Source: Herbiconiux solani NBRC 106740 (GTDB taxonomy: Bacteria > Actinomycetota > Actinomycetes > Actinomycetales > Microbacteriaceae). Taken from it: a DNA stretch of 64,000 bases. Within the stretch, counting starts at the first letter, position 1, and every line of letters starts with the position of its first letter. The position numbers were made by a program, and so were the translations under genes. Below, piece by piece: positions 1 to 64,000 of the stretch. The DNA lies in the NCBI RefSeq assembly GCF_001571005.1, contig NZ_BCST01000001.1, forward strand, positions 372,001 through 436,000. The letters run 5' to 3'. Under the pieces are notes generated by a model. That model saw nothing but the letters and a program-made list of their open reading frames with translations. It was not told the origin of the DNA and ran no database searches.

Positions 1-253
1 CCTTCGCTCCGGTGACGGCGCCGGAGACGGCCCCGGCCGCGTCCGAGCCCGTGCCGGACAGCGACGACGACGCGTCGTCCGCGGCGCCGAAGACGCGATC
101 CTTCACGGAGCCGACGGCGCCCTTGAGCTTGTCGGTCTGGCGCCCGACGATCTTCGACGGGGTGACCTTGTCGGCGAGGGCGTCGACGTCACCGCCGAGT
201 TCGGCGCGGGTGGCCTCGATGCGGGCACGGATCTCTTCCGGTGAATCGGTCAT
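1..253 (-). CDS. DUF3618 family protein, 3' end outside window
   Basis: The 84 visible codons start at an ATG (complement of 251-253) and run off the left edge. The N-terminus MTDSPEEIRARIEATRAEL is the DUF3618 signature, a short charged helix found in actinobacterial envelope and stress operons; its biochemical role is unknown. The following part is rich in Ala, Ser and Gly and contains VTPSKIVGRQTDKLKGAVG, typical of the family. The start overlaps the stop of the Holin-X-like gene by 4 nt (ATGA), so it is the third gene of a translationally coupled trio. Whether a membrane segment follows cannot be seen. Confidence 0.85.
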   Translation of the reverse strand, partial: MTDSPEEIRARIEATRAELGGDVDALADKVTPSKIVGRQTDKLKGAVGSVKDRVFGAADDASSSLSGTGSDAAGAVSGAVTGAK

Positions 254-666
254 CGGTTCTCCTCATTCCTTTTCAGCGTCTCGGTAATCTTCTTCAGCGA
301 CTCCACCGTCTTGGGGGCGCCGTTCACTTCTTTCAGGCTCTTGCGGCCGACCAGGAACAGGATCAACGCGATCACGGCCCAGATCAGGGCGACGACGACG
401 CCGGACCAACCGAGGCCGATCAGCGTGCCGAGCGCCCACCAGAGGGCGAGGGACAGGAACAGGATGGTCATGCTCGCCGCATAGCCCGCCCCGCCCAGCA
501 TCCCGGCGCCCTTCCCGGCGCGCGTGGCCGACTGCTTGAGCTCGGCCTTGGCGAGTTCGAGCTCCTGCCGCATCAACGTGGAGAGGTCCTTGGTGACCTC
601 GCCGAGCAGATCTCCCAGCGAGGTGTTCGCGGCCTTCTGCTCGGAGGGCGTGTAGTCGTCGGTCAT
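250..666 (-). CDS. Holin-X-like (phage holin family / DUF1469) membrane protein
   Basis: A protein of 138 residues. Residues 1-50 form a charged helix (GEVTKDLSTLMRQELELAKAE), followed by two hydrophobic segments at about 62-84 and 86-108 and a basic tail. This is the layout of the actinobacterial Holin-X superfamily III proteins, which are chromosomal envelope proteins in spite of the name. The ATG at 666 overlaps the stop of the upstream gene by 4 nt, and its own stop overlaps the start of the DUF3618 gene in the same way. The three genes therefore look like one operon. Function in the cell is not established; nothing around it suggests a prophage. Confidence 0.85.
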   Translation of the reverse strand: MTDDYTPSEQKAANTSLGDLLGEVTKDLSTLMRQELELAKAELKQSATRAGKGAGMLGGAGYAASMTILFLSLALWWALGTLIGLGWSGVVVALIWAVIALILFLVGRKSLKEVNGAPKTVESLKKITETLKRNEENR

Positions 667-1436
667 CGCGGGTAGTCCTCTTCGGGCGCCGGGGAGCTCT
701 CGCCGAACGACGAGGCGCGCTCGGTGTAGAGCGGGGTCTCGTCGACGACGGCCGCGCCCGGGATGGAGGTGGTCTCGACGACGGGGGCGGGAGTGGCGGG
801 GGCTGCTGCCGGTGCCGGTGCGGATGCCGGTGCGCCGGCCGTCGTGGTCGCGGGCGTGGACGCCGTGTCCGCATCCTTCTCGTCGGCTGAAGCCTGAGCG
901 AGGGAGCGGGTCAGCCGACCGGCGACGACCCCGGCGATCGCGGCGACCGCGATGAACGTGCCGGGCTTGCGTCGGGCGTAGGACTTCCCCTCGTTCAGAA
1001 GCGAGCCCGGGTCCCGGGAGTCCAGCCACGACGCCGCGCTTCCGGCGCGGTCGGAGACCTGGCGCACGAGGTCGGTGGCGAGCCCCTGGCTCTCCGAGTT
1101 GCTCGCCATGTTGCTGAGCTCGTCGCCGATCGAGCGGAGCCCGGATGCGACCCGCTGCTGCTGCACTCCGGCCTGCTCCTTCAGCTCGGACTGGGTCTGC
1201 GCGTAAAGGTCCTTCGCCTGCGACTTCGCCTCGCGGGCGACGTTCTTCGCTTCGTCCTTCGCGGTTCCGGCGACGTGACCGGCCTGCTCGGTGGCGGTGT
1301 CCTTGACGTCACCGGCGGCCTGCTTCGCCGCCTCGACCTTGCCCGACTGGTCGTCGTCGCCCGGCCGGCCGTCGCCCTGGGGGGTCACCGGCGGCTCGAA
1401 GCCGCTCGGCGGGACGGGTACATAGCTTTCCGACAT
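663..1436 (-). CDS. Ala/Lys-rich helical envelope protein, first gene of the trio
   Basis: A 257-residue protein with a start fixed by the purine-rich AAAGGGAAG just upstream of ATG 1436. Residues about 30-100 are a repetitive amphipathic helix (AAGDVKDTATEQAGHVAGTA, then AKDEAKNVAREAKSQAKDLY) like LEA/ATP-synthase-b type helices. A hydrophobic stretch near 175-195 (FIAVAAIAGVVAGRL) could span the membrane, and the C-terminus is a Pro/Ala/Thr-rich linker. Such proteins commonly precede Holin-X and DUF3618 genes in Actinobacteria. I do not recognise a defined enzymatic domain; a role in envelope or desiccation stress is an inference from composition and context. Confidence 0.8.
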   Translation of the reverse strand: MSESYVPVPPSGFEPPVTPQGDGRPGDDDQSGKVEAAKQAAGDVKDTATEQAGHVAGTAKDEAKNVAREAKSQAKDLYAQTQSELKEQAGVQQQRVASGLRSIGDELSNMASNSESQGLATDLVRQVSDRAGSAASWLDSRDPGSLLNEGKSYARRKPGTFIAVAAIAGVVAGRLTRSLAQASADEKDADTASTPATTTAGAPASAPAPAAAPATPAPVVETTSIPGAAVVDETPLYTERASSFGESSPAPEEDYPR

Positions 1437-1536
1437 CGTCTTCCCTTTCATCTGCCCGACCGGTCGGCCGGGCACTTCTCGGTCTGCAGGGTGGAACAGG
1501 CATCCCACCCTGATGGTGCTGGCGAGTCCGCCCCCG

Positions 1537-2493
1537 TTACTTGGTTCCGGTGGGTCCGTAGAACGCCTCGACGTCGGCCAGTTCCTGCTCGGCCGTCGCC
1601 TGGATGAGCTTCAGCAGGTCCGGGTCGAGCCCAGGGCTGAACTCCTCGAGACGCTCGGGCGCGATGAACGACGGGGTGCCGATCGGGGCCTGTTCGCTCG
1701 CGTCGAGGTCGGTGCCGTCGTTCGAGGGCGACGCGCCCTGGAAGATGCGGCCTGCCTCCGACTCCCCCTTCAGATCGAAGGAGTACTGCTTGCTCTGCAG
1801 CCCCAGGTCGAGCAGCGCCTTCACCTCGGGGAACTGCTCGGCGTTCGTCTTCGGGATCGGGAGGGTCTTCTTCCAGTCCACGCCGAGCGTCTCGAGCGCC
1901 TTCGCGTAGGCGTTCTCGTGGGCCTGGTCACGCACGATCAGGTAGGCGATCGTCGAGCGCGCGGTCTTGTTGGCCGTCATCTCGTAGATCCGGCACTTCT
2001 GCAGGCGCCCGGTCGACTCGAGCATGAGGTTGTACAGCAGATCGAGCACGAGGTTGCCCGAGTTGTAGACGTAGCTGCCGAGCCACGGGTTGCCGGCCGC
2101 GTCGACGGGCATCGCGCCCTGGGCGCCGACCAGGTAGTGGTGGATGTTCCCGTGGTCGAGCGCGATGTTCAGCGGGGTCGCACCGCCGGCACCGGGCGTG
2201 TCCAGCGGGTCGGTCGGCTTGCCCTTGTACTGCGGCGAGCCGTCGAGCAACCGGGAGATCGTCGTGCCGATCAGCTCCACGTGGCTGATCTCCTCGGTGC
2301 CGACGCCCTGGATGAGGTCGCGGTACGGCTTCGCCGACGGACCACGGAAGTTCATGGCCTGGAAGAGGTACTGCATCATCGTGCGCATCTCGCCGAACTG
2401 GCCGCCGAGTCCCTCCTGCAGGGCGTTGGCCGCGGCCGGGTCCGGCTCGTCCTCGGCGATGTCGTTGATCCATTCTTGAGCGTGGAAGTACAT
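1537..2493 (-). CDS. Manganese catalase
   Basis: A 318-residue dimanganese catalase that disproportionates hydrogen peroxide without haem. The expected metal ligands of the ferritin-like four-helix core can be placed: Glu35, Glu68 and His71 in GTEEISHVE, Glu159 in NLMLESTGR, and His192 in VRDQAHENAYAKAL. Length and order agree with the family. I chose ATG 2493 (MYFHAQEWIND) because AAGGG lies just upstream and the family starts with this motif; an upstream in-frame extension is not conserved in character. The gene stands alone, between the envelope operon and a small hypothetical gene. With dps (47978) and the Mn-switched TerC (28233) it forms part of the oxidative-stress and manganese repertoire of the window. 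Confidence 0.95.
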   Translation of the reverse strand: MYFHAQEWINDIAEDEPDPAAANALQEGLGGQFGEMRTMMQYLFQAMNFRGPSAKPYRDLIQGVGTEEISHVELIGTTISRLLDGSPQYKGKPTDPLDTPGAGGATPLNIALDHGNIHHYLVGAQGAMPVDAAGNPWLGSYVYNSGNLVLDLLYNLMLESTGRLQKCRIYEMTANKTARSTIAYLIVRDQAHENAYAKALETLGVDWKKTLPIPKTNAEQFPEVKALLDLGLQSKQYSFDLKGESEAGRIFQGASPSNDGTDLDASEQAPIGTPSFIAPERLEEFSPGLDPDLLKLIQATAEQELADVEAFYGPTGTK

Positions 2494-2642
2494 GGGAGCC
2501 CTTCGTCGATGAATGGGCTGCGTCGACCGCAACCGCACTCCTCAACCTGTACCGGTCGATTACTTCCGCCAGACCGTTGACACTGCCGCGCCATCGTGCA
2601 GCACGCGTTGCGGATTCGTCGACTCCTGGGAAGGATTGAGGG

Positions 2643-2972
2643 GTGCAGAAGCTCTATTACGCCAGTGGTTTCATCCTCGTCAGCGACGCGATCTGCGACG
2701 CGGTGCTGCGGTATGCGAAGGCCCTCGCAGACGTGGGGAAGTCGGATCTGGTCAGCGTGCCCTCGATGTCCGACGAAGGCCTGCGGGGAGAGGTCCGGCT
2801 CCTCGTCGGGCCGGCCAGCCAGATCTTCTCGGCTCCGGCGCTCGACCGAGGAGTCGATCTCGAGGACGAGGAGGCCGTCGCCTCCATGCTCGACAAGGTC
2901 GCCCGTCTGCAGCCGGCGAAAGCGCACGCCGACGAGCAGCCGCTCCCGGGTGCCGATGCGGACTTCGAATAG
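2643..2972 (+). CDS. Small conserved-type hypothetical protein
   Basis: A 109-residue protein opening with GTG, 9 nt downstream of GGAAGGA. The sequence MQKLYYASGFILVSDAICDA followed by AVLRYAKALADVGKSDLV and a middle part ending LLVGPASQIFSAPA suggests a compact alpha/beta domain; the last 35 residues are acidic and probably disordered. It has no signal peptide or membrane segment. I cannot name a family with certainty. It is divergent from the manganese catalase (149-bp shared intergenic region), which is the only contextual hint. Confidence 0.75.
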   Translation: MQKLYYASGFILVSDAICDAVLRYAKALADVGKSDLVSVPSMSDEGLRGEVRLLVGPASQIFSAPALDRGVDLEDEEAVASMLDKVARLQPAKAHADEQPLPGADADFE

Positions 2973-3051
2973 GAGCCTGACGGCAGGCCAGCACGGGGCG
3001 GACTGGCTCTAGACGATCTGGCTCTACCGGGCCGCGATCGGGCCCGAGTGG

Positions 3052-3246
3052 TCAGTCCTCGAGGTCGCCCGCGTCTTCGGGCTCGGCCGCGGTCTGGGGC
3101 GTTCGGTCGCGCAGCCGGTCCGACATCTCCGAGGCGCCCTCGGCGTCGGGGTCTTCGTCGACCTCGCGGATCAGCTCGGCCAGATCATCGTCGCGAGGGG
3201 CCGCAGCGGAGTCGTCGGACGGGGTTCCGGCATCGGATGTGCTCAT
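3052..3246 (-). CDS. Small acidic protein
   Basis: A 64-residue, strongly acidic protein (many Asp/Glu, no Cys, no hydrophobic core) with the central helix DDDLAELIREVDEDPDAEG. A TAGCGT hexamer ends 6 nt before the ATG, which supports this start and a leaderless transcript. It follows the hydrolase gene on the same strand but has its own promoter. No domain is recognised. It is one of several small acidic proteins in the window (17251-17604, 36559-36759, 46728-46871). Confidence 0.65.
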   Translation of the reverse strand: MSTSDAGTPSDDSAAAPRDDDLAELIREVDEDPDAEGASEMSDRLRDRTPQTAAEPEDAGDLED

Positions 3247-3252
3247 GCTGCG

Positions 3253-3258
3253 ACGCTA
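3253..3258 (-). promoter_or_regulatory. Leaderless-type -10 hexamer for the acidic protein gene
   Basis: TAGCGT on the minus strand, 6 nt before ATG 3246, with no Shine-Dalgarno sequence in between. Confidence 0.5.
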
Positions 3259-3300
3259 GTCCAGCCCGCCCGCATCCGCCCGTGTCGGTTCACTCGCCTG

Positions 3301-3342
3301 GAGCCTGAGCCTGAGCCTGAGCCTGAGCCGCAGCCTGAGCCT
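3301..3342. repeat. Hexanucleotide microsatellite, GAGCCT x7
   Basis: Seven consecutive 6-bp units: four perfect GAGCCT, then GAGCCG, CAGCCT and GAGCCT. It lies just after the stop codon of the hydrolase gene (minus strand), upstream of the acidic protein gene. Non-coding as far as can be seen. Confidence 0.9.
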
Positions 3343-3355
3343 GGCCCGCCGGCCC

Positions 3356-4045
3356 TCAGCTGGGATGCCCCGCCGCGTCGAGGATGAGGGCGGCGACCTC
3401 GGCCGGGTGCGAGAGGAGGGACACGTGGCTGGAGGCGAGCTCGATCGTCGTGGCTCCCATCCGCTTCGCCATGAACCGTTCGAGGTCGGGGTCGATCGTG
3501 CGGTCGTCGGTCGAGACGGCGTACCAGCTCGGCTTGTCGCGCCAGGCCGCGTGCGTGGTCCGGCCCGCGAAGAGGGTGTCGGAGATCGGGCCCTGAACCG
3601 CGCAGAGCTCGCGTGCCTCGTCGGGCGGCAGGTCGCCCGCGAAGTCGGCCAGGAACGCGGACTCACTGAGTCGACCCCAACCGTCCGACCAGACGACCCC
3701 GGCCGAGGCGGGTGGCGCGGGGTAGCCGGCGGCGAGGGCGGCGTAGTCCTCACCGGCATCCGGAGCGCGAGCCGCGATGTAGACCAGCGCCGACACGGCC
3801 GGGTCCACCCCGGCCTCGGTCACGATCATGCCCGCGAACGAGTGCCCGACGAGCACCGTCGGCCCGCGATGCAGGGCGAGAGCACGCCGGGTGACGTCGA
3901 CCCCGTCTTGAAGCGTGGTCAGCGGATGCTGGACCGCGGTCACCCGCAGGCCCGCGGCCTGAAGGAGCGGGATGACCTTCGACCACGACGACCCGTCGGC
4001 GTAGGCGCCGTGCACGAGGACGGCATTGGCGGCTGTCTCAGGCAT
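3356..4045 (-). CDS. Alpha/beta hydrolase
   Basis: A 229-residue single-domain alpha/beta hydrolase. The N-terminal strand NAVLVHGAYADGSSW carries the oxyanion-hole motif, GHSFAG supplies the nucleophile Ser, an acid is expected near DDRTIDPD, and the SSHVSLLSHP segment near the C-terminus holds the catalytic His. This resembles the EstC/hydroxynitrile-lyase-like branch that acts on small esters. The substrate is unknown. A purine-rich GGAAGAGG precedes the ATG. It ends just before the GAGCCT microsatellite, and the membrane-protein gene 4127-4612 lies upstream on the same strand. Confidence 0.9.
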   Translation of the reverse strand: MPETAANAVLVHGAYADGSSWSKVIPLLQAAGLRVTAVQHPLTTLQDGVDVTRRALALHRGPTVLVGHSFAGMIVTEAGVDPAVSALVYIAARAPDAGEDYAALAAGYPAPPASAGVVWSDGWGRLSESAFLADFAGDLPPDEARELCAVQGPISDTLFAGRTTHAAWRDKPSWYAVSTDDRTIDPDLERFMAKRMGATTIELASSHVSLLSHPAEVAALILDAAGHPS

Positions 4046-4126
4046 TCGGACCTCTTCCCGTCGGGCGAGCGTGATGCGTTGGGCGGCACGCTACCAGCAT
4101 CCGGACTGCCCGCGGAAGAACGCCGG

Positions 4127-4612
4127 TCAGCGGAGGGGCTTCGGTTTGCCCAGGCGCAGGGGCTCCGGAACCGTGGCCGGGGGGCTTCGGCGGAGGCGGA
4201 GGGACGAGCGGAAGTAGAGCACGGCCAGGACGACGTCGACCAGGAGGTCGACGACGGCCACGACCACCGCACCGGCCGGATCGGCGGATGACGAAGCCAC
4301 GATCGGTGTGCCGGCGATGCTCCCGCCAACCACGATCAGCACCCGCAGGAGAAGCAGCGACCCGATGACGAACCCGGCGGTCGGCCGCGCGGTCATCCGC
4401 CAGCCGGCCCGCGGCGGCGCGATCGGTTCGCCGGCGCCACGGAACGAGCGCGTGCCCACGACGAACGCCAGCACGTAGACCGCCTCGCTCGCGAGCGCCG
4501 GGAAGGGCGCGGGAAGGAGCGGCGAGAAGAGCAACGCGTTCGCCACGAAGAGCACCGCGATGGCGGCGACGACGAACAGGACCTTCCACCGGGTCTGACG
4601 GATGCGCAGCAT
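4127..4612 (-). CDS. Small integral membrane protein, unknown function
   Basis: A 161-residue protein with about four hydrophobic segments: around 9-28 (VLFVVAAIAVLFVANALLF), 38-53, 80-98 and 112-132, ending in a basic Arg/Lys/Pro tail. No catalytic motif is visible. It begins 14 nt after the stop of the RibD-type reductase gene, so the two are probably co-transcribed. The family is not recognised. Confidence 0.7.
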   Translation of the reverse strand: MLRIRQTRWKVLFVVAAIAVLFVANALLFSPLLPAPFPALASEAVYVLAFVVGTRSFRGAGEPIAPPRAGWRMTARPTAGFVIGSLLLLRVLIVVGGSIAGTPIVASSSADPAGAVVVAVVDLLVDVVLAVLYFRSSLRLRRSPPATVPEPLRLGKPKPLR

Positions 4613-4626
4613 GACGGGCGACCGGG

Positions 4627-5316
4627 TCAGCGCGGCGCGCGGGGGCCGCGGGGCGCGCTGGGCTTGCGGGTGAAGACGTAGTGGACGACGCCGGACGGCG
4701 ACGCCGTGACCTCGGTCGTGAAGCGCTCCTCCAGCCCCTCGAGCCCGTCCCAGAGCCGCACCCCGCGGCCGAGCAGGATCGGCACGACGACGACGTGCAG
4801 GTGGTCGACCAGGTCGGCCGCGAGGAACTCCCGCACGACCGTGGGCCCCCCGCCCAGGCGCACGTCCAGTCCTCCGGCCAGGCCGGTCGCGAGCGACAGG
4901 GCCTCGGCCGGTGGCAGATCGCGGAAGAGGAAGGTCGTCTCGCCGACCACGAGATCGGGCCGTTCGTGATGGGTGAGGACGACGACCGGGGTGTGGAACG
5001 GGGGCTCCTCACCCCACCAGCCTCGCCAGGACTCGTCCTCCCAGGGCCCGGTCTGCGGGCCGAACTTGCGGCGGCCCATGATCTCGACGCCGATCCGCTC
5101 GCTGGTGGCCGACGCGAAGGCGTCGTCGACGCCCCGCGTGCCGGAGCCGACCGCCTCGGACTCGTGGCCGCTCATGCCCACGAAAGTCTTCGTGGGGAAG
5201 AACCACTCCATCAGGCGCCCGCCCGCGTGCCCGAACGGGGCCTCGAGCGACTGCCCCTCCCCGGTCGCGAAGCCGTCGAGCGAGACCGCGAGATTGTGCA
5301 CCCTCACCATCGTCAT
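4627..5316 (-). CDS. RibD C-terminal-domain (dihydrofolate reductase fold) family protein
   Basis: A 229-residue single RibD_C domain. The N-terminal NLAVSLDGFATG is the typical opening strand and loop, EIMGRRKFGPQTGPW the NADPH-binding region, and VRLGGGPTVVREFLAADLVD with HVVVVPILLGRGVRLWDG the conserved second half. Stand-alone members are NADPH-dependent reductases of unknown substrate, often called dihydrofolate reductase family; riboflavin synthesis is not implied since no deaminase domain is present. TAGCGT lies 6 nt before the ATG, suggesting a leaderless mRNA. It heads a probable two-gene unit with the membrane protein downstream. Confidence 0.9.
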   Translation of the reverse strand: MTMVRVHNLAVSLDGFATGEGQSLEAPFGHAGGRLMEWFFPTKTFVGMSGHESEAVGSGTRGVDDAFASATSERIGVEIMGRRKFGPQTGPWEDESWRGWWGEEPPFHTPVVVLTHHERPDLVVGETTFLFRDLPPAEALSLATGLAGGLDVRLGGGPTVVREFLAADLVDHLHVVVVPILLGRGVRLWDGLEGLEERFTTEVTASPSGVVHYVFTRKPSAPRGPRAPR

Positions 5317-5322
5317 GCGCTC

Positions 5323-5328
5323 ACGCTA
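5323..5328 (-). promoter_or_regulatory. Leaderless-type -10 hexamer for the RibD-family gene
   Basis: TAGCGT on the minus strand, 6 nt before ATG 5316; no Shine-Dalgarno sequence between. Confidence 0.5.
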
Positions 5329-5341
5329 GCGCCTCCCCGCG

Positions 5342-5380
5342 CCGGAGCACGATCACGACCACGACCACGACCAACTCCGG
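5342..5380 (-). terminator. Candidate terminator hairpin with a CACGAC microsatellite in the loop
   Basis: CCGGAG (5342-5347) can pair with CTCCGG (5375-5380). The 27-nt loop contains CACGAT followed by three CACGAC units (5348-5371). It lies just past the stop codon of the minus-strand gene 5385-6734. There is no T-run, so a termination role is tentative. Confidence 0.35.
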
Positions 5381-5384
5381 GGCG

Positions 5385-6734
5385 TCACGACGGGTTGAGC
5401 ACCGTGCTCACCACCGCCGAGACGATCTCGGGCAGATGCGGCACCTCGGTCTCCGGCACCCGCACCAGGAACCATGCGTTGTCGATCAGTACCGCCACCT
5501 GCATCCCGTCGTCCGAGACGAACGACTCCCCCGGGTACCCGGCTGCCGGGTGCCACTCCCCTCCGCCGAGCGGTGCGGATGCGGCGAAGTAGGGTGCACC
5601 GCCGGGCAGCACCGAGGCCCAGATGCCGGCACCCCGTCCCGACCAGCCGCAGGCGTAGCCGCCGACCTGCGCATTGCTGCGGAAGGACGCGATCCGGAAC
5701 TCCCCCTCGGCCACCCGGTAGTTCGACACGGTGGGGTCGCCGATGATCGTGCCGAGCTCGGCGGAGGGGATCAGGTCGTCGCAGAACAGGTCGTCGGCGT
5801 TGCTCGCAACCCCGGCGATGTTCGGGCCCGTCGGCTGCCAGAGTGGCCCGGATGGCCCTGCCCCCGCCACGGCGTCGGCGATGCCCGAGAACAGGTCGAC
5901 GGATGCCGCCACGTCGTCCTCGGTCAGGTCGAGCGACGCGGGCACCATCCAGAACCCCACCCCGTACTCCCCGACCAGGTCGACCATCCCGCAGACCGGG
6001 AAGCTGACGCCGGGCTGGCACGACAGGCGCGAGTCGTCGTCGCGGCCGGGGATCGTCGGCGAGCCGCCGTAGTCGATCCCCTCCGAGGTCGCCCGGTAGT
6101 CGTCGGCCGAAACCGCGGGGACGATCGTGAGGTGCGCCACCGGGGTGAAGGAGCGCGCATCCTCGGCGTCGGGGGCGGCCCAGGCGCACTCGAGCGCGCC
6201 GGTGCGCTCGTCCGAGTACGACAGCGGATCGGAGGACGAGTACTCGGCCGGCACCAGGTCGGCGCCCGTGATCGCCTCCGCGACGCTCTCGGGCAGCAGC
6301 GACTCGCAGTCGAGCGGCACCCGCACGGGGGCGAGCGCGGGGTTCGCGGTGCCGGAGCCGGCGTCCGAGCCGTCCCCGGATTCCGACCCCGACCCGCCGT
6401 CCCCGCCCGCGCCCGGCGCGGCAGGATCACTGGGTACGGAGGGCTGGCCGGAGGGCGTTGGAGTGCCCTGCCCGCCGGCGCCCTGTCCGCCCGAACCGCC
6501 CGCCCCAGAACCAGGGCCCGCACCGGCACCCGAGCCGTCCGAGCCGCTCGTCGGTGATCCGGCGGCCACCGGCGACGACCCCTGATTACCGGCCCCACCG
6601 GCGGAAAGCGCGATCGCCCCCGCCGCGATGCCCCCCAGCAGCAGCACCGCGAGCCCGATGGCTGCGATGCGCAGCGGGATGTTCCCGCCGCTTGCGCCCG
6701 CGCCGTTACCGTCACCTGTCGATTTCGTCTCCAT
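5385..6734 (-). CDS. Membrane-anchored secreted protein with two DUF3558-like halves
   Basis: A 449-residue protein. Residues about 20-45 (IPLRIAAIGLAVLLLGGIAA) are an uncleaved signal anchor; residues about 50-130 form a Gly/Ser/Pro-rich, low-complexity linker; the rest is an extracytoplasmic part with paired cysteines. Two similar halves can be seen: one beginning LDCESLLPESVAEAITG with a later ALECAWAAPD, and one beginning DLFCDDLIPSAELGTIIGDP with GGYACGWSG. This CxxLLP...C(A/G)W pattern resembles actinobacterial DUF3558-type lipoproteins, though I cannot confirm the family. ATG 6734 is chosen because the hydrophobic segment follows at the right distance. No operon partner is evident. Confidence 0.8.
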   Translation of the reverse strand: METKSTGDGNGAGASGGNIPLRIAAIGLAVLLLGGIAAGAIALSAGGAGNQGSSPVAAGSPTSGSDGSGAGAGPGSGAGGSGGQGAGGQGTPTPSGQPSVPSDPAAPGAGGDGGSGSESGDGSDAGSGTANPALAPVRVPLDCESLLPESVAEAITGADLVPAEYSSSDPLSYSDERTGALECAWAAPDAEDARSFTPVAHLTIVPAVSADDYRATSEGIDYGGSPTIPGRDDDSRLSCQPGVSFPVCGMVDLVGEYGVGFWMVPASLDLTEDDVAASVDLFSGIADAVAGAGPSGPLWQPTGPNIAGVASNADDLFCDDLIPSAELGTIIGDPTVSNYRVAEGEFRIASFRSNAQVGGYACGWSGRGAGIWASVLPGGAPYFAASAPLGGGEWHPAAGYPGESFVSDDGMQVAVLIDNAWFLVRVPETEVPHLPEIVSAVVSTVLNPS

Positions 6735-6835
6735 GACCAGTAATGTCCGCAGCGCCGGATCGGTTCCACGGCGCACCGGCGATCCGGTCGGGCGCGCCGT
6801 GCGGCCCGCCTCCCCCACCGTGCGACGATCAGGGA

Positions 6836-7486
6836 ATGGAAGATCCCTCGGTCCGGAAGCAGAGACTCCGGCACACCCGCATCCGCTTCGTCGCGATGGC
6901 CGTGGTCGGTGTCGTCGTGGCCGCCGTGATCGCCGCGATCGGCTACTGGGAGATCGCCGCGATCGCAGGCTGGTCGGCCGCCTGCATCGTCTACCTGGTG
7001 CTGGTCTGGCGGGCGATCGGCGGCCTCGACGCGAAGACGACGGAGAGCCGCTCCATCCGCGAGGATCCCACCCGCACGACAAGCGACGTGCTGCTCCTGC
7101 TCGCCAGCGCGGTGAGCCTGGTGGTCGTGGTCTTCATCCTGGTGCTCTCGGACGGCTCGGCGGGCATCGAGCGCGATGTGCTCGGCGGCGTGGCCGTGCT
7201 CAGCATCGCGCTGTCCTGGCTGCTCATCCACACCCTCTACACGCTCCGCTACGCGGTGCTCTACTACTCGGGCACGCCGGGCGGCATCAGCTTCAACCAG
7301 GACGAGGCGCCCCGCTACGGCGACTTCGCCTACCTGTCCTTCACGCTCGGGATGACCTTCCAGGTCTCGGACACGAACATCTCGACCTCGGCGATCAGGA
7401 TGACCGTGCTGCGGCAGTCGCTGCTGTCGTACCTCTTCGGCGCCGTCATCCTGGCCAGCGTCGTGAACCTGATCTCCGGCTTCTGA
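6836..7486 (+). CDS. DUF1345 integral membrane protein
   Basis: A 216-residue protein with about five membrane segments (roughly 15-35, 40-58, 82-102, 112-135, 190-210). The conserved DUF1345 signature is in the C-terminal half: GGISFNQDEAPRYGDFAYLS, then FTLGMTFQVSDTNI and IRMTVLRQSLLSYLFG. The function of this family is unknown. ATG 6836 gives the normal family length; an in-frame upstream ATG at 6743 would add a 31-residue Pro-rich tail with no family character, so I reject it. A small membrane-protein gene follows 70 nt downstream. Confidence 0.88.
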   Translation: MEDPSVRKQRLRHTRIRFVAMAVVGVVVAAVIAAIGYWEIAAIAGWSAACIVYLVLVWRAIGGLDAKTTESRSIREDPTRTTSDVLLLLASAVSLVVVVFILVLSDGSAGIERDVLGGVAVLSIALSWLLIHTLYTLRYAVLYYSGTPGGISFNQDEAPRYGDFAYLSFTLGMTFQVSDTNISTSAIRMTVLRQSLLSYLFGAVILASVVNLISGF

Positions 7487-7556
7487 CGGTTAGGCTCGAA
7501 CAGGGTCCTCCGGGAACCCGTCCGCCGAACACGACGTCCTGTGAAAGGACACCTCC

Positions 7557-7724
7557 ATGACCGTCATCGTCATCCTGCTCGTCGTCTGGGCGATCCTCGC
7601 CGTCGTCGGCTTCGCCATCCAGGGCCTGCTCTGGCTCGCGATCATCGGCATCATCCTGCTGATCGGCACCGTCGTGTTCGGCTTCGTGCGTCGCAACGTC
7701 GGTAAGAAGAAGCGTCAGGCCTGA
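7557..7724 (+). CDS. 55-residue hydrophobic membrane protein
   Basis: A small protein of 55 residues, mostly two hydrophobic helices (VIVILLVVWAILAVVGFAI and LLWLAIIGIILLIGTVVFG) followed by a basic tail RRNVGKKKRQA, which predicts the tail in the cytoplasm. GAAAGGA sits 8 nt before the ATG. Proteins of this size and shape are widespread in Actinobacteria, with no known function. It follows the DUF1345 gene and precedes the GNAT gene, possibly in one transcript. Confidence 0.8.
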   Translation: MTVIVILLVVWAILAVVGFAIQGLLWLAIIGIILLIGTVVFGFVRRNVGKKKRQA

Positions 7725-7731
7725 TCTTTCG

Positions 7732-8415
7732 GTGACAGCTGACCGTCCGGTGACAGCGGATCCCGCGGCATCCGACCGCCGCGTCGTGCGCGCCGGTTCG
7801 GCCGATCACGGGTCGCTCGAAGGGGACGGCTGGACCGAGGTCGCACGGTCCTGGGCAGCAGAACTCGACGCCCGCGACCTCGACCGCGACCGACTGGCGC
7901 ATCTGGTCGCGCGGGCGACCGCGCAGCCGGCGCTCCGCATCCGGGAGCTGACCGCGAGCCCAACGGATGCGGCGGCCGTGCTCGGGCTGGATCGCGCAAC
8001 GGCCGACGACTATCCCGGAGACGTCGCCACCGCGCACGAGCCGCTGGCCGAGGACGAGCCGATCGTCTCGGAGCGCCGTCGAGCGTGGGGCGCGTTCGAG
8101 GGCGACCTGCTCGTCGCGCTGACGGTGCTGGACATCGACGGGACAGACCCGAACGCCGGGCCCGTCGAGACCGGCTTCACCGTCGTCCGGCGCGGCCACC
8201 GCGGGCGCGGGCTCGGCAGCGCCGTCAAGGCCGCCTCCGTGCTGGCGCTCTCGGCGGAGGGCCATCGGCGGTTCCGCACGGGAGGTGCGGCCGAGAACAC
8301 CGCGAGCCTCCGCGCGAACGCCGCCGTGGGCTACCGGGTCGACGAGGAGTGGGTGACCCTGCGCCCACCGGCACCCGGCCCCGCCGACTCCGCCGACTCC
8401 GCCGAGCGAGCCTAG
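7732..8415 (+). CDS. GNAT family N-acetyltransferase
   Basis: A 227-residue protein with a GNAT fold in the C-terminal half: the acetyl-CoA pyrophosphate loop is VRRGHRGRGLGSAVKAASVL, preceded by strand VETGFTVV and followed by FRTGGAAENTASLRANAAVG, where the Asn-x-x-(S/M) turn of the family is seen. The N-terminal 100 residues are a less conserved domain, as in the two-domain acetyltransferases of Actinobacteria. No ATG is available; GTG 7732 begins 7 nt after the small membrane-protein stop, and GTG 7750 is an equally possible start. The substrate is unknown. The C-terminal ADSADSAERA comes from a short repeat. Confidence 0.85.
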   Translation: MTADRPVTADPAASDRRVVRAGSADHGSLEGDGWTEVARSWAAELDARDLDRDRLAHLVARATAQPALRIRELTASPTDAAAVLGLDRATADDYPGDVATAHEPLAEDEPIVSERRRAWGAFEGDLLVALTVLDIDGTDPNAGPVETGFTVVRRGHRGRGLGSAVKAASVLALSAEGHRRFRTGGAAENTASLRANAAVGYRVDEEWVTLRPPAPGPADSADSAERA

Positions 8416-8533
8416 GGTCAGCGCCGCCGGCCAGGCCTGAGTTACGGGCCGGGCAAAATTCGACAGACGTCCCTGGCCCGCCCCGTCCGAAGGCCCCTAG
8501 AGTCCCGGACAGGGAGCGGACTGGAGGACGCGG

Positions 8534-9067
8534 ATGAACGGTGCAGCAGCATCCCGGACCCCGGTCGGCACGATGGCACCGACCCCGGCCTCGCGCACCC
8601 CCGACCACCGGTCGTGGACGGCGGCCCTGATGGTCTTCGTGGGCGGAGCGATCGGCACGCTCACCCGCGAGTCGCTCGACCTCGTCACTCCGGCGGAGTT
8701 CCTGCTCTATACGACCTTCGCCATCAATATCACCGGGTCGTTCGCGCTCTCGGTGCTGTACACCGCGCTCGTGGTGCGAAAGCGGACTCCCCCGGTCCAG
8801 CGCCGCGTGCGGCTGCTCGTCGGCACGGGTTTCATGGGCGGGTTCACGACCTACGGGTCGTTCTCGGTCGGGGTCGCCGCGGCGGCCTCGCGCGGCTCGG
8901 TGGGCGATGCGGCGCTCTATGCCATCGGCAGCATCGTGCTCGGGATCGCGGCCGCGGTGGCGGGGCGGGCACTCGTCGACGCCGTCAACGCACGCCGGGC
9001 ATCCTCATCCAAACGGGCCGCCGCCACGGAACGCGCATCCGCCTCCGAACCGGGAGCGGCACCGTGA
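8534..9067 (+). CDS. crcB: CrcB/Fluc fluoride channel, subunit 1
   Basis: A 177-residue protein with four membrane helices. Family motifs: GGAIGTLTRE in helix 1, FAINITGSFALSVL in helix 2 (the conserved Asn and Gly-Ser-Phe), GTGFMGGFTTYGSFS in helix 3 (the Na+ and fluoride-pore phenylalanines), then helix 4. The 30-residue N-terminal extension and basic Ala-rich C-terminal tail are not conserved. GGAGG precedes the ATG. The stop overlaps the GTG of the second crcB by 4 nt. Gram-positive bacteria often encode two subunits which make a heterodimeric channel exporting toxic F-, which fits this coupling. Confidence 0.93.
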   Translation: MNGAAASRTPVGTMAPTPASRTPDHRSWTAALMVFVGGAIGTLTRESLDLVTPAEFLLYTTFAINITGSFALSVLYTALVVRKRTPPVQRRVRLLVGTGFMGGFTTYGSFSVGVAAAASRGSVGDAALYAIGSIVLGIAAAVAGRALVDAVNARRASSSKRAAATERASASEPGAAP

Positions 9068-9435
9068 GCGACTTCCTGCCCTTCACGATCATCGCCGTGG
9101 CGGTCGCCGGCGGCCTGGGCGCCGTGGTGCGGCTCGTGGTCGGCGGCCACATCCAGCACGCGGCGGGGACCTCGTTCCCGATCGGCACCGCGCTGATCAA
9201 CATCTCCGGCTCGTTCCTCCTGGGCCTCGTGATGAGCGCGGCCTTCGCCTCGGTCGGGCCGGCCTGGCTCGCGATCGCGGGCACCGGATTCCTCGGCGGG
9301 TACACCACGTTCAGCACCGCGAGCGTCGATGCCGCCGATCTCGTGCGGCGCCGCCACTGGGGCCGGGCCGTGCTGGTCGCGGGGGCCACGGGCGTACTCT
9401 CGATCGGTGCCGCCGCGCTCGGCTACTCGCTCTGA
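9064..9435 (+). CDS. crcB: CrcB/Fluc fluoride channel, subunit 2
   Basis: A 123-residue, minimal-length Fluc subunit. Motifs GGLGAVVRLVVGG, GTALINISGSFLLGL and GTGFLGGYTTFSTASVDA match helices 1-3 in order. It starts at GTG 9064 inside the stop region of the first crcB (GTGA overlap), so the two subunits are made in near equal amounts. A dual-topology or heterodimeric channel is expected from the family. No fluoride riboswitch is recognisable in the 118 bases before the pair. Confidence 0.93.
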   Translation: MSDFLPFTIIAVAVAGGLGAVVRLVVGGHIQHAAGTSFPIGTALINISGSFLLGLVMSAAFASVGPAWLAIAGTGFLGGYTTFSTASVDAADLVRRRHWGRAVLVAGATGVLSIGAAALGYSL

Positions 9436-9590
9436 TCCGGCCAGCGGGCGGACAGACGCCGGCCACCACTCCCGGCCGGCCAATACTCCCGGTCAGCAGG
9501 AGTGTCCACCCCCTGGGCGGGGCCGTCGAACGGTCGTAGGTTCGCCTCCGTCGCTCCGGTCGGGGGCGCGCAACCAGGAAGGCGGCGCCG

Positions 9591-10979
9591 GTGACGGATG
9601 CGCGCAACACCCAGCACGAGACCGGCCCGGCGACGACGAACGAGGGCGACGGCACTCCGCCCGAGACCAAGCTGAAGCGCAAGATCACCGGCCCGCTGCT
9701 GTTCCTCTTCATCCTGGGCGACGTGCTCGGCGCGGGCATCTACGCCCTGATGGGCGTGCTCTCCGGCGAGGTGGGCGGCGCGCTCTGGGCTCCGCTCCTG
9801 GTCGCGCTGCTGCTCGCGCTGCTCACCGCGGGCTCCTACGCCGAGCTGGTCACCAAGTACCCGAAAGCGGGAGGCGCGGCGATCTTCGCCCAGCGCGCGT
9901 TCCGGCCGCCCATCATCTCGTTCCTGGTCGGCTTCAGCATGCTCGCCGCTGGCGTGATCAGCGCCGCCGGTCTCGCGCTGGCGTTCGCCGGCGAGTACCT
10001 CCAGACCTTCGCGCCGGTTCCGACCATCCCGACCGCGATGGTGTTCCTCGTGCTGGTCGCGGCGCTGAACGCGCGCGGCATCAGCGAGTCGCTGAAGAGC
10101 AACGTCGTGATGACGATCATCGAGGTCTCGGGGCTCGTGATCGTGGTGGTCGCCGTGGCCGCCATGCTGGGCGGCGGGGGCGGCGACGTCTCGCGCGTCG
10201 GCCAGTTCCCGGAGGGTGCCTCGCCGGCCCTCGCCATCCTCGGCGGCGCGATCATCGCGTACTACTCCTTCGTCGGCTTCGAGACATCGGCGAACGTCGC
10301 CGAGGAGATCACCGACCCCTCGCGGGTCTACCCGCGCGCGCTGCTCGGCGCCCTGATCACCGCCGGAGTGATCTACGTGCTCGTCGGCCTGGCCTCCTCG
10401 ATCGCGCTGCCCGCCGAGGAGCTCGCCGACTCCTCCGGCCCGCTGCTCGCCGTGGTGAGTGCTTCCGGCTTCCCGGTTCCGGACTGGCTGTTCAGCCTGA
10501 TCGCGCTCGTCGCGGTCGCGAACGGCGCCCTGCTGACCATGATCATGACGAGCCGGGTCACCTACGGGATGGCCGAGCAGGGCCTGCTCCCCCGCGTGCT
10601 CGGCCGGGTGCTGCCGAACCGGCGCACCCCCTGGGTCGCCATCGTCGCGACGACCGTCATTGCCATGCTGCTGACCCTGGTCGGCGATCTCGAGACCCTC
10701 GCCTCAGCCGTGGTGCTGCTGTTGCTGTTCGTCTTCATCAGCACCAACGTGGCAGTGCTCGTGCTGCGGAAGGACAAGGTCGAGCACCGGCACTTCCGGG
10801 TCTGGACCCCGATCCCCGTGCTGGGAGTGCTCTCGTGCATCCTGCTGCTGACCCAGCAGGAGCCGATCGTCTGGGCCTTCGGCGGCGGCTTCATCGTGCT
10901 CGGGATCATCCTGTACGTCGTCCACCGGGCGGCGGGGAAGCGGGCCGACGCGCGCGTGGCCGGCACCCGGTCTCGGTAG
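9591..10979 (+). CDS. APC superfamily amino-acid permease
   Basis: A 462-residue transporter with about 12 hydrophobic segments starting near residue 33 (ITGPLLFLFILGDVLGAGIY, helix 1 with the substrate-binding GAGIY motif). Helix 6 holds YYSFVGFETSANVAEEITDP, the classic APC signature. The N-terminal 30 residues are hydrophilic. The GTG start follows AGGAAGG, and a TAGGTT hexamer about 48 nt upstream could be the promoter. Amino-acid or amine uptake by H+ symport is expected; the substrate cannot be fixed. The gene is convergent with luxS across a strong hairpin. Confidence 0.9.
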   Translation: MTDARNTQHETGPATTNEGDGTPPETKLKRKITGPLLFLFILGDVLGAGIYALMGVLSGEVGGALWAPLLVALLLALLTAGSYAELVTKYPKAGGAAIFAQRAFRPPIISFLVGFSMLAAGVISAAGLALAFAGEYLQTFAPVPTIPTAMVFLVLVAALNARGISESLKSNVVMTIIEVSGLVIVVVAVAAMLGGGGGDVSRVGQFPEGASPALAILGGAIIAYYSFVGFETSANVAEEITDPSRVYPRALLGALITAGVIYVLVGLASSIALPAEELADSSGPLLAVVSASGFPVPDWLFSLIALVAVANGALLTMIMTSRVTYGMAEQGLLPRVLGRVLPNRRTPWVAIVATTVIAMLLTLVGDLETLASAVVLLLLFVFISTNVAVLVLRKDKVEHRHFRVWTPIPVLGVLSCILLLTQQEPIVWAFGGGFIVLGIILYVVHRAAGKRADARVAGTRSR

Positions 10980-11004
10980 GAGTCGACCGGATCGCGGACG
11001 GGCG

Positions 11005-11039
11005 CTCGGCAGGCCGGCTCCGAAGGCCGGCCTGCCGAG
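11005..11039. terminator. Bidirectional terminator hairpin between APC permease and luxS
   Basis: A perfect 14-bp stem (11005-11018 with 11026-11039, CTCGGCAGGCCGGC and its complement) closes a 7-nt loop, in the 73-bp gap between two convergent genes. No T-run follows, as is common in actinobacterial terminators. Confidence 0.75.
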
Positions 11040-11052
11040 GCCCGGGCCTCGG

Positions 11053-11526
11053 TCAGACCCCGACGCGTTCGAAGGCGTCGAGGCTGATCCCGGCGTCGAG
11101 CACGACCTTCGCCCACTCGCGCGCGGTGTGCAGCGAGTGGTCGCGGAAGTTGCCGCACTCGAGCGCCGAGACGCCCGGGATGTCGGCCTCGGTGGCCTCG
11201 TCGGCGATGAACCGCAGGGCCGAGGTCAGCGCGGCCGCGACATCCGGGATCTCGGGCTCGCCCCACATCAGCAGGTGGAAGCCGGTGCGGCAGCCGAACG
11301 GGCTGATGTCGATCACACCGTCGATCCGGTCGCGCAGCAGACCGGCGAGCATGTGCTCGAGGGTGTGGATGCCCGCGGTCGGGATCTCCTGCACGTTCGG
11401 CTGGGTGAGCCGCACGTCGAAGTTGGTGATCGTGCCGCCGCCGGGGCCGTGCTCGACCCCGATGCGGCGCACGTACGGCGCCAGCACCGCGGTGTGGTCC
11501 AGGGTGAAGCTCTCGATCTCTGCCAT
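11053..11526 (-). CDS. luxS: S-ribosylhomocysteine lyase LuxS
   Basis: A 157-residue LuxS, which cleaves S-ribosylhomocysteine to homocysteine and the AI-2 precursor DPD. All key residues are present: His54 and His58 with the general base Glu57 in [10 protein letters not shown], catalytic Cys79 in [11 protein letters not shown], and metal ligand Cys124 in [11 protein letters not shown]. Length and spacing are normal. The ATG shares a nucleotide with the stop of the aminotransferase gene (TGATG), making it the last gene of the methionine operon. In this setting a role in homocysteine recycling is more likely than signalling. Confidence 0.97.
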
Positions 11527-12695
11527 CAGTTCCTCCTCGTGAACGCGTCGAGGCGTTCGATCATCTCGTGCAAGGCCTGCTCGTCGCTGACGAGCCCGAT
11601 CCGGATGTGACCCCGGCCGCGCGGGCCGAAACCGTCACCCGGTGCGACGGCCACTCTCGCCTCCTCGCGGAGCCGTGCGGCGAACTCCGTGGCATCCTCC
11701 TCGCCGGGCAGACGCACCCAGACGAAGAACGTGCCCTCCGGGGACTCGGCGTCCCAGCCGATCGCCCGGAGGCCCTCGACCACGAGGTCGCGCCGCCGGC
11801 GGTAGACGTCGACCAGGGCTCTCGCCGCACTCTGGTCGCCCGCGAGGGCCGCCGCGGCGGCCTCCTGCGAGGCTCCGAACATCGTACTGAACGCCTGGGC
11901 CTGGTAGCGCCTCATCGCAGCGATCACGGAGGGGTTTCCCACAGCGAACCCGATCCGCCAGCCGGCCATGCTGTAGGTCTTCGAGAGCGTCTGCGCCTCG
12001 ACCGTGACCTCGAGGCCCGGGTCTACGGCGAGGGCCGAGAGCGGCGCCCGGCCGTCGAACCCGAGCGAGGAGTAGGCGAAGTCGTGCACGAACACCGCGC
12101 CGGTGCGTCGTGCGAACTCGCCGGCCCCCTCGAAGGTGCTGCGGCGGGCGAGGGCACCGGTCGGGTTGTTCGGGTAGTTCAGCAGCAGGACGGCGGCCTC
12201 ATCAAGACCGTCGAGGGCGGCGAACCGGGGCTGATGGTGCGGCTCGTCCAGCGGCAGCGGCACGATGTGGCCGCCGGCCAGCGCGGTGGCCGAGGCATAC
12301 ATCGGGTACCCCGGATCCGGAAGCACGACGGCCTGGCCCGGATCGGTCATCGCCAGGACGGAGGCCATGATGGCCTCGTGCGAGCCGTGGAAGACCGCGA
12401 CCTCGCCATCCGGATCCACCGTCACGCCGTGATCCTCGCGGTACCGGTGGGCCACGGCCTCGCGGAAGGCCGCGCGGCCGGCGTAGGAGGGATACCGGTG
12501 GTTCTGGGCGTCGGCCACCTCGTGCTGCATCGCCGCGACGATGTGCTCGGGCGTCGGCAGGTCAGGGTTTCCCTTGGAGACGTCGATCATCTGCGGCCCC
12601 GGCTCGCTCGAGAGACGGAGGATCTCGCGATCCATCGCCCCCCAGTGGTTCGGGGGCATCTCGCGGACGCGTGCCGCGGGCTGGAATTCGACCAC
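11526..12695 (-). CDS. Class I/II PLP aminotransferase, MtnE-like
   Basis: A 389-residue fold-type I aminotransferase. Seen in order: [17 protein letters not shown], substrate region, [36 protein letters not shown], and the PLP lysine in [15 protein letters not shown]; a [13 protein letters not shown] segment near the end carries the carboxylate-binding Arg. The wording of these blocks closely resembles Bacillus MtnE (YkrV), which transaminates KMTB to methionine in salvage. A general aspartate/aromatic aminotransferase remains possible. GTG 12695 is chosen because it begins 5 bp into the metI stop region; METPP... further down (MPPNHWGAM) is an alternative. It sits between metI and luxS, so a methionine-cycle role is likely. 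Confidence 0.88.
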
Positions 12696-12697
12696 GG

Positions 12698-13375
12698 TCA
12701 GCGCCTCCGGAATCGGCGCGCCACGATCGTGCCGAGCAGCTGGATGCCCTGGACCAGCACGATCAGGGTCACCACCGTGATCACCATCGCGAAGCCGTCG
12801 TACCGCTGGTAGCCGTAGGAGAGCGCCAGGTCGCCGATACCGCCCGCGCCGACCGTGCCGGCCATCGCCGTGGCATCCAGCAGACCGACCGAGGCGATCG
12901 TCACCGCGAGGATCAGCGAGCCTCGGGCCTCGGGCAGCATGAAGCGCCAGAAGATCTGCAGCGGGGACGCCCCCATGGCCCGGGCCGCCTCGATTACTCC
13001 ACGGGGCACCTCGAGCAACGAGTTCTCCACAAGTCGGCCGATGTAGGGCGCGATCATCACGGTGAGGGGCACGATTGCAGCCCACACACCGATGCTCGTG
13101 CCCACGAGCAGCCGGGTGAACGGAAGGATGGCGACGAGCAGGATGATGAACGGCAGCGAGCGGATCAGGTTGACCACGACGGCGAGGCCGAGGCTGATGG
13201 GCCGGTTCTCCAGCACTCCCCCGGCCCGGGTGAGGGCGAGGACGGCGCCGATCAGCACGCCGAGGATCGAGCCCAGCACGAGCGAGACGCCGAGCATCTG
13301 CAGGGTCTCGCCGAGCGCCTTCAGGAAGAGCTCGGGCGTGATCAGGGTCCAGGGCGGAGTCGTCGCGGTGATCAT
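12698..13375 (-). CDS. metI: Methionine ABC transporter permease MetI
   Basis: A 225-residue permease with five membrane helices and the binding-protein-dependent transport domain. The cytoplasmic coupling loop is EAARAMGASPLQIFWRFMLP, the EAA motif that docks on MetN, and the N-terminal ETLQMLGVSLVLGSILG is characteristic of MetI. The ATG overlaps the metN stop by 4 nt. With MetQ and MetN it would import D/L-methionine. Confidence 0.95.
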   Translation of the reverse strand: MITATTPPWTLITPELFLKALGETLQMLGVSLVLGSILGVLIGAVLALTRAGGVLENRPISLGLAVVVNLIRSLPFIILLVAILPFTRLLVGTSIGVWAAIVPLTVMIAPYIGRLVENSLLEVPRGVIEAARAMGASPLQIFWRFMLPEARGSLILAVTIASVGLLDATAMAGTVGAGGIGDLALSYGYQRYDGFAMVITVVTLIVLVQGIQLLGTIVARRFRRR

Positions 13376-14436
13376 CGGGCCACCTCCTCGACGTGCACGA
13401 CCCGCTGCTCGAGGTAGGCGCGCGCGGCCGCGACCCGCTCCTCGGGTCCGGTCACCTTGATGATCATCTGGCCGACCGTGTGGTCCTGGATCTCGGTCAT
13501 GTCGGCGTGCAGCATGTTCACCGACACCCCGATCTCCGTGATCAGGCCCGACAGCAGGGGCTGCGTCACCTCGTCGTCGACCAGGAGGAGCCGCCAGAGT
13601 CCGTCGCCGCCCAGGTGCTCGACCACCCGGTCGGGCAGCCCCTGGGGAACCACGGTGGTGACGAAGTCGCGGGTCACGGGCGAGCGCGGGTGCAGGAAGG
13701 TGTCGAGCACCGTGCCCTGCTCGACGATCTCGCCGTCGGCCATCACGGCCACCTCGTGCGCGAGATCCTTGATGACGTCCATCTCGTGGGTGACGACCAG
13801 GATCGTCGTGCCGTACTCGGTGTTGATGCTGCGGAGCAGGTCGATGATCTGCGCCGTGGTCGTCGGGTCGAGCGCGCTCGTGGCCTCGTCCGAAAGCAGG
13901 ATGCGGGGGTTCCGCACGAGGGCACGGGCGATCCCGACGCGCTGCTTCTGACCACCGGAGAGCTCTCCGGCGAAGCTGCCCGCCTTGGCGCCGAGACCGA
14001 CGAAGTCGAGCACCTCCTCGGCGCGCGCGCGAGCGGTCCGCGCTCCCACGCCGTCCAGGCGCAGGGGCATCGCGACGTTGTCGCGCACCCGGACGGTCTC
14101 GAGCAGGTTGAACTGCTGGAAGATCATGCCGGTGCGCTTCTGCGCGGTGCGGAGGGCGGAGCCTCGGAGAGCTCCGACATCCACGCCGTCCACGACCACG
14201 TGCCCGGCGGTCGGCCGCTCGATGCCGTTGACCATCCTGATCAGGGTCGACTTGCCGGCGCCGCTGTACCCGATCACCCCGAAGATCGTGCCCGGTGCGA
14301 CGTCCAGACTCACGCCCCGGAGGGCGCTCGTCGGCTCGTCGCGCTTCCCCTGCCGAGGGAAGGTCTTGGTCACCTGATCGAAGACGATCCGCCCCTCGGT
14401 GCGGTCACCGGGGGTCGCACCTGTTCGAGCGCTCAC
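13372..14436 (-). CDS. metN: Methionine ABC transporter ATPase MetN
   Basis: A 354-residue ATPase. The ABC domain (1-250) has Walker A GYSGAGKST, Q-loop FQQFNLL, signature LSGGQKQR, Walker B ILLSDEATSALDP and switch His in VVTHEMDVI. The C-terminal 80 residues (from about 275) are a NIL domain, the methionine-binding regulatory domain that causes trans-inhibition in MetN. GTG 14436 overlaps the stop of metQ by 4 nt. Confidence 0.96.
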   Translation of the reverse strand: MSARTGATPGDRTEGRIVFDQVTKTFPRQGKRDEPTSALRGVSLDVAPGTIFGVIGYSGAGKSTLIRMVNGIERPTAGHVVVDGVDVGALRGSALRTAQKRTGMIFQQFNLLETVRVRDNVAMPLRLDGVGARTARARAEEVLDFVGLGAKAGSFAGELSGGQKQRVGIARALVRNPRILLSDEATSALDPTTTAQIIDLLRSINTEYGTTILVVTHEMDVIKDLAHEVAVMADGEIVEQGTVLDTFLHPRSPVTRDFVTTVVPQGLPDRVVEHLGGDGLWRLLLVDDEVTQPLLSGLITEIGVSVNMLHADMTEIQDHTVGQMIIKVTGPEERVAAARAYLEQRVVHVEEVAR

Positions 14437-15290
14437 TCGAACCAGTCGGGGAGGTTGTAGCCGGAGTACTGCGGGTCGGCCTTGATGTAGTCGATGAACT
14501 CCGTCGACTGGTAGGCCGCCTTGATGGCCTGCGCCCACTCCGAATCGACGTCCTCCGACCGCACCGTGACCACGTTCGAGAAGTCGACGGGCTGGTCCTC
14601 CACGGCGAGGGCGTCGTCGTAGTTCAGGCCGCCCGCGATGATGAAGTTGCCCTGGATGGTGGCGAAGTCCACATCCTGCAGGGCGGGGACCTGCTGCGCG
14701 TTCTCGATCGGTGTGATGGCGAGGTTGTGCGGGTTCGAGGTGATGATCGACAGGCTCGCCGTGTTGGGGTCGGCCACGTCGTCGAAGTCGACGAGGCCCG
14801 CGTCGCGGAGGATCAGCAGGCCGCGGTACAGGTTGGACGGGGAGTTGGGCACCGTGACGGTCGCGCCGTCCTTGATGTTCTCGAGCGAGTCCGACTTTCC
14901 GCCGAACAGCCCCATCCGCGGGGTCGGCACCTGCACCAGGGCGGCGTTCGAGATGCCCTCCTGGGCGTTGACGAAGTTCATGTAGACGGGGTGCTGGATG
15001 ATGTTCGCGTCGATCTCGCCATCGGCGACCGCGACGTTGACGACGATCCCGTCGGTGAAGTCCTGGTCCTGCACCGTGTAGCCCTCTGACTCGAGGATGG
15101 GCCGGATGCCGCCGTCGAACATCTCCTTGTACGGGCCGGGGTTGAATCCGACCGTGATGGCGGTCTTGGCCGCCGCCGTGCCGTCCGTGCCGGACGCGTC
15201 GGCGCTCCCCGAGCCGCTGCTGCACGCCGCGGTCCCGACCAGGAGTGCGGCGCTCGCGGCGCCGGCCAGTGCGATACGGAGGAGTTTCAT
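14433..15290 (-). CDS. metQ: Methionine-binding lipoprotein MetQ
   Basis: A 285-residue NlpA/MetQ family lipoprotein. The signal peptide ends in LLVGTAAC, a lipobox with lipid-modified Cys around residue 23. The mature part contains VGFNPGPYKEMFDGGIRPIL, ANIIQHPVYMNFVN and the NSPSNLYRGLLIL block typical of the family. ATG 15290 gives a correct signal peptide; a longer frame upstream would bury it. It is the first gene of the metQ-metN-metI-aminotransferase-luxS unit. Confidence 0.95.
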   Translation of the reverse strand: MKLLRIALAGAASAALLVGTAACSSGSGSADASGTDGTAAAKTAITVGFNPGPYKEMFDGGIRPILESEGYTVQDQDFTDGIVVNVAVADGEIDANIIQHPVYMNFVNAQEGISNAALVQVPTPRMGLFGGKSDSLENIKDGATVTVPNSPSNLYRGLLILRDAGLVDFDDVADPNTASLSIITSNPHNLAITPIENAQQVPALQDVDFATIQGNFIIAGGLNYDDALAVEDQPVDFSNVVTVRSEDVDSEWAQAIKAAYQSTEFIDYIKADPQYSGYNLPDWFE

Positions 15291-15341
15291 GGGGGCCTCT
15301 TCTGCTGTGATGTCCTGCGGACGGCGCGCTCCAGGCGCCGC

Positions 15342-15361
15342 GGGTCTCAGGTTATAGAGAC
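15342..15361 (-). promoter_or_regulatory. Possible promoter/operator of the metQ operon
   Basis: In the 145-bp divergent region, GTCTC (15344-15348) and GAGAC (15357-15361) frame an AT-rich centre containing TATAAC on the minus strand, a possible -10 box. A regulator binding the inverted repeat would block it. No SAM riboswitch fold is recognised downstream. Confidence 0.3.
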
Positions 15362-15435
15362 GCCGACGAGTGGGCACGGCGGCGAGTCACATAGCGAAAC
15401 AGAGACGGATCGGACGGATGCGGGAGAATCGAGCG

Positions 15436-16077
15436 ATGACCACTCTCCCCGCCCTCGCCGTGCTGTTCGACATGGACGGCACCCTGGTCGACTCGACCGC
15501 CGTGGTCGAGCACGTCTGGGGCCGCTTCGCCGATCGCCACTCGGTCGACGCGGCCGCCCTCCTGGCGACCTCCCACGGGCGCACCGCGTCGGAGACCGTG
15601 ACGCGCTGGGCTCCTGAGGGCACCGATGTCGCGGCCGAGGTCGCGGCACTCAACGACGTCGAGCTCGGACTGGTCGAGGGCATCGTCGAGATCCCCGGCG
15701 CTCGCGACTTCGCCCTGGCTGTTCCCCGCTGGGGGCTCGTCACGTCCGCTCCGCGCGACCTGGCCGAGGCGCGCCTCGCCGCGATCGGACTCCCCTCACC
15801 CGAGGCGCTGGTGAGCGCCGACGACGTCACCGCGGGCAAGCCCGATCCCGAGCCCTACCGGCGGGGCGCCGAGGCGCTCGGGGTGGCTCCCGCCGACGCG
15901 GTCGTCTTCGAGGATGCCGATGCGGGCATCCGGTCGGCACTCGCCGCGGGCATGCGCGTGGTCGTTGTGGGCACGCTCGTTTCCCCGGCCACCGCGGGTC
16001 TGCCGCGCATCCTCGATTTCCGGTCGGCGAGCATCCGGACGGGTGGGCCTGCCGGGTTCGAGATCGACCTGGTCTGA
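15436..16077 (+). CDS. HAD-superfamily phosphatase
   Basis: A 213-residue HAD hydrolase of the sugar-phosphatase/beta-phosphoglucomutase subfamily. Motif I is FDMDGTLVDS (nucleophile and acid Asp), a small helical cap follows at 18-85, motif II is LVTSAPRD, the motif III Lys lies in SADDVTAGKPDPEPY, and motif IV is VVFEDADAGIRSAL. It resembles glycerol-3-phosphatase and 2-deoxyglucose-6-phosphatase type enzymes. ATG 15436 is chosen after GGGAGAA; upstream in-frame residues are not family-like. It is divergent from metQ. Substrate unknown. Confidence 0.9.
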   Translation: MTTLPALAVLFDMDGTLVDSTAVVEHVWGRFADRHSVDAAALLATSHGRTASETVTRWAPEGTDVAAEVAALNDVELGLVEGIVEIPGARDFALAVPRWGLVTSAPRDLAEARLAAIGLPSPEALVSADDVTAGKPDPEPYRRGAEALGVAPADAVVFEDADAGIRSALAAGMRVVVVGTLVSPATAGLPRILDFRSASIRTGGPAGFEIDLV

Positions 16078-16102
16078 GCCGGTTCTCCCGGCCGTCCCGG
16101 CG

Positions 16103-16642
16103 TCAGAACGCGCCGGGGCCGGGCGCCGAAGGCGTCGTCGGAGCCGCGAAGGGCTCGGTGGCGGCGTTCGGCACGACCGAGCCGTACCCGACGAGTGGCG
16201 GCGGGTAGCCGCGCCACGCGAGCAGTCCCGGCTCGTAGACCGAGTCCCGGCCGCCCAGGATGAACGCCCACGCGAACGGGAGGAAGACGCCGAGCACCAC
16301 GAACCCGGTGTCGCGCCGGAAGGCCACGCTGATGCGCTGGATGGCGATGATCAGGAACACCGTCGTCGCGATCCCGAGGCCCACGAGCGGCGCCAGGGCG
16401 ATCCAGCCCGGTTGCCCGCCCAGCTGGAGCCAGACCCAGGTGCGGTAGTACGGCACCCAGGCGACCCAGGGCTTGACGCCCACCTTGCGGAACAGGGCCA
16501 TCAGCGCGAAGGCCATGACCACCCAGGTCGCGATGACCAGCAGGAGGGTCAGCCCGTAGACGACCACCATCACCGTCACGAAGATCGCGAGCGCCGCCTC
16601 GGACGAGGCGCTGTCGGACGCGGCGGCGAGAATCGCTGTCAT
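16103..16642 (-). CDS. Integral membrane protein, DUF5684-like
   Basis: A 179-residue protein with about four membrane segments: 18-45, 76-95 (preceded by FRKVGVKPWVAWVPYYRTWV, characteristic of signal-peptidase-adjacent DUF5684 proteins), 100-118 and 125-142. The C-terminus is a Pro/Ala-rich hydrophilic tail. Its ATG overlaps the stop of the GNAT gene (16639-16642), so the pair is one transcript. The function is not known. Confidence 0.75.
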   Translation of the reverse strand: MTAILAAASDSASSEAALAIFVTVMVVVYGLTLLLVIATWVVMAFALMALFRKVGVKPWVAWVPYYRTWVWLQLGGQPGWIALAPLVGLGIATTVFLIIAIQRISVAFRRDTGFVVLGVFLPFAWAFILGGRDSVYEPGLLAWRGYPPPLVGYGSVVPNAATEPFAAPTTPSAPGPGAF

Positions 16643-17223
16643 GCGGTCAGCGTAGCGGTGCCCCCGGCCCGCATCACGACGCGGGGGAACCCGTTCAGCA
16701 CGGAGGTCGTCTCGGAGGCCTTGTGGAAGCCGGCGCGCTCGAACAGCGCACGGGTGCCCACGTAGGCCATCGTGAGATCGACCTTCGCCGTTCCGTTCTC
16801 GACCGGATAGCCCTCGACCGCAGGCGCACCGTGCGCCCGCGCGAACGCGACCGCTCCGTCGAGCAGCAGATGCGAGATGCCCTGCCCCCGGTGTCCGGGC
16901 CTCACCCGGAGACACCAGACCGACCAGACCTCGAGGTCGTCGAGCCGCGGGATGCGACGGTTGCGGGCGAAGGACGTGTCGGAGCGCGGATGGACCGCCG
17001 CCCAGCCGACCACCTCGTCGCCGTCGTAGGCCAGCACGCCCGGCGGGAGCTCATCGTGGACCAGTTCCCGCATCCGATCCCCCCGCGCGGTCTTCCGCAG
17101 CGCCAGGTTCTCCTTGGACGGGAGCCGATAGCTCAGGCACCAGCACACGTCGGCGTCGGGCCGTTTCGGGCCGACCATGGTCGCGACGTCGTCGAACACC
17201 GTCGCCGGACGCACCTCGATCAT
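16639..17223 (-). CDS. GNAT family N-acetyltransferase
   Basis: A 194-residue acetyltransferase. The acetyl-CoA loop is CLRVRPGHRGQGISHLLLDG, preceded by the LEVWSVWCLRV strand; the C-terminal FERAGFHKASETTSVLNG is the usual final strand and turn. The early DADVCWCLSYRLPS segment and the ENLALRKTARGDRMRELV helix match the branch of stand-alone GNATs found widely in Actinobacteria. Substrate unknown. It is the upstream partner of the membrane-protein gene. Confidence 0.9.
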   Translation of the reverse strand: MIEVRPATVFDDVATMVGPKRPDADVCWCLSYRLPSKENLALRKTARGDRMRELVHDELPPGVLAYDGDEVVGWAAVHPRSDTSFARNRRIPRLDDLEVWSVWCLRVRPGHRGQGISHLLLDGAVAFARAHGAPAVEGYPVENGTAKVDLTMAYVGTRALFERAGFHKASETTSVLNGFPRVVMRAGGTATLTA

Positions 17224-17250
17224 GGTCGGCCCGTCAAATCAGACCGCGGG

Positions 17251-17604
17251 TCAGACCGTCTGCTCGGTCCAGTCGCCGCCGTCCGGGCCGTCGCCGGCAC
17301 CGGAACCGGGCGCGCTCTCGGGGTCGTCGCCCCGCAGGTCGTCGGGGGTGCGGTCGCCGAACGGCTGCGACTCGTCCGGCCAGGCCTGGCCAGGAGCCTC
17401 GTTCGACCAGTCGGGCTGGCCCTCCTTCGGCGAGCCGCCGGTCGGGCCGTCGTTGCCCTCGCCGAGCCCGGGGTCGACCGTCTCGCCTGCGACGGCGTCG
17501 TTGGTCACCAGCTCGTCGGCCTCGTCGGCGGCCTCGATGCGGTCGAAGAACGGCTCGTCGCCGGCATCGCCCAGGGTGCTGTCAGGGTCTCTCGGGTCGC
17601 TCAC
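17251..17604 (-). CDS. Acidic, probably disordered protein
   Basis: A 117-residue acidic protein of low complexity (Asp, Glu, Gly, Pro rich; two Trp-containing PDWSNEAP and GQAWPDESQPFG pieces), starting with GTG 8 nt after GAGGAG. No domain is recognised. It lies between the GNAT gene and LysR, on the same strand as both. Composition resembles the other small acidic proteins here. Confidence 0.6.
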   Translation of the reverse strand: MSDPRDPDSTLGDAGDEPFFDRIEAADEADELVTNDAVAGETVDPGLGEGNDGPTGGSPKEGQPDWSNEAPGQAWPDESQPFGDRTPDDLRGDDPESAPGSGAGDGPDGGDWTEQTV

Positions 17605-17625
17605 GCGATCACGCTCCTCGTCTCG

Positions 17626-17641
17626 GCGCCCGTGCGGGCGC
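17626..17641 (-). terminator. Small hairpin downstream of the LysR gene
   Basis: GCGCCC (17626-17631) and GGGCGC (17636-17641) form a 6-bp stem with a GTGC tetraloop in the 123-bp gap between lysR and the acidic-protein gene. A terminator is plausible but unproven. Confidence 0.35.
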
Positions 17642-17727
17642 TCGTCCTACAAGCCCATCACGGCGACGCAGTCGCGGCAAGCGACATTCGTCGGAGCCAT
17701 CCGTGGAATCAGTCGACCGCCTCCGCG

Positions 17728-18633
17728 TCAGACCGCCGCGGCCCGCAACTCCTCGACCAACGCCATGATCTGCGGGCGGTTGACCGCCCCCGGGCGCGCG
17801 GCCAGCGACACCACCCACGGCGGCAACGGATCGCTGAGGCCGACGGTCACGCATCCCGTGACCCCGCCACGGTCGTCCCCGAGGGGCCTCAGATCCGGCA
17901 CGACCGCAACCCCGAGGCCCGCGGCCACGCACTGGGCCACGCTCGGCAGCTCGGCGACCTCGGCCGAGATGTGCCGCACGATGCCGCGTTCGGTGAGGGC
18001 GCGGTCCAGCTGCACCCGGTTGCCGAAGCCCGGGAGCACGTCGACCCAGTCGTCGCCCGCGAGCTCGGCGAGGGCGACCCGGCCGCCGGCTCGGGCACGG
18101 CCGGCGAGTGGATGCTCGGCCGGCAGCAGCGCCACGAACTCGCGGCTGGCCAGGGGCCAGGACTGCAACCCGGGCAGCGTGGGCAGGGCCGAGAACGCCA
18201 GGTCGAGCCGTCCGTGCGAGAGCTCCTCGGCGAGCCCGGTCGATCCGGACGGCGAGGCCTGCAGCTGCAGGTCGACGAGCGGATGCCGGCGCCGGAACGC
18301 CCCGAGCGCCGCCGGCAGGTCGAACACCTGCAGCGAGGCGAAGGTGCCGATCCGCACGCGGCCGCGGAGCCCGGCGCCGGACTCGGTCGCCACCTGCCGG
18401 AGCCCTTCGAGATCGTCGAGCAGTCCCCGCGCGACGGGCAGCAGGGCCTCTCCCGGCGGCAGCAGCCGCACGGTCTTGGTCGTCCGTTCGAACAGGGCGA
18501 CGCCGAGCTCGCGCTCCAGGCTCCGAAGGCCCGCCGACACCGTCGACTGGGCCACGAACAGGCGCTCGGATGCCCGGGTGACGTTGAGCTCGTCGGCGAC
18601 GGTCACGAAGTATTCGAGCAGGCGGGTCTCCAT
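17728..18633 (-). CDS. LysR family transcriptional regulator
   Basis: A 301-residue LysR protein. The N-terminal winged HTH is complete: LLEYFVTVADELNVTRASER, then LFVAQSTVSAGLRSLERELG and FERTTKTVRLLPPGEALL. The effector domain (about 90-295) begins RGRVRIGTFASLQVFDLPAA and contains the CVAAGLGVAVVPDL segment found in the second lobe. It is divergent from the MFS exporter at 18715 with 81 bp between, the classic arrangement for a LysR regulator and its target. TATGAT ends 6 nt before the ATG, so the mRNA is probably leaderless. The effector is unknown. Confidence 0.95.
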   Translation of the reverse strand: METRLLEYFVTVADELNVTRASERLFVAQSTVSAGLRSLERELGVALFERTTKTVRLLPPGEALLPVARGLLDDLEGLRQVATESGAGLRGRVRIGTFASLQVFDLPAALGAFRRRHPLVDLQLQASPSGSTGLAEELSHGRLDLAFSALPTLPGLQSWPLASREFVALLPAEHPLAGRARAGGRVALAELAGDDWVDVLPGFGNRVQLDRALTERGIVRHISAEVAELPSVAQCVAAGLGVAVVPDLRPLGDDRGGVTGCVTVGLSDPLPPWVVSLAARPGAVNRPQIMALVEELRAAAV

Positions 18634-18639
18634 CCGTCG

Positions 18640-18645
18640 ATCATA
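18640..18645 (-). promoter_or_regulatory. Leaderless-type -10 hexamer for lysR
   Basis: TATGAT on the minus strand, 6 nt before ATG 18633. The LysR binding site for itself and the MFS gene should lie in 18646-18714. Confidence 0.55.
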
Positions 18646-18714
18646 GATGAAAGCGATGAGACTCAGCAGAATAATTCGTTGGACTCGATGATTCGGTCGG
18701 AGCATCATCGAAGC

Positions 18715-20043
18715 ATGACGACTTCCCTCCCCGTGCAGCGGGGCACCGAGCGCTCCGCCGAGATCCGGCCCGCCTCGCTCCGCACCCCCGCACCGGCGCG
18801 CACCTCCGCTCCGCTCCCCACCGCTCCCGCTCCCCGTCCCGGCCGCAGCCGGCTCCTCGCGCTCCCGCACCGCGCCGGCTTCTGGGTCACCGCGATCGCC
18901 TTCCTGGTGATGATGGCCTTCAACACCGTGCCCACTCCGCTCTACGCGCTCTACCAGCAGCGCGACGGCTTCCCCACCGTCATGATCACGGTGGTCTTCG
19001 CCGCCTACTCGATCGGCGTCATGGTCGCGCTCTACCTCGCCGGCCACCTCAGCGACCGGCTCGGCCGCCGCCGCGTCATCCTCGCCGCGGTCGTGATCGA
19101 GACCCTCGCCGCCGTGCTGTTCCTGGCCTGGCCCTCCCCCGCCGGTCTCGTGGTCGCGCGCTTCATCGCCGGGCTCGGCATCGGCATCCTGACCGCCACC
19201 GCCACCGCGCACCTGTCCGACCTCCGCCGGATCGCCCACCCGGGCGCCTCGCTCGGGTTCGCCGCGACGATCGCGGGCGTGGCCAACATGGGCGGACTCG
19301 CGCTCGGCCCGCTGATCGGCGGCGCGTTCGCCGCGTGGGCGCCCTCACCCCTCGTGCTCCCTTACGTCGTGTTCCTCGGCGCCTTCGTCGCGATCGGCTT
19401 CGCCTACGCCTTCGTACCCGAGACGGTCGACCGCGACGCGCCGCACGCGGCGTACCGCCCGCAGCGCGTCCGTGTTCCCAAGCAGAGCCTCCGCACCTAC
19501 TGGGCCGCCGGGATCGGCGCTTTCGCCGCCTTCGCGATCACCGGCCTGTTCGGCTCGGTCGCCCCGACCTTCCTCGCCCAGATCCTGCACGAGACCGACC
19601 ACTTCGTCGCCGGACTGGTGGCCTTCTCGGTCTTCGGCGCCGCCGCGCTCTCCCAGGTGGTCTTCGCCCGCCTGGCGACGCGGCCGCAGCTCGTGCTCGG
19701 TGTGGTCGCGATGATCGTGGGCCTCGTGGGCCTCGGCGTCGCCGACCTGACGAGCTCGGCCGCCGTGTTCGTCGTGGGCGGCATCGTCGCCGGCGCGGGT
19801 GTGGGCCTGGTCTTCCGAGGCGCGCTCGCCACCGCCGGATCGCTCTCGACCGACGGCAACCGCAGCGAGATCACGGCCGGGATCTTCCTCCTCGCCTTCG
19901 CCGGCATGACGGTTCCGCCGCTCCTGGTCGGGGCGGCACTGCTCGCCCTGCCGATCGTGCCGGTGTTCCTCGGCTTCGTCGTGCTGGTGCTCGCGCTCAT
20001 CCTCTGGGCGGGCCCCGCGATGATCCGCACCACCGCCCGCTAG
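18715..20043 (+). CDS. MFS transporter (paralogue of 30162-31388)
   Basis: A 442-residue, 12-helix MFS transporter with a 55-residue hydrophilic Pro/Arg-rich N-terminus. Helix 1 leads into NTVPTPLYALYQQRDGFPTV, then the loop 2-3 signature AGHLSDRLGRRRVI, and GILTATATAHLSDLRRIAHP. VPETVDRDAPHAAYRPQR is the central cytoplasmic loop. Drug or metabolite efflux is the usual role of such proteins. Long blocks are shared with the MFS at 30162, so the two are paralogues. Divergent LysR probably controls it. The palindromic element begins 41 nt past its stop. Confidence 0.9.
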   Translation: MTTSLPVQRGTERSAEIRPASLRTPAPARTSAPLPTAPAPRPGRSRLLALPHRAGFWVTAIAFLVMMAFNTVPTPLYALYQQRDGFPTVMITVVFAAYSIGVMVALYLAGHLSDRLGRRRVILAAVVIETLAAVLFLAWPSPAGLVVARFIAGLGIGILTATATAHLSDLRRIAHPGASLGFAATIAGVANMGGLALGPLIGGAFAAWAPSPLVLPYVVFLGAFVAIGFAYAFVPETVDRDAPHAAYRPQRVRVPKQSLRTYWAAGIGAFAAFAITGLFGSVAPTFLAQILHETDHFVAGLVAFSVFGAAALSQVVFARLATRPQLVLGVVAMIVGLVGLGVADLTSSAAVFVVGGIVAGAGVGLVFRGALATAGSLSTDGNRSEITAGIFLLAFAGMTVPPLLVGAALLALPIVPVFLGFVVLVLALILWAGPAMIRTTAR

Positions 20044-20083
20044 CCCCACCCCGCCGCCCAAGGCCCTCCCCGAAGGCACCCGC

Positions 20084-20160
20084 CGAAGGCCCTCGATCCG
20101 TCACTTGTTGTCGCTAAAGCACCCGGATAGCGACGACAACTGACGGATCGAGGGCCTTCG
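20084..20160. repeat. Dispersed palindromic element, copy 1
   Basis: Arms of 33 nt at 20084-20116 and 20128-20160 pair with two mismatches around an 11-nt loop (AAGCACCCGGA). Inner arm sequence is CTTGTTGTCGCTA; the outer part adds CGAAGGCCCT. The core is shared with copy 2 (61464-61520). It is flanked by degenerate CGAAGGC/GCCTTCG repeats (to about 20187). It lies between an MFS gene and a metalloprotease gene, both on the plus strand. It could act as a terminator, but it lacks a T-run. Confidence 0.85.
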
Positions 20161-20189
20161 GCCTTCGGTCTTCGCCTTCGGCCTTCCGC

Positions 20190-20195
20190 TACAGT
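20190..20195 (+). promoter_or_regulatory. Leaderless-type -10 hexamer for the metalloprotease gene
   Basis: TACAGT, 6 nt before ATG 20202, directly after the repeats that follow palindromic element copy 1. Confidence 0.5.
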
Positions 20196-20201
20196 TCGAG
20201 C

Positions 20202-21062
20202 ATGGTGCGCAGCCCGTTCGTGATCCTCGGCGCCGTGCTGGCCGGCATCCTCGTGCTCGCGGGCGCGCTCTTCGCCGCGGTGAGCGTCGTCGACTCGGCC
20301 GAGGACTTCGCCTCGGGCACCTCGCAGCACGGCGGCCGGGACACGGACATCCGCACGGCCGACGAAGCGCTGACCTACACGATCCGGGACGGCGCACTCG
20401 GCTCGGCCTCGGACGGCGCCGAGCCCGACGCCGTCGCCGAAGAGCTCTGGGGCCGGTTCAGCACGATCATGGGTCCGGATGCCGCACGCATCCGGAGCTT
20501 CGCCGTCTACTCCGACCCCGACTCCTCGTCGCTCGCCTCGGTCTGGCGCGACGAGAAGCGCACGGCGTTCTGGCACGCCGACGTGAACGCCGCCTTCATC
20601 GACGACCGCGACGAGCTGGTGCACACCCTGGTGCACGAGTTCGGCCACATCCTCACCCTCTCGGACGACCAGGTGCCGGTACTATCCGGCGCCTGCCCGA
20701 CCTTCGAGATGGTCGAGGGCTGCCCCGGTGCCGACACCGCGGTGGCCGAGTTCCAGAAGCGCTTCTGGGCTCCCTACGGCGACTCCGTGCCCGCGAACGA
20801 AGGTGAGGACGACGACGAGGTGGAGAGCTTCTTCCTCGACCACGGGTCGTACGACACGTTCGTCACGCGGTACGCGGCCACCAACCCGGTCGAGGATCTC
20901 GCGGAGAGCTGGGCCGAGTACGTACTCTCCGACCAGCCGGGTGTGAGCCTCCGCGACCCCAGCGGCCAGGAGGAGTCCTCGCAGAAGGTCGCGTTCTTCG
21001 CGGAGTTCCCGGCCCTCGCCGCCCAGCGCGACCGCATCCGAACCGCCCTCGACCTCGGCTGA
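20202..21062 (+). CDS. Membrane-anchored putative zinc metalloprotease
   Basis: A 286-residue protein. Residues 6-30 (FVILGAVLAGILVLAGALFA) form an N-terminal signal anchor, the rest is extracytoplasmic. Zincin motif HEFGH at 145-149 within ELVHTLVHEFGHILTLS; a likely third ligand is Glu235 in NPVEDLAESWAEYVLS, the EDxAE pattern seen in several gluzincin-like families. Two Cys (in SGACPTFEMVEGCPG) may form a disulphide. The gene has its own leaderless-type promoter and no obvious partner. The substrate is unknown; I assign activity from the motif only. Confidence 0.82.
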   Translation: MVRSPFVILGAVLAGILVLAGALFAAVSVVDSAEDFASGTSQHGGRDTDIRTADEALTYTIRDGALGSASDGAEPDAVAEELWGRFSTIMGPDAARIRSFAVYSDPDSSSLASVWRDEKRTAFWHADVNAAFIDDRDELVHTLVHEFGHILTLSDDQVPVLSGACPTFEMVEGCPGADTAVAEFQKRFWAPYGDSVPANEGEDDDEVESFFLDHGSYDTFVTRYAATNPVEDLAESWAEYVLSDQPGVSLRDPSGQEESSQKVAFFAEFPALAAQRDRIRTALDLG

Positions 21063-21105
21063 ACGCTGCGCCCTGAGCGCTGACCCCCGCCTCGCGCGAC
21101 CGGGC

Positions 21106-21774
21106 TCAGCGCCGCCGCTCGTGCCGACGCGGCCGAAGCCGATCCGGCGCATCCGTCGCGGGCACGAACTCGCAGGTGAACGTCCCTTCGTACCCGAACA
21201 AGAAGCCGAAGACCCGGTTGTGCACCTCCATCGAGATGCGAAAGACCCCGGCCTCGTCGTCGAAGGACTCGCGGAGGGTCGCCCGTCCGCTGAACAGCAG
21301 CGGGAACCGGAAGGCGACCGGCCCCTCGTAGAACCGCTGGGCGCCCGAGCGCAGGAGGAGCGAGCCGTCGCCAGCCGCCTCGAGCTCGAGGTCGACGGCG
21401 AGGTGCTGGTGGGTGCCGAGGTAGTCGAGCACCTTCGCCCCGTCGAGGATCATCGTCGCGTCGAAGCGGCTGGGCCGACGGCGCACGGAGTACGTGCGCA
21501 CGAACGTGACCGTCTCGCGCCCGTACGGGTCGCGATACGGGTAGTTCTCGATCACGAAGGGCACGTCCTGGCCCACGTCGGCGACGAGGATGTTGCGGAG
21601 CCGCCCGATCTGCAGGAACGGCACCGTCCACCAGGGGCCACGGCGGATGCGCGACATCGTGCCGCGGCCGATGCAGGCGTACCCGGCATCGAGCCCCACG
21701 CCGAACCGGCGCTGCAGCTGCGGGTGCAGTCGGCCGAACTCCTCCCCCATCGCCCGCTGGAAGATCGAGGTCAT
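21106..21774 (-). CDS. DUF4166 family protein
   Basis: A 222-residue soluble protein of the DUF4166 type: FGRLHPQLQRRFGVG near the N-terminus, VPFVIENYPYRDPYGRETVT in the middle, and MEVHNRVFGFLFGYEGTF near the C-terminus. Function unknown; the family often accompanies SRPBCC proteins, as here. Its ATG overlaps the stop of the SRPBCC gene by 4 nt. A lipid or small hydrophobic ligand is a reasonable guess only. Confidence 0.85.
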   Translation of the reverse strand: MTSIFQRAMGEEFGRLHPQLQRRFGVGLDAGYACIGRGTMSRIRRGPWWTVPFLQIGRLRNILVADVGQDVPFVIENYPYRDPYGRETVTFVRTYSVRRRPSRFDATMILDGAKVLDYLGTHQHLAVDLELEAAGDGSLLLRSGAQRFYEGPVAFRFPLLFSGRATLRESFDDEAGVFRISMEVHNRVFGFLFGYEGTFTCEFVPATDAPDRLRPRRHERRR

Positions 21775-22412
21775 GGGGCCTCCAGGGCTGCGAGCGACGC
21801 CGGCGCCCCGCGCATCGCGTCGGCGCGGCCGGGCGGGGTACGGAGGCAGCGGCTCGCGCGGGGACGGTCGGCGCGCCAGAATCGGACGGCCGATGCCATC
21901 GGCCAGCGCTCGGGCGCCACCTCGCTCTCGGCCCAGATGCGCAGCCGGTCGAAGCTCCACGCCGTCATGCGGCCGACGAGAGGCCTGACGACGAGACGGT
22001 CGAGCAGCCCGCCCCAGCCCGGGACGTAGTCGAATCCGGTCACGAAGAGCGTGCCGCGGGCCGTCGGCCGGTACCTCCAGTAGCCGCGCCCGTCGCGGAG
22101 CGGCGAGAGCCGGTCACGGGTGGTGAAGCGCAAGGCCGAGGTGCGCGTGCCGTCGGCCGCCGAGCGGTCGCCGAGGGAGATTCCCGTGCCGGCGATCGTG
22201 TGACCCGGGAGACGGCGCTCGTAGCGGAAGCGGGTGGGGCGGCCGGCGGGCCGTTCAGGGACGTCCTCCACCGGGGCCTCGGGGACGATGCGGCTGAAGC
22301 GGAGATCCCACCGCGTGTGCTGCGCCGGGTCCTGCGTGAGCTCCCAGACACGCTCGACCGGGGCGGCGATCTCGATCGCCACGTAGATCGCGCGGCCGCG
22401 GCGGGAGCTCAT
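21771..22412 (-). CDS. SRPBCC (START-like) family protein
   Basis: A 213-residue protein. Residues 8-150 form a START-like fold: IYVAIEIAAPVERVWELTQD, DPAQHTRWDLRFSRI, and the long C-terminal helix at LLDRLVVRPLVGRMTAWSFD. The last 50 residues are Arg/Ala/Pro rich and may include a second piece of unknown nature. It is the first of a two-gene unit with the DUF4166 protein. TAGGGT lies 6 nt upstream of the ATG, which supports the start. Binding of a hydrophobic ligand is expected from the fold. Confidence 0.85.
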   Translation of the reverse strand: MSSRRGRAIYVAIEIAAPVERVWELTQDPAQHTRWDLRFSRIVPEAPVEDVPERPAGRPTRFRYERRLPGHTIAGTGISLGDRSAADGTRTSALRFTTRDRLSPLRDGRGYWRYRPTARGTLFVTGFDYVPGWGGLLDRLVVRPLVGRMTAWSFDRLRIWAESEVAPERWPMASAVRFWRADRPRASRCLRTPPGRADAMRGAPASLAALEAP

Positions 22413-22418
22413 GACCCG

Positions 22419-22424
22419 ACCCTA
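22419..22424 (-). promoter_or_regulatory. Leaderless-type -10 hexamer for the SRPBCC-DUF4166 unit
   Basis: TAGGGT on the minus strand, 6 nt before ATG 22412. Confidence 0.5.
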
Positions 22425-22525
22425 TCGGCGTGGATGCTGTCCTGCGGGGACGGGCGGACGCTCGCGTCTGTGCTGAACCGGCAAGCGGGTTTGCGCGGGA
22501 GGCGACGCGGCGGCAGGCTGAGGCC

Positions 22526-23320
22526 ATGAACGCGCACATGCCCTCCGGCCCGGACCAGGACCCGACCGAGTTCTGGGAGGAGCTCTACCAGCAGCGCTCC
22601 CGCGTGTGGAGCGGCAAGGCCAACAAGGCTCTGGTCGACATCGCGGGTGACCTGGCTCCCGGCCACGCACTCGATCTAGGCAGCGGCGAGGGCGGCGACG
22701 CCCTCTGGCTGGCCGGCCTCGGCTGGCGCGTCGACGGACTCGAGATCTCCTCCACCGCCCTGGCACGGGCTGTCGAGCACACCCGGGAGCAGGAACGCGA
22801 CCGCGGGCTCGACGAGGGCACGCTGGCCGAGCGCATCCACTGGCGCCAGGCGGACCTCGTCGACTGGGTCCCGGATGCGCAGTACGACCTGGTCTCGGCC
22901 TGCTTCCTGCACTCGCCGGTCGAGTTCCCGCGCGACGCCGTGCTCCGGCGCGCCGCCGACGCAGTGGCTCCCGGCGGGCACCTGCTGGTCGTCGGGCACG
23001 CGGCCTTCCCGCCGTGGTCGGCGATGCACCGCGACGACGACGGCGCTCCGGGCGATGGCGAAGGCGCTGAGCCCGAGGCCGGTCACGACCACGAAGGCGG
23101 CCACGGTCACGCTCCCGAGCACGAGCACGCGGACCACGCCGACCTCCCCTCGGCCGACGAGGTCGCGGCTGCTCTGGCCCTTCCGCCCGCGGAGTGGCGC
23201 GTGCTGGTGAGCGAGAACCGTCCGCGCGACGCCGTCGGGCCCGACGGTCAGGAGGCCGTGATCGACGACGCGGTGCTGCTCATGCAGCGTCTCCCCACCC
23301 CGGGCTTCCCCGCCGCCTGA
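22526..23320 (+). CDS. Class I SAM-dependent methyltransferase with a His-rich insert
   Basis: A 264-residue methyltransferase. Motif I is HALDLGSGEGGDALWLAGLG, motif II GLEISSTALARA, and the post-II acidic region RQADLVDWVPDAQYDLVSAC is followed by FLHSPVEFPRD and DAVAPGGHLLVVGHA. This resembles TehB-like or thiopurine-type small-molecule methyltransferases. After PPWSAMHRDDDG there is an acidic, His-rich stretch (about residues 186-204, including GHDHEGGHGH and EHEHADH, seven His) of a kind seen in Ni/Zn-binding proteins; it is not a usual part of the fold. ATG 22526 is preceded by CAGGCT at 6 nt, a weak leaderless-type box. Substrate unknown. Confidence 0.88.
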   Translation: MNAHMPSGPDQDPTEFWEELYQQRSRVWSGKANKALVDIAGDLAPGHALDLGSGEGGDALWLAGLGWRVDGLEISSTALARAVEHTREQERDRGLDEGTLAERIHWRQADLVDWVPDAQYDLVSACFLHSPVEFPRDAVLRRAADAVAPGGHLLVVGHAAFPPWSAMHRDDDGAPGDGEGAEPEAGHDHEGGHGHAPEHEHADHADLPSADEVAAALALPPAEWRVLVSENRPRDAVGPDGQEAVIDDAVLLMQRLPTPGFPAA

Positions 23321-23336
23321 AACCGACCGGCGCCGC

Positions 23337-23342
23337 TATCCT
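23337..23342 (+). promoter_or_regulatory. Leaderless-type -10 hexamer for the second methyltransferase
   Basis: TATCCT, 7 nt before ATG 23350, located just downstream of the first methyltransferase stop. Confidence 0.5.
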
Positions 23343-23349
23343 GGCGAGC

Positions 23350-24189
23350 ATGGACGAGCACCTCGCGGCCAACCGCGCGAACTGGGACGACCGGGCGGCC
23401 GCCCACGCCGCGCGCGACGGCCTCGGCTACCGGGTCGAGCGCTACGTCGCCGACCGCGACCGCATCTCGGACGTCGTGGCCTTCGACCGCGAGCGGCTGG
23501 GCGACATCCGGGGGGTCCGCGCCGTGCACCTGCAGTGCCACATCGGCACCGACACCCTGTCGCTCGGCCGGCTCGGCGCCCGCGTCACGGGCCTCGACTT
23601 CTCTTCCGTAGCCGTCGCCGAGGCCAGGGCGCTCGTCGCCGAGAGCGGAGACGCGGGTTCGGTCGACTTCGTGGTCTCCGACGTCGACGGCGCGACCACC
23701 GTGCTCGGCACCGGCGGATTCGATCTCGTCTACACCGGCATTGGAGCGCTCTGCTGGCTCCCGAGCATCGAGCGCTGGGCCGGCGTCGTGGCCGCCCTGC
23801 TGAAGCCCGGCGGCCGCCTCTTCCTGCGGGAGGGGCATCCGATCCTCTGGACCATGGACGAGACGCTCGACGACGACCTGCACCTCCGCCACCCGTACTT
23901 CGAGCAGGAGACACCCCTGTCGTGGGACGACGCCTCCTCCTACGTCGCCACGGGCCGGCCGCTGACCGCCACGAAGACCTACGAGTGGAACCACGGTCTC
24001 GGCGAGATCGTCACGGCACTGCTCGATCGCGGCCTCGTGCTGACCATGCTCGTCGAGCACGACAGCGTGCCCTGGGAGGCGCTCCCCGGGCAGATGACCG
24101 AGCGGCCGGACGGCGAGTTCGCCCTCGCCGAGCGGGCCGGCGTCGCGCCGCTCTCGTTCACCCTGCAGGCCGAGAAGCCCCTGCGGTAG
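23350..24189 (+). CDS. Class I SAM-dependent methyltransferase
   Basis: A 279-residue protein. It begins with the NRANWDDRAAAHAARDG helix typical of this actinobacterial branch, and motif I is unusual in being VHLQCHIGTDTLSLGRLGAR rather than a Gly-rich DxGxG. GLDFSSVAVAEARALVAE is motif II, and LKPGGRLFLREGHPILW is motif IV/V. The HLQCHIGTDT variant is shared by a known group of annotated methyltransferases. The substrate is unknown. It is not homologous in detail to the His-rich enzyme immediately upstream. Confidence 0.88.
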   Translation: MDEHLAANRANWDDRAAAHAARDGLGYRVERYVADRDRISDVVAFDRERLGDIRGVRAVHLQCHIGTDTLSLGRLGARVTGLDFSSVAVAEARALVAESGDAGSVDFVVSDVDGATTVLGTGGFDLVYTGIGALCWLPSIERWAGVVAALLKPGGRLFLREGHPILWTMDETLDDDLHLRHPYFEQETPLSWDDASSYVATGRPLTATKTYEWNHGLGEIVTALLDRGLVLTMLVEHDSVPWEALPGQMTERPDGEFALAERAGVAPLSFTLQAEKPLR

Positions 24190-24251
24190 ACGCCCGCGGA
24201 GACGCGCTGCGGGAGACGCTCCTGCGGGACACGCCCTGCGGTGGATGCCGC
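24181..24251. repeat. 15-bp imperfect tandem repeat across a stop codon
   Basis: Units CTGCGGTAGACGCCC, CTGCGGGAGACGCTC, CTGCGGGACACGCCC and CTGCGGTGGATGCCG, with an 11-nt partial after the first. The first unit holds the final codons and TAG stop of the methyltransferase gene. The array fills the gap to the convergent ABC-F gene. Confidence 0.8.
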
Positions 24252-24258
24252 CGGTCGC

Positions 24259-25851
24259 TCAGAGCGCGCCGCTGGCCGCCTGCTCCGAGACCCGCGGGCT
24301 GCCGTCGAAGACGAGCAGACGGTCGGCGAGCTTGTCGACGAAGAAACGGTCGTGCGAGACAACCATCACCGCACCCGGGAAGTGCGTGAGCGCCCGTTCC
24401 ATCACCTGGGTGCTCGTGATGTCGAGGTGGTTGGTCGGCTCGTCGAGCACGATCACGGCCGCTCCGGACAGCAGGCACTGGGCGATCGCGACGCGCGCCC
24501 GCTGGCCGCCGGACAGGGTGCCGATCTTCTGCTGCAGATCCGCATCCGAGAACTGGAGCATCGCCAGGAACCGGGCGACGCTCTTCTTCGTCGCGCTGAA
24601 CGCGAGCGAGTCCGGGTAGGCGTTCACGGCGTGGCCGACCGAGTCGGCGAGATCGAGCTCGGCGTAGACGCGGTTGTACGAGACGAACCGGGCGCCCTTC
24701 GCCCAGCGCACCTGCCCGGCATCCGCCTCGGTCTCGCCGGTCAGCACGTCGAGGAGCGTGGACTTGCCCGATCCGTTCGAGCCCAGCACCGCCACCCGGT
24801 CACCGCGGTGCAGGCTGAAGCTCAGATCTTCGAACAGGGGCGCCCCACCGAAGCCCTTCGTGAGCTTCACGACCTCGAGCAGGTCGTTGCTCACCCGGAG
24901 CCCGCCGTAGATGTCGGTGATGATCTGGTCGATCGGCCGCGGTGCCTGCCGCTTCTTGATGTCGGCGAGCCTCCGGGCCACCGCGTTCGCGGGGTTCCGT
25001 GCCGCCTCGCGCCGCGCCGTGCTCGCCGCCTGCTCGTAGGCCAGCAGCTCCTCTTCGTGCGCGAACTGCCGCTCGAGCATCTTCAGCCGCGACTGCTTGG
25101 CGTGCACATAGGCCGAGTAGTCGCCCTCGTACTCCTGCAGGCGGTAGTTCTCGATCTCGACGATGCGGGTGACGACCCCGTCGAGGAACTGGCGGTCGTG
25201 CGTGACGACGAGCACGGCGCCCTGGTAGCGGGCCAGCCAGTTCTCGATCCAGCGCACCCCATCGAGGTCGAGGAAGTTCGTCGGCTCGTCGAGCAGCAGT
25301 ACGTCGGGCGACTGGATGAGGATCTGCGCGAGCGCAGCGCGGTTGCGCCAGCCGCCGGAGAGGCGGTCGACCGGCAGTGCCCTCCGCTCCTCGTCGAAGC
25401 CGAGGCTGGTGAGCACGGTGTCGATGGCGTTCTCGAACGACCAGCCGTCGATCGCATCCATCCGCTCGAAGAGCTCGCCCTGCTCGGTGAGCAGTGCGGT
25501 CATCGCGGCGTCGTCCATCGGCACCGCGAGCTGCTCGCCGATCGCGTCCAGTCGCGCCTGGGTCTCGTGCACGGCGGCGAAGTGGTCGTTCAGGATGTCA
25601 CGGATGCTGCGATCCCCGTCGAGCTCGGAGAACTGCGAGAAGTAGCCGATCGTCGTGCCCAGGGTCACGTCGACGGTGCCGCTCGTCGGTTCCTGACGGC
25701 CGAGCACCAGCTCGAGGAGGCTGGACTTGCCGGTGCCGTTCTTGCCGATCAGCCCGATCCGGTCACCCGGCCGGAGCTTCAGGAAAGCCTCCCTCAGCAC
25801 GGGGCGGCCGTCGAATTCGAGGGAGACGTCGTTCAGGCGGATCAGACTCAC
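24259..25851 (-). CDS. ABC-F family ATPase
   Basis: A 530-residue ABC-F protein: two ABC domains in tandem, no membrane segments. Domain 1 has Walker A GLIGKNGTGKSS, signature LSGGWRNRAAL and Walker B LLLDEPTNFLDLD; domain 2 has VLGSNGSGKSTLL, LSGGQRARVAI and IVLDEPTNHLDI. The linker (about 225-300) is a charged helical hairpin with RLKMLERQFAHEEELLAYEQ, the P-site-reaching element of ABC-F ribosome factors. Many act in translation; some give ribosome-protection resistance. This one cannot be assigned to either. GTG 25851 is chosen because of TAGGCT 8 nt upstream. Confidence 0.93.
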   Translation of the reverse strand: MSLIRLNDVSLEFDGRPVLREAFLKLRPGDRIGLIGKNGTGKSSLLELVLGRQEPTSGTVDVTLGTTIGYFSQFSELDGDRSIRDILNDHFAAVHETQARLDAIGEQLAVPMDDAAMTALLTEQGELFERMDAIDGWSFENAIDTVLTSLGFDEERRALPVDRLSGGWRNRAALAQILIQSPDVLLLDEPTNFLDLDGVRWIENWLARYQGAVLVVTHDRQFLDGVVTRIVEIENYRLQEYEGDYSAYVHAKQSRLKMLERQFAHEEELLAYEQAASTARREAARNPANAVARRLADIKKRQAPRPIDQIITDIYGGLRVSNDLLEVVKLTKGFGGAPLFEDLSFSLHRGDRVAVLGSNGSGKSTLLDVLTGETEADAGQVRWAKGARFVSYNRVYAELDLADSVGHAVNAYPDSLAFSATKKSVARFLAMLQFSDADLQQKIGTLSGGQRARVAIAQCLLSGAAVIVLDEPTNHLDITSTQVMERALTHFPGAVMVVSHDRFFVDKLADRLLVFDGSPRVSEQAASGAL

Positions 25852-25859
25852 GGAGGTCC

Positions 25860-25865
25860 AGCCTA
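25860..25865 (-). promoter_or_regulatory. Leaderless-type -10 hexamer for the ABC-F gene
   Basis: TAGGCT on the minus strand, 8 nt before GTG 25851; it lies within the end of the UDG-family gene. Confidence 0.45.
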
Positions 25866-26606
25866 CGGGGGGCCGGGAGCACCGGGGTCGCGGCCGGTTT
25901 CCTCCCCGGCTTGCTTTCCGACTTCCTCGCCGGCCGACGCGCCGGCACCGGGATGGCCCGGCCCCCGATCGCCGTCGAGCGCCGAACGGACCAGCGTCGC
26001 GAGTCTCGGAGCCGTCTCGGCCTCGAACCAAGGGTTGCGGGCACGCCAGCCGAGCGTGAGCGGCGAGGGATGCACGATCGGGAAGTAGGGCAGGTAGGTC
26101 TCGGCCGCCCGCACGGTCTCGGTGAGCCCCATGCCGCCGCGCCGGCCCAGGTAGTGACGCTGGGCGTAGGCGCCGATCAGGATGGTCAGCCGCACCTGGG
26201 TGAGCTGCTCGAGCACGAGTGGATGCCAGGTGTCGGCGAAACCGGACCGCGGCGGCAGGTCGCCGCTCGGCGCCTTACCCGGGTAATAGAAGTCCATCGG
26301 GAGGATCGCGAGGTTCGACGGGTCGTAGAACTCTTCGTCGGTGAGGCCGAGCCAGGAGCGAAGCCGGATGCCGCTGGGGTCGTTCCAGGGGATCCCGGTC
26401 TCCTGCGCCCGCCGGCCGGGAGCCTGGCTGATGATGAGCACCCGAGAGTGCTCGGAGGCGACGAACAGCGGCGCGTAACCGGCCTCGCGGGCCCAGGCGT
26501 TGGACTCGTGGGACGCGACCTCGCGCCGCAACTCGTCGAAGACGGAGGGAACCGCCTCTGCAGGCCCGCGCCGGCCCTCAATATCCTCCGGCGCGGCCTG
26601 GCTCAC
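25863..26606 (-). CDS. Uracil-DNA glycosylase superfamily protein
   Basis: A 247-residue protein of the small UDG-like family. LFVASEHSRVLIISQAPGRR holds the first motif (QAPGRRAQETGIPWNDPSG, comparable with the GxxPG loop of family 4/5 enzymes), ILPMDFYYPGK follows, and FPIVHPSPLTLGW is the C-terminal HPSPL motif. The family is usually annotated as uracil-DNA glycosylase, but the catalytic Asp of family 1 is not present, so the real substrate is open. The last 40 residues are Gly/Pro rich and disordered. The ATG overlaps the DUF3072 stop by 4 nt. Confidence 0.88.
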   Translation of the reverse strand: MSQAAPEDIEGRRGPAEAVPSVFDELRREVASHESNAWAREAGYAPLFVASEHSRVLIISQAPGRRAQETGIPWNDPSGIRLRSWLGLTDEEFYDPSNLAILPMDFYYPGKAPSGDLPPRSGFADTWHPLVLEQLTQVRLTILIGAYAQRHYLGRRGGMGLTETVRAAETYLPYFPIVHPSPLTLGWRARNPWFEAETAPRLATLVRSALDGDRGPGHPGAGASAGEEVGKQAGEETGRDPGAPGPP

Positions 26607-26908
26607 TGACCGCGGCCCGTGAGCTTCTGCAGGCGGTCGATGTGCTCGGAGGCCTCGGCCTTGGTGAGGTCGGCGGGGAGCTCTTCGCCGGCCTCGCGGA
26701 GCAGAGTATCGAGGTAGCTCTTCTGCGGACCGGTCATCGGCTCGTCTCCGGTGACCCAGTCTTCGGGGTCTTTGCTGGCCGAGGACGAGTCGGGGCCGGA
26801 GCCGCCGAGCATCTCGACGTCAGGGGCCTCGGCGATCTGCTCGCTCTCGGAGAAGGATTCGGGTGCGCCGTCGGCCTGCGCGGGGGACTTGTCGTGTGCA
26901 TCGCTCAT
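26603..26908 (-). CDS. DUF3072 domain protein
   Basis: A 101-residue protein. The N-terminal 50 residues are acidic and disordered; residues 55-101 are the DUF3072 domain (MTGPQKSYLDTLLREAGEEL, then LTKAEASEHIDRLQKLTGRG). A SAP-like helical DNA- or protein-binding role has been suggested from the fold but is not known. It starts at ATG 26908 with TAGGGT 7 nt upstream and is co-transcribed with the downstream UDG-family gene. Confidence 0.88.
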   Translation of the reverse strand: MSDAHDKSPAQADGAPESFSESEQIAEAPDVEMLGGSGPDSSSASKDPEDWVTGDEPMTGPQKSYLDTLLREAGEELPADLTKAEASEHIDRLQKLTGRGQ

Positions 26909-26915
26909 GCCCGGA

Positions 26916-26921
26916 ACCCTA
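26916..26921 (-). promoter_or_regulatory. Leaderless-type -10 hexamer for the DUF3072-UDG unit
   Basis: TAGGGT on the minus strand, 7 nt before ATG 26908; divergent from a similar box for the DUF2945 gene. Confidence 0.5.
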
Positions 26922-26989
26922 CGCCGGGCCACCGACACCGGCATCGGCCGCCAAGCAGGAGTCGGGCACCGGGAGCCGCCCACCAGGAG

Positions 26990-26995
26990 TACGGT
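26990..26995 (+). promoter_or_regulatory. Leaderless-type -10 hexamer for the DUF2945 gene
   Basis: TACGGT, 7 nt before ATG 27003. Confidence 0.5.
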
Positions 26996-27002
26996 CGCCC
27001 GC

Positions 27003-27215
27003 ATGAGCGAGAATCCATCCCGCGGAGACAAGGTCTCCTGGAAGACGCACGCCACCGAGACCACCGGCACCGTCGAGAAGAAGATCACCGACGACACCGA
27101 GGCCGCGGGCCGGACCGTCAGGGCCAGCGACGACGACCCGCAGTTCCTGGTGAAGAGCGACAAGACCGGCAAGGAGGCCGTGCACAAGCCGGACGCGCTC
27201 CGCCCGGAGGACTGA
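27003..27215 (+). CDS. DUF2945 (hypervirulence-associated TUDOR-like) protein
   Basis: A 70-residue protein matching DUF2945: RGDKVSWKTHATETTGTVEK for the first strands, then DPQFLVKSDKTGKEAVHKPD and the closing ALRPED. The family folds as a small SH3/Tudor-like barrel and is common in bacteria and fungi; its role is unclear. It is divergent from the DUF3072 gene and convergent with the next gene. Confidence 0.9.
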   Translation: MSENPSRGDKVSWKTHATETTGTVEKKITDDTEAAGRTVRASDDDPQFLVKSDKTGKEAVHKPDALRPED

Positions 27216-27270
27216 GCCCGCCGCCGGGGCGACTGAACAAGCGACCCGAGCGACCGGATCGACTAGCGGA

Positions 27271-28125
27271 TCAGCGCCCGAAGAGGTCGTCCAGTCCCGG
27301 CAGCGAGAATCCCGACGCGAGGTCGGAGAGCTGGCCGCCGGCGCCCGAGACCTGCTCGCCGAGACCCGAGACCGCGTCGCCCGCGGTTCCGGCGAACTCC
27401 CCGGCCTCGGCGGAGAGCCCGCCCGTGAGATCGCCGAGCCCGCCCGTCAGCGCCTCGAGGTCGACCCCGGAGGCGAGCGCGTCGAAATCGACGCCGAGCC
27501 CCGCGGCCTGCTCGAGCAACGGGCCGCCCACGGCGCTCAAGGCGGCGCCGCCTGCGACCGTCGCCAGCACACCGCCGGCCGCGAGTCCGGCACCGGCGAG
27601 TGCTCCGCCCGCCAGCCCGGCACCCGCCAGACCAGCACCACGGCCCAGCCCCCCACGGCCCGCACCGCCACCGCTCACACCATCACGGCCCGAGCCGCCA
27701 CCCTGCCCGGCGCGTGCGAGCAGCCCTTTGAGGAACCCCGGTCGCGCGACCTCGGTGCGGGTCGCCGCCCGCGCGAGATCGTCGGCTCCGGCGGAACGCG
27801 GCTGCTCGTGCGGCGGGAGCTCGGCCCGCATCCGCTCCTGGACCACGGCACGTTGCGCCGGGGTGAGGCGAGCGAACGCCTCCCGGTGCACCTGCTCGAT
27901 CTGCTGCGGTTCGGCGGTGCGGAGGAGGTAGTCGTACCGAGCGATGGCCTGCCGGTCGGCCGCATCCGGGACCGCCTCGCGCGTGGGCTGAACGGGCGCT
28001 TGCCGGTGAGCCGGCTGGCTTGCTGACTGGTGGGCCGGCCGGTGCGCCGACCCGCCCTCCTGCCGGGCCGCGGCCGAGTCGAGGGCCTTCTGGGCCAGTC
28101 CGAGAAGTCGGGCGAACGTGCTCAT
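27271..28125 (-). CDS. Ala/Gly-rich protein of unknown function
   Basis: A 284-residue protein. The N-terminus (MSTFARLLGLAQKALDSAAA) is helical, then comes a His/Gln/Pro/Ala linker; residues about 65-115 have a helical segment (DRQAIARYDYLLRTAEPQQI, LTPAQRAVVQERMRAELPPH) that looks globular. Residues 140-215 are hydrophobic, Gly/Ala-rich and could insert in membranes. The family name is not known to me. AAAGGA precedes the ATG. The 13-bp tandem repeat lies directly upstream, between this gene and terC-like 28233, so its transcription may pass through the repeat. Confidence 0.7.
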   Translation of the reverse strand: MSTFARLLGLAQKALDSAAARQEGGSAHRPAHQSASQPAHRQAPVQPTREAVPDAADRQAIARYDYLLRTAEPQQIEQVHREAFARLTPAQRAVVQERMRAELPPHEQPRSAGADDLARAATRTEVARPGFLKGLLARAGQGGGSGRDGVSGGGAGRGGLGRGAGLAGAGLAGGALAGAGLAAGGVLATVAGGAALSAVGGPLLEQAAGLGVDFDALASGVDLEALTGGLGDLTGGLSAEAGEFAGTAGDAVSGLGEQVSGAGGQLSDLASGFSLPGLDDLFGR

Positions 28126-28138
28126 GCGAGATCCTTTC

Positions 28139-28216
28139 GGGTCGAGAGTTCGGGTCGAGAGTTCGGGTCGAGAGTTCGGGTCGAGGGTTCGGGTCGAGAG
28201 TTCGGGTCCAGGGTCG
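28139..28216. repeat. 13-bp tandem repeat, five units plus one degenerate
   Basis: GGGTCGAGAGTTC repeats at 28139, 28152, 28165, 28178 (one change) and 28191, then a degenerate copy at 28204. It fills most of the 107-bp gap between the TerC stop and the start of the downstream gene. Confidence 0.92.
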
Positions 28217-28232
28217 GGGAGGATGCCCCAGT

Positions 28233-29261
28233 TCAGTGCTCGCGCGGCTGAGCGGCCTCGATCGGCTCGCCCTGCACCCGGTCGCGGTCGCCGCGATCCC
28301 GGTCGCCGCGGGTCTTCGCCAGGCTCGCGATCGTGGCGACGGCGATCGTCGCGCCGATGAACAGCAGCGAGAACCAGATCGGGATCTCCGGGATCCACAG
28401 CACCGGCTCACCGCCGTTGATGAAGGGCAGCTCGTTGACGTGCAGCGCGTGGAAGACGAGCTTGACGCCGATGAAGGCCAGGATGACGGCGAGCCCCTGC
28501 GCGAGGTAGACGAGACGCTCGAGCAGGCCGCCGATCAGGAAGAACAGCTGCCGCAGGCCCATCAGCGCGAAGGCGTTCGCGGTGAACACGATGTAGGCCT
28601 CGTTCGTGAGGCCGTAGATCGCCGGGATGGAGTCGACCGCGAAGATCAGGTCGATGAAGCCGATCGCGATGATCGTGAGGAACATCGGGGTGAGGAAGCG
28701 CTTGCCGCTCTTCTTCACGGTCAGCTTGTCGGCGTTGTACTCGTCGCTCACCGGCAGGATGCGGCGCACGAAGTTCATGAACCTACCGTTGGCCGGGTCG
28801 GACTCGTGGCTGCTGAAGGCCTGGCGGTAGGCCAGGAACAGCAGCAGCGCGCCGAACAGGTAGAAGATCCAGGAGAGGTTCTCGATCAGCGTGGCGCCGA
28901 CCGCGATGAACCCGCCGCGGAGGATCAGCGCGATCACGATGCCGATCATCAGCACCTTCTGCTGGTACGCCTTCGGAACCGCGAACCCGGTCATCACCAG
29001 CAGGAACACGAACAGGTTGTCGATCGACAGCGCCTTCTCGGTGAGGTAGCCGGCGAAGTACTCGCCGCCGAAGTTCCACCCCGAGACCACGCCGATCCCC
29101 ACGCCGAACAGCAGGGCGAGCCCGATGTAGAAGGCCGACCAGCGGGCCGACTCGGCGATCGTGGGTTCGTGCGGCTTCCGCACGTGCGCGAAGAACTCGT
29201 AGACGAAGAACGCGATGGTGACGAGGATCGTGATGATCCAGATCAGGGGTGTGACCTGCAT
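28233..29261 (-). CDS. TerC family membrane protein, probable Mn2+ exporter
   Basis: A 342-residue integral membrane protein with about nine helices. TerC landmarks: LTEKALSIDNLFVFLLVMTG with the conserved Asp-Asn in helix 3, ALILRGGFIAVGATLI, and FIDLIFAVDSIPAIYGLTNE with the second conserved Asp. The C-terminus is a charged repeat (RGDRDRGDRDRV). TerC was first tied to tellurite resistance, but relatives with a yybP-ykoY switch export Mn2+, which fits the riboswitch upstream of this gene. ATG 29261 is preceded by GGAG at 8 nt, adjacent to the switch. Confidence 0.93.
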   Translation of the reverse strand: MQVTPLIWIITILVTIAFFVYEFFAHVRKPHEPTIAESARWSAFYIGLALLFGVGIGVVSGWNFGGEYFAGYLTEKALSIDNLFVFLLVMTGFAVPKAYQQKVLMIGIVIALILRGGFIAVGATLIENLSWIFYLFGALLLFLAYRQAFSSHESDPANGRFMNFVRRILPVSDEYNADKLTVKKSGKRFLTPMFLTIIAIGFIDLIFAVDSIPAIYGLTNEAYIVFTANAFALMGLRQLFFLIGGLLERLVYLAQGLAVILAFIGVKLVFHALHVNELPFINGGEPVLWIPEIPIWFSLLFIGATIAVATIASLAKTRGDRDRGDRDRVQGEPIEAAQPREH

Positions 29262-29271
29262 GGAGGTACTC

Positions 29272-29396
29272 CAAAGGGGTTGGCGAACAGATGACGCCAA
29301 GGTCTCCTCCACCCCGACCGAAGCCGGAACCGATGACCCGGGATGCTGCATCGCATCCGTACTGACGGGCTCATCGCGTGGGAGTACTCCCCTTGA
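29272..29396 (-). ncRNA. yybP-ykoY manganese riboswitch upstream of TerC
   Basis: Reading the minus strand, AAGGGGAGTACTCCC (from 29394) starts the element, CGCGATGAG follows, and the conserved downstream features are CCCGGGTCATCGG and GGAGACCTTGGC (29307-29296). The terminal stem pairs AAGGGG (29394-29389) with CCCCTT (29278-29273) close to the GGAG ribosome site of the TerC gene. These blocks match the yybP-ykoY class, which binds Mn2+. Control of translation is suggested by the closeness of the stem to the ribosome site; no terminator stem is evident. Confidence 0.85.
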
Positions 29397-29427
29397 TGAG
29401 ACCAGCCTACCCCATGAGCCGGATCGG

Positions 29428-29970
29428 CTACGACTCCGACAGCCCCGTCGTGAGTTCCGAGAGCCGCTGCAGGGACACCCGGGACGACTCGTCCGCCGGC
29501 CGCATGACCACCAGGGTGTACTCGTTCTGATCCGGGATGCGGAGGTCTTGATAGCGCAGCCGGACCGGCCCGACCGCCTCCACGCGATAGGTCAGGACCG
29601 CATCCCCCTGGTCGGCCGCCGGCTCGGCCCAGGCACCGGCGAACCGGCCGCTGCCGGCCTCGAGCTCCCCGACCAGGTCGAGGAACTGCGCGTCGGCCTC
29701 GTGCCGGTCGAGGGAGTCGCGGAGAGCCGTCGTGACGGCCTGGGCGATCTCGGGCGAGGCCGGGCGGCCGTCGATCACGTCGGACTCCACGAAGGTCCTG
29801 CGGGCGAGGTTCACGCCTTCCACGAAGGCCGGCGACACGGCACGGGCGAGCGCGTTGGAGGCGATGACGTCGAGGTGCCGGTCCCGCACGAAGGCAGGAG
29901 TCCCCGACCAGGAGTCGATGAGCTCGCGGAGATCGGCGGGAAGTCCCGCCGTGATGTCGTCGTCGGCCAC
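29428..29970 (-). CDS. MmyB-like ligand-binding-domain protein without HTH (LBD-only 1)
   Basis: A 180-residue protein made only of the MmyB-like transcription-regulator ligand-binding domain (PAS-like fold): LRELIDSWSGTPAFVRDRHL, DVIASNALARAVSPAF, GVNLARRTFVES, a helix with QAVTTALRDSLDRHEADAQF, and the C-terminal strands VGPVRLRYQDLRIP. There is no room for a helix-turn-helix. GTG 29970 is chosen since TACAGT sits 7 nt upstream; ATG 29976 is only 1 nt from that box. Known family members bind fatty acids or related ligands. It lies next to the MFS exporter 30162 (divergent). Confidence 0.85.
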   Translation of the reverse strand: MADDDITAGLPADLRELIDSWSGTPAFVRDRHLDVIASNALARAVSPAFVEGVNLARRTFVESDVIDGRPASPEIAQAVTTALRDSLDRHEADAQFLDLVGELEAGSGRFAGAWAEPAADQGDAVLTYRVEAVGPVRLRYQDLRIPDQNEYTLVVMRPADESSRVSLQRLSELTTGLSES

Positions 29971-29977
29971 GGGCATC

Positions 29978-29983
29978 ACTGTA
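29978..29983 (-). promoter_or_regulatory. Leaderless-type -10 hexamer deciding the LBD-only 1 start
   Basis: TACAGT on the minus strand, 7 nt before GTG 29970 and only 1 nt before ATG 29976, which favours the GTG as initiation codon. Confidence 0.5.
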
Positions 29984-30161
29984 GTCGCGTCCCCGCGGCG
30001 GGCGAGGGGCTGGGATGAGGACTCGACATTCGTCGGATCAGGTGTCGACTTCCATCCGAGCCGGGGTGCTCCCCCGTGCTCTACGGTCGGAGGACGAGCG
30101 GGCGGCCGATCCGGGGCATCCGGATGCGGCGGACCGCCCCGAGACGAGAGGCCGACGGCAG

Positions 30162-31388
30162 ATGGCGGAGACCACGCATCAAGTGAGGGCACGTCCCTCG
30201 GTGCAGCACGCGGCCGGCTTCTGGATCGTGGCCGCATCCTTTCTGCTGGTGATGGCGTACTCGACCGTGCCCACTCCCCTCTACCCGCTCTACCAGCAGC
30301 AGGACGGCTTCCCCGCCTTCGTGATCACGGCGATCTTCGCCGCCTACGCGGTGGGCGTGATCGTCAGCCTCTATCTCGCCGGGCACGTGAGCGACTGGCT
30401 CGGCCGCCGCCGCGTGCTGGTGATCGCCGTGCTGATCTCGGCCCTGTCGGCCGTGATGTTCATCCTCTGGACCGAGGTGCCCGGCCTCCTGGTGGCGCGG
30501 TTCGTCAACGGCGCGAGCATCGGCATCCTCACCGCCACCGCGACGGCCCACCTCAGCGAGCTCCGCTCGATCGCCCGGCCGGACGAGAACGCTCTGGTCG
30601 CCGCCTCGGTCTCGGGCGCGGCCAACCTCGGCGGGCTCTCGCTCGGGCCGCTGATCGGCGGGCTGTTCGCCGAGTACCTGCCCGACCCCCTGATGCTGCC
30701 GCACATCGTCTTCCTCGTGCTGCTGATCGTGGCGGCGGTGCTGCTGCTGCTCGTGCCCGAGACGGTCGACCGGCCGGACGACCCGCCGCGCTACCGGCCC
30801 CAGCGTCTCTCGGTTCCGGCGGGGGCGCGGCGACCCTTCCTGATCGCCGCGTTCGGCGCCTTCTCCGGGTTCGCCGTGCTCGGGCTCTTCACCTCGCTCG
30901 CCCCCACCTTCCTCGGCACGACCTTCATGGCCCGCGACCACCTGCTCGCCGGCGCCACCTCCTTCTCGGTGTTCGCGGCCGCCGCGGCCGGTCAGCTCCT
31001 CCTCGCCCGGCTCCGGATGCCGCTCCAGCTGGCCATCGCCATCGCGGCCTGCGCGACCGGTCTCGTGCTCGTCGCGGCCGGCGCCATCCTGCCCGAGATC
31101 GTCGTGTTCATCGCTGGCGGCGTGATCGCGGGGCTCGGGGTGGGCCTGCTGTTCAAGGGCGCGGTCGGCACCACTGTCGCTCTGGCCGACCCGGCCCGGA
31201 AGGGCGAGACGCTGTCCCTGATCTTCCTGGTCGCCTACTCGGGGCTCGCGATCCCCGTGCTGATCGTGGGCGCCGCGCTCACCTTCGCACCGGCGGCGAG
31301 CGTGCTCCTGGTCTTCGTGCTGATCGTGCTGGTCGCGACGGTGACCGCGGGCGTGCTGATGCGCCGCCGCGCTCTCGCGACGGGCTGA
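30162..31388 (+). CDS. MFS transporter (paralogue of 18715-20043)
   Basis: A 408-residue, 12-helix MFS protein. STVPTPLYPLYQQQDGFPAF, AGHVSDWLGRRRVLVI, GILTATATAHLSELRSIARP and VPETVDRPDDPPRYRPQR occupy the same places as in the MFS at 18715. The N-terminus is shorter. ATG 30162 places the first helix at a normal distance; there is no strong ribosome site. Efflux of an unknown compound is expected. It is divergent from LBD-only 1 and upstream of an HTH-LBD regulator, in place of the LysR that serves its paralogue. Confidence 0.9.
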   Translation: MAETTHQVRARPSVQHAAGFWIVAASFLLVMAYSTVPTPLYPLYQQQDGFPAFVITAIFAAYAVGVIVSLYLAGHVSDWLGRRRVLVIAVLISALSAVMFILWTEVPGLLVARFVNGASIGILTATATAHLSELRSIARPDENALVAASVSGAANLGGLSLGPLIGGLFAEYLPDPLMLPHIVFLVLLIVAAVLLLLVPETVDRPDDPPRYRPQRLSVPAGARRPFLIAAFGAFSGFAVLGLFTSLAPTFLGTTFMARDHLLAGATSFSVFAAAAAGQLLLARLRMPLQLAIAIAACATGLVLVAAGAILPEIVVFIAGGVIAGLGVGLLFKGAVGTTVALADPARKGETLSLIFLVAYSGLAIPVLIVGAALTFAPAASVLLVFVLIVLVATVTAGVLMRRRALATG

Positions 31389-31468
31389 CCACCGCACCTG
31401 AGCGAGGACATGTCCGAAACCGGACCATTCACGGCCCGATCGGTCTCACACGCGGCACGAGCGACGTT

Positions 31469-31493
31469 CGAGAATCAAATAGGATTTTTCTCG
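31469..31493 (+). promoter_or_regulatory. Palindrome around a -10 box upstream of HTH-LBD regulator 1
   Basis: CGAGAA (31469-31474) and TTCTCG (31488-31493) frame an AT-rich centre with TAGGAT (31480-31485), a -10-like hexamer. The AT content is far above the surroundings. It is a candidate operator for autoregulation by the protein encoded at 31522. Confidence 0.45.
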
Positions 31494-31521
31494 GACCAAC
31501 GACTCGAGGAGACAGCAGGCC

Positions 31522-32466
31522 GTGGGCAGTTCCAGCAACCAGCTCGGAGACTTCCTCCGCGCGCGTCGCGAGCAGGTGCAGCCGGAAGAGGTCGGACTCC
31601 CCCGCGGACCGGGCCGACGGGTGCCGGGACTGCGGCGCGAAGAGGTCGCGAGCCTCGCCGGCATCAGCCCCGACTACTACCTCCGGATCGAGCAGGGTCG
31701 CGACCGCCGGCCCTCCGACCAGGTAGTTCGAGCCTTGGCCCGTGCACTCCGGATCGACTCCTCGGGCCGCACCTACCTGCTCCGGCTGGCCAGGCCACGG
31801 CCCTACCTCCAGGCGGTCACCCGCGACTACTCCGTGAGCGACGGCGTCCTCCAGCTCCTCAACCAGTGGTCGCACACGCCCGCCTACGTCACGGACGCGA
31901 ACCTCGACGTGCTCGCCTCGAACGGCCTCGGCCGGTTGATCGCGCCCGGGTTCCACGTGCCCGGAACCAATCTGATCGAGATGGCCTTCGAGCACTACGG
32001 GATCACGATGGCGGATATCGCGATGCTCGACGACGACGAATCCCAGACCATCCGGCGCGACTGGGAGCAGGTGCTGCGCGAGATGATCTCCTCGCTCCGG
32101 TTCCAGGGCGACCCCGACGATCCCCGCTTCCAGGAGATCGTGGGCCGGCTCTCGACCCGGCACCTGATCTTCCGGCGCGTCTGGGGCGAGCATGCCGCCC
32201 AGCCGCAGACCGGAGGCGTCAAGCGCGTCGACATTGCGCCTTTCGGCTGGGTCGACTTCCGCTGGCAGACACTCGAGATCCCCCGCCCGGGCCGCCAGTA
32301 CCTCACGACGTTCTCGGGCGAGCCCGGGTCGCAGGCAGCCGCGGCGATCGCCTACCTGTCGGCCCGGCTTCAGGCCGGACGGTCCGAGTCCGCGGTCTCG
32401 CCGAGTGCGCGGAGCGCCGACCGAGACGACGAGTCGCCCGAGCCGAGGACGATCACCGTCTCCTGA
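31522..32466 (+). CDS. XRE-HTH / MmyB-like LBD transcriptional regulator 1
   Basis: A 314-residue regulator. HTH at about 8-75: LGDFLRARREQVQPEEVGLP, RRVPGLRREEVASLAGISPD, YYLRIEQGRDRRPSDQVVRA. The MmyB-like ligand domain spans 100-285 with LLNQWSHTPAYVTDANLDVL, ASNGLGRLIAP and WVDFRWQTLEIPRPGRQYLT. The domain normally ends near AAAAIAYLSARL; the last 30 residues are extra, Ser/Arg/Asp-rich, and encoded antisense to the end of gene 32370-32915 (97-bp overlap). GTG 31522 follows GAGGAGA. Control of neighbouring exporter or its own gene is likely. Confidence 0.92.
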   Translation: MGSSSNQLGDFLRARREQVQPEEVGLPRGPGRRVPGLRREEVASLAGISPDYYLRIEQGRDRRPSDQVVRALARALRIDSSGRTYLLRLARPRPYLQAVTRDYSVSDGVLQLLNQWSHTPAYVTDANLDVLASNGLGRLIAPGFHVPGTNLIEMAFEHYGITMADIAMLDDDESQTIRRDWEQVLREMISSLRFQGDPDDPRFQEIVGRLSTRHLIFRRVWGEHAAQPQTGGVKRVDIAPFGWVDFRWQTLEIPRPGRQYLTTFSGEPGSQAAAAIAYLSARLQAGRSESAVSPSARSADRDDESPEPRTITVS

Positions 32467-32915
32467 CCCTCTCCAGGCACCCGGAACAGGGTGTAGCGGA
32501 GCTCGACGTCGCCCGCGGTGGTGCCGAGGAAGATCGCCCGGCCGGTCCGCCGCACCGGCAGCGGCTCCTCCGCCCAGGTCACCGAGAAGGCTCGGCTCCG
32601 GGCCGAGAGCTCGCCGATGACCTCGTGGAACGCGGCGTCCTCGTCGCCCTCCTCGAGGGCTTCCTTCAGCATGCCCGCGAGCTGGCGGGTGATGGGCCCC
32701 CAGAGCCCGACCTCCAGATCGAGCTCGGGGTCGAGGAAGGCGAAGCGCACCAGGTTGACCCCGGGAACGAATCCGGGCGTGAGCGCCTTCGCGAGGCGGT
32801 TGGACTCGACCACGGTCAGATGACGGTCGATCAGAACGGCCGGGACATCCGACCAGGAGGACAACAGGCTCTGGGGCCGCTCTGCCCCGTCACCCGGGTT
32901 CGCAGTTCCTGTCAT
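32370..32915 (-). CDS. MmyB-like ligand-binding-domain protein without HTH (LBD-only 2)
   Basis: A 181-residue protein, again only the ligand-binding domain: SLLSSWSDVPAVLIDRHLTV, VESNRLAKALTPGFVPGVNL, LKEALEEGDEDAAFHEVIGE, and VELRYTLFRVPGEGQETVIV. No DNA-binding domain is present before or after. Its 3' end overlaps the end of regulator 1 tail-to-tail by 97 bp. TAGATT lies 6 nt before the ATG and contains the stop codon of the GlxA-type gene on the same strand. It is a second such orphan within 3 kb. Confidence 0.85.
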   Translation of the reverse strand: MTGTANPGDGAERPQSLLSSWSDVPAVLIDRHLTVVESNRLAKALTPGFVPGVNLVRFAFLDPELDLEVGLWGPITRQLAGMLKEALEEGDEDAAFHEVIGELSARSRAFSVTWAEEPLPVRRTGRAIFLGTTAGDVELRYTLFRVPGEGQETVIVLGSGDSSSRSALRALGETADSDRPA

Positions 32916-32921
32916 GCCGCC

Positions 32922-32927
32922 AATCTA
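32922..32927 (-). promoter_or_regulatory. Leaderless-type -10 hexamer for LBD-only 2
   Basis: TAGATT on the minus strand, 6 nt before ATG 32915. Its first three bases are the TAG stop of the upstream GlxA-type gene. Confidence 0.5.
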
Positions 32928-33953
32928 CCGGCGGGCCACCAGGACGGGCGTGGCCGCGCCAGGGCCCCCTTCGCGCCTGGTCGACTGGAACCGGCGCTGG
33001 TATTCGGACGGCGTGATGGTGAACCGGGCGACGAACGCCCGGCGCAGCGCCACCGGGGTCGAGTAGCCCGCCGAGGCGGCGGCCTCGGCCACGGTCGCCC
33101 CGGAGTCGAGGTAGGAGACGGCGAGATCCAGTCGCAATGACCCGACGTATTCGATCGGGGACATGCCGACCTCGTCGCGCATCATCCGGTTCAGGTGCCG
33201 CACGCTCACATTCGCCCGAGCGGCCAGACCGCTCGCCGTGTACGGCCGCGAGGGATCCTCCGCCACGTGTTCGGTGACGAGCTTGACCAGAGGCGTGCGG
33301 GCCACCGGCCCCGAGAGCAGGGCCGAGAACTGCGACTGGTTGCCGGAGCGCTTCATGTGCACCAGGAGCAGCTGTGCCACGGCACGCGCGACCTCCGCCC
33401 CGTGGTCCTCCTCGAGCAGGGCCAGCGCGAGATCGATGCCGGCCGCCACCCCGGCCGAGGTGTAGACGTCTCCGTCGCGGATGAAGATGGCCTCCGGATG
33501 CAGCTCCACCCGGGGGAAGCGGGCGGCGATCTGCGACGTGAACTTCCAGTGCGTGGTCGCGGCGCGGCCGTCGAGGAGGCCGGTGGCCGCGAGCGCGAAC
33601 GCTCCGGTGCAGACGCCCGCGACCCGGCGTGCGCGGCCCGCGAGCCGGCGAACCGCCTCGAGGAGCCGGTGGTCGGCGAAAACCGTGAGAGCGCTCTCCG
33701 TTCCGGGAACGATGAACGTGTCGATCTCGCCCGCGTCCTCGACGGACGCGTGCACGCCCACCCGCACCCCCATCGACGTGACGACGTCCTCCCCGTCGAG
33801 GGAGAGCATGACGATCTCGTAGCCGGGGCTGCGCTGTCCGGCCTCGAAGAACACTTCGGCGGGCCCGGCGAAGTCGAGCATCTTCACCTGGTCGAACAGG
33901 AGGATGCCGATCCGGGGGCGCCCGGTGGAGGGGGACTCGACCGCCGTGGTCAT
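32925..33953 (-). CDS. GlxA-type regulator (DJ-1/PfpI plus AraC HTH)
   Basis: A 342-residue protein with two domains. Residues 13-195 are a class I glutamine-amidotransferase-like/DJ-1 domain with nucleophile-elbow Cys in VAGVCTGAFALAATG and the following TTHWKFTSQIAARFP. Residues 225-330 are the AraC double HTH, including ASGLAARANVSVRHLNRMMR and VAEAAASAGYSTPVALRRAF. GlxA proteins activate catabolic genes in response to small ligands. GAGGTG precedes the ATG. LBD-only 2 follows at once on the same strand. Confidence 0.93.
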   Translation of the reverse strand: MTTAVESPSTGRPRIGILLFDQVKMLDFAGPAEVFFEAGQRSPGYEIVMLSLDGEDVVTSMGVRVGVHASVEDAGEIDTFIVPGTESALTVFADHRLLEAVRRLAGRARRVAGVCTGAFALAATGLLDGRAATTHWKFTSQIAARFPRVELHPEAIFIRDGDVYTSAGVAAGIDLALALLEEDHGAEVARAVAQLLLVHMKRSGNQSQFSALLSGPVARTPLVKLVTEHVAEDPSRPYTASGLAARANVSVRHLNRMMRDEVGMSPIEYVGSLRLDLAVSYLDSGATVAEAAASAGYSTPVALRRAFVARFTITPSEYQRRFQSTRREGGPGAATPVLVARR

Positions 33954-34069
33954 GCCGCACCTCGCATCCGGATCGCGGATCGGGCATCCGCGCCACCCCT
34001 ATTTGGAGTGGAAGCTCCATTAAAGCGCTAAATGCTTCCCGAGTCACTAAGTAGTTGCGACAGGACCAG

Positions 34070-34882
34070 TCAGAGCGCCATCAGGTAGGCCAGGGCTGCT
34101 GCGCCCGGCGTGCCCGGCTCGGCGAAGAAGACCGTCAGCGCGCTGCCACGGCGACTCGGCACCGCGAGGCTCTGGTAGCGGAGGTCGATCGCCCCCACCC
34201 CCGGGACGTCGAATCGGATGAATCCGTCGCCGAGCGGGCGGGCGTCGTGCCGGGCCCAGAGGTCGGCGAACTGGTCGTCCTCAGCGGTCAGCCGGGCCAC
34301 GAGGCGGTGCAGGGCCGGATCGGCGGGGTCGCTCTGGAAGCGCAGCGCCGCGACCAGCCGGGCGGCGGATTCCTCCCAGTCGGGCGCGAAGCTCCTCGCC
34401 TCGTCGGTGAACCAGCACTGCACCATGTTCTGGCCCGGGTCGAGCCGGCCCTGCCCGAGCCGCCTGGCCAGCACGTTGGAGGCGACGACGGTCTGCAGGC
34501 CGTCGGTGACGAACGCCGGGTTCTGCACCCAGTGGTCGACGACGTCCGCGACCTCGACGGGGCCCTGAGCGCGGGCGGTCTCGTCCGAGACCAGGGCGCC
34601 GCTCTCGGCCTCCGCGAGCCGGAAGAGGTGTTCGACGGCGAAGTCGTCCAGCCGCAGCACGGTGGCCAGGGCGAGCAGCACCTGCTCGGAGGGGTGACGG
34701 TCGCGTCCCTGCTCGAGACGGTGATAGTAACCCGGGCTCACTCCGGTCAGCGCGGCGACCTCGTCGCGCCGCAGACCGCTCACCCGTCGGCCCGGTTCAC
34801 GCGGGATCCCGGCCTCCTCGGGCGTGACGAGCGCGCGCCTGGCCCTGAGGTACTGGCTCAATGCCGAACCACCGGTTCCCAT
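34070..34882 (-). CDS. XRE-HTH / MmyB-like LBD transcriptional regulator 2
   Basis: A 270-residue regulator with an intact domain order. HTH at 8-75: LSQYLRARRALVTPEEAGIP, RRVSGLRRDEVAALTGVSPG, YYHRLEQGRDRHPSEQVLLA. Ligand domain at 100-268: VVDHWVQNPAFVTDGLQTVV, ASNVLARRLGQG, the QCWFTDEARSFAPDWEESAA segment and the end AALAYLMAL, the canonical family terminus. AAAGGGG precedes the ATG. It is divergent from the FAD monooxygenase gene (140 bp between), which is its most likely target. Confidence 0.93.
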   Translation of the reverse strand: MGTGGSALSQYLRARRALVTPEEAGIPREPGRRVSGLRRDEVAALTGVSPGYYHRLEQGRDRHPSEQVLLALATVLRLDDFAVEHLFRLAEAESGALVSDETARAQGPVEVADVVDHWVQNPAFVTDGLQTVVASNVLARRLGQGRLDPGQNMVQCWFTDEARSFAPDWEESAARLVAALRFQSDPADPALHRLVARLTAEDDQFADLWARHDARPLGDGFIRFDVPGVGAIDLRYQSLAVPSRRGSALTVFFAEPGTPGAAALAYLMAL

Positions 34883-35009
34883 GATCCCCTTTCCGCCGCC
34901 GAGCCTACGGGAGCCCGGACGACGGCGACCCTCGAGTGCCCCTGAGACGGCTAGGACGGGGGCCGATCGCTTCCGACGTCTGTAGCAGGTCGAGAGTGCA
35001 CCGCCCGGC

Positions 35010-35015
35010 TAGTCT
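35010..35015 (+). promoter_or_regulatory. Leaderless-type -10 hexamer for the FAD monooxygenase
   Basis: TAGTCT, 7 nt before ATG 35023, in the region shared with divergent regulator 2. Confidence 0.5.
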
Positions 35016-35022
35016 CGGCCCC

Positions 35023-36192
35023 ATGAAACAGACCCAGCGGCTCGACATCGGCATCGTCGGCGGATCGATCGGGGGCCTCTTCGCGGCCTCCCTCCTGGGC
35101 AGAGCCGGTCACCGGGTCACCGTGCTGGAGCGCTCCCGCACCGGTCTCGCCAGGCGCGGGGCCGGGCTCGTGGCCCAGCAGGAGTTGTACGACCTGCTCC
35201 GCCGGGTCGGCCGGGACGACGCCGCCCGGGTCGGCGTGGTGGCGCACGAACGGATCACCGTCGACCTCGCCGGCCATGTCCTGCACCGCGATCCCACGCC
35301 GCAGACCCAGCTCTCCTGGGACACCCTCTACGAGGTGCTGCTGTCCCTGCTGCCGTCCGGCTCCTACCTGCTGGATCACGCGGTCACTGCGGTGCACTCG
35401 ACCGAGCACGCGGCGATCGCCGAGCTGCACGACGGACGGCGGCTCTCCTTCGACCTGATCATCGGCGCCGACGGCCTGAACTCGGTGACCCGGGAGGCGG
35501 TGGCGCCGGATCACAAGGACAACAGCTACGTCGGCTACGTCACCTGGCGCGGGCTCATCCCGGAGAGCGCCCTCCCCGCCGACGCGGCCGAGGCGCTGCT
35601 CGGCCGGTTCGCGTTCTACACCGGCCCGGGCGCCCACATGCTCGGCTACCCGGTCCCGGGGTCGCAGGGCGAGATCGACCCGCCCGGGCGGCGCTACAAC
35701 TGGGTCTGGTACCGCCCGCTGCCGGCACGCGAGCTCGAAGGGCTCGTCGTGCGGTCCGGGCGCCCGCCCGGCAGCGTCTCGCTCGCTCCCGGCGACCTGC
35801 CCGCCGAACTGCGCCAGGAACTGGTCGAGGCCGCGGGGGCGCAGTTGCCCCCGGCCTTCGCCGCCGCGGTGGCTGCCGAGCCCGAGCCCTTCCTCCAGGC
35901 GATCTTCGACTACCTGCCGCCGCGGATGGTGCGCGGCCGGGTCGCCCTGCTCGGCGATGCCGCGGTCATGGTGCGGCCGCACACGGCCATGGGGGCGGCG
36001 AAAGCCGCGGGCGACGCCATCGCCCTCACCGACTACCTCGACGCAGCGGACCTGCCGGAGGCCCTCACCCACTACGAACGGAATAGGCTGCCGATCGGGC
36101 GCTCGATCGCCGACTACGGCCGGCGACTCGGCGAGACGCTGCCGCTCACGGGCCTCCCGCCCGCGACCACCGGCCGAACCGCCCGCGTCTGA
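35023..36192 (+). CDS. FAD-dependent monooxygenase
   Basis: A 389-residue group A flavoprotein monooxygenase (PHBH type). The FAD Rossmann fold is [20 protein letters not shown], followed by [24 protein letters not shown] is the DG motif; and [35 protein letters not shown] is the GD motif that binds the FAD ribityl chain. The insert with [12 protein letters not shown] is found in salicylate- and 6-hydroxynicotinate-hydroxylase relatives. An aromatic substrate is likely but unknown. It is divergent from regulator 2. Confidence 0.93.
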
Positions 36193-36280
36193 ACCGCCCG
36201 CCCCTGGCCGCCCGCTCCCCCGCCGCGCCGCTTCATCCGCTCCACCGCCCCACCGCTCCACCCCAGAAAGGACACACACC

Positions 36281-36562
36281 ATGCACGCCCCTGAGGACCT
36301 CACTCCCGGCGCACGCCGCACCCTCGACCAGATCGAGTACCACCCCACGACCCACAACCTGGGCTGGCACGACCTCGTCGTCATGCTCGAGGAGGTCGCC
36401 GACGTCGAGAAGAGCCACGGCGGCGAGAAGATCGTCGTGAAGCTCGGCAACCTGCGCGAGGAGTTCACCCGCCCCGAGGGCACCCCGGTCGACGAGCAGA
36501 CCGTGCTGACGCTGCGCCGGATGTTCAAGGAAGCCGGTTTCATCGAGGGAGGGAAGGCATGA
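36281..36562 (+). CDS. Small conserved actinobacterial protein
   Basis: A 93-residue protein. It contains HNLGWHDLVVMLEEVADVEK, a charged strand GGEKIVVKLGNLREEF and VDEQTVLTLRRMFKEAGF. The layout, LxWxDLxxMLxxxADV then a basic strand and a final helix, is like a widespread actinobacterial hypothetical family that has a HicA/double-stranded-RNA-binding-like look; that relationship is a guess. AAAGGA precedes the ATG. The next gene's ATG overlaps its stop. Confidence 0.8.
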   Translation: MHAPEDLTPGARRTLDQIEYHPTTHNLGWHDLVVMLEEVADVEKSHGGEKIVVKLGNLREEFTRPEGTPVDEQTVLTLRRMFKEAGFIEGGKA

Positions 36563-36759
36563 GCCTCCCGAGCGACCCCGACCAGAGCGGCATCGAGTTC
36601 GCCGGCGTCGAGACCGATCCTGTCCCCGACGGCGCCATCCTCGAGGAGGCCATCCCGAACGACGCGGATGCGATCGAACCCGGGCCCTCAGAAGACGAAG
36701 GCGGCGAGGACGACCCCGGCGAGGGGGCCCGCCGACCCGGCACCGGCGCGCCGGTCTGA
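36559..36759 (+). CDS. Small acidic protein coupled to the preceding gene
   Basis: A 66-residue acidic, likely disordered protein (many Asp, Glu, Pro, Gly). The ATGA overlap with the preceding gene indicates translational coupling, and the MFS fusion gene starts 3 nt after its stop, so all three are one transcript. No domain is recognised. Confidence 0.65.
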   Translation: MSLPSDPDQSGIEFAGVETDPVPDGAILEEAIPNDADAIEPGPSEDEGGEDDPGEGARRPGTGAPV

Positions 36760-36762
36760 TCG

Positions 36763-38385
36763 ATGACGGCGTTCTCCCCCCTTCGGAACGCCGCGTTCCG
36801 GGCCCTCTGGCTCGCCGGGATCGTCAGCAACATCGGCGCCTGGATGCAGACCGTCGGCGCCCAGTGGCTGCTGGTCGAGCAGGACAGCCCCACCTGGCTG
36901 GTCGCGCTCGTGCAGACGGCCGCGTCCGTGCCGGTGCTGCTGCTCGCCATCCCGGCGGGGGTGCTCGGCGAGTTCGTGAACAAGCGCGTCCTGCTCATGG
37001 TCGTGCAGACCGGCCAGCTCGTGGTCGTCGCCCTCCTCACGGTCCTGACGGTGATGGATGCCGCCTCGCCGGCGGTCCTCCTGGGCCTGACGGTGGTGCT
37101 CGGCGTGGGCTCCGCCCTGCAGCTGCCCGCCTACCAGGCCATCGTCCCCGAGATCGTGCCGAAGAAGGACATCTCGGACGCGGCCTCGCTGTCCTCGATC
37201 GGCGTGAACGTCGCGCGGGCGCTCGGTCCGGCCGCCGCGGGGCTCGTGGTCGCCCAGTTCGGTGTGGCCGCGGTGTTCGCCCTGAACGCCGCGAGTTTCG
37301 CGGTGTTCGTCCTGACCCTGTTGTTCTGGCGAACCTACAAGCCGGTGCGCGCGCGTCCGGAGACCTTCGCCGAGGCGACCGTGGCCGGGGTGCGGTACGT
37401 GATCAACTCGCCGGTGATCCGGGGGATGTACCTACGACTGGCGCTGTTCCTGCTCCCCGCCAACGGGATCTGGGCGCTCCTGCCGCTCGTCGCGCACGAC
37501 GGGCTGAACCTGGGCTCGGCCGGCTACGGCATCCTGCTGGCCGCGCTCGGGGCCGGGTCGATCGCCGGCGCCTTCGCGCTCCCGGCCGCCCGGAGGGTCC
37601 TGGGCACGAGCCGGCTCGTCACGATCTCCGTCGTGGTCTTCGGTGCCGCCAGCATCCTGCTGCCCTGGGCGCCGGCGCTCTGGTCGGCGTCGCTCGTGCT
37701 GCTGCTGGCAGGAGCGGCCTGGCTGGGTGTGATCGCGACCATCAACGGGAGCGTCCAGTCGTTCCTGCCTCCGTGGGTGCGCACCCGCGGTCTGTCGATG
37801 TACCAGCTCGTGCTCTACGGCGGCACGGCCCTCGGTTCGGTACTGGTCGGGGCTGCCGCGCAGGCCTTCGGTCTCACGGCGACCCTCGTGGTCTGCGGCG
37901 TGCTGATCGTGGCCGTCGCGGGGTCACTCCTCGTGCGGCCCCTGCCGAGCACGGCGGGGATCGGCCGCGAGATCGTGCCGCTGCCCCTCACCGACCTGCC
38001 CACCGTGCCGGCCGAGAAGGTGGATGACGCCGACGAGGTCCTCGTGCTGGTGCGCTACACCGTTCCGGAGGCCGACCGTCCCCGGTTCCGCGAGCAGATG
38101 GTGCTGGTCGAGCAGAGCCGCAAGCGCACGGGGGCCCGGCGCTGGCAGCTCTACGACGACCACGAGGACGCCGCGGTGCTGGTCGAGGCCTTCACGGTCG
38201 GCTCCTGGCAGGAGCACCTCAACCAGCACGCCGACCGGCTCACCGAGTACGACAGCGCCCAGCTCGAGGCGGCGCGGAGATTCAGCACCGTGGAGCCGGC
38301 CGTCGATCACCTCATCGCTGTGCCGCCCGCCCCTCACGAACGAGGCGCGGCGGCCTCCTCCCGCGGTGCGAAGAGCCGCGGGTAG
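36763..38385 (+). CDS. MFS transporter fused to a C-terminal monooxygenase-fold (ABM-like) domain
   Basis: A 540-residue protein. Residues 1-395 form an MFS_3/EntS-type exporter, from FRALWLAGIVSNIGAWMQTV to LLVRPLPSTAG; WLAGIVSNIGAWMQTVGAQW is a hallmark. Residues about 425-530 are a soluble alpha/beta domain (VLVLVRYTVPEADRPRFREQ, RWQLYDDHEDAAVLVEAFTV, SWQEHLNQHADRLTEYD) with the look of an antibiotic-biosynthesis-monooxygenase or dimeric alpha/beta barrel domain. This fusion is known in actinobacterial and proteobacterial MFS_3 proteins. Its 3' end overlaps the end of aqpZ by 52 bp. Confidence 0.9.
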   Translation: MTAFSPLRNAAFRALWLAGIVSNIGAWMQTVGAQWLLVEQDSPTWLVALVQTAASVPVLLLAIPAGVLGEFVNKRVLLMVVQTGQLVVVALLTVLTVMDAASPAVLLGLTVVLGVGSALQLPAYQAIVPEIVPKKDISDAASLSSIGVNVARALGPAAAGLVVAQFGVAAVFALNAASFAVFVLTLLFWRTYKPVRARPETFAEATVAGVRYVINSPVIRGMYLRLALFLLPANGIWALLPLVAHDGLNLGSAGYGILLAALGAGSIAGAFALPAARRVLGTSRLVTISVVVFGAASILLPWAPALWSASLVLLLAGAAWLGVIATINGSVQSFLPPWVRTRGLSMYQLVLYGGTALGSVLVGAAAQAFGLTATLVVCGVLIVAVAGSLLVRPLPSTAGIGREIVPLPLTDLPTVPAEKVDDADEVLVLVRYTVPEADRPRFREQMVLVEQSRKRTGARRWQLYDDHEDAAVLVEAFTVGSWQEHLNQHADRLTEYDSAQLEAARRFSTVEPAVDHLIAVPPAPHERGAAASSRGAKSRG

Positions 38386-39116
38386 AGCAGCGCGGCGATC
38401 GCGGCGCCGACGAGCGGGAACAGGATGAACACCCAGACCTGACCGAGCCAGTCCGGTCCGCCGAAGATCGCGGTCGCGATCGAGCGGGCCGGGTTGATCG
38501 ACGCGTTGTCGATCGGCAGCGCCACGAACAGCATCGACGTCAGGGTGAGGCCGATCACGAGGGGGGCCAGCGGGGTCCCCTTCGTGGGGTGGGTCGCGGC
38601 GAGCACGACGAACACGAGCACGGCGGTCGCGATGAGTTCGACCGCCGCCACCGGCAGCAGGTCGTAGAGGCCCGGCGAGAGCGCGCCGAAGCCGTTCGAG
38701 GCGAATCCGCCCGCCACCGCGGTGTCGAGCGTGCCGCCCTGGGCGCCGGAGAGCAGTCCGTACACGGTCGTGGCACCCGCGAATCCGCCGAGCAGCTGGG
38801 CGATGACGTACAGCGGAACGAGCCCCCACGGCAGACGGCCGGCGATCGCCGTGCCGAGGGTCACGGCGGGGTTGAAGTGACCGCCGGAGATCGGGCCGAA
38901 GGCGAACCCGCCCGCCGTGACGGCGAGCCCCAGGGCCAGAGCGACCCCGAGGAGGCCGGTTCCCGGCTGATCGGCGTGGCCGTTCGAGTCCGGCGAGGTC
39001 AACAGGGCCGCCCCGATCAGCCCGAAGACGAGGAGGAACGTCCCGGCGAATTCGGCGGCGGCCCGGGAGGCCGGGCGGGAGGCGGCGGGGAACGGTCGGT
39101 TCTGCGGATTCGTCAT
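38334..39116 (-). CDS. aqpZ: Aquaporin Z
   Basis: A 260-residue MIP channel with six helices. Both NPA boxes are present: GGHFNPAVTLG and NASINPARSIA, with the selectivity-filter Arg after the second NPA. The N-terminal EFAGTFLLVFGLIGAALL is typical of AqpZ. A water-selective pore is expected, with glycerol transport less likely. TACCCT ends 6 nt before the ATG. It is convergent with the MFS fusion gene, with a 52-bp overlap at the 3' ends. Confidence 0.95.
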   Translation of the reverse strand: MTNPQNRPFPAASRPASRAAAEFAGTFLLVFGLIGAALLTSPDSNGHADQPGTGLLGVALALGLAVTAGGFAFGPISGGHFNPAVTLGTAIAGRLPWGLVPLYVIAQLLGGFAGATTVYGLLSGAQGGTLDTAVAGGFASNGFGALSPGLYDLLPVAAVELIATAVLVFVVLAATHPTKGTPLAPLVIGLTLTSMLFVALPIDNASINPARSIATAIFGGPDWLGQVWVFILFPLVGAAIAALLYPRLFAPREEAAAPRS

Positions 39117-39122
39117 CCGGCC

Positions 39123-39128
39123 AGGGTA
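39123..39128 (-). promoter_or_regulatory. Leaderless-type -10 hexamer for aqpZ
   Basis: TACCCT on the minus strand, 6 nt before ATG 39116. Confidence 0.5.
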
Positions 39129-39360
39129 CGGAGGGCTCCGCGGTGGCGGATCGGACGGGCGTCGGAACTCCGCTGGACGATCCGAGCAAGGCCTGATCCG
39201 CGGAACGGCGGGCTCGGAGCCCTTCCCGCCGGCCTGGATCCGGGTCGCGCCTCCGGTTCAGCGAAGGTGACACAGTCAGGACCACGCGGCCGAGGACACC
39301 TCGAACCTAGGCTCGTGCCTGCCAGGGGGTTTACCCGAGACCGAGGATGTGGAGCCGAGA

Positions 39361-40476
39361 ATGGATCTTCAGCACGTCGAGATGGATCTTCAGCACGTGA
39401 CGGACGAACTCGTGGCCGGGATCAGCCGGCCGGTGGCGCTCGTGGGCGGAGACGACCGCCCGATCGCCGTGAGCGGAAAGGCGCGTCCGGGAGCCCGGGT
39501 CAGGGCCACGATCCCGATCCGCGGCCGGGAGCGGGACATCGCCTCCTTCCGCCTGTTCGACGACGGCACCCAGCCGATCAGCGCATCCGACTATGCCCTG
39601 CTCGACGCCGCGTCGAGCATGGTGCGCGACCTGCTCGACGTGCCTCCGGGCGAGACCGGCGCCCGGATCGGGGCGGCCGGGCAGATCCTCCCGTCCGAGA
39701 CGGTCCGGACGAGCGTGCCGGATCGCGAGACGATCCAGCACCAGCTGCTCGACGACGACGAGGCGGTCCGCCGCCAGGCCTTCCAGATCGCGGTGCGCAA
39801 CCGCTGGGTCGACCGGGCGGCCAAGACGGCCGTCCGCGCCGTCCTGCTCGACCCGTCCGTCGGCACCGTGCGCCGGCTGGCCCTCGCGCGGAACATCGCG
39901 TCGACCTCCCACACGAACACCCTCTTCATCGGCGAGGTCGACGGCTGCCTGCACTTCCTCACCCGCGATCCCGAGGCGGATGCCGGCCTGGACGAGCGGG
40001 TCGCCGCCCTCGCGGCCCGGTTCGGCGCGACAGTCACCGCGATCGGCGCCTCCGTCGTCACGTCCGGCGACGCCGACCTCGCACCCGCGGCCCGGCAGGC
40101 CCGATCGGCCGCCGAGCTGACCGCCGCGCTGCCCGAGCTGCAGCCGGTCGGCTGGTACGAGCAGCTCGGACACTGGGTGCTGCTCAGCCAGATCGCTCCG
40201 GGATCCGTGCGGATGGCGGAGATCTCCCCCGCCGCCGAGGTGCTCTACCGGCCCGGCAACGAGGTCTACCGCGAGACGGTCGAGGCTTATCTGGATGCAG
40301 CGGGCCGCAACAGCGTCGCCTGCGAACGGCTGCACATCCACCGCACCACGCTGTACTACCGGCTCGACAACGCTCCCGCCGTGGTGCGGGAGGCGCTCAA
40401 GGACGGCTTCAGCCGCAGCAGCCTTCACCTGGCGATCAAGCTGCACCGGCTGTGGAGTGTCGCGGGCGCGGTCTGA
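39361..40476 (+). CDS. PucR family transcriptional regulator
   Basis: A 371-residue protein. The C-terminal 60 residues hold the PucR HTH: EAYLDAAGRNSVACERLHIH followed by RTTLYYRLDNAP; a GGDEF-like or CdaR-type middle domain lies before it (HTNTLFIGEVDGCLHFLTRD). The N-terminal sensor is short. The start is unclear: MDLQHVE and MDLQHVT are tandem copies of a 21-bp unit (39361 and 39382), and a GTG at 39349 is also in frame. No adjacent catabolic target is on the plus strand. Confidence 0.85.
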   Translation: MDLQHVEMDLQHVTDELVAGISRPVALVGGDDRPIAVSGKARPGARVRATIPIRGRERDIASFRLFDDGTQPISASDYALLDAASSMVRDLLDVPPGETGARIGAAGQILPSETVRTSVPDRETIQHQLLDDDEAVRRQAFQIAVRNRWVDRAAKTAVRAVLLDPSVGTVRRLALARNIASTSHTNTLFIGEVDGCLHFLTRDPEADAGLDERVAALAARFGATVTAIGASVVTSGDADLAPAARQARSAAELTAALPELQPVGWYEQLGHWVLLSQIAPGSVRMAEISPAAEVLYRPGNEVYRETVEAYLDAAGRNSVACERLHIHRTTLYYRLDNAPAVVREALKDGFSRSSLHLAIKLHRLWSVAGAV

Positions 40477-40544
40477 CCCGCCCCGGGCATCCGCTTGCCG
40501 GCCTGCCGGGACCCGTCTGGCCCGCTCCGTAACCGCTGGCCCGC

Positions 40545-41528
40545 TCAGGACCCGTCGGCCGACCCGGACCGGGTGAAGGCCCGCCAGAGCACCTTCGCGT
40601 GCTCGCGTTTGGCCCGCTCCACACCGTCCTCGTCGCCGCGCAGTGAGCTGACCCACTCGGCGACCCGGCTTCCGGACGCGCTGAGCAGCAGGGCGATCCC
40701 GCCGCGCTGCGCTTCCGGAACCCGCGCCTCCTCCGACGACATCCGGCCCCGCGGGGCGAGGTCGTCGTCGATCAGGCCGAGAGTGAGCTTCGCCACCCCG
40801 ACCGCGTGGGCGTTGATGATCGAGTGCGCCGCCCCCTCGATCTCCCAGGCGATCGCGTTGCGCGCTCGCTTCCGGAGCCGGTCGTGGAAGCGCCGGGTCG
40901 AGGAGCGGTCGTACTGCCCGCGGATCAGGAGGATCTGGGCCTCGGGCAGCCGTATCCGCTCGCTGATCCGGTAGCGCATCATGTATGGCAGCACGGTCAG
41001 GAAGTAGACGAAGCCGCAGAGGATGTACGCCGAGAGCGCGGTCAGGGCCAGGTGCACCGTCTCGTGCACCGCCGAGCGGGCGAAGCGCACGGCCTGGGCC
41101 GGCAGCGAGGGCGCGGACTCGTCGATCACGGGGCTGACCAGCACGCCGTGCGCGTACTCGGGGTGACGGATGAGAAGCTCGGTGACCACCTGAGTGCCCA
41201 TCGAGTGCCCGATCAGGACCGGGTGCCGGATGCCGTAGTGCGCGATCACCCCCTCGACCTGGTCGGCGAAGAATCCGGTCGAGGGCTGGCCGTGCGGTCG
41301 CGGCATCCCGGCGAACCCCGGCAGGTCGAGTGCGTAGACGTCGCCGCGCTCGGCCAGCACCGGAGCGAGGAACTCGAAGTAGGTCGAGGCGACCCCGATC
41401 CCGGCGACGAGCACGAACGAGGCCGCGTCGTCGGCACTGTCGGTCGTGATCCTCGTGACGCGCGTCGCCACGCCGTCGGTGCGCACGCGGTCGACGTCGA
41501 TCGAGAACGGGTCGGCGGGCTGGCTCAT
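40545..41528 (-). CDS. Alpha/beta hydrolase
   Basis: A 327-residue alpha/beta hydrolase. FVLVAGIGVASTYFEFLAPV is the oxyanion-hole region, HPVLIGHSMGTQVVTELLIR holds the nucleophile Ser, the acid is probably in GQYDRSS, and the His is in WEIEGAAHSIINAHAVG. A hydrophobic cap segment (LTALSAYILCGFVYFLTVLP) may touch the membrane. The last 70 residues are extra. CAGGCT about 7 nt before the ATG is a weak leaderless-type box. Substrate unknown. The gene is convergent with PucR. Confidence 0.88.
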   Translation of the reverse strand: MSQPADPFSIDVDRVRTDGVATRVTRITTDSADDAASFVLVAGIGVASTYFEFLAPVLAERGDVYALDLPGFAGMPRPHGQPSTGFFADQVEGVIAHYGIRHPVLIGHSMGTQVVTELLIRHPEYAHGVLVSPVIDESAPSLPAQAVRFARSAVHETVHLALTALSAYILCGFVYFLTVLPYMMRYRISERIRLPEAQILLIRGQYDRSSTRRFHDRLRKRARNAIAWEIEGAAHSIINAHAVGVAKLTLGLIDDDLAPRGRMSSEEARVPEAQRGGIALLLSASGSRVAEWVSSLRGDEDGVERAKREHAKVLWRAFTRSGSADGS

Positions 41529-41665
41529 CCCCCAAGCCTGCCAGGAGAACGGCCGGCAGGGTGAGCGGTCGGTGGGGTGAACGGCGATGCACGAGCCGAT
41601 CGACGGGGATCTGGTTAGGGTCGGAAGTGGCCGGCGGCACTCGAGCCGCCCCCGCAGGAGGAACG

Positions 41666-43057
41666 ATGAGCGACCAGCCCGGCATCCCCGACGCCGAGTC
41701 CATCACCCCTGAGGCGCGGACGATCGCGATCCTCGGGGCCAACGGCGATCTCACCGAACGGCTGTTGCTGCCCGGGCTCGGCCAGGTGGTCGACGCGGGC
41801 CGCGGGATCGAACTCACCATCCTCGGAGCCGCGCGCACCCCGCAGTCCCGCGACGACTGGAAGGCGAAGGTGCGCCTGAGCCTCGAGACGGCCGGTGTCT
41901 CCGCGCGCACCGTCGACGACCTCGTCTCCCGCACCGACTTCATCCGCACCGACGCCACCGACCCGGCGGAGCTGAAGGCGCTGCTGGACGCCTGCCCGTC
42001 CTCCCCCGTGCTCTACATCGCGCTGCCGCCCGCCGTCGGGCACAGCATCGCCGACGCGCTCGCGCAACTCGAGCTGCCCGACGACCTCCTGGTCGCGATC
42101 GAGAAGCCGTTCGGCGACGACCTGGCCGACGCCGAGGCGCTCAACCGCGCGCTCGCCGCCGTCATCCCGGACGACCGGCTCTGGCGGATGGACCACTTCC
42201 TCGGCAACGAGACCGTGCTCGGGATGCTCGGCCTGCGCTTCGGCAACCGCCTGCTCGAGTCCGGCTGGAGTGCCGCCGACATCGACAAGGTCGAGATCGT
42301 CTACGACGAGGAGCTCGGTCTCGAGGGCCGCGCCGCCTTCTACGACACGACCGGTGCGCTCCGCGACATGCTGCAGAGCCACCTGCTGATGGTGCTCGCC
42401 CTGACCGCGATGGAGCGGCCGGACGCCATCACCCCCGAAGCCGTTCACGACCGGATGGCCGAAGTCCTCGGTCAGGTGCGGCTCTGGCGCGACGATCCCT
42501 CCACCGCTCGCCGCGCCCGGTACACGGAGGGCCGGATCGGGGAGCGCTTCTTCCCCTCCTACGTCGACGAGCCGGATGTGGACGCCTCGCGCGGCACCGA
42601 GACGCTCGCCCAGCTGCTGCTGCAGGTCGACGTGCCGCGCTGGCAGGGCGTGCCGTTCGTGCTGCGATCGGGCAAGGCGATCGGGGAGCCCCGGGCCGAG
42701 GTGGCCGTGCACTTCCGCGACTCCCCGGTGCCGACCGGCCTCGAGGCCGCCGGTCCGACGGTGCTCCGGATGTCGCTCCGCGGCGGGGACGTCGATCTCG
42801 ATCTCGTGGTGACCGGGGGCGACGAGCCCGGCCGGCTGCGACGAATCCCGCTCACGGCCAGCCCCGGCAAGGCCGAGCTCGGCGCCTACGCCCAGGTGCT
42901 CGCCGGCCTGCTGCAGCGCGACACGCTGCTGTCGGTGCCGGGCCACGTGGCCGAGCAGTGCTGGCGGATCGTCACCCCGGTGCTCACCGCCTGGGCGGCC
43001 GGGGAGTCGCCCCTCGAGGAGTACCCGGCCGGCAGCGGCGGTCCCACCGACTGGTGA
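41666..43057 (+). CDS. Glucose-6-phosphate dehydrogenase-like protein, atypical active site
   Basis: A 463-residue member of the G6PD family. The N-terminal NADP fold is TIAILGANGDLTERLLLPGL, the active-site box reads RMDHFLGNE (174-182, canonical RIDHYLGKE), and the C-terminal part has EGRAAFYDTTGALRDMLQSH with the catalytic-base His kept and LRSGKAIGEPRAE with the phosphate-binding Lys kept. The Lys of the first box is Asn181, which is expected to weaken glucose-6-phosphate binding. ATG 41666 follows GCAGGAGGAACG. It lies next to the GH15 gene, the usual neighbour of this divergent branch. Substrate may differ from glucose-6-phosphate. Confidence 0.85.
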   Translation: MSDQPGIPDAESITPEARTIAILGANGDLTERLLLPGLGQVVDAGRGIELTILGAARTPQSRDDWKAKVRLSLETAGVSARTVDDLVSRTDFIRTDATDPAELKALLDACPSSPVLYIALPPAVGHSIADALAQLELPDDLLVAIEKPFGDDLADAEALNRALAAVIPDDRLWRMDHFLGNETVLGMLGLRFGNRLLESGWSAADIDKVEIVYDEELGLEGRAAFYDTTGALRDMLQSHLLMVLALTAMERPDAITPEAVHDRMAEVLGQVRLWRDDPSTARRARYTEGRIGERFFPSYVDEPDVDASRGTETLAQLLLQVDVPRWQGVPFVLRSGKAIGEPRAEVAVHFRDSPVPTGLEAAGPTVLRMSLRGGDVDLDLVVTGGDEPGRLRRIPLTASPGKAELGAYAQVLAGLLQRDTLLSVPGHVAEQCWRIVTPVLTAWAAGESPLEEYPAGSGGPTDW

Positions 43058-43101
43058 GCCCCGCCGCCTGGTGAGCCCCGCTTCCGGGTGAGCCCCGCCG
43101 A
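43051..43101. repeat. 17-bp tandem repeat x3 across a stop codon
   Basis: Units CTGGTGAGCCCCGCCGC (43051), CTGGTGAGCCCCGCTTC (43068) and CGGGTGAGCCCCGCCGA (43085). The first holds the last codon and TGA stop of the G6PD-like gene. Confidence 0.9.
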
Positions 43102-43118
43102 CCGCTGATGCCGGCGGG
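43094..43118. terminator. Candidate bidirectional terminator
   Basis: CCCGCCG (43094-43100) pairs with CGGCGGG (43112-43118) over an 11-nt loop, between the convergent G6PD-like and GH15 genes. The left arm is in the third 17-bp repeat unit. Confidence 0.45.
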
Positions 43119-43120
43119 CG

Positions 43121-45028
43121 CTATTCGCCCCGCCGTGCCTCGGCGATCGCGGTCGCCGCGTTCACCAGGGCGAGGTGGCTGAGCCCCTGGGGCAGGTTGC
43201 CGAGGAACGCGCCCCCGGTGGGATCGATCATCTCGGAGAACAGACCGACATCATTCGCCGAGCCGATGAGCGCATCCATCCGCTCGTCGGCCTCGGTCAG
43301 CGAACCGAGTTCGGCGAGCGACTGGGCCAGCCAGAAGCCGCAGGCCACGAACGAGCCTTCCTCCTCGTTTACTCCGGTGTAGCGGTAGACGTGCGGACCC
43401 ACCGCGAGCTCGTCGCGGATCCTCTCGACCGTCGCGCGCATCCGCTCCTCCGGGCCGAATCCCGTGGTGGTGTGCAGCAGCACCGAGGCGTCGAGCGCGG
43501 TCGATCCGGGGTACATCACGTAGGCCTGACGCTTCTCGGACCAGCCGTGGCGGGCGATCCACCGCTCGATCAGGCGGAGGTTCTTCTTCCAGCGCGCGAG
43601 CGACTCGGGGGCCGGCGCGATCTCGCCGAGCTCGGCGAGCCGGCAGGCGTCGTCGAGTGCGCGCCAGCAGCCGATCTTGCTCGTGGTGTAGTGCCGCTTC
43701 TTCGGCAGCTCCCACATGCCTGAATCCTTCGACTCCCACATCCGGCAGGCGTTGTTGGCGAACTGCTCCAGCAGCACGCCCGTGTTGCCGTCGAGGATGT
43801 TGCCGGCCTCGACGTACTGCCGCATCACCCCGAGCACGTCCGCGTAGACGCCGAGCTGCAGCTGACCGGAGGCGGGGTTGCCGACCCGCACCGGGCCGAT
43901 CCCCCGCCAGCCGGCGGCCGCGGTCTTCTCGACCCCGCCCGGAGTCCGGCCCTGGAGGGTGTAGAAGATGCCGAGCTCCTGATGGCGCTTCATGGTGGTG
44001 AGCACCCAGGAGACCGCGGCGTGGGTCTCCTCGCGGAGCCCGAAGTGCGTCAGAGCGCCGACGGTGTAGGAGAGGTCGCGCACCCAGGCGAACCGGTAGT
44101 CGTAGTTCTTCTTCCCGTCCGCGTTCTCAGGAAGTCCCGTCGTGGCCGCCGCCGCGATCGCACCGGTGGGTGAGTAGATCAGGAGCTTCAGCGCCAAGGC
44201 ACTGCGGTGGACCGCCTCGGCCCAGGGGCCGTCGTAGCGGAAGACGGTCGACCAGTTCGCCCAGTTCTCGATCGTGCGATCGATCCCCTGGTCGACGATG
44301 TGCGGGTCGGGCAGGTGGATGGGCTCGTCATCGGTTCCGCAGAGCGCGATCAGGTGGCGGGAGCCGGCGGTGGTCGTGAAAGCGCCCTCGAAGCGGCGCG
44401 GACCGTCGGACGGGCCGAACACGGGCGATCCGTCCGAAGCCTCTGTGCTCGCCGGCGTGTGCGGGTCGGTGCGCCCGTGCTCGAAGCCCACGAGCACCAG
44501 GTCGATCGTGCCGACCTTGAGGACCGGGCCGTGCAGCGTCTCGATGCGCTGCACCTCGCCCTCGGCGAACAGCCCGCCTGGCGCGACCTCCCAGGTGAAG
44601 TCGACCTGACCGCTGATCCCCTCGACCCGTCGGGCGAGTTCGGCCCAGGGCAGACGGCCGGCGACGCCGGTGACCAGCGCATCCGTCACCACCGCCTCGC
44701 CGGTGGGCGTGTGGAACGTCGTCCGCAGCACGTTGGTGCCGGGCACGTACTCGCGCCGCGACTCGAACGGGCCGACCGGGCGCATCGAGACGTGGCCGCC
44801 GCGCTCCGCATCGACCAGCGCCGCGAAGACGGGCGAGGAGTCGAGCGCCGGCATCGGCAGCCAGTCGATGCACCCGTCCCGCGCGACCGCCGCGACCGTG
44901 CGGCCGTCGCCGATCACCGCGTAGCCGCGGAGGTCGGCGTAGCCGTCGGTGCGTTCCAGCCGACCGCCGGCATGGGAGGGCCCGGCGCCCTCGGGAGTTT
45001 CGGATCGCGGGGCGTCAGATCGTGGCAA
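43121..45028 (-). CDS. GH15 family glycosidase (trehalase/glucoamylase type)
   Basis: A 635-residue GH15 enzyme. The N-terminal beta domain covers about 30-270 (LRGYAVIGDGRTVAAVARDG). The (alpha/alpha)6 barrel contains YDYRFAWVRDLSYTVGALTH, the general-acid region ESKDSGMWELPKKRHYTTSK, and NEEEGSFVACGFWLAQSLAE with the catalytic-base Glu. No signal peptide is seen, so it is intracellular; actinobacterial homologues include trehalases. The only suitable start is TTG 45028, inside the end of the SDR gene (14-bp overlap), or a later CTG; no ATG in frame is available. It is the last gene of the minus-strand SDR/SMP-30 module. Confidence 0.9.
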   Translation of the reverse strand: MPRSDAPRSETPEGAGPSHAGGRLERTDGYADLRGYAVIGDGRTVAAVARDGCIDWLPMPALDSSPVFAALVDAERGGHVSMRPVGPFESRREYVPGTNVLRTTFHTPTGEAVVTDALVTGVAGRLPWAELARRVEGISGQVDFTWEVAPGGLFAEGEVQRIETLHGPVLKVGTIDLVLVGFEHGRTDPHTPASTEASDGSPVFGPSDGPRRFEGAFTTTAGSRHLIALCGTDDEPIHLPDPHIVDQGIDRTIENWANWSTVFRYDGPWAEAVHRSALALKLLIYSPTGAIAAAATTGLPENADGKKNYDYRFAWVRDLSYTVGALTHFGLREETHAAVSWVLTTMKRHQELGIFYTLQGRTPGGVEKTAAAGWRGIGPVRVGNPASGQLQLGVYADVLGVMRQYVEAGNILDGNTGVLLEQFANNACRMWESKDSGMWELPKKRHYTTSKIGCWRALDDACRLAELGEIAPAPESLARWKKNLRLIERWIARHGWSEKRQAYVMYPGSTALDASVLLHTTTGFGPEERMRATVERIRDELAVGPHVYRYTGVNEEEGSFVACGFWLAQSLAELGSLTEADERMDALIGSANDVGLFSEMIDPTGGAFLGNLPQGLSHLALVNAATAIAEARRGE

Positions 45029-45815
45029 CGGAGCCCGAATCCACCCGGTAGTTCGACCCGTTCACGAACGAGGCCGCGTCCGAGCAGAGGAAGACGACCA
45101 CGTTCGCCACCTCCGCGGGCTCACCGCGACGCTTCAGCTCCATGTACGGCCGCTCCTCGTCGAGGAACGACTCGATCGCCTCGTCGAAGGGCACGCCCAG
45201 TTCGTCGCTTCGCTTGTGCATCATCGCGTCGGTCATCGGGGTGTGGATGAACGCGGGCGAGACCGCGTTCACCAGCAGGCCTTCGAGGGCGTACGACCGC
45301 GACAGCCCCTTCGCCAGTGCCAGGATGCCCGCCTTGGCCGAGCAGTACGGGAGCTCGTCGTCGTAGGGCTGCACCGCATCCTCGGAGGCGAGGTAGACGA
45401 GCCGGCCCCAGCCGCCCTTCCGGAGGTCGGGCAGGAACTCGCGGGTCAGCCGCACCGGGCCGAGCAGGTCGGTCTCGATCGTCGAGACCCAGCCCTCGTC
45501 GTCGATCTCGTGGAAGAGGCCCTGCGCGCCGGTGACCCCGGCCGACTGCACGAGGATGTCGATCTCACCGACCGCCTCGGCGGTCTGACGGTGCAGGGCG
45601 GCGAGGGAGTCGGTGTCGGTGATGTCGGCGGCGAAGCCGAACAGGCGGCCGGCGGGGGCGTCGAGGGCCTCGACCGCTTCGTCGAGCTTCTGCTGGTCGA
45701 GATCCGAGACGACGACGGTCGCACCCTCCGCGAGGAGGAGGCGGGCGGTGTGCCAGCCGATGCCGGAGTCGCCTCCCGTGACGAGGGCTTTCCTGCCGGT
45801 TATTCCGAGGTCCAT
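45015..45815 (-). CDS. SDR family NAD(P)-dependent oxidoreductase
   Basis: A 266-residue classical SDR. Cofactor motif KALVTGGDSGIGWHTARLLL, VVVSDLDQQKLDEA (Asp favours NAD), catalytic Ser in YLASEDAVQ, and Tyr/Lys in LPYCSAKAGILALAKGLS (YxxxK). It most resembles glucose/ribitol dehydrogenase-like SDRs. AAAGGA precedes the ATG. It lies between the SMP-30 lactonase and GH15, so oxidation of the freed sugar to a lactone is a plausible role. Confidence 0.92.
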   Translation of the reverse strand: MDLGITGRKALVTGGDSGIGWHTARLLLAEGATVVVSDLDQQKLDEAVEALDAPAGRLFGFAADITDTDSLAALHRQTAEAVGEIDILVQSAGVTGAQGLFHEIDDEGWVSTIETDLLGPVRLTREFLPDLRKGGWGRLVYLASEDAVQPYDDELPYCSAKAGILALAKGLSRSYALEGLLVNAVSPAFIHTPMTDAMMHKRSDELGVPFDEAIESFLDEERPYMELKRRGEPAEVANVVVFLCSDAASFVNGSNYRVDSGSVATI

Positions 45816-45861
45816 GGGGATCCTTTCTGGGTCGTGATGCGGGATTGCGCCGAGGCGGGAC

Positions 45862-46728
45862 TCAGCCGAAGACTTCGACGGGCCGACCGCGCCGCCCGGT
45901 CTCGACGGCGAACACGCCACCGCTGCCGGGATGGGCGACGAGCGCGGACTCGTCGAGGTTCTCCCGGGCCGAGCCGACGAACAGCATCGTCAGGTCGTCG
46001 CCGCCGAAGGCCACCGACGTGATGTTCGGAGCCGGAAGCGCGATCCGATCGGTCACGGTCCCATCGGCCAGGCGACGAACGACCGCGCCTTCGCCGTACA
46101 GGCCGCTCCAGAACCCGCCCTCGTCGTCCCGCGCCAGTCCGTCGCTCGGGAGGCCGGTGAGGAGGGCGCGGGGCTCGCCGAGCGGGCCCTCGGCGGAGTA
46201 CTCGGCGGCGTAGATCGTCGAGACCGCCGTGTCGGTGAAGTAGAAGGTGGTGCCGTCGTCGCTCCACTCGAAGCCGTTGGCGACGCCGAGACCGCCGAGG
46301 AGGGTCTCGAGCCGGCCGTCCGGATGCACGCGGTACAGCGCGCCGTCCGGCGATTCGTCCTTGAGGTCCATCGACCCGACGACGAAGGAGCCGAAGGGGT
46401 CGCATTTGCCCTCGTTCAGCCGCATCTCGGGATGACGGTGCTGCACAGTCGCGAGGGTGTCGAGGATCTCGCCCCGTGCATCCAGTCGCACCACGCGGTC
46501 GCCGAGGGCGGCCACGTAGCCTCCCGCCGCAGCAGGCTGGAACGACGGCAACGGCGGCGGGACCAGGAAGGTCTCGTCGCCGGAGCCGTCGACCGGAGCG
46601 TCTGCCGGACTGATGTGGAGGGCGCCCGCGGTGATGTCGGTCCAGAGCATCGCCCGGCGACCGGCATCCCACCACAGGCTCTCGACCAGGATGGCCCCGG
46701 TGTCGCGCCAGAGGCGCGGCTCAGACAT
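45862..46728 (-). CDS. SMP-30/gluconolactonase/LRE family protein
   Basis: A 288-residue six-bladed beta-propeller. The family shows LVESLWWDAGRRAMLWTDIT at the N-terminus, RLNEGKCDPFGSFVVGSMDL with the metal-binding Asn and the Gly-x-Met pattern, GVANGFEWSDDGTTFYFTDT with the second conserved Asn, and PSDGLARDDEGGFW with the metal Asp. Members hydrolyse sugar lactones using Ca2+ or Zn2+. ATG 46728 shares a nucleotide with the stop of the acidic peptide (TGATG), which supports this start over GTG 46731. It fits between two SDRs in one operon. Confidence 0.92.
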   Translation of the reverse strand: MSEPRLWRDTGAILVESLWWDAGRRAMLWTDITAGALHISPADAPVDGSGDETFLVPPPLPSFQPAAAGGYVAALGDRVVRLDARGEILDTLATVQHRHPEMRLNEGKCDPFGSFVVGSMDLKDESPDGALYRVHPDGRLETLLGGLGVANGFEWSDDGTTFYFTDTAVSTIYAAEYSAEGPLGEPRALLTGLPSDGLARDDEGGFWSGLYGEGAVVRRLADGTVTDRIALPAPNITSVAFGGDDLTMLFVGSARENLDESALVAHPGSGGVFAVETGRRGRPVEVFG

Positions 46729-46871
46729 CACTCGTCGTCTGCTCCCCCGCCCGAGGCGACGTCTTCGCCGTCGGTGCTCTTGCTGCCGTCGGAAGACGAA
46801 CCGTCGGGCAGTTCGTCGGCGTCCGGTCGGCCTTCGGCCTCGGGGCCGTTCTGGGTCTTGTCGTCGCTCAT
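46728..46871 (-). CDS. 47-residue acidic peptide upstream of the lactonase
   Basis: A 47-residue peptide with a strong ribosome site (AAGGAGAGG) before its ATG. It starts MSDDKTQNGPEAEGRPDADE and is Ser/Asp/Gly-rich thereafter, with no hydrophobic core. Its TGA overlaps the ATG of the SMP-30 gene (TGATG), so it may mainly serve to couple translation, or be a disordered stress peptide like the other acidic proteins here. Confidence 0.7.
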   Translation of the reverse strand: MSDDKTQNGPEAEGRPDADELPDGSSSDGSKSTDGEDVASGGGADDE

Positions 46872-46944
46872 GGTGTTCCTCTCCTTGACGGTCGCGGGCG
46901 CCGGACGGCGCCCCGCGGACGCGGTGCGGCTCAGTGTCAGTGTG

Positions 46945-47835
46945 TCAGTGGACGGGTGTGCCGCCGGTGACGGCGATCGTCTCGCCGCTGATGTAGCTGG
47001 CCTCCTGCGAGGCGAGCAACACGAAGGGCGGTGCCAGTTCGACCGGCTGTCCGGGGCGGCCGTAGGCGGCTTCGGACCCGAACTGCTCGATCTTCTCGTT
47101 GGGAACGAAGGCCGGCTGCAGCGGGGTCCAGACCGGGCCGGGCGCGACGCCGTTGACGCGGATGCCGCGCTCGGCGAGCTGCTGGGCCATCGCCCGGGTC
47201 CAGTTCGCGATCCCGGCCTTCGAGACGGCGTACTCCGCGAGGGACGGCGAGGGCTGGAAGCCCTGGATGCTCGAGGTCGTGATGATCGACGCCCCCGGCT
47301 GCAGGTGCGGCGACGCCGCCTTGGTCAGCCAGAACAGCGGGTAGATGTTCGCCTTCAGCACGTGGTCGAGTGTCTCGGTCTCGAAGTCGTCGATGCTGTC
47401 GACGGTCGGCATGACACCGGCGATGATGGCGAGGATGTCGACGCCGCCGAACTCCTCGACGGTGCGGCGGACGAGCTCCTGGTTCGCGGTCTCCTCCTGG
47501 AGGTCGGCCGGGAACAGAAGGGCCTTCTGTCCCGCTTCCTCGACGAGGGCGGCGACCTCTTCGGCCTGCGCCTGCTCCTCGGGGAGGTAGGACAGCGCGA
47601 CGTCGGCGCCTTCCCGCGCGTAGGCGATGGCGACGGCCCGGCCGATGCCGGAGTCGGCGCCGGTGACGATCGCCTTGCGGCCCGCGAGGCGGCCGTTGCC
47701 GACGTAGCTCTTCTCGCCGTGGTCGGGCTCGGGGTCCATCTTGTGGACGTCGCCGGGGGCCGACTGCTGCTGGGCCGGGAACGGGGGCTGGGGGTACTGG
47801 TGGATGGGGTCCTGGGGTGTGTACATCGTGGCCAT
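46945..47835 (-). CDS. SDR family oxidoreductase (YhdF/YghA-like)
   Basis: A 296-residue SDR with a 45-residue N-terminal extension (YPQPPFPAQQQSAPGDVHKM) typical of the general-stress YhdF/YghA group. Cofactor motif KAIVTGADSGIGRAVAIAYA, then DVALSYLPEEQAQAEEVAAL, catalytic Ser in TTSSIQGFQPS, and YAVSKAGIANWTRAMAQQLA with the Tyr and Lys. The C-terminus has the SGETIAVTGGTPVH end of the group. ATG 47835 and ATG 47826 are both possible. It is divergent from dps and may be stress-induced with it. Confidence 0.9.
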   Translation of the reverse strand: MATMYTPQDPIHQYPQPPFPAQQQSAPGDVHKMDPEPDHGEKSYVGNGRLAGRKAIVTGADSGIGRAVAIAYAREGADVALSYLPEEQAQAEEVAALVEEAGQKALLFPADLQEETANQELVRRTVEEFGGVDILAIIAGVMPTVDSIDDFETETLDHVLKANIYPLFWLTKAASPHLQPGASIITTSSIQGFQPSPSLAEYAVSKAGIANWTRAMAQQLAERGIRVNGVAPGPVWTPLQPAFVPNEKIEQFGSEAAYGRPGQPVELAPPFVLLASQEASYISGETIAVTGGTPVH

Positions 47836-47977
47836 GATCTTCACCGTATGCCGGTCCGCGCCCGGCGGCCAGGAATCCGCAGAAGCCTCACAATGCCCTG
47901 AATCCCGGCCCCAGAACCCTCGGCGAGGAGCCGATTGGGGCGTAGCGTCCACAGGGTCCCAGACGAAAGGAACGGCG

Positions 47978-48526
47978 ATGACCTCCACCATCGAACGCAC
48001 TGTCGAGGCCCCGGCCGACGCGGGCGCGGCGACCACCCGGCGCCAGAACGCCGAGCGCGGCTTCACGGCGTCGAAGACCCTCACCGACGACCTCCAGAAA
48101 GTGCTGGTCGACCTGATCGAGCTCCACCTCCAGGGCAAGCAGGCGCACTGGAACGTGGTCGGCAAGAACTTCCGCGACCTGCACCTCCAGCTCGACGAGA
48201 TCATCGACGCGGCGCGCGAGTTCAGCGACGTCGTCGCCGAGCGCCTACGCGCCCTCCATGCGGTGCCGGACGGCCGGAGCGACACGGTCGCGGCGACCAC
48301 CACCCTCCCGGAGTACCCGAACGGCGAGGTCGACACCGCCGAGACGGTCGACTTGATCACGACCCGCCTCGAGGCGGTCGTCGGCACCATGCGCGACGTC
48401 CACGACGAGGTCGACGAGGCCGACCCGACGAGCGCCGACATCCTGCACGGCATCATCGAGAAGCTCGAGCAGTTTGCCTGGATGGTGTCGGCCGAGAACC
48501 GGAAGCCGGCCAAGAAGTCGCACTGA
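47978..48526 (+). CDS. dps: Dps family ferritin-like DNA-protection protein
   Basis: A 182-residue Dps. The inter-subunit ferroxidase site is visible in GKQAHWNVVGKNFRDLHLQL and DEIIDAAREFSDVVAERL (His, Asp, Glu ligands), and the four-helix bundle is complete. The Lys/Arg-containing tails may bind DNA. AAAGGAA precedes the ATG, and TAGCGT about 31 nt upstream may be the -10. It is divergent from the stress SDR. Confidence 0.95.
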   Translation: MTSTIERTVEAPADAGAATTRRQNAERGFTASKTLTDDLQKVLVDLIELHLQGKQAHWNVVGKNFRDLHLQLDEIIDAAREFSDVVAERLRALHAVPDGRSDTVAATTTLPEYPNGEVDTAETVDLITTRLEAVVGTMRDVHDEVDEADPTSADILHGIIEKLEQFAWMVSAENRKPAKKSH

Positions 48527-48530
48527 CGCC

Positions 48531-49499
48531 TCAGGCGAAGCGGTCGAACGCCTTGAGCAGGCGGCCGACCGCTCCGCCCAGGTTCTCCTCGGCGGAGAGG
48601 CGCTCGAGCTCTGCTCGCGCCTCTCCGCTGATCGGGGCCAGGCGCGCGCCCGTGTCTTCGGGTTTCGGGAGGTCCAGATCCCGGGCCACAGCGACCACCC
48701 GCGGAGCGACGGCCAGGTAGTCCGCTGCCCGCTCGAGCTTGAGGCGGATCCCGGCCGAGACCCCGCCCTCCTCGTCGGCCGCGGCCCTGAGCAGCCCGTC
48801 GAGCGTGCCGTACTCGCCGAGCAGCGAGGCGGCCGTCTTCTCGCCGATGCCCCCGACACCGGGGAGACCGTCGCTCGTGTCACCCCGGAGCGTCGCGTAG
48901 TCGGCGTACTGCTCCGGCAGCACGCGGTACTTCGCGACCACGGTGGCCGCCGTCAGCACCTCGAGGTTCTTCATGCCCCGGGCCGTGTAGACGACCCGCA
49001 CCGGCTGGTCGTCGTCGACCACCTGGAAGAGGTCCCGGTCCCCCGTGACCACGTCGACCGGCAGCCCCTTCCGCGCCTGGGCCGTGTAGCTCCCGATCAC
49101 GTCGTCCGCCTCGTAGCCCGGTGCCCCGACGATCGCGATTCCGGCGAGCTCCAGCACCTCGCGGATCATGGGGATCTGCGCGGTGAGCCCGTCCGGGACG
49201 GTCTCGACGTCGGCCGCCCCTTTGCTGCCGCGCCGGGCGACCCGGTGCTCCTTGTACGACGGCACGAGATCGACGCGCCAGGCGGGCCGCCAGTCGTCGT
49301 CCCAGCAGGCGATCAGCTCCGTCGCCTCGAACTCGGTGACCAGGCGGGCGATCATGTCCAGGAGCCCTCGGACCGCGTTCACCGGCGTCCCGTCCGCCCG
49401 GGTGATGGTGTCGGGCATTCCGTAGAACGCCCTGAAGTACAGCGACGCGGTGTCCAGCAGCAGCAGCTTCTCCGGGGCGCGCCCGTCATCCTTCGTCAT
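48531..49499 (-). CDS. 5'-3' exonuclease (DNA polymerase I N-terminal-domain type)
   Basis: A 322-residue stand-alone FEN-like nuclease. LLLLDTASLYFRAFYGMPDT carries the first metal Asp, ELIACWDDDWRPAWRVDLVP the second, GYEADDVIGSYTAQARKGLP the acidic cluster, VVTGDRDLFQVV the next pair, and LRGDTSDGLPGVGGIGEKTA the helix-hairpin-helix. It resembles mycobacterial Rv2090-type proteins that lack the polymerase part and help with flap removal or repair. It is convergent with dps (4 nt between stops). Confidence 0.94.
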   Translation of the reverse strand: MTKDDGRAPEKLLLLDTASLYFRAFYGMPDTITRADGTPVNAVRGLLDMIARLVTEFEATELIACWDDDWRPAWRVDLVPSYKEHRVARRGSKGAADVETVPDGLTAQIPMIREVLELAGIAIVGAPGYEADDVIGSYTAQARKGLPVDVVTGDRDLFQVVDDDQPVRVVYTARGMKNLEVLTAATVVAKYRVLPEQYADYATLRGDTSDGLPGVGGIGEKTAASLLGEYGTLDGLLRAAADEEGGVSAGIRLKLERAADYLAVAPRVVAVARDLDLPKPEDTGARLAPISGEARAELERLSAEENLGGAVGRLLKAFDRFA

Positions 49500-49634
49500 G
49501 CGCCCAGTGTGTCATCGGACGGGCTCGGGATCGAGGATGCACCGGCGCACGGGGACCGGACACCTGAGCGCGGGGTGCGCAGGCCGCTCCGGGGATGGCA
49601 CCGCACGGGCGCGGACGGTAGGTTCGTGGGTGGG

Positions 49635-51230
49635 ATGACTGAGAGCGACGTGGAGACCGGGGCCGGGCTCGGTCGACGGCTCGACGCCCTGGTGGTCGCC
49701 GGCGACTGGACCGCCGTGGTGACGATGCTCGATCAGCAGTGGGCGCTCGTGCTCTCCGACGATCCCGCCGCCGTCCAGCGGGCCATCAACGCGCTCCCCG
49801 CCGAGGCGCTGGAGAAGAACCCGCGCTGGGCGATGGCCCTGGAGTACGTCAACCGCTTCGTCACGAACGGGCGCACCCCCACGACGATCTTCCGCGGGGG
49901 CGGACCGGTGCCCGAGCCCACGAACCTCCTCGACCTCCTCGCACAGCTCACGGCCAAGATCGCGGCGAAGCGTGCCGCCGGCCGCTATGCCGAAGCGGTC
50001 GAGGCCGCCCAGGAGGCCAGGACGCTGCTGGACGACGCCGACGACGAGTCCCGCGCCACCCTCGCCCAGGCCCTGCCCGAGATCCTCTTCCAGTGGGCGA
50101 TGGCCTGGGAGTACTTCGGCGACGCCTCCGCGGCGGCCCGCGAATACACCGAGAGCTTCGATGCCGCCGTCGCCACCCGGCACCGTCTCGCCGAGGCATC
50201 GGCCGCCGGCGCGCTGGCCTGGATGCACGTCCTCGCCGGCCGCAACATCCAGGCCCGGATGTGGCTGGACCGCTTGCCGGACTCGACCGGTGCGTGGTGG
50301 AGCAACCGTGCATCCGTCACCGCCCGCTTCACCCGGACCCTGCTGCTGATCGACGAGCTCGAGGTCGTCGAGGCCCGCGCGGAGCTCGCGCAGGTGAGCC
50401 TCGCCGGCGTGACCGAGCGCTGGCCGGCCCAGAAGTACCTGCTCGCCCTCACCGAGACCGACCCGGCCGGCTGCGTCGACCTGCTCACCCAGATCGACTC
50501 GTCGGCGAAGGCGCAGCCCGTCGAGGCGCCCGAGCAGGGAGCCTGGGAGCCGTTCGTGGCGATCGCGCGCTCGGTGCTGCTGTCCCGGCTCGGCAACCGG
50601 GTCGACGCACGGTCGGCTCTGGATGCGGTCGACACCGACCGGCCGAACGGCGACTCCGGCGCGCTCCAGGTGCGGCTCTGGAAGGCGACGACCCGGCTCG
50701 CGACCGGCGACGCGGTGCGCGCCCGCCGGGAGGCGGCCGCCCTCATCCGGGTCTCGACGGCATCGCCCCGCATCCTGGTCGGGGCGCTGGCGGTCGCCGC
50801 GGCCTCCGCCCTTAAGGCCGGAGAGGCGGATGCCGCCACCACCCAGATGCGGATGGCCCTCCACCTGGCCGAGCAGCACCGGCTGTACGAGCCGCTCACC
50901 CTGGTGCCGGCCGCCGAGCTGGAGGCCCTGCTCGACCTGGTCGCCGACGAGGCGCGGGCGTCCGTGCCGGCCGCGATGCGGGCCGCGCTGCTGGCCGAGC
51001 GGGTCGGTCCCTCCGCCGATCCGTCGGCCGATCCCTTCCTGCAGCTGACGCCGCGCGAACTCGCCGTCGCGAAGAGCGCGGCCTCCGAGCAGAGCCTGGA
51101 GGACATGGCGGCCGAGCTGTTCGTCTCGCGCAACACCGTGAAGAGCCAGCTGCGGAGCGTGTACCGCAAGCTCGGGATCTCCTCGCGCACCGCGTTGGAG
51201 GAGCTGGCGCTGCGGCACGGGTACCTGTGA
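49635..51230 (+). CDS. LuxR-type HTH regulator with a TPR-like sensor region
   Basis: A 531-residue protein. The C-terminal GerE/LuxR HTH is complete: LTPRELAVAKSAASEQSLED, MAAELFVSRNTVKSQLRSVY, RKLGISSRTALEELALRHG. The first 460 residues are all-helical, with TPR-like hairpins (AGRYAEAVEAAQEARTLLDD, YFGDASAAAREYTES). There is no AAA/NTPase domain, so it is like the C-terminal half of a MalT/LAL regulator. TAGGTT lies 10 nt before the ATG. The stop codon lies in the first unit of a 17-bp repeat array; targets are unknown. Confidence 0.88.
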   Translation: MTESDVETGAGLGRRLDALVVAGDWTAVVTMLDQQWALVLSDDPAAVQRAINALPAEALEKNPRWAMALEYVNRFVTNGRTPTTIFRGGGPVPEPTNLLDLLAQLTAKIAAKRAAGRYAEAVEAAQEARTLLDDADDESRATLAQALPEILFQWAMAWEYFGDASAAAREYTESFDAAVATRHRLAEASAAGALAWMHVLAGRNIQARMWLDRLPDSTGAWWSNRASVTARFTRTLLLIDELEVVEARAELAQVSLAGVTERWPAQKYLLALTETDPAGCVDLLTQIDSSAKAQPVEAPEQGAWEPFVAIARSVLLSRLGNRVDARSALDAVDTDRPNGDSGALQVRLWKATTRLATGDAVRARREAAALIRVSTASPRILVGALAVAAASALKAGEADAATTQMRMALHLAEQHRLYEPLTLVPAAELEALLDLVADEARASVPAAMRAALLAERVGPSADPSADPFLQLTPRELAVAKSAASEQSLEDMAAELFVSRNTVKSQLRSVYRKLGISSRTALEELALRHGYL

Positions 51231-51292
51231 TGAGCGAGCGCCGTTGATGTGCGGGTGTCTGTGATGCGCGGGTCCCTGCGATGAGCGAGTCG
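51225..51292. repeat. 17-bp imperfect tandem repeat x4 spanning a stop and a start codon
   Basis: Units CTGTGATGAGCGAGCGC (51225), CGTTGATGTGCGGGTGT (51242), CTGTGATGCGCGGGTCC (51259), CTGCGATGAGCGAGTCG (51276). Unit 1 contains the TGA of the LuxR gene; unit 4 contains the ATG of the threonine-synthase-like gene. Confidence 0.85.
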
Positions 51293-52528
51293 CCCGCCCT
51301 CCCCTTCCTCCACGACCGCAGCGGCACGCGGTATCCGCTGGACGAGCCGCGCTGGCGCGGTGACGACGGCGGCCCGCTGGCGACTTCGGCCCTGCCCGGC
51401 ATCACGGCCGGCGCGATCGACCTCCGCGCGCGGTCGCACTGGCGCTATCGCGCGGCCCTGCCGACCACTTTCCGCCGAGAGGTGACGTTGGGCGAAGGAT
51501 GCACGCCGCTGCTCCCGCTGTCGTCGTCGGAACCGGCCGGGTCCGGGGCACCCGGACTGTTCGCGAAGGCGGAGTGGTCCAATCCCACGGGCAGCTTTAA
51601 AGACCGCGGGATGTCCGTGCTCGTCTCGACCCTCCTCGCGCAGGGCGTGGGCGCCTTCCTGGAGGACAGCTCGGGCAACGGCGGTTCCTCGGCGGCGGCC
51701 TACGCGGCCGCGGCGGGGCTCGACGCGACCATCCTCGTGCCCCGCGGCACCTCGGCCGCCAAGCAGCTGCTCAGCCGCCTGGTCGGGGCGCGGGTCGAGG
51801 AGTTCGACGGCAGCCGGACCGAGACGGCGGCCGAGGCCCTCCGCCGGTCGGCGACCGTGTTCTACGCGAGCCACAACTGGCATCCGGCCTTCCTGCAGGG
51901 CGTCAAGCTGCTGGCGTACGAGCTCTGGGAGGATCTCGGGTTCCGCGCTCCCGACACCGTGGTGGTGCCGGCCGGCGGCGGCAGCCTGGTGCTCGGCCTC
52001 TCGCTCGGCTTCGCCGAGCTGCAGCGTGCCGGCGAGATCGAGCGGATGCCGCGGGTCTTCGCCGCGCAGCCCGCGAACTGCGCCCCGCTCGCCGAGGCCT
52101 TCGACGCCGGAGCCGAGCGGGCCGACACCGGCCGCCTCGACCGCTGGGCGCCGACGATCGCCGAGGGGGCTTCAATCGGGGCGCCGGTCCGGGATATCGA
52201 GGTGCTTGCGGCCGTGCGCTCCTCCGGGGGCGCGGTGCTGGCCGTCTCGGAGGCCGAGATCGTCGCCGCCGTGCGCGAGCTCCTCGCCCGGGGCCTCTAC
52301 GTCGAGCCGACCAGCGGCCTCGCCCTGGCGGCGGCCCACCGGCTCCTCGCGGCCGGGGTAGTCTCCCCCGCCGAGACGACGGTGCTCGTGCTCACGGGCT
52401 CGGGTCTCAAGGCGGCGCAGGCGATGGCGGGGATCCTCGCCGCCCCGGCCGCCTCCACGCCCGGCGCTCCCGCCGCTGCCTCTCACGGCGCAGAACCTGC
52501 CGACGCCGCTGGCGGCCGCCCGGCCTAG
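51281..52528 (+). CDS. Threonine synthase-like PLP enzyme (fold type II)
   Basis: A 415-residue fold-type II PLP enzyme. LGEGCTPLLPLSS is the threonine-synthase opening, WSNPTGSFKDRGMSVLVSTL holds the PLP lysine, DSSGNGGSSAAAYAAAAGLD the substrate loop, VVVPAGGGSLVLGLSLGFAE the phosphate-binding Gly loop, and LVLTGSGLKAAQAM the final motif. A threonine synthase or a related dehydratase/ammonia-lyase cannot be told apart from sequence alone, and no threonine operon is adjacent. The ATG lies in the last unit of the 17-bp repeat, so there is no clear ribosome site. Confidence 0.88.
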   Translation: MSESPALPFLHDRSGTRYPLDEPRWRGDDGGPLATSALPGITAGAIDLRARSHWRYRAALPTTFRREVTLGEGCTPLLPLSSSEPAGSGAPGLFAKAEWSNPTGSFKDRGMSVLVSTLLAQGVGAFLEDSSGNGGSSAAAYAAAAGLDATILVPRGTSAAKQLLSRLVGARVEEFDGSRTETAAEALRRSATVFYASHNWHPAFLQGVKLLAYELWEDLGFRAPDTVVVPAGGGSLVLGLSLGFAELQRAGEIERMPRVFAAQPANCAPLAEAFDAGAERADTGRLDRWAPTIAEGASIGAPVRDIEVLAAVRSSGGAVLAVSEAEIVAAVRELLARGLYVEPTSGLALAAAHRLLAAGVVSPAETTVLVLTGSGLKAAQAMAGILAAPAASTPGAPAAASHGAEPADAAGGRPA

Positions 52529-52531
52529 GCT
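52526..52531 (+). promoter_or_regulatory. Leaderless-type -10 hexamer for a GNAT gene
   Basis: TAGGCT, 6 nt before ATG 52538; it overlaps the TAG stop of the preceding PLP enzyme. Confidence 0.5.
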
Positions 52532-52537
52532 GGCCGG

Positions 52538-53344
52538 ATGGATCCCGCCACCCTCCTCGCCGCCTACGACGACCAGCTGCGCACCGACGCCGAGACACCG
52601 AGCGCGATCGCGGTGCGCCGCCTGGGGCCGCTGCGGCTCGTGACCTTCGAGGGCGGCCGCGGGTTCGTGACCTACCGCGACCTCGCGGGAGCACCCGACG
52701 CGTCCGCGGTTCTCGACGAGGCCGCGGTGCGCGCGCTCGTCGCCGGGGCTCTCGACCACTTCCGCGCCGATCCCGGCATCACCCGGGTCGAGTGGAAGTC
52801 CCGCGGCCACGACGTCGCACCGGGCCTGCACGACTCCCTGGTCGCCGCGGGCTTCGAGCCCGACGAGACGGAGTCGATCATGATCGGCCCCGCCGAATCG
52901 CTCGCCGTCGACGTGCCGCTCCCCGACGGGGTGACCCTCCGCCAGGTGACCTCGGAGCCCGACGTGCGCGCGATGAGCGCGATGGAGGACGAGGTGTTCG
53001 GCGAGCCCGTCTCGGACGAGTACGCCGACGCGCTCCTCCGCCGCCTGGCTCTGGACGACGGGATGGAGCTCTGGGTCGCCGAGGCCGAGGGCCTCATCGT
53101 GAGCGCCGGCCGCCTCGAACCGGTCGCGGGAACCGCCTTCGCCGGCATCTGGGGCGGGGCCACCCTCGAACGCTGGCGTGGCCGGGGCATCTACCGCGCC
53201 CTGACCGCGGCGCGCGCCCGCTCGGCCCTGGCGGCCGGGAAGACGCTGCTGCACAGCGACTCGACCGAGTTCTCCCGGCCGATCCTCGAGCGCGCCGGCC
53301 TCATCCGCGTCTCGACGACCACGCCCTACCGCTGGCGCCGCTGA
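52538..53344 (+). CDS. GNAT family N-acetyltransferase
   Basis: A 268-residue two-lobed acetyltransferase. The acetyl-CoA loop is WGGATLERWRGRGIYRALTA, and TPYRWRR is a typical family C-terminus; the N-terminal lobe (residues 1-120) is a divergent GNAT-like domain with a WKSRGHDVAPGLHDSLVAAG segment. The substrate is not known. It carries its own leaderless-type promoter (TAGGCT). Confidence 0.88.
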   Translation: MDPATLLAAYDDQLRTDAETPSAIAVRRLGPLRLVTFEGGRGFVTYRDLAGAPDASAVLDEAAVRALVAGALDHFRADPGITRVEWKSRGHDVAPGLHDSLVAAGFEPDETESIMIGPAESLAVDVPLPDGVTLRQVTSEPDVRAMSAMEDEVFGEPVSDEYADALLRRLALDDGMELWVAEAEGLIVSAGRLEPVAGTAFAGIWGGATLERWRGRGIYRALTAARARSALAAGKTLLHSDSTEFSRPILERAGLIRVSTTTPYRWRR

Positions 53345-53348
53345 GCAG

Positions 53349-53379
53349 GACCGCCGCTGAGCCGCCCGGCCCGGCGGTC
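53349..53379. terminator. Candidate terminator between GNAT and nucleoside hydrolase
   Basis: GACCGCCG (53349-53356) pairs with CGGCGGTC (53372-53379) over a 15-nt loop in the 46-bp gap between convergent genes. Confidence 0.45.
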
Positions 53380-53390
53380 GCCGACGGGCG

Positions 53391-54392
53391 CTAGCGTCCC
53401 GACAGCACCCGCACGAAGTCGGCCAGGAACGCCCGCCGGTCGACGTCGAGCACCACGACGGTGTCCGGCGCCGGCTCGGTCGGCCAGCTCACCGGCAGGC
53501 CCTCGGCCGTCCGCAGCAGGTGCGCCCGCGTGGCGAAGCCGTCGGTCGTGATGCCGACCGGGCCGGTGACCTCCGAGGTGATCCAGTCCGGCTGCACCAG
53601 CAGGGCTGCCGCGAGCCCGTCGTGGGCGGGCGAGACCCGGCGGCCCCAGGCGAACTGGTAGAAGTCCATGTACGCCTCGAGGATCTGCGCCGAGAAGGTG
53701 CCCCACTCGGTGCCGGCGTGGTGCAGCGCCTGCACCGCCTGCTCGTCGACGATCGTTCCCGCGGTCACATTGACGCCCACCATCACGAGCTTCCGCCGCG
53801 GGGCCGCGAACACGCGCGCGGCGGCCTCGGCGTCGTTGTGGATGTTCGCATCCACCATCTGCACGGTGCCGAGCGGCGGGAACGGGCCCGAGCCGCCCAT
53901 GATCACGACGGAGCGGTAGAGGGTCAGCAGCTCGGGCTCGATCTCGAGCGCGAGGCCGAGGTTCGTCAGAGGCCCGACCGGCAGTAGGTCGTAGTAGCCG
54001 GGCCGGGAGCGGCCGAGCTCCACCAGCAGCTCGGCCGAGCTGAGCGGCGAGAGGTTCTTCGGCGCGAGCTTCTCGGCGAAGAGGTCGCCGAGCCCGTCGA
54101 CGCCGTGCACGTGCGAGGCGATCCTGGCCTCGCCGTCGATGGGCCCGGCGGCACCACGCGCCACCAGGGTGTCCTCGAGCCCGGCGATCTTCAGCACGCG
54201 CGCGATGTTCGTGAGCGCCGACTCGACGGGGGTGTTGCCGTAGACGCTCGTGATCGCCGAGACCTCGGCATCCGGGCGCCCCGCCAGGTAGAGCAGCGCC
54301 AGGGCGTCGTCGATCCCGGTGTCGGTGTCGAGGACGATGTGGCGGATGCCGTCGTCGCCGGGCAGGTCGGTCGGGGTGCTCTGATCGGTCAT
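53391..54392 (-). CDS. Nucleoside hydrolase
   Basis: A 333-residue inosine-uridine-type nucleoside hydrolase. IVLDTDTGIDDALALLYLAG is the Ca2+-binding DTDxGxDDA signature, VYGNTPVESALTNI the strand with the first active-site Asn, VIMGGSGPFPPLGTVQMVDA and NIHNDAEAAARVFA carry the substrate loop with Asn-Asp, and SPAHDGLAAALLVQPDW the final His/Asp. It cleaves N-glycosidic bonds of nucleosides to free base and ribose. Being last in the BMP-type operon, it would act on the imported nucleosides. Confidence 0.95.
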   Translation of the reverse strand: MTDQSTPTDLPGDDGIRHIVLDTDTGIDDALALLYLAGRPDAEVSAITSVYGNTPVESALTNIARVLKIAGLEDTLVARGAAGPIDGEARIASHVHGVDGLGDLFAEKLAPKNLSPLSSAELLVELGRSRPGYYDLLPVGPLTNLGLALEIEPELLTLYRSVVIMGGSGPFPPLGTVQMVDANIHNDAEAAARVFAAPRRKLVMVGVNVTAGTIVDEQAVQALHHAGTEWGTFSAQILEAYMDFYQFAWGRRVSPAHDGLAAALLVQPDWITSEVTGPVGITTDGFATRAHLLRTAEGLPVSWPTEPAPDTVVVLDVDRRAFLADFVRVLSGR

Positions 54393-54453
54393 CGTGGTGC
54401 TTTCTGCTGGGGATCGGGTGTCATCGCGTTCCCGGCACACCGGGCGCATCGGC

Positions 54454-55383
54454 TCAGGCGGCGGGGGTGGGTGCGGACGTGGTCACGGCGGCCGCGGTGC
54501 GGCGGCGCGGCAGGCGGATGCGGGTCGCGATCAGCACGAGCAGCGTGATGGCGTACGGCGCCGCATCGGTCAGCTGCTGCGGCGCCCCGATGCCCTGCAG
54601 CCGGAAGCCGAGCGCCTCGGCGGCGCCGAAGCCCAGGCAGGCGACCGGCAGCCAGAGCGGGCGTCCGCCGACCAGCATCACGGCCGCGACCGCGATCCAG
54701 CCGCGGCCGGCCGTCATGTTCTCGGTGAACACCGTCACGTTGCCGAGCGCGAGCTGGGCGCCGGCGATCCCGCAGAGCGCTCCGCCGACGATCGTGACCC
54801 AGGTCTGGTAGCGCGCGACCTCGACACCGAGACTCGCCGCGGCATCCGGATGCTCGCCCACGCCCCGCAGTCGCAGCCCCGCCGGCGAGACCTTCAGCCA
54901 GATGCCCGCCGCGGCGATCACCACGAAGGCGAAGGGAACGAGAACGGTCTGCCCGGAGAAGATCGGCCCGATCACCGGGACGTCGGTGAGGAACGTCATC
55001 TTCGGCAGCCCCTGCAGCTCGCGCGGCGAGAACGATCCCGAGACCCCGAACAGCACCCGCAGCAGGAAGCCGGTGAGCCCGATGGCGAGCAGGTTGGTGC
55101 CGATCGCGATGATGATCGGGTCGGCCTTCCAGCGCGCGGCGCCCACGGCCAGGATCACCGAGAACAGGGCGGTGCTGAGCACAGCCGTGAGCAGCCCACC
55201 CCAGGCGCTGCCGGTGTAGTAGCTGCCGGCCACCGCGGCGAACGCACCCCAGAGCATCTGACCCTCGAGGGCGATGTTGAAGACGCCGGCCTGCGCCGAG
55301 AGCGCGCCCGCGAGGGCGGCGTAGAGGATGGGCGTCGCCGCGAGCAGCACGGCCGCCACGAAGCCGAGTTCGAACACGTGCAT
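54454..55383 (-). CDS. Nucleoside ABC transporter permease 2 (BMP/NupQ type)
   Basis: A 309-residue branched-type permease with about nine helices. LAATPILYAALAGALSAQAG with VFNIALEGQMLWGAFAAVAG is the core signature of the Bmp/Nup permease II, and YQTWVTIVGGALCGIAGAQL follows in the second half. The ATG overlaps the stop of permease 1 (TGATG). Confidence 0.93.
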   Translation of the reverse strand: MHVFELGFVAAVLLAATPILYAALAGALSAQAGVFNIALEGQMLWGAFAAVAGSYYTGSAWGGLLTAVLSTALFSVILAVGAARWKADPIIIAIGTNLLAIGLTGFLLRVLFGVSGSFSPRELQGLPKMTFLTDVPVIGPIFSGQTVLVPFAFVVIAAAGIWLKVSPAGLRLRGVGEHPDAAASLGVEVARYQTWVTIVGGALCGIAGAQLALGNVTVFTENMTAGRGWIAVAAVMLVGGRPLWLPVACLGFGAAEALGFRLQGIGAPQQLTDAAPYAITLLVLIATRIRLPRRRTAAAVTTSAPTPAA

Positions 55384-56489
55384 CAGGCGGAGCTCCGTTC
55401 GGTGCGGCGCTGGTCGAGCACCGTGCGGAGCGCCAGCACGACGATCACGACGCCTTGCAGCACGTCCGAGAGTTGACGCGGCACGTCGGCCGAGCGCTCC
55501 ATGGCGGCGCCCCCGACCTGCAGCACGGTGAACAGGATGGCGGTCACCGGGATGAGCGCGGGCCGGCCGCCGGCCAGCAGGGCCGCTGCGAGCCCGGCGA
55601 AGGTGTAGCCGGGCGAGATCAGCGCGCCGTCGATCAGGCGGAACGGCGACGACATGACCATCACCGCGCCCACCACGCCGGCGGCGGCACCGGCCGCGGC
55701 CATCGCGCCGAGCGCGAGCCGGCCCACGCGCACCCCGCCGTAGGCGCCGAAGCGGCGGTTCGCCCCGACCACGCGGAGTTCGAAGCCGACCGCGCTCCGC
55801 GAATCGACGAGCCAGAACACCACGAGCAGGGCGAGGATGATCAGCAGGCCGACGTTGGAGTAGGAGAGGTCGCCGAGCGCCCACATCCGCGCATCCTGGG
55901 GCAGCCGCGGCGTCTGAGCCACGGCGGCGCCCGCCTCGCCGAGCGGGAAGCGCACGAGGTAGGAGACCACGGCGACCGCGATCGGCGACAGCAGCAGGGT
56001 CGAGATGATGATCGGGATGCCGAAGCGGGTGGCGAGCGGTGCCGAGATCGCCCCGAAGGCGCCCGAGACGACGGCTGCGCCGAGAACCGCGAGCGGGATG
56101 ACGATGGGGCCGGGCAGCGGCAGGTTGCCCGCGATGACGGCCGCGGTGAGCCCGCCGAGCACGAGCTGGCCGTTGCCGCCGAGGTTGAACTCGCCCATCC
56201 GGAGCGGGATGGCGGCCGCGAGGGCCATGCCGATGATGAAGCCCCAGACCGAGAAGGTGTAATCGAGCGACCCGGGTTCGAGGGCGCCGGAGATCACGGC
56301 CGCGTAGGCGGTGACCGGGTCGAGCCCGGCGGCCAGGATGATCACGGCGCCGATCAGGAGCGCCAGCACGACGGCGCCGACCGGCACCACGGCGGGGTGC
56401 CGGAGGGCCGCACGGACGAGCCGCGCGCCCGGGCGGCCGGGTGCCGGCGCCTCGGGCCCGGTGGCGGGCGGGGTCGTCGTCGAGGTCAT
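55383..56489 (-). CDS. Nucleoside ABC transporter permease 1 (BMP/NupP type)
   Basis: A 368-residue permease with about ten helices. Landmarks are IPLRMGEFNLGGNGQLVLGG, FGIPIIISTLLLSPIAVAVV and FELRVVGANRRFGAYGGVRV, all typical of the BMP-associated BPD_transp_2 family. Its ATG overlaps the ATPase stop by 4 nt, and its own stop is shared with permease 2. Confidence 0.93.
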   Translation of the reverse strand: MTSTTTPPATGPEAPAPGRPGARLVRAALRHPAVVPVGAVVLALLIGAVIILAAGLDPVTAYAAVISGALEPGSLDYTFSVWGFIIGMALAAAIPLRMGEFNLGGNGQLVLGGLTAAVIAGNLPLPGPIVIPLAVLGAAVVSGAFGAISAPLATRFGIPIIISTLLLSPIAVAVVSYLVRFPLGEAGAAVAQTPRLPQDARMWALGDLSYSNVGLLIILALLVVFWLVDSRSAVGFELRVVGANRRFGAYGGVRVGRLALGAMAAAGAAAGVVGAVMVMSSPFRLIDGALISPGYTFAGLAAALLAGGRPALIPVTAILFTVLQVGGAAMERSADVPRQLSDVLQGVVIVVLALRTVLDQRRTERSSA

Positions 56490-58162
56490 GACTCGGGATC
56501 CTCAGGGTCGGGTTCGGACGCCGCCTCGGCGGCGCCGGCCATGGCCGCGCCGATCCGGGCGGTGGTGGCCTCGTCGGCCGGGAACTCGGCCACGATCCGG
56601 CCGGCGTACATCACCAGGATGCGGTCGGCCAGCGCGAGCAGTTCGCTGATCTCGTGCGAGACGAGCAGCAGCGCTCCCCCGTCGGCCCGGTGCTCGAGCA
56701 GCCGGCCGTGGATGGACTCGATCGCGCCGACGTCGACACCCTGGGTGGGCTGCTCGGCGATCACGAGCGGGGCGCGGTGCGAGAGCTCGCGGGCGATCAC
56801 CACCTTCTGGGCGTTGCCGCCGGAGAGGGCGCCGATCGGCTGCAGCTCGCCCGAGGTGCGCACGTCGTAGTCGCGGATGAGCTCCCGCGCCCGGGCGCGC
56901 TCGGCCCGGATCGACATCCAGCCGCGGCCGACGCCCGAGGCGGAGCCGATCGGCGGGGTGCGGTGGTGCCCGAGGGTCACGTTCTCGGCGACCGACATCG
57001 TGACGGCGCTGCCCTCGCCGCGGCGGTCCTCGGGGATCACGGCGAGTCCGAGGGCCCGCCGGTCGCGGACCGAGCGGCCCGCGACGTCGTCGCCGAGGAT
57101 CCGCACGCGTCCGCTCCGCGCGGGCAGGGTGCCGAGCACCGCGGCGACGAGCTCGTGCTGGCCGTTGCCGGAGACCCCGGCGATGCCGACGATCTCGCCC
57201 GCGCGCACCTCGAAGGAGACGTCCGAGACGGCGGCGACACCCCCTCCGCCCGGGGACGTGCGCGACCCCGAGCCGGAACCCGCTCCGGAGTCGCCCACCG
57301 TGAGGCCCGACACCTCGAGCACCGTGGCGCCCGGGGTCCCGGTGCGGGGGTTCCGCACCTCGTCGATCGCGCGACCGGTCATCGCGTGCACGAGCGAAGC
57401 GGCGGTCGCCTCCGCGGTCGCGAACCGCCCGGTCACCCGCCCGTCGCGGAGCACCGTCACCTCGTCGCTGACCGAGAGCACCTCGTGGATCTTGTGCGTC
57501 ACGAGCACGACCGTCGCTCCGCCCTCGGCAGCTCGGCGGATCACCGCGAACAACGAGGTCACCTCGTTCGGCGTGAGCACGGCGGTCGGCTCGTCGAGGA
57601 TGAGGATGCGGGCGTCACGGTGCAGGGCCTTCAGGATCTCGACCCGCTGCCGGGCGCCGGCGGAGAGCGAGCCGACCACCGCATCCGGATCGGACTCGAG
57701 CCCGTACCGCTCGCTCAGCTCGCGCACCCGGGCCGCGGCCGCCGCGCGGTCGACCACGCCGCGGCCGAAGAACCCCGGCCGGCGCGGCTCGGCCCCGTAG
57801 ACGACGTTCTCGGCCACGGTCATCGTGTCGAAGAGCCGGAAGTGCTGGTGCACCATGCCGAGCCCGGCCGCGATCGCGTCGAGCGGGCCGGCGAAGCGCA
57901 CCGGGCGGCCGTCGATCCGGATCTCCCCCGAATCCGGTTCGAGCAGACCGAACAGCATCGACATGAGCGTGGACTTGCCGGCACCGTTCTCCCCCATCAC
58001 GGCGTGGACCGTGCCGCGCCGGAGCACGAGGTCGACGTCGGCGTTCGCGACGACCGCCCCGAAGCGCTTGCCGATGCCGATCAGCTCGACGGCGGGCACG
58101 GCGGATGCCGCGGGCCCGTCGAGGCCCGCGGCATCCGCGTCGTTCCCAGAGGTCGAGGTCAT
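56486..58162 (-). CDS. Nucleoside ABC transporter ATPase (double ABC, BMP type)
   Basis: A 558-residue protein with two ABC domains, as in simple-sugar and nucleoside importers. Domain 1: Walker A MGENGAGKST, Walker B ILILDEPTAVLTP, switch VLVTHKIHEV, and signature variant LSAGARQRVEIL. Domain 2 (about 285-540): GVSGNGQHEL in place of a full Walker A, signature SGGNAQKVVIAREL and EQPTQGVDVGA, as is normal for the degenerate second half. The ATG overlaps the lipoprotein stop by 4 nt. A Gly/Ser-rich insert (AGSGSGSRTSPGGGG) separates the domains. Confidence 0.94.
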   Translation of the reverse strand: MTSTSGNDADAAGLDGPAASAVPAVELIGIGKRFGAVVANADVDLVLRRGTVHAVMGENGAGKSTLMSMLFGLLEPDSGEIRIDGRPVRFAGPLDAIAAGLGMVHQHFRLFDTMTVAENVVYGAEPRRPGFFGRGVVDRAAAAARVRELSERYGLESDPDAVVGSLSAGARQRVEILKALHRDARILILDEPTAVLTPNEVTSLFAVIRRAAEGGATVVLVTHKIHEVLSVSDEVTVLRDGRVTGRFATAEATAASLVHAMTGRAIDEVRNPRTGTPGATVLEVSGLTVGDSGAGSGSGSRTSPGGGGVAAVSDVSFEVRAGEIVGIAGVSGNGQHELVAAVLGTLPARSGRVRILGDDVAGRSVRDRRALGLAVIPEDRRGEGSAVTMSVAENVTLGHHRTPPIGSASGVGRGWMSIRAERARARELIRDYDVRTSGELQPIGALSGGNAQKVVIARELSHRAPLVIAEQPTQGVDVGAIESIHGRLLEHRADGGALLLVSHEISELLALADRILVMYAGRIVAEFPADEATTARIGAAMAGAAEAASEPDPEDPES

Positions 58163-59214
58163 CCAGCGGTCAGCGGGTCGGTGACGACGACCTGGCCCGA
58201 GACGATCTGGTCGCGGACGGCCGCGACCTTCTCGATCACGTCGGGGTGGTCGGCGATCAGGCACTGCGAGTCGGCCACGCCGTCTTCCAGACCGGTGAGG
58301 CTGACGCCTCCCTCGGCCAGGCCGTAGGAGGTGAATCCGCCCGTCGTGCCGTCGAGGATGTCGCCGACCGAGTTCACGAGCGCCACATCGACACGCTTGA
58401 TCGCGTTGTCGACGACGTTGCCCGGCGACTCGAGGCACTGGTTGGTGTCGACGCCGAAGGCCTTGAAGCCGCTCTCCGCCGCCGCCTCGAAGACGCCCGT
58501 GTTGCCGCCGGAGGCCGCGGCCTGCACGTAGTCGACCCCGCCGTCGGCGAGGATCTGCGCCTGCGCCTTCGCGCGGGCCTGGTCGCCGAACGGGTTGTCG
58601 CCGCCGACGAACTGGGCCGAGGTGGCCACCCCGGGGTTCACGCTCTTCGCGCCGGCGTAGAACGGGTCGATCCAGCGGTGGATGAAGGGGGTGTCGAGCG
58701 CGGCGACCACGCCGACGTTGTTCTTCTGGGTCAGCAGCCCCGCCTCGACGCCGGTCAGGTACGTGGCCTCGTACTCCTTGAAGGTGGCGGCGGTGAGGTT
58801 CGGCGTCGGGTTCTCGGCCGAGGTGTCGATCAAGAGGAACTGCTGGTCGGGGTTGTCGGCCGCGGCCTCGGTGAACTGGTCGAGCACGCTGAACGAGACG
58901 CCGATGATGATGCTGGGCTTCTCGCGGATCGCCGCATCCAGGTTCTGCTGGATGCTCGTGGGGTCTTCGCTCTCGTACACGTCGACCGAGGCGTCGTACT
59001 TCTCCCCGGCCTCCTTCGCGCCGTCGGAGGCGAGCTGGAGGAAGTTGTTCGAGCCGATCGGCGTCGGGGTGATCAGGATGATCGAGTTCGCGTTGTCGCC
59101 GTCTCCGGCGGCGCCGGTGCTGGACGCACCGCCCGAGCTCGAGCACGCGGCGACGGAGACGAGGAGGCCGGCCGCGAGGGCGACGGCGGCTCCCCGGCGT
59201 GCGAGTGAAGACAT
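58159..59214 (-). CDS. BMP family nucleoside-binding lipoprotein
   Basis: A 351-residue lipoprotein with signal peptide ending LLVSVAAC (lipobox Cys near residue 24). The BMP (PF02608) domain shows LASDGAKEAGEKYDASVDVY, NPDQQFLLIDTSAENPTPN, and EYEATYLTGVEAGLLTQKNN, plus GVDTNQCLESPGN, a TmpC/PnrA-like nucleoside-site region. AAGGGG precedes the ATG. As first gene of the operon it should deliver nucleosides to the permeases. An AT-richer patch near 59295 may hold the promoter. Confidence 0.94.
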   Translation of the reverse strand: MSSLARRGAAVALAAGLLVSVAACSSSGGASSTGAAGDGDNANSIILITPTPIGSNNFLQLASDGAKEAGEKYDASVDVYESEDPTSIQQNLDAAIREKPSIIIGVSFSVLDQFTEAAADNPDQQFLLIDTSAENPTPNLTAATFKEYEATYLTGVEAGLLTQKNNVGVVAALDTPFIHRWIDPFYAGAKSVNPGVATSAQFVGGDNPFGDQARAKAQAQILADGGVDYVQAAASGGNTGVFEAAAESGFKAFGVDTNQCLESPGNVVDNAIKRVDVALVNSVGDILDGTTGGFTSYGLAEGGVSLTGLEDGVADSQCLIADHPDVIEKVAAVRDQIVSGQVVVTDPLTAG

Positions 59215-59385
59215 GGTTTTCCCCTTACGGAAACACGGTGCTGTGGATGCGGCCGGCCGAACGGGGTCTGGTCACCCGATCCGGCCGCCCTTCCATGTTA
59301 AACGAGACTGCGGGTCCCAACGCGGTCGGGACGTCACAGAGCGCAACACGATCGCGGGACCGGCCTCGGGGGAAGGCCCGGCGAC

Positions 59386-60978
59386 TCAGAGGCTCTGCCC
59401 GATGTCCCACAGCCGGTCGGTGCGCCCGTTCAAGGCCTCGGCGACGGCGATGGCCTGGCCGTCCGAGAGCGAGGCGACGTAGTCGATCACGCCTCGGCCG
59501 CGGCCGAGACGGCGGAGGTGCGCCTGCCCGGTGTCCTCGACGAGGTACGGGCGCTCGGCGGCGAGCCGCTGGTAGCCGTCGGTCGCCAGGTCGACCATCT
59601 CGATCAGCCGGCGCGGAACCCGCTTGCGGTCGTGGTCGTCGTCGAGCCACTCGGTGAACGCGCTGACCAGTCCGACCAGCACCTGGCTGAGGCCCCGCTG
59701 GTACATCGCGATGTCGGGCCGGTTGAGGATGAAGTGCTTGTGCACGAACTTCAGCACCTTCACCTCGTGCCAGGCCCGGGTGTCCAGCGTGACGATGCCG
59801 GTGCGCGGGGTGTCGGGCGGAGCCGGCACGATCGAGCGCTCGAAGTGCGCGATCCAGGTGCTGGTGAACGTCGAGAGCCGGCGCTCGGCCGCGATCGAGC
59901 CGTCGAACACGGTCGAGAGCAGGCCCTCGACCAGGTCGTCCGAGACCACCCGCACGGCCTCGGCGAAGGCGTCGTCGTCGGCGATCCACGGGTCGTCCCG
60001 GTGGATGCGGCGACGCAGCGCCTCCAGGCCCTCGCCCGCGTGGTTGCGCACGCCGGCCAGCTCGAGCTCGGGGGCCGCGAGCAGGCGCAGCTCGGTCGCG
60101 TTCTCCAGCCAGCCCTTGAACTCACGCGAGACCGCGACCTGGCTGAGGATCCCTGCCCGGTAGAAGTCGTCGACGTCGTGGATCGAGTAGGCGATGTCGT
60201 CGGCGATGTCCATGACCGAGCACTCCAGCGACTGCTCCCAGGGCGCGAGGCCCGGGGCCGAGCGCCTGGCCTCCTCGAGGTCGTCCTGCTCGAGGAAGTA
60301 GGCGGAGTACTTGCGGGCGACGACCTCGCCGTCGACCCGCTTGAGACCCCTGGGGAGTCCCGGGCCGTGCGCCTCGCCGAGATCCAGACCCTCCATCGCG
60401 GGGGTCCACGGGTACTTCGACACCGCGGTCCGCACGGCCGCCGTGAGGTTGAGGCCCTGGGTCGCGCCGTCGCAGACGTCGAGCGCGGTCAGGATGCGGT
60501 AGGTCTGCGCGTTGCCCTCGAAGCCGTCGGCGAGCCCGAGGGTGTCACGGGCGATCCGGTTCAGCACGTTCTCGCCGAGGTGACCGAACGGCGGGTGGCC
60601 GAGGTCGTGGGCACTGGCGGCCGCCTGCACGACGACCGCGTCGCATCCGCCCGGCGAGTGCTGCGGCGAGAGGGCGGAGGTCGTGCCGACGAGCCCGTTG
60701 TCGACCGCGACCGCGATCGCGCGCGACACGGCGGTGACCTTGAGCGAGTGGGTGAGCCGGTTGTGGATGAGCGGGCTCGCGCCGGCCTGCGAGATCACCT
60801 GCGTGACCGCCGACAGCCGGGAGAAGTACGGCGAGAACCGCACCCGCTCGAGGTCGATCCGGTACTCGGGGTTGTAGTCGGCGCGCTGGATCTCGTCCAG
60901 CGCCTCCGGCTGGGCGCGGGCCACCCGGGCGTCCATGTTCACTCTGGTCTGGAGGTCCATCCGTTCATTCTGCGCCAT
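59386..60978 (-). CDS. dgt: Deoxyguanosinetriphosphate triphosphohydrolase (dGTPase)
   Basis: A 530-residue HD-superfamily dNTPase. HNRLTHSLKVTAVSRA carries the first metal His, AASAHDLGHPPFGHLGENVL the HD pair and the conserved PPFGH, EGNAQTYRILTALD the nucleotide pocket, and SVMDIADDIAYSIHDVDDFY the last Asp. It converts dGTP (or other dNTPs) to the nucleoside and triphosphate. ATG 60978 and ATG 60960 are both possible. No anti-phage partner genes are adjacent, so a nucleotide-pool role is assumed. Confidence 0.94.
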   Translation of the reverse strand: MAQNERMDLQTRVNMDARVARAQPEALDEIQRADYNPEYRIDLERVRFSPYFSRLSAVTQVISQAGASPLIHNRLTHSLKVTAVSRAIAVAVDNGLVGTTSALSPQHSPGGCDAVVVQAAASAHDLGHPPFGHLGENVLNRIARDTLGLADGFEGNAQTYRILTALDVCDGATQGLNLTAAVRTAVSKYPWTPAMEGLDLGEAHGPGLPRGLKRVDGEVVARKYSAYFLEQDDLEEARRSAPGLAPWEQSLECSVMDIADDIAYSIHDVDDFYRAGILSQVAVSREFKGWLENATELRLLAAPELELAGVRNHAGEGLEALRRRIHRDDPWIADDDAFAEAVRVVSDDLVEGLLSTVFDGSIAAERRLSTFTSTWIAHFERSIVPAPPDTPRTGIVTLDTRAWHEVKVLKFVHKHFILNRPDIAMYQRGLSQVLVGLVSAFTEWLDDDHDRKRVPRRLIEMVDLATDGYQRLAAERPYLVEDTGQAHLRRLGRGRGVIDYVASLSDGQAIAVAEALNGRTDRLWDIGQSL

Positions 60979-61033
60979 CGGCGCGTTTCCGCACCTCGGC
61001 GCCGTGCCGTGCACGCCCGGCGGGCGGCGCCGT

Positions 61034-61039
61034 TAGCCT
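61034..61039 (+). promoter_or_regulatory. Leaderless-type -10 hexamer for the HTH-only protein
   Basis: TAGCCT, 6 nt before GTG 61046. Confidence 0.5.
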
Positions 61040-61045
61040 GGGGGC

Positions 61046-61390
61046 GTGGACATCGATCAGCTGAAGCACTTCCTCGCCGTCGTCGACGAGGGGCACTGGT
61101 CGCGGGCCGCCAACGCGGCGCACGTCTCCAAGGCCACCGTGCAGGCATCCGTCGCCGCGCTCGAGGCCGAGCGGGGCGAACGCCTCGTGGTCCCGGATGC
61201 CGACGACTCGGGCGAGCTGTCGCTCACCGAGGCCGGGCTCGCCTTCCGGTCGGAGGCCCGCGCCCGCGTCCAGAGCGCGCCGCCGGCGGTGCCGAAGGCC
61301 GGGGGCAAGGCCAAGGCCAGCAAGGGCCGCGGCCGGGCGCCCGTGGTCAAGGGCGAACCGAAGCCCTTCAAGAAGCGTCAGGGTCGCTGA
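61046..61390 (+). CDS. HTH-only LysR-like protein with a basic tail
   Basis: A 114-residue protein. Residues 1-66 match the LysR winged HTH: DIDQLKHFLAVVDEGHWSRA, ANAAHVSKATVQASVAALEA, ERGERLVVPD and the wing at ELSLTEAG. The effector-binding domain is absent: after about residue 72 there is a Pro/Lys/Arg-rich tail (KAGGKAKASKGRGRAPVVKG) ending in KPFKKRQGR. The gene is intact with a good promoter, so it does not look like a fresh truncation. DNA binding without ligand control is a fair guess. The palindromic element copy 2 follows 73 nt past its stop. Confidence 0.85.
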   Translation: MDIDQLKHFLAVVDEGHWSRAANAAHVSKATVQASVAALEAERGERLVVPDADDSGELSLTEAGLAFRSEARARVQSAPPAVPKAGGKAKASKGRGRAPVVKGEPKPFKKRQGR

Positions 61391-61410
61391 CCCGAAGCCC
61401 CGGCTCTACG

Positions 61411-61463
61411 CCGAATGCCCGGGCGCTACCCCCGAATGCCCGGGCGCTACCCCCGAACGCCCG
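61411..61463. repeat. 21-bp tandem repeat, 2.5 units
   Basis: Two identical 21-bp units (61411-61431 and 61432-61452) starting CCGAATGCCCGGGCG, and an 11-nt partial (61453-61463), preceded by a degenerate 19-nt unit from 61392. It ends exactly where the palindromic element begins. Confidence 0.9.
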
Positions 61464-61520
61464 CGATCCGTCAGTTGTTGTCGCTAAAGCGGAGCGATAG
61501 CGACAACAACTGACGGATCG
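61464..61520. repeat. Dispersed palindromic element, copy 2
   Basis: Perfect 23-bp arms at 61464-61486 and 61498-61520 (inner part CCGTCAGTTGTTGTCGCTA) around an 11-nt loop AAGCGGAGCGA. Both arms, the loop length and the loop start AAGC agree with copy 1 at 20084-20160. AGGGC follows the right arm in both copies. It lies between convergent genes. Confidence 0.88.
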
Positions 61521-61544
61521 AGGGCAGTCTTCGGGTGCTCGGGG

Positions 61545-62999
61545 TCAGTCCCAGAGCACCGTGGGGTTCGCCGAGGCCATGTCGACCGAGGCGGTGCCGA
61601 GCGACGGTCCGAAGAGCACGTCGCAGGTGCCGGTCGAGCCGTCCTTCGTGCACTGGCCGCTGACCGAGATGCTGCCGATGTACTCGCCCTGCGCCAGGGT
61701 CGGGTTGTCGTAGCTGAGCGTCGCCTCGAGCGAGTCGAGGGTCGTGCTCGTGTCGGCCGGCAGCGTGCGCTGGATCGTGCCGTCGGTCAGCTGCGTGCCG
61801 TCCGAGAGCGTCGCCGGGATCGCCAAGCCGCAGCCTGCCTGCAGCGTGGTCGACGCGATGCACGCCTCGACCGAGGCGCGGACGAGGCTGCGGAACTGCT
61901 GCAGCGCCGCGTCCGTCAGCACCGCGTCGATCGAGGTGGTGTCGGCCGAGCTGAACGGCTCGTCGACGACCACGATCGACTCACCCGACAGCGTGAAGTT
62001 CGGCAGCGAGGTCGCGAGCTGGTACGAGCCCGGGAAGGCCTCGACCTCGTCGGCGTCCACGGCCACGCCGTTGATGGTGAGCCCGAGCCCGTCGAACTTC
62101 GCCGTGCTGATGTAACCGGTTCCGCCGCTGATCTCCCAGACGCCGTCGTCGTCGTAGTCGAGCACGCTGTACTCGGCGGTGACGGGCTGGGTGCCGAGCT
62201 GGTAGCTGACCGAGACGTCCGAGCTGCCGTTGCTCGTGTCCTCGGACACGACCGTGATCCCGGTGAGGGAAGCGATCTCGTTCGAGGCCTTGAGCACGTC
62301 GTCGGTCAGGAGCGAGGTGTCATCCGGCGGGGTGCCGAGGTAGCCGAGGGCCTTCGCGGAGTCGCCGTCAGCGATCGCGGTCAGGTACTCGGTGACGACC
62401 TGTGACGGTGGGATGGCCTGCTCGGAGGATCCTCCCCCGTCACCCGACGATGAGGAGGAGCCTGCCGACCGCAGCGCCACGACCGCGATGACGACCACGA
62501 TGATGATGACGAGCACCAGGCCACCGGCGATGATGCCGATCAGGGCACCGACGCCGAGCCCCTTCTTCTTGGGACCTCCGGGTGCGCCCGGGCCGCCCGG
62601 CGCACCGGGGCCACCCTGCGGCGGGCCGTAGCCCGGGTGCGGCTGCTGGCCCTGCGGCGGGCCGTAACCCGGATGCGGCTGGTTCGCCTGCGGCTGCTGC
62701 GGGTAGCCGGGGTGCGGCTGACCCTGCTGCGGCTGGCCCGGCTGCGGGTAACCCGGATGCGGCTGGCCCTGCTGAGGCTGGCCGTAAGGCGGCTGCCCCG
62801 CCGGCGGCCCCTGCGGCTGGCCGTGCTGCGCCTGCCCGTAGGGCTGCTGCCCCGGCTGTCCGCCCGGCTGCTGCCAGCCCTGCGGCGGCTGCGAGCCCTG
62901 TCCCGGCTGCGAGGTCTGTCCCGGCTGCGAAGCCTGTCCGGGCTGCTGCCCGTCGTCCCCCGGCTTCTGCGGTTCGCGGGTGTTCTGGTCGTCGCTCAT
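61545..62999 (-). CDS. Proline/glutamine-rich membrane protein with an extracytoplasmic domain
   Basis: A 484-residue protein. Residues 1-145 are a cytoplasmic Gln/Pro/Gly repeat region (PQQGQPHPGYPQPGQPQQGQ and related), residues about 150-175 one membrane helix (GALIGIIAGGLVLVIIIVVV), then a Ser/Gly linker and a secreted part. AIPPSQVVTEYLTAIADGDS opens an NTF2-like (DUF4878/Rv0361-type) domain, and the rest shows a second domain with a Cys pair (CIASTTLQAGC, CTKDGSTGTC). This layout is common in actinobacteria with unknown function. ATG 62999 is chosen from the MSDDQNTREP start. Confidence 0.82.
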   Translation of the reverse strand: MSDDQNTREPQKPGDDGQQPGQASQPGQTSQPGQGSQPPQGWQQPGGQPGQQPYGQAQHGQPQGPPAGQPPYGQPQQGQPHPGYPQPGQPQQGQPHPGYPQQPQANQPHPGYGPPQGQQPHPGYGPPQGGPGAPGGPGAPGGPKKKGLGVGALIGIIAGGLVLVIIIVVVIAVVALRSAGSSSSSGDGGGSSEQAIPPSQVVTEYLTAIADGDSAKALGYLGTPPDDTSLLTDDVLKASNEIASLTGITVVSEDTSNGSSDVSVSYQLGTQPVTAEYSVLDYDDDGVWEISGGTGYISTAKFDGLGLTINGVAVDADEVEAFPGSYQLATSLPNFTLSGESIVVVDEPFSSADTTSIDAVLTDAALQQFRSLVRASVEACIASTTLQAGCGLAIPATLSDGTQLTDGTIQRTLPADTSTTLDSLEATLSYDNPTLAQGEYIGSISVSGQCTKDGSTGTCDVLFGPSLGTASVDMASANPTVLWD

Positions 63000-63104
63000 G
63001 GCGCCCCCTTCGTCAGAGTTCTCCGAACGTTCCGGAGTCCCAGAGCCACCCTACGATCGTTCGGCCTCGCTCCCCATGGGGAGTTCTCACCATCACCTCC
63101 GCTC

Positions 63105-63148
63105 CCCGGGCACCCACCCTCCCGGGCACCCACCCTCCCGGGCACCTA
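63105..63148. repeat. 16-bp tandem repeat, 2.75 units
   Basis: CCCGGGCACCCACCCT at 63105 and 63121, and a 12-nt partial at 63137 whose end forms the start of the TAGACT promoter hexamer. Confidence 0.9.
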
Positions 63149-63152
63149 GACT
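63147..63152 (+). promoter_or_regulatory. Leaderless-type -10 hexamer for the D-Ala carboxypeptidase
   Basis: TAGACT, 6 nt before ATG 63159, in the last partial unit of the 16-bp repeat. Confidence 0.5.
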
Positions 63153-63158
63153 CGCCGG

Positions 63159-64000
63159 ATGCCGCCGACCCCCACCCGACGCGCCCGCCCGACCACTGTC
63201 GCCGCCGCCGCGGCGGCCGCCCTGCTCGTCCTCGCGGCGATCTCCGGATGCACGGCCGCCCCGACCGCCCCCACGACCTCCCCCAGCGCCGCGCCGACCG
63301 CCGCTCCCGCTCCGACGACCACCGCGACGGCGACGCCCGGGACGCCCGCAGCTCCGGCGGTACCGCCCCTCGACGTGTCGGGACTCGTCTTCCCTTCCAC
63401 CGGAGCCGGCGCGGTGGGGATCGCATCCCCCGACGGCGGCATCCGCATCCTGGGCCAGGGCGGCACGACCGCGACCGTGCCCATCGCGAGCATCACGAAG
63501 GTGATCACGGCGCTCGTGGTGCTCGAGGCGCATCCGCTGGCCGGCCCCGACGACCCGGGCCCGGTCATCACCCTCGGCCCTGCCGACCTCGCCCGCACCG
63601 AAGCGATCGCGGCGAGCGGTCAGTTCACCGAACCGATGACCGACGGGCAGCAGGTCACGCTGCGCGACGCCCTGGCGATCACGCTGCTGACGAGTGCCAA
63701 CAACTACGCCGAGTCGGTCGCGTCCTGGGCGTTCGGCAGCACCGACGCGTACCTCGACGCAGCGCGGACCTGGCTCGCCGCCGAAGGGCTCGCGGGCACG
63801 ACCCTCGCCGACGCGAGCGGCCTCGACCCGGGGAGCGCCTCGACCACGGCCGACCTCCTGCGCGTCGGCGCCCTGGCCCACGCGGATGCGGCCCTCGCCT
63901 CGATCGCCGGGCTCCGCTCCCTCGACCAGGCCGATCTCGGCACGATCGTGAACCAGAACATCCTGCTCGGCGAGAACGGGGTCGACGGGCTCAAGACCGG
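63159..64000 (+). CDS. D-alanyl-D-alanine carboxypeptidase (S11/PBP5-like), 3' end outside window
   Basis: The 280 visible codons encode an exported penicillin-binding-type carboxypeptidase. The signal peptide ends in LAAISGC, a lipobox, so it is a lipoprotein, followed by a Thr/Pro/Ala linker (about 32-70). All three active-site motifs are in view: SITK in PIASITKVITAL, SAN in LLTSANNYAESV, and KTG at the very end of the window. It removes the terminal D-Ala from peptidoglycan stems. The C-terminal part is missing only because the window ends. Confidence 0.9.
   Translation, partial: MPPTPTRRARPTTVAAAAAAALLVLAAISGCTAAPTAPTTSPSAAPTAAPAPTTTATATPGTPAAPAVPPLDVSGLVFPSTGAGAVGIASPDGGIRILGQGGTTATVPIASITKVITALVVLEAHPLAGPDDPGPVITLGPADLARTEAIAASGQFTEPMTDGQQVTLRDALAITLLTSANNYAESVASWAFGSTDAYLDAARTWLAAEGLAGTTLADASGLDPGSASTTADLLRVGALAHADAALASIAGLRSLDQADLGTIVNQNILLGENGVDGLKT

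Follow-up and report, generated by a model that had tools for sequence, protein, structure and literature searches.

A long palindrome dispersed at gene 3′ ends in Herbiconiux, with related palindromes across the Microbacteriaceae

Bacterial MITEs comprise Correia, ERIC, YPAL and the like. REPs of the GTAG and CGTC superfamilies are described, in the available sections of PMC3733652, as dispersed palindromes that form several families per genome, are lineage-specific, and lie for the most part behind genes and close to the 3′ ends of both members of convergent pairs. In the same sections the CGTC REPs have no dedicated transposase, and how palindromic repeats spread without one is called open for these REPs; Actinobacteria are not among the phyla named there, and untagged REP-like repeats in M. 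tuberculosis are mentioned (PMC3733652). The initial clustering in a survey of stem-loop families took in three high-GC Gram-positive genomes, and Microbacteriaceae are not encountered in the available part of that survey (PMC2267715). Among the literature matches listed, a partial collection, we found no published account of the palindromes described below in Microbacteriaceae.

We analysed 64,000 nt (G000:C1:372001-436000, the window) of a Herbiconiux (Microbacteriaceae) assembly, G000, of 3.85 Mb in 18 contigs. A reading of the sequence alone had proposed the same palindrome at two sites in the window, and both are indeed present as copies of one element (Table 1). The arms of copy 1 are 35 nt each, 94% complementary, with 11 nt in between; the inner arms of copy 2 pair fully and, beyond one mismatch, GCCC and GGGC pair outside them. 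As had been stated, the loop is 11 nt and starts with AAGC in both copies, and AGGGC follows in both (as GAGGGC after the right arms). The AAGC start is common to only a few other copies and is thus not a family trait. Each copy lies, as proposed, past the stop of a plus-strand gene, the gene downstream being co-directional at copy 1 and convergent at copy 2, and repeats are found near both: direct repeats of 13-15 nt at copy 1 and the perfect duplication adjoining copy 2. The inner arm, CGTCAGTTGTTGTCGCTA, had four matches in the window with up to three mismatches, against a mean of 0.04 in shuffles, and 0 of 100 shuffles reached four. Both copies have hairpin potential: folded as RNA from either strand, each forms one long hairpin (−54 to −67 kcal/mol, z −11.7 to −14.8). 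Rfam 15 had no match above the gathering score in the window. Neither copy has a T-run after the stem, and no terminator-like site was called at either; any termination would thus proceed without the classical tail.

Table 1. Features at the two palindrome copies, in window positions; genes were called by our own codon-usage script, and gene-to-element distances are approximate.
Feature	Coordinates	Strand	Details
Copy 1, palindrome	20082..20162	no strand	arms 20082-20116 and 20128-20162, loop 20117-20127; in 40-copy family
Copy 2, palindrome	61459..61525	no strand	inner arms 61464-61486 and 61498-61520, loop 61487-61497, outer GCCC/GGGC; in 40-copy family
Major facilitator transporter gene	18715..20043	+	stop 38 nt before copy 1; Pfam MFS_1, E 2.3e-29
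Hypothetical protein gene	20202..21062	+	zinc peptidase families matched below cut-off only; start 39 nt after copy 1
115-aa protein gene, LysR-type helix-turn-helix	61043..61390	+	stop 68 nt before copy 2; Pfam HTH_1, E 3.3e-13
484-aa protein gene, convergent	61545..62999	-	stop 19 nt after copy 2; no Pfam match
Perfect 21-nt tandem duplication	61411..61452	no strand	adjoins copy 2; start resembles outer arm

Across the genome, CGTCASTTGTTGTCGCTA with up to three mismatches matched 40 times in the forward and 40 times in the reverse direction, and the matches pair off into 40 copies, each with both arms. The reversed-pattern control gave 2 and 1 matches, and the CGTCASTTGTTGTCGCTA search found no single or widely spaced arms in this genome. 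The element is ~77 nt long, with arms of 33-35 nt around a loop of ~11 nt, and its consensus reads CGACTGTCCTCGAYCCGTCASTTGTTGTCGCTA, the ~11-nt loop, then the inverse. Mean column identity is 82% in an alignment (A1) of 39 of the 40 copies, one of which has a 10-nt loop, the most diverged copy (C5:285463) being left out. Conservation declines over arm positions 31-38, its edge lying near position 34, and is gone beyond, so that the shared stretch is about 60-77 nt; outside the arms the aligned copies have neither conserved bases nor homology. A covariance model of the palindrome family (R1), used for searches in this genome and in relatives, recovered the same 40 copies and seven weaker places on contigs C3 and C11 (E 1.7e-7 to 0.005). 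The ~40 near-identical palindromes in unrelated surroundings support a dispersed element, one that seems to have been copied across loci.

Within this genome the arms pair at 84.3% of positions, against 83.4% when shuffled, and 35 of 500 shuffles reach the observed value; the arms thus vary almost independently. At one arm column each arm carries C or G irrespective of the other, and 25 of 39 copies are unpaired there. On one reading the copies of this genome spread recently from a few sources whose arms already differed; the alternative is a protein that reads each arm.

The copies have a marked place relative to genes. By gene context, 26 of the 40 (C5:285463 added by hand) are convergent, 12 co-directional and 2 divergent, the last two possibly miscalled. 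In the window 13 of 69 neighbouring pairs are convergent, and a 400-kb stretch of contig C5 has 55 among 380; the convergent excess, tested on 39 copies, is significant against both (Fisher, p=3e-6 and p=2e-11, respectively). The element begins approximately 1-40 nt past the upstream stop in 11 of the 12 co-directional cases. In another genus, g45, 63 of 64 sites are convergent (34) or co-directional (29), and one is divergent. When all convergent junctions in 400 kb each of three Herbiconiux genomes were scored, hairpins with a score of at least 10 were present at 14/51 in G000, 15/51 in G202 and 15/63 in G207 (3, 0 and 0 when shuffled); since these are a minority, most junctions manage without a strong hairpin. 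At co-directional sites, in tests that took in 39 own copies, G-U and A-C mismatches in the RNA-sense strand were equally frequent (44 vs 45), which gives no sign of selection on that strand, and we rejected such selection.

The earlier description of the palindrome as an element "of this genome" was too narrow, and the prospect that the two window copies might stand alone, with none in relatives, does not hold. R1 had matches at E<=0.1 in 16/16 Herbiconiux genomes, the fewest, 2 rows, being in G011 (weakest, E 0.02) and the most, 91, in G000; rows count each palindrome on both strands, so the number of sites is about half. At E<=0.01, under stricter filters that lose weak matches, R1 matched 40/150 Microbacteriaceae genomes (32/85 genera), some of which may hold unrelated palindromes, since R1 scores pairing. 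The exact inner core of the copies was found in 0/198 other Microbacteriaceae genomes. A pattern scan of GTDB genomes returned 22 stretches: 11 in H. ginsengi, all matching on both strands, 1 in H. oxytropis, and 10 single matches in unrelated taxa, which look like chance. Many of the 50 family sequences that we inspected have a core like CGA...G.CACTTGT.GTCGC with lineage-specific letters; some lack it and may be unrelated palindromes. At 52 sites of other Herbiconiux, fitted to R1 with one strand per site and without the below-threshold G011 match, stem pairing is 87.4% vs 67.6% in 300 shuffles (maximum 69.6%); changes in the mid-arm are symmetric and keep the pairing.

Copy number varies widely within genus g45, where R1 gave 109 rows in G045 (~54 sites), 107 in G171 (~53 sites) and one in G116 (at most 1 copy), again with both strands counted. 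In the 64 g45 sites (31 G045 loci and 20 G171 loci) the arms are near-identical and the loops often so. At 14 positions occupied in both G045 and G171, arm identity is 97.3%, a value favoured by the mismatch limit under which they were found, loop identity 83.5% and that of the adjacent outer 25 nt 62.8%; sequence 150-350 nt away is 81.2% identical by simple global alignment, and the main flanking blocks of the shared loci 87-95% by blastn. These positions thus predate the split of the two species and the arms have been preserved, whether through selection or through copying in from elsewhere; only element-bearing loci were fetched, so that lost copies could not show among the 14.

Orthologous junctions reveal turnover. 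The gene after copy 1 was found in 4/16 Herbiconiux genomes, and the three relatives have other upstream surroundings, without such a palindrome there; the gene convergent on copy 2 was found in 10/16, and its LysR neighbour was not found in the nine relatives. As both window sites were uninformative, we turned to two further members of the family, L046 and L048, picked for conserved flanking genes and not at random. At L046, where a SpoU methylase gene faces a DUF4032 gene, the junction was examined in 16/16 Herbiconiux genomes. Long palindromes of differing sequence occupy it in five (G000, G208, G202, G205 and G155), G093 has a small hairpin, eight genomes have gaps of −4 to 23 nt, G200 has a 1,076-nt gap with other sequence, and we read the junction of G204 as an outer-stem remnant. 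L048 neighbours what we take to be a radA-like gene. Among the 15/16 genomes compared here, G000 alone has the window-family element, G206 and G210 have another palindrome in common, the site in G155 looks decayed, and the remainder show short hairpins or no hairpin; in 5/15 the search did not find the second gene. In addition, four element loci of relatives lie at the same junction as one of our own copies (L035/L100, L043/L085, L046/L117 and L049/L080). At one window-family site on C5 the only hairpin in G202 is weak; at a second, the stop codons overlap in G207 and G202 carries a different palindrome. Thus, where one species has a window-type palindrome, the orthologous junctions of others carry a different palindrome, an ordinary hairpin or neither. 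In the 400-kb comparison of G000, G202 and G207, two long G202 palindromes, of sequence types other than the window family, lie at junctions where both other genomes carry GC-rich hairpins (for example GAAGCCCCCTC...GAGGGGGCTTC), the junctions being 84 vs 93 and 40 nt and 81 vs 80 and 94 nt long. At these two junctions a long palindrome thus stands in place of an ordinary hairpin and not in addition to it.

In search of a copying agent we found no Y1_Tnp (RAYT, PF01797) in G000, within the reach of the PF01797 model, and across 35 genomes a single match, in G011, a genome almost without the element; RAYT-driven spread was rejected on these grounds. Target-site duplications at the borders, which the sequence-only reading had suggested looking for, showed no excess over 528 border/length combinations at 39 own and 64 g45 sites, the leading combinations reaching 1-2 matching pairs at most. 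Carriage by phages or plasmids was likewise set aside, on two weak tests: the 81-nt copy 1 had no match in plasmids or phages, and one exact symmetric pattern had none in IMG/VR. Our searches yielded no candidate for the factor acting in trans that the sequence-only reading had supposed. We also rejected an uptake signal, as the arms are never single.

With moderate confidence, we favour a dispersed REP/REPIN-like palindrome at gene 3′ ends, whose hairpin would terminate or protect RNA and which would be copied by a non-RAYT process. The long hairpin, formed in transcripts of either strand, would end or protect the RNA, acting as a bidirectional terminator or a 3′-end hairpin, and existing copies would give rise to new ones through recombination or a trans-acting process. 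Judging from their place and from the hairpin replacement, the palindromes probably contribute to transcription termination from either side. The earlier proposal of a terminator-type element is therefore borne out in part: gene context argues for it, as do, for long palindromes as a class, the ordinary hairpins at orthologous junctions, but a U-tract is lacking. Several observations count against the favoured explanation: the window copies have neither a T-run nor a terminator-like call, most convergent junctions do without a strong hairpin, G-U is not preferred over A-C and the arms are near-independent within G000, the hairpin-replacement cases come from other sequence types, and neither a copying enzyme nor a target duplication was found.

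A selfish miniature mobile element of the MITE or REPIN type, with no terminator role and whose restriction to gene ends simply reflects the loss of insertions made elsewhere, would also account for the copying across loci, for copy numbers that fall from ~54 to at most 1 within genus g45 and for the turnover at L046 and L048; REPs, too, are reported after stop codons in the available text of PMC3733652. However, inert relics would not be expected to retain 97.3% arm identity over the 14 shared positions as their flanks diverged, ordinary hairpins are replaced and not retained beside the palindrome, and neither target duplication nor Y1 transposase was seen. We regard this explanation as unlikely.

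Terminators of separate origin could instead have become alike through gene conversion among copies, transposition playing no part. The 14 positions that G045 and G171 have in common, arms that are similar within a genome and different between species, and the exchange of type at one junction (L046) are consistent with this. Several relatives, however, have only the gap of −4 to 23 nt at the orthologous junction, which leaves nothing to convert, and copies have about 60-77 nt in common without homology outside; moreover, shared positions could be recognised only at loci fetched with an element in both genomes, which hides any absence. Conversion alone is decidedly unlikely.

It is very improbable that the palindrome is a two-fold symmetric site for a DNA-binding protein (a road-block, or chromosome organisation) and not a hairpin; the independent variation of the arms in G000, with one column C or G per arm, fits such a site, but the symmetric, pair-keeping changes at the 52 sites of relatives and the strong 3′-end placement do not. 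Finally, a chance resemblance of two unrelated terminator hairpins has a negligible probability given 40 copies with 82% mean column identity and near-identical loops in another genus, even though some convergent junctions also have ordinary hairpins.

The favoured explanation of a copied 3′-end hairpin can be extended, tentatively, to an old lineage of self-propagating bidirectional terminators in Microbacteriaceae. These might spread by a non-RAYT route, land or survive only between convergent stops or just behind a gene, displace the resident terminator, and then be kept as the cell comes to depend on them, their arms changing symmetrically in each lineage.

How does the element compare with known systems? 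It shares with REPs the dispersal, lineage specificity and place described above but differs in size, REPs being 20-40 bp and the Herbiconiux element ~77 nt with arms of 33-35 nt; CGTC REPs have stems of 8-9 bp, loops of 4-5 nt and an unpaired terminal tag, whereas the Herbiconiux stem is ~33 bp and its loop ~11 nt, and CGTC lies inside the stem, with no unpaired GTAG/CGTC at its foot (available sections of PMC3733652). As in REPINs, two inverted conserved arms and a less conserved spacer are copied as one unit, with compensatory changes across the hairpin; REPINs, however, accompany RAYT genes in the available part of PMC3116915, and G000 yielded neither these nor single arms. The paired DNA uptake signal terminators of Neisseria and Pasteurellaceae are likewise inverted pairs enriched between convergent genes and form hairpins, but uptake signals measure about 9-11 nt and generally number 1,000 or more, in contrast to Herbiconiux arms of ~33 nt in 40 copies that are always paired (PMC1852404, in the part available). 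Bacterial MITEs resemble the element in being short, gene-adjacent and foldable, with inverted repeats; the Herbiconiux element differs in that it is nearly all arm, with no target duplication and no parent transposon seen. Like an intrinsic terminator it has a GC-rich hairpin, without the following T-run. The likeness to REPs and MITEs drawn in the sequence-only reading thus holds as an analogy and not as membership, given the absence of Y1_Tnp from G000, of a conserved tag outside the stem and of target duplications. The palindromes offer an actinobacterial case in which copies can be compared at orthologous junctions and two close species have kept arms in place, and a single genus with ~54, ~53 and at most 1 copy, together with the junction comparisons, opens both the copying and the proposed role as a terminator to direct testing. 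In spread and place the element resembles REPs and REPINs, and in its likely role the uptake-signal terminators, while falling within the strict definition of none of them.

Most loops in the alignment of 39 of the 40 copies of the element in the window's own genome (G000; columns 34-44) are asymmetric, beginning with AA or TT and finishing with GGA or GA; the element, symmetric otherwise, therefore has a direction. Next to some elements, a portion of the outer arm is repeated in tandem; this suggests that replication slips at the element hairpins.

The covariance model of the element also gave seven weak matches in G000, some of them clustered, with a spacing within a few hundred bases. These are either diverged copies of the element or members of another family.

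Features discussed, with their coordinates
Feature	Location	Description
115-aa gene	window 61043-61390 (+)	LysR-type DNA-binding part, lysine-rich tail
Ordinary hairpin	window 11005-11039	perfect, 14 bp, GC-rich; fills a different convergent junction
Outer-arm duplications	window 61411-61452; locus L035 ~2560-2600; locus L131 ~1920-1945	tandem
Weak model matches	G000 C3 168787-168968, 175239-175431, 356561-356620; C11 55862-56130	seven
Other long palindromes	G000 C5 157461-157516, 226026-226085, 345002-345065	at convergent junctions

No effector domain was found in the LysR-type gene. Long palindromes with a sequence unlike that of the element lie on G000 contig C5, and several of different sequence were likewise seen at convergent junctions on C2 of another Herbiconiux genome, G202. 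Among such palindromes, AAATARCGAGGACCG is common to one from each genome. Several palindrome families seem to coexist. The ordinary hairpin in the window serves as a comparison for the element.
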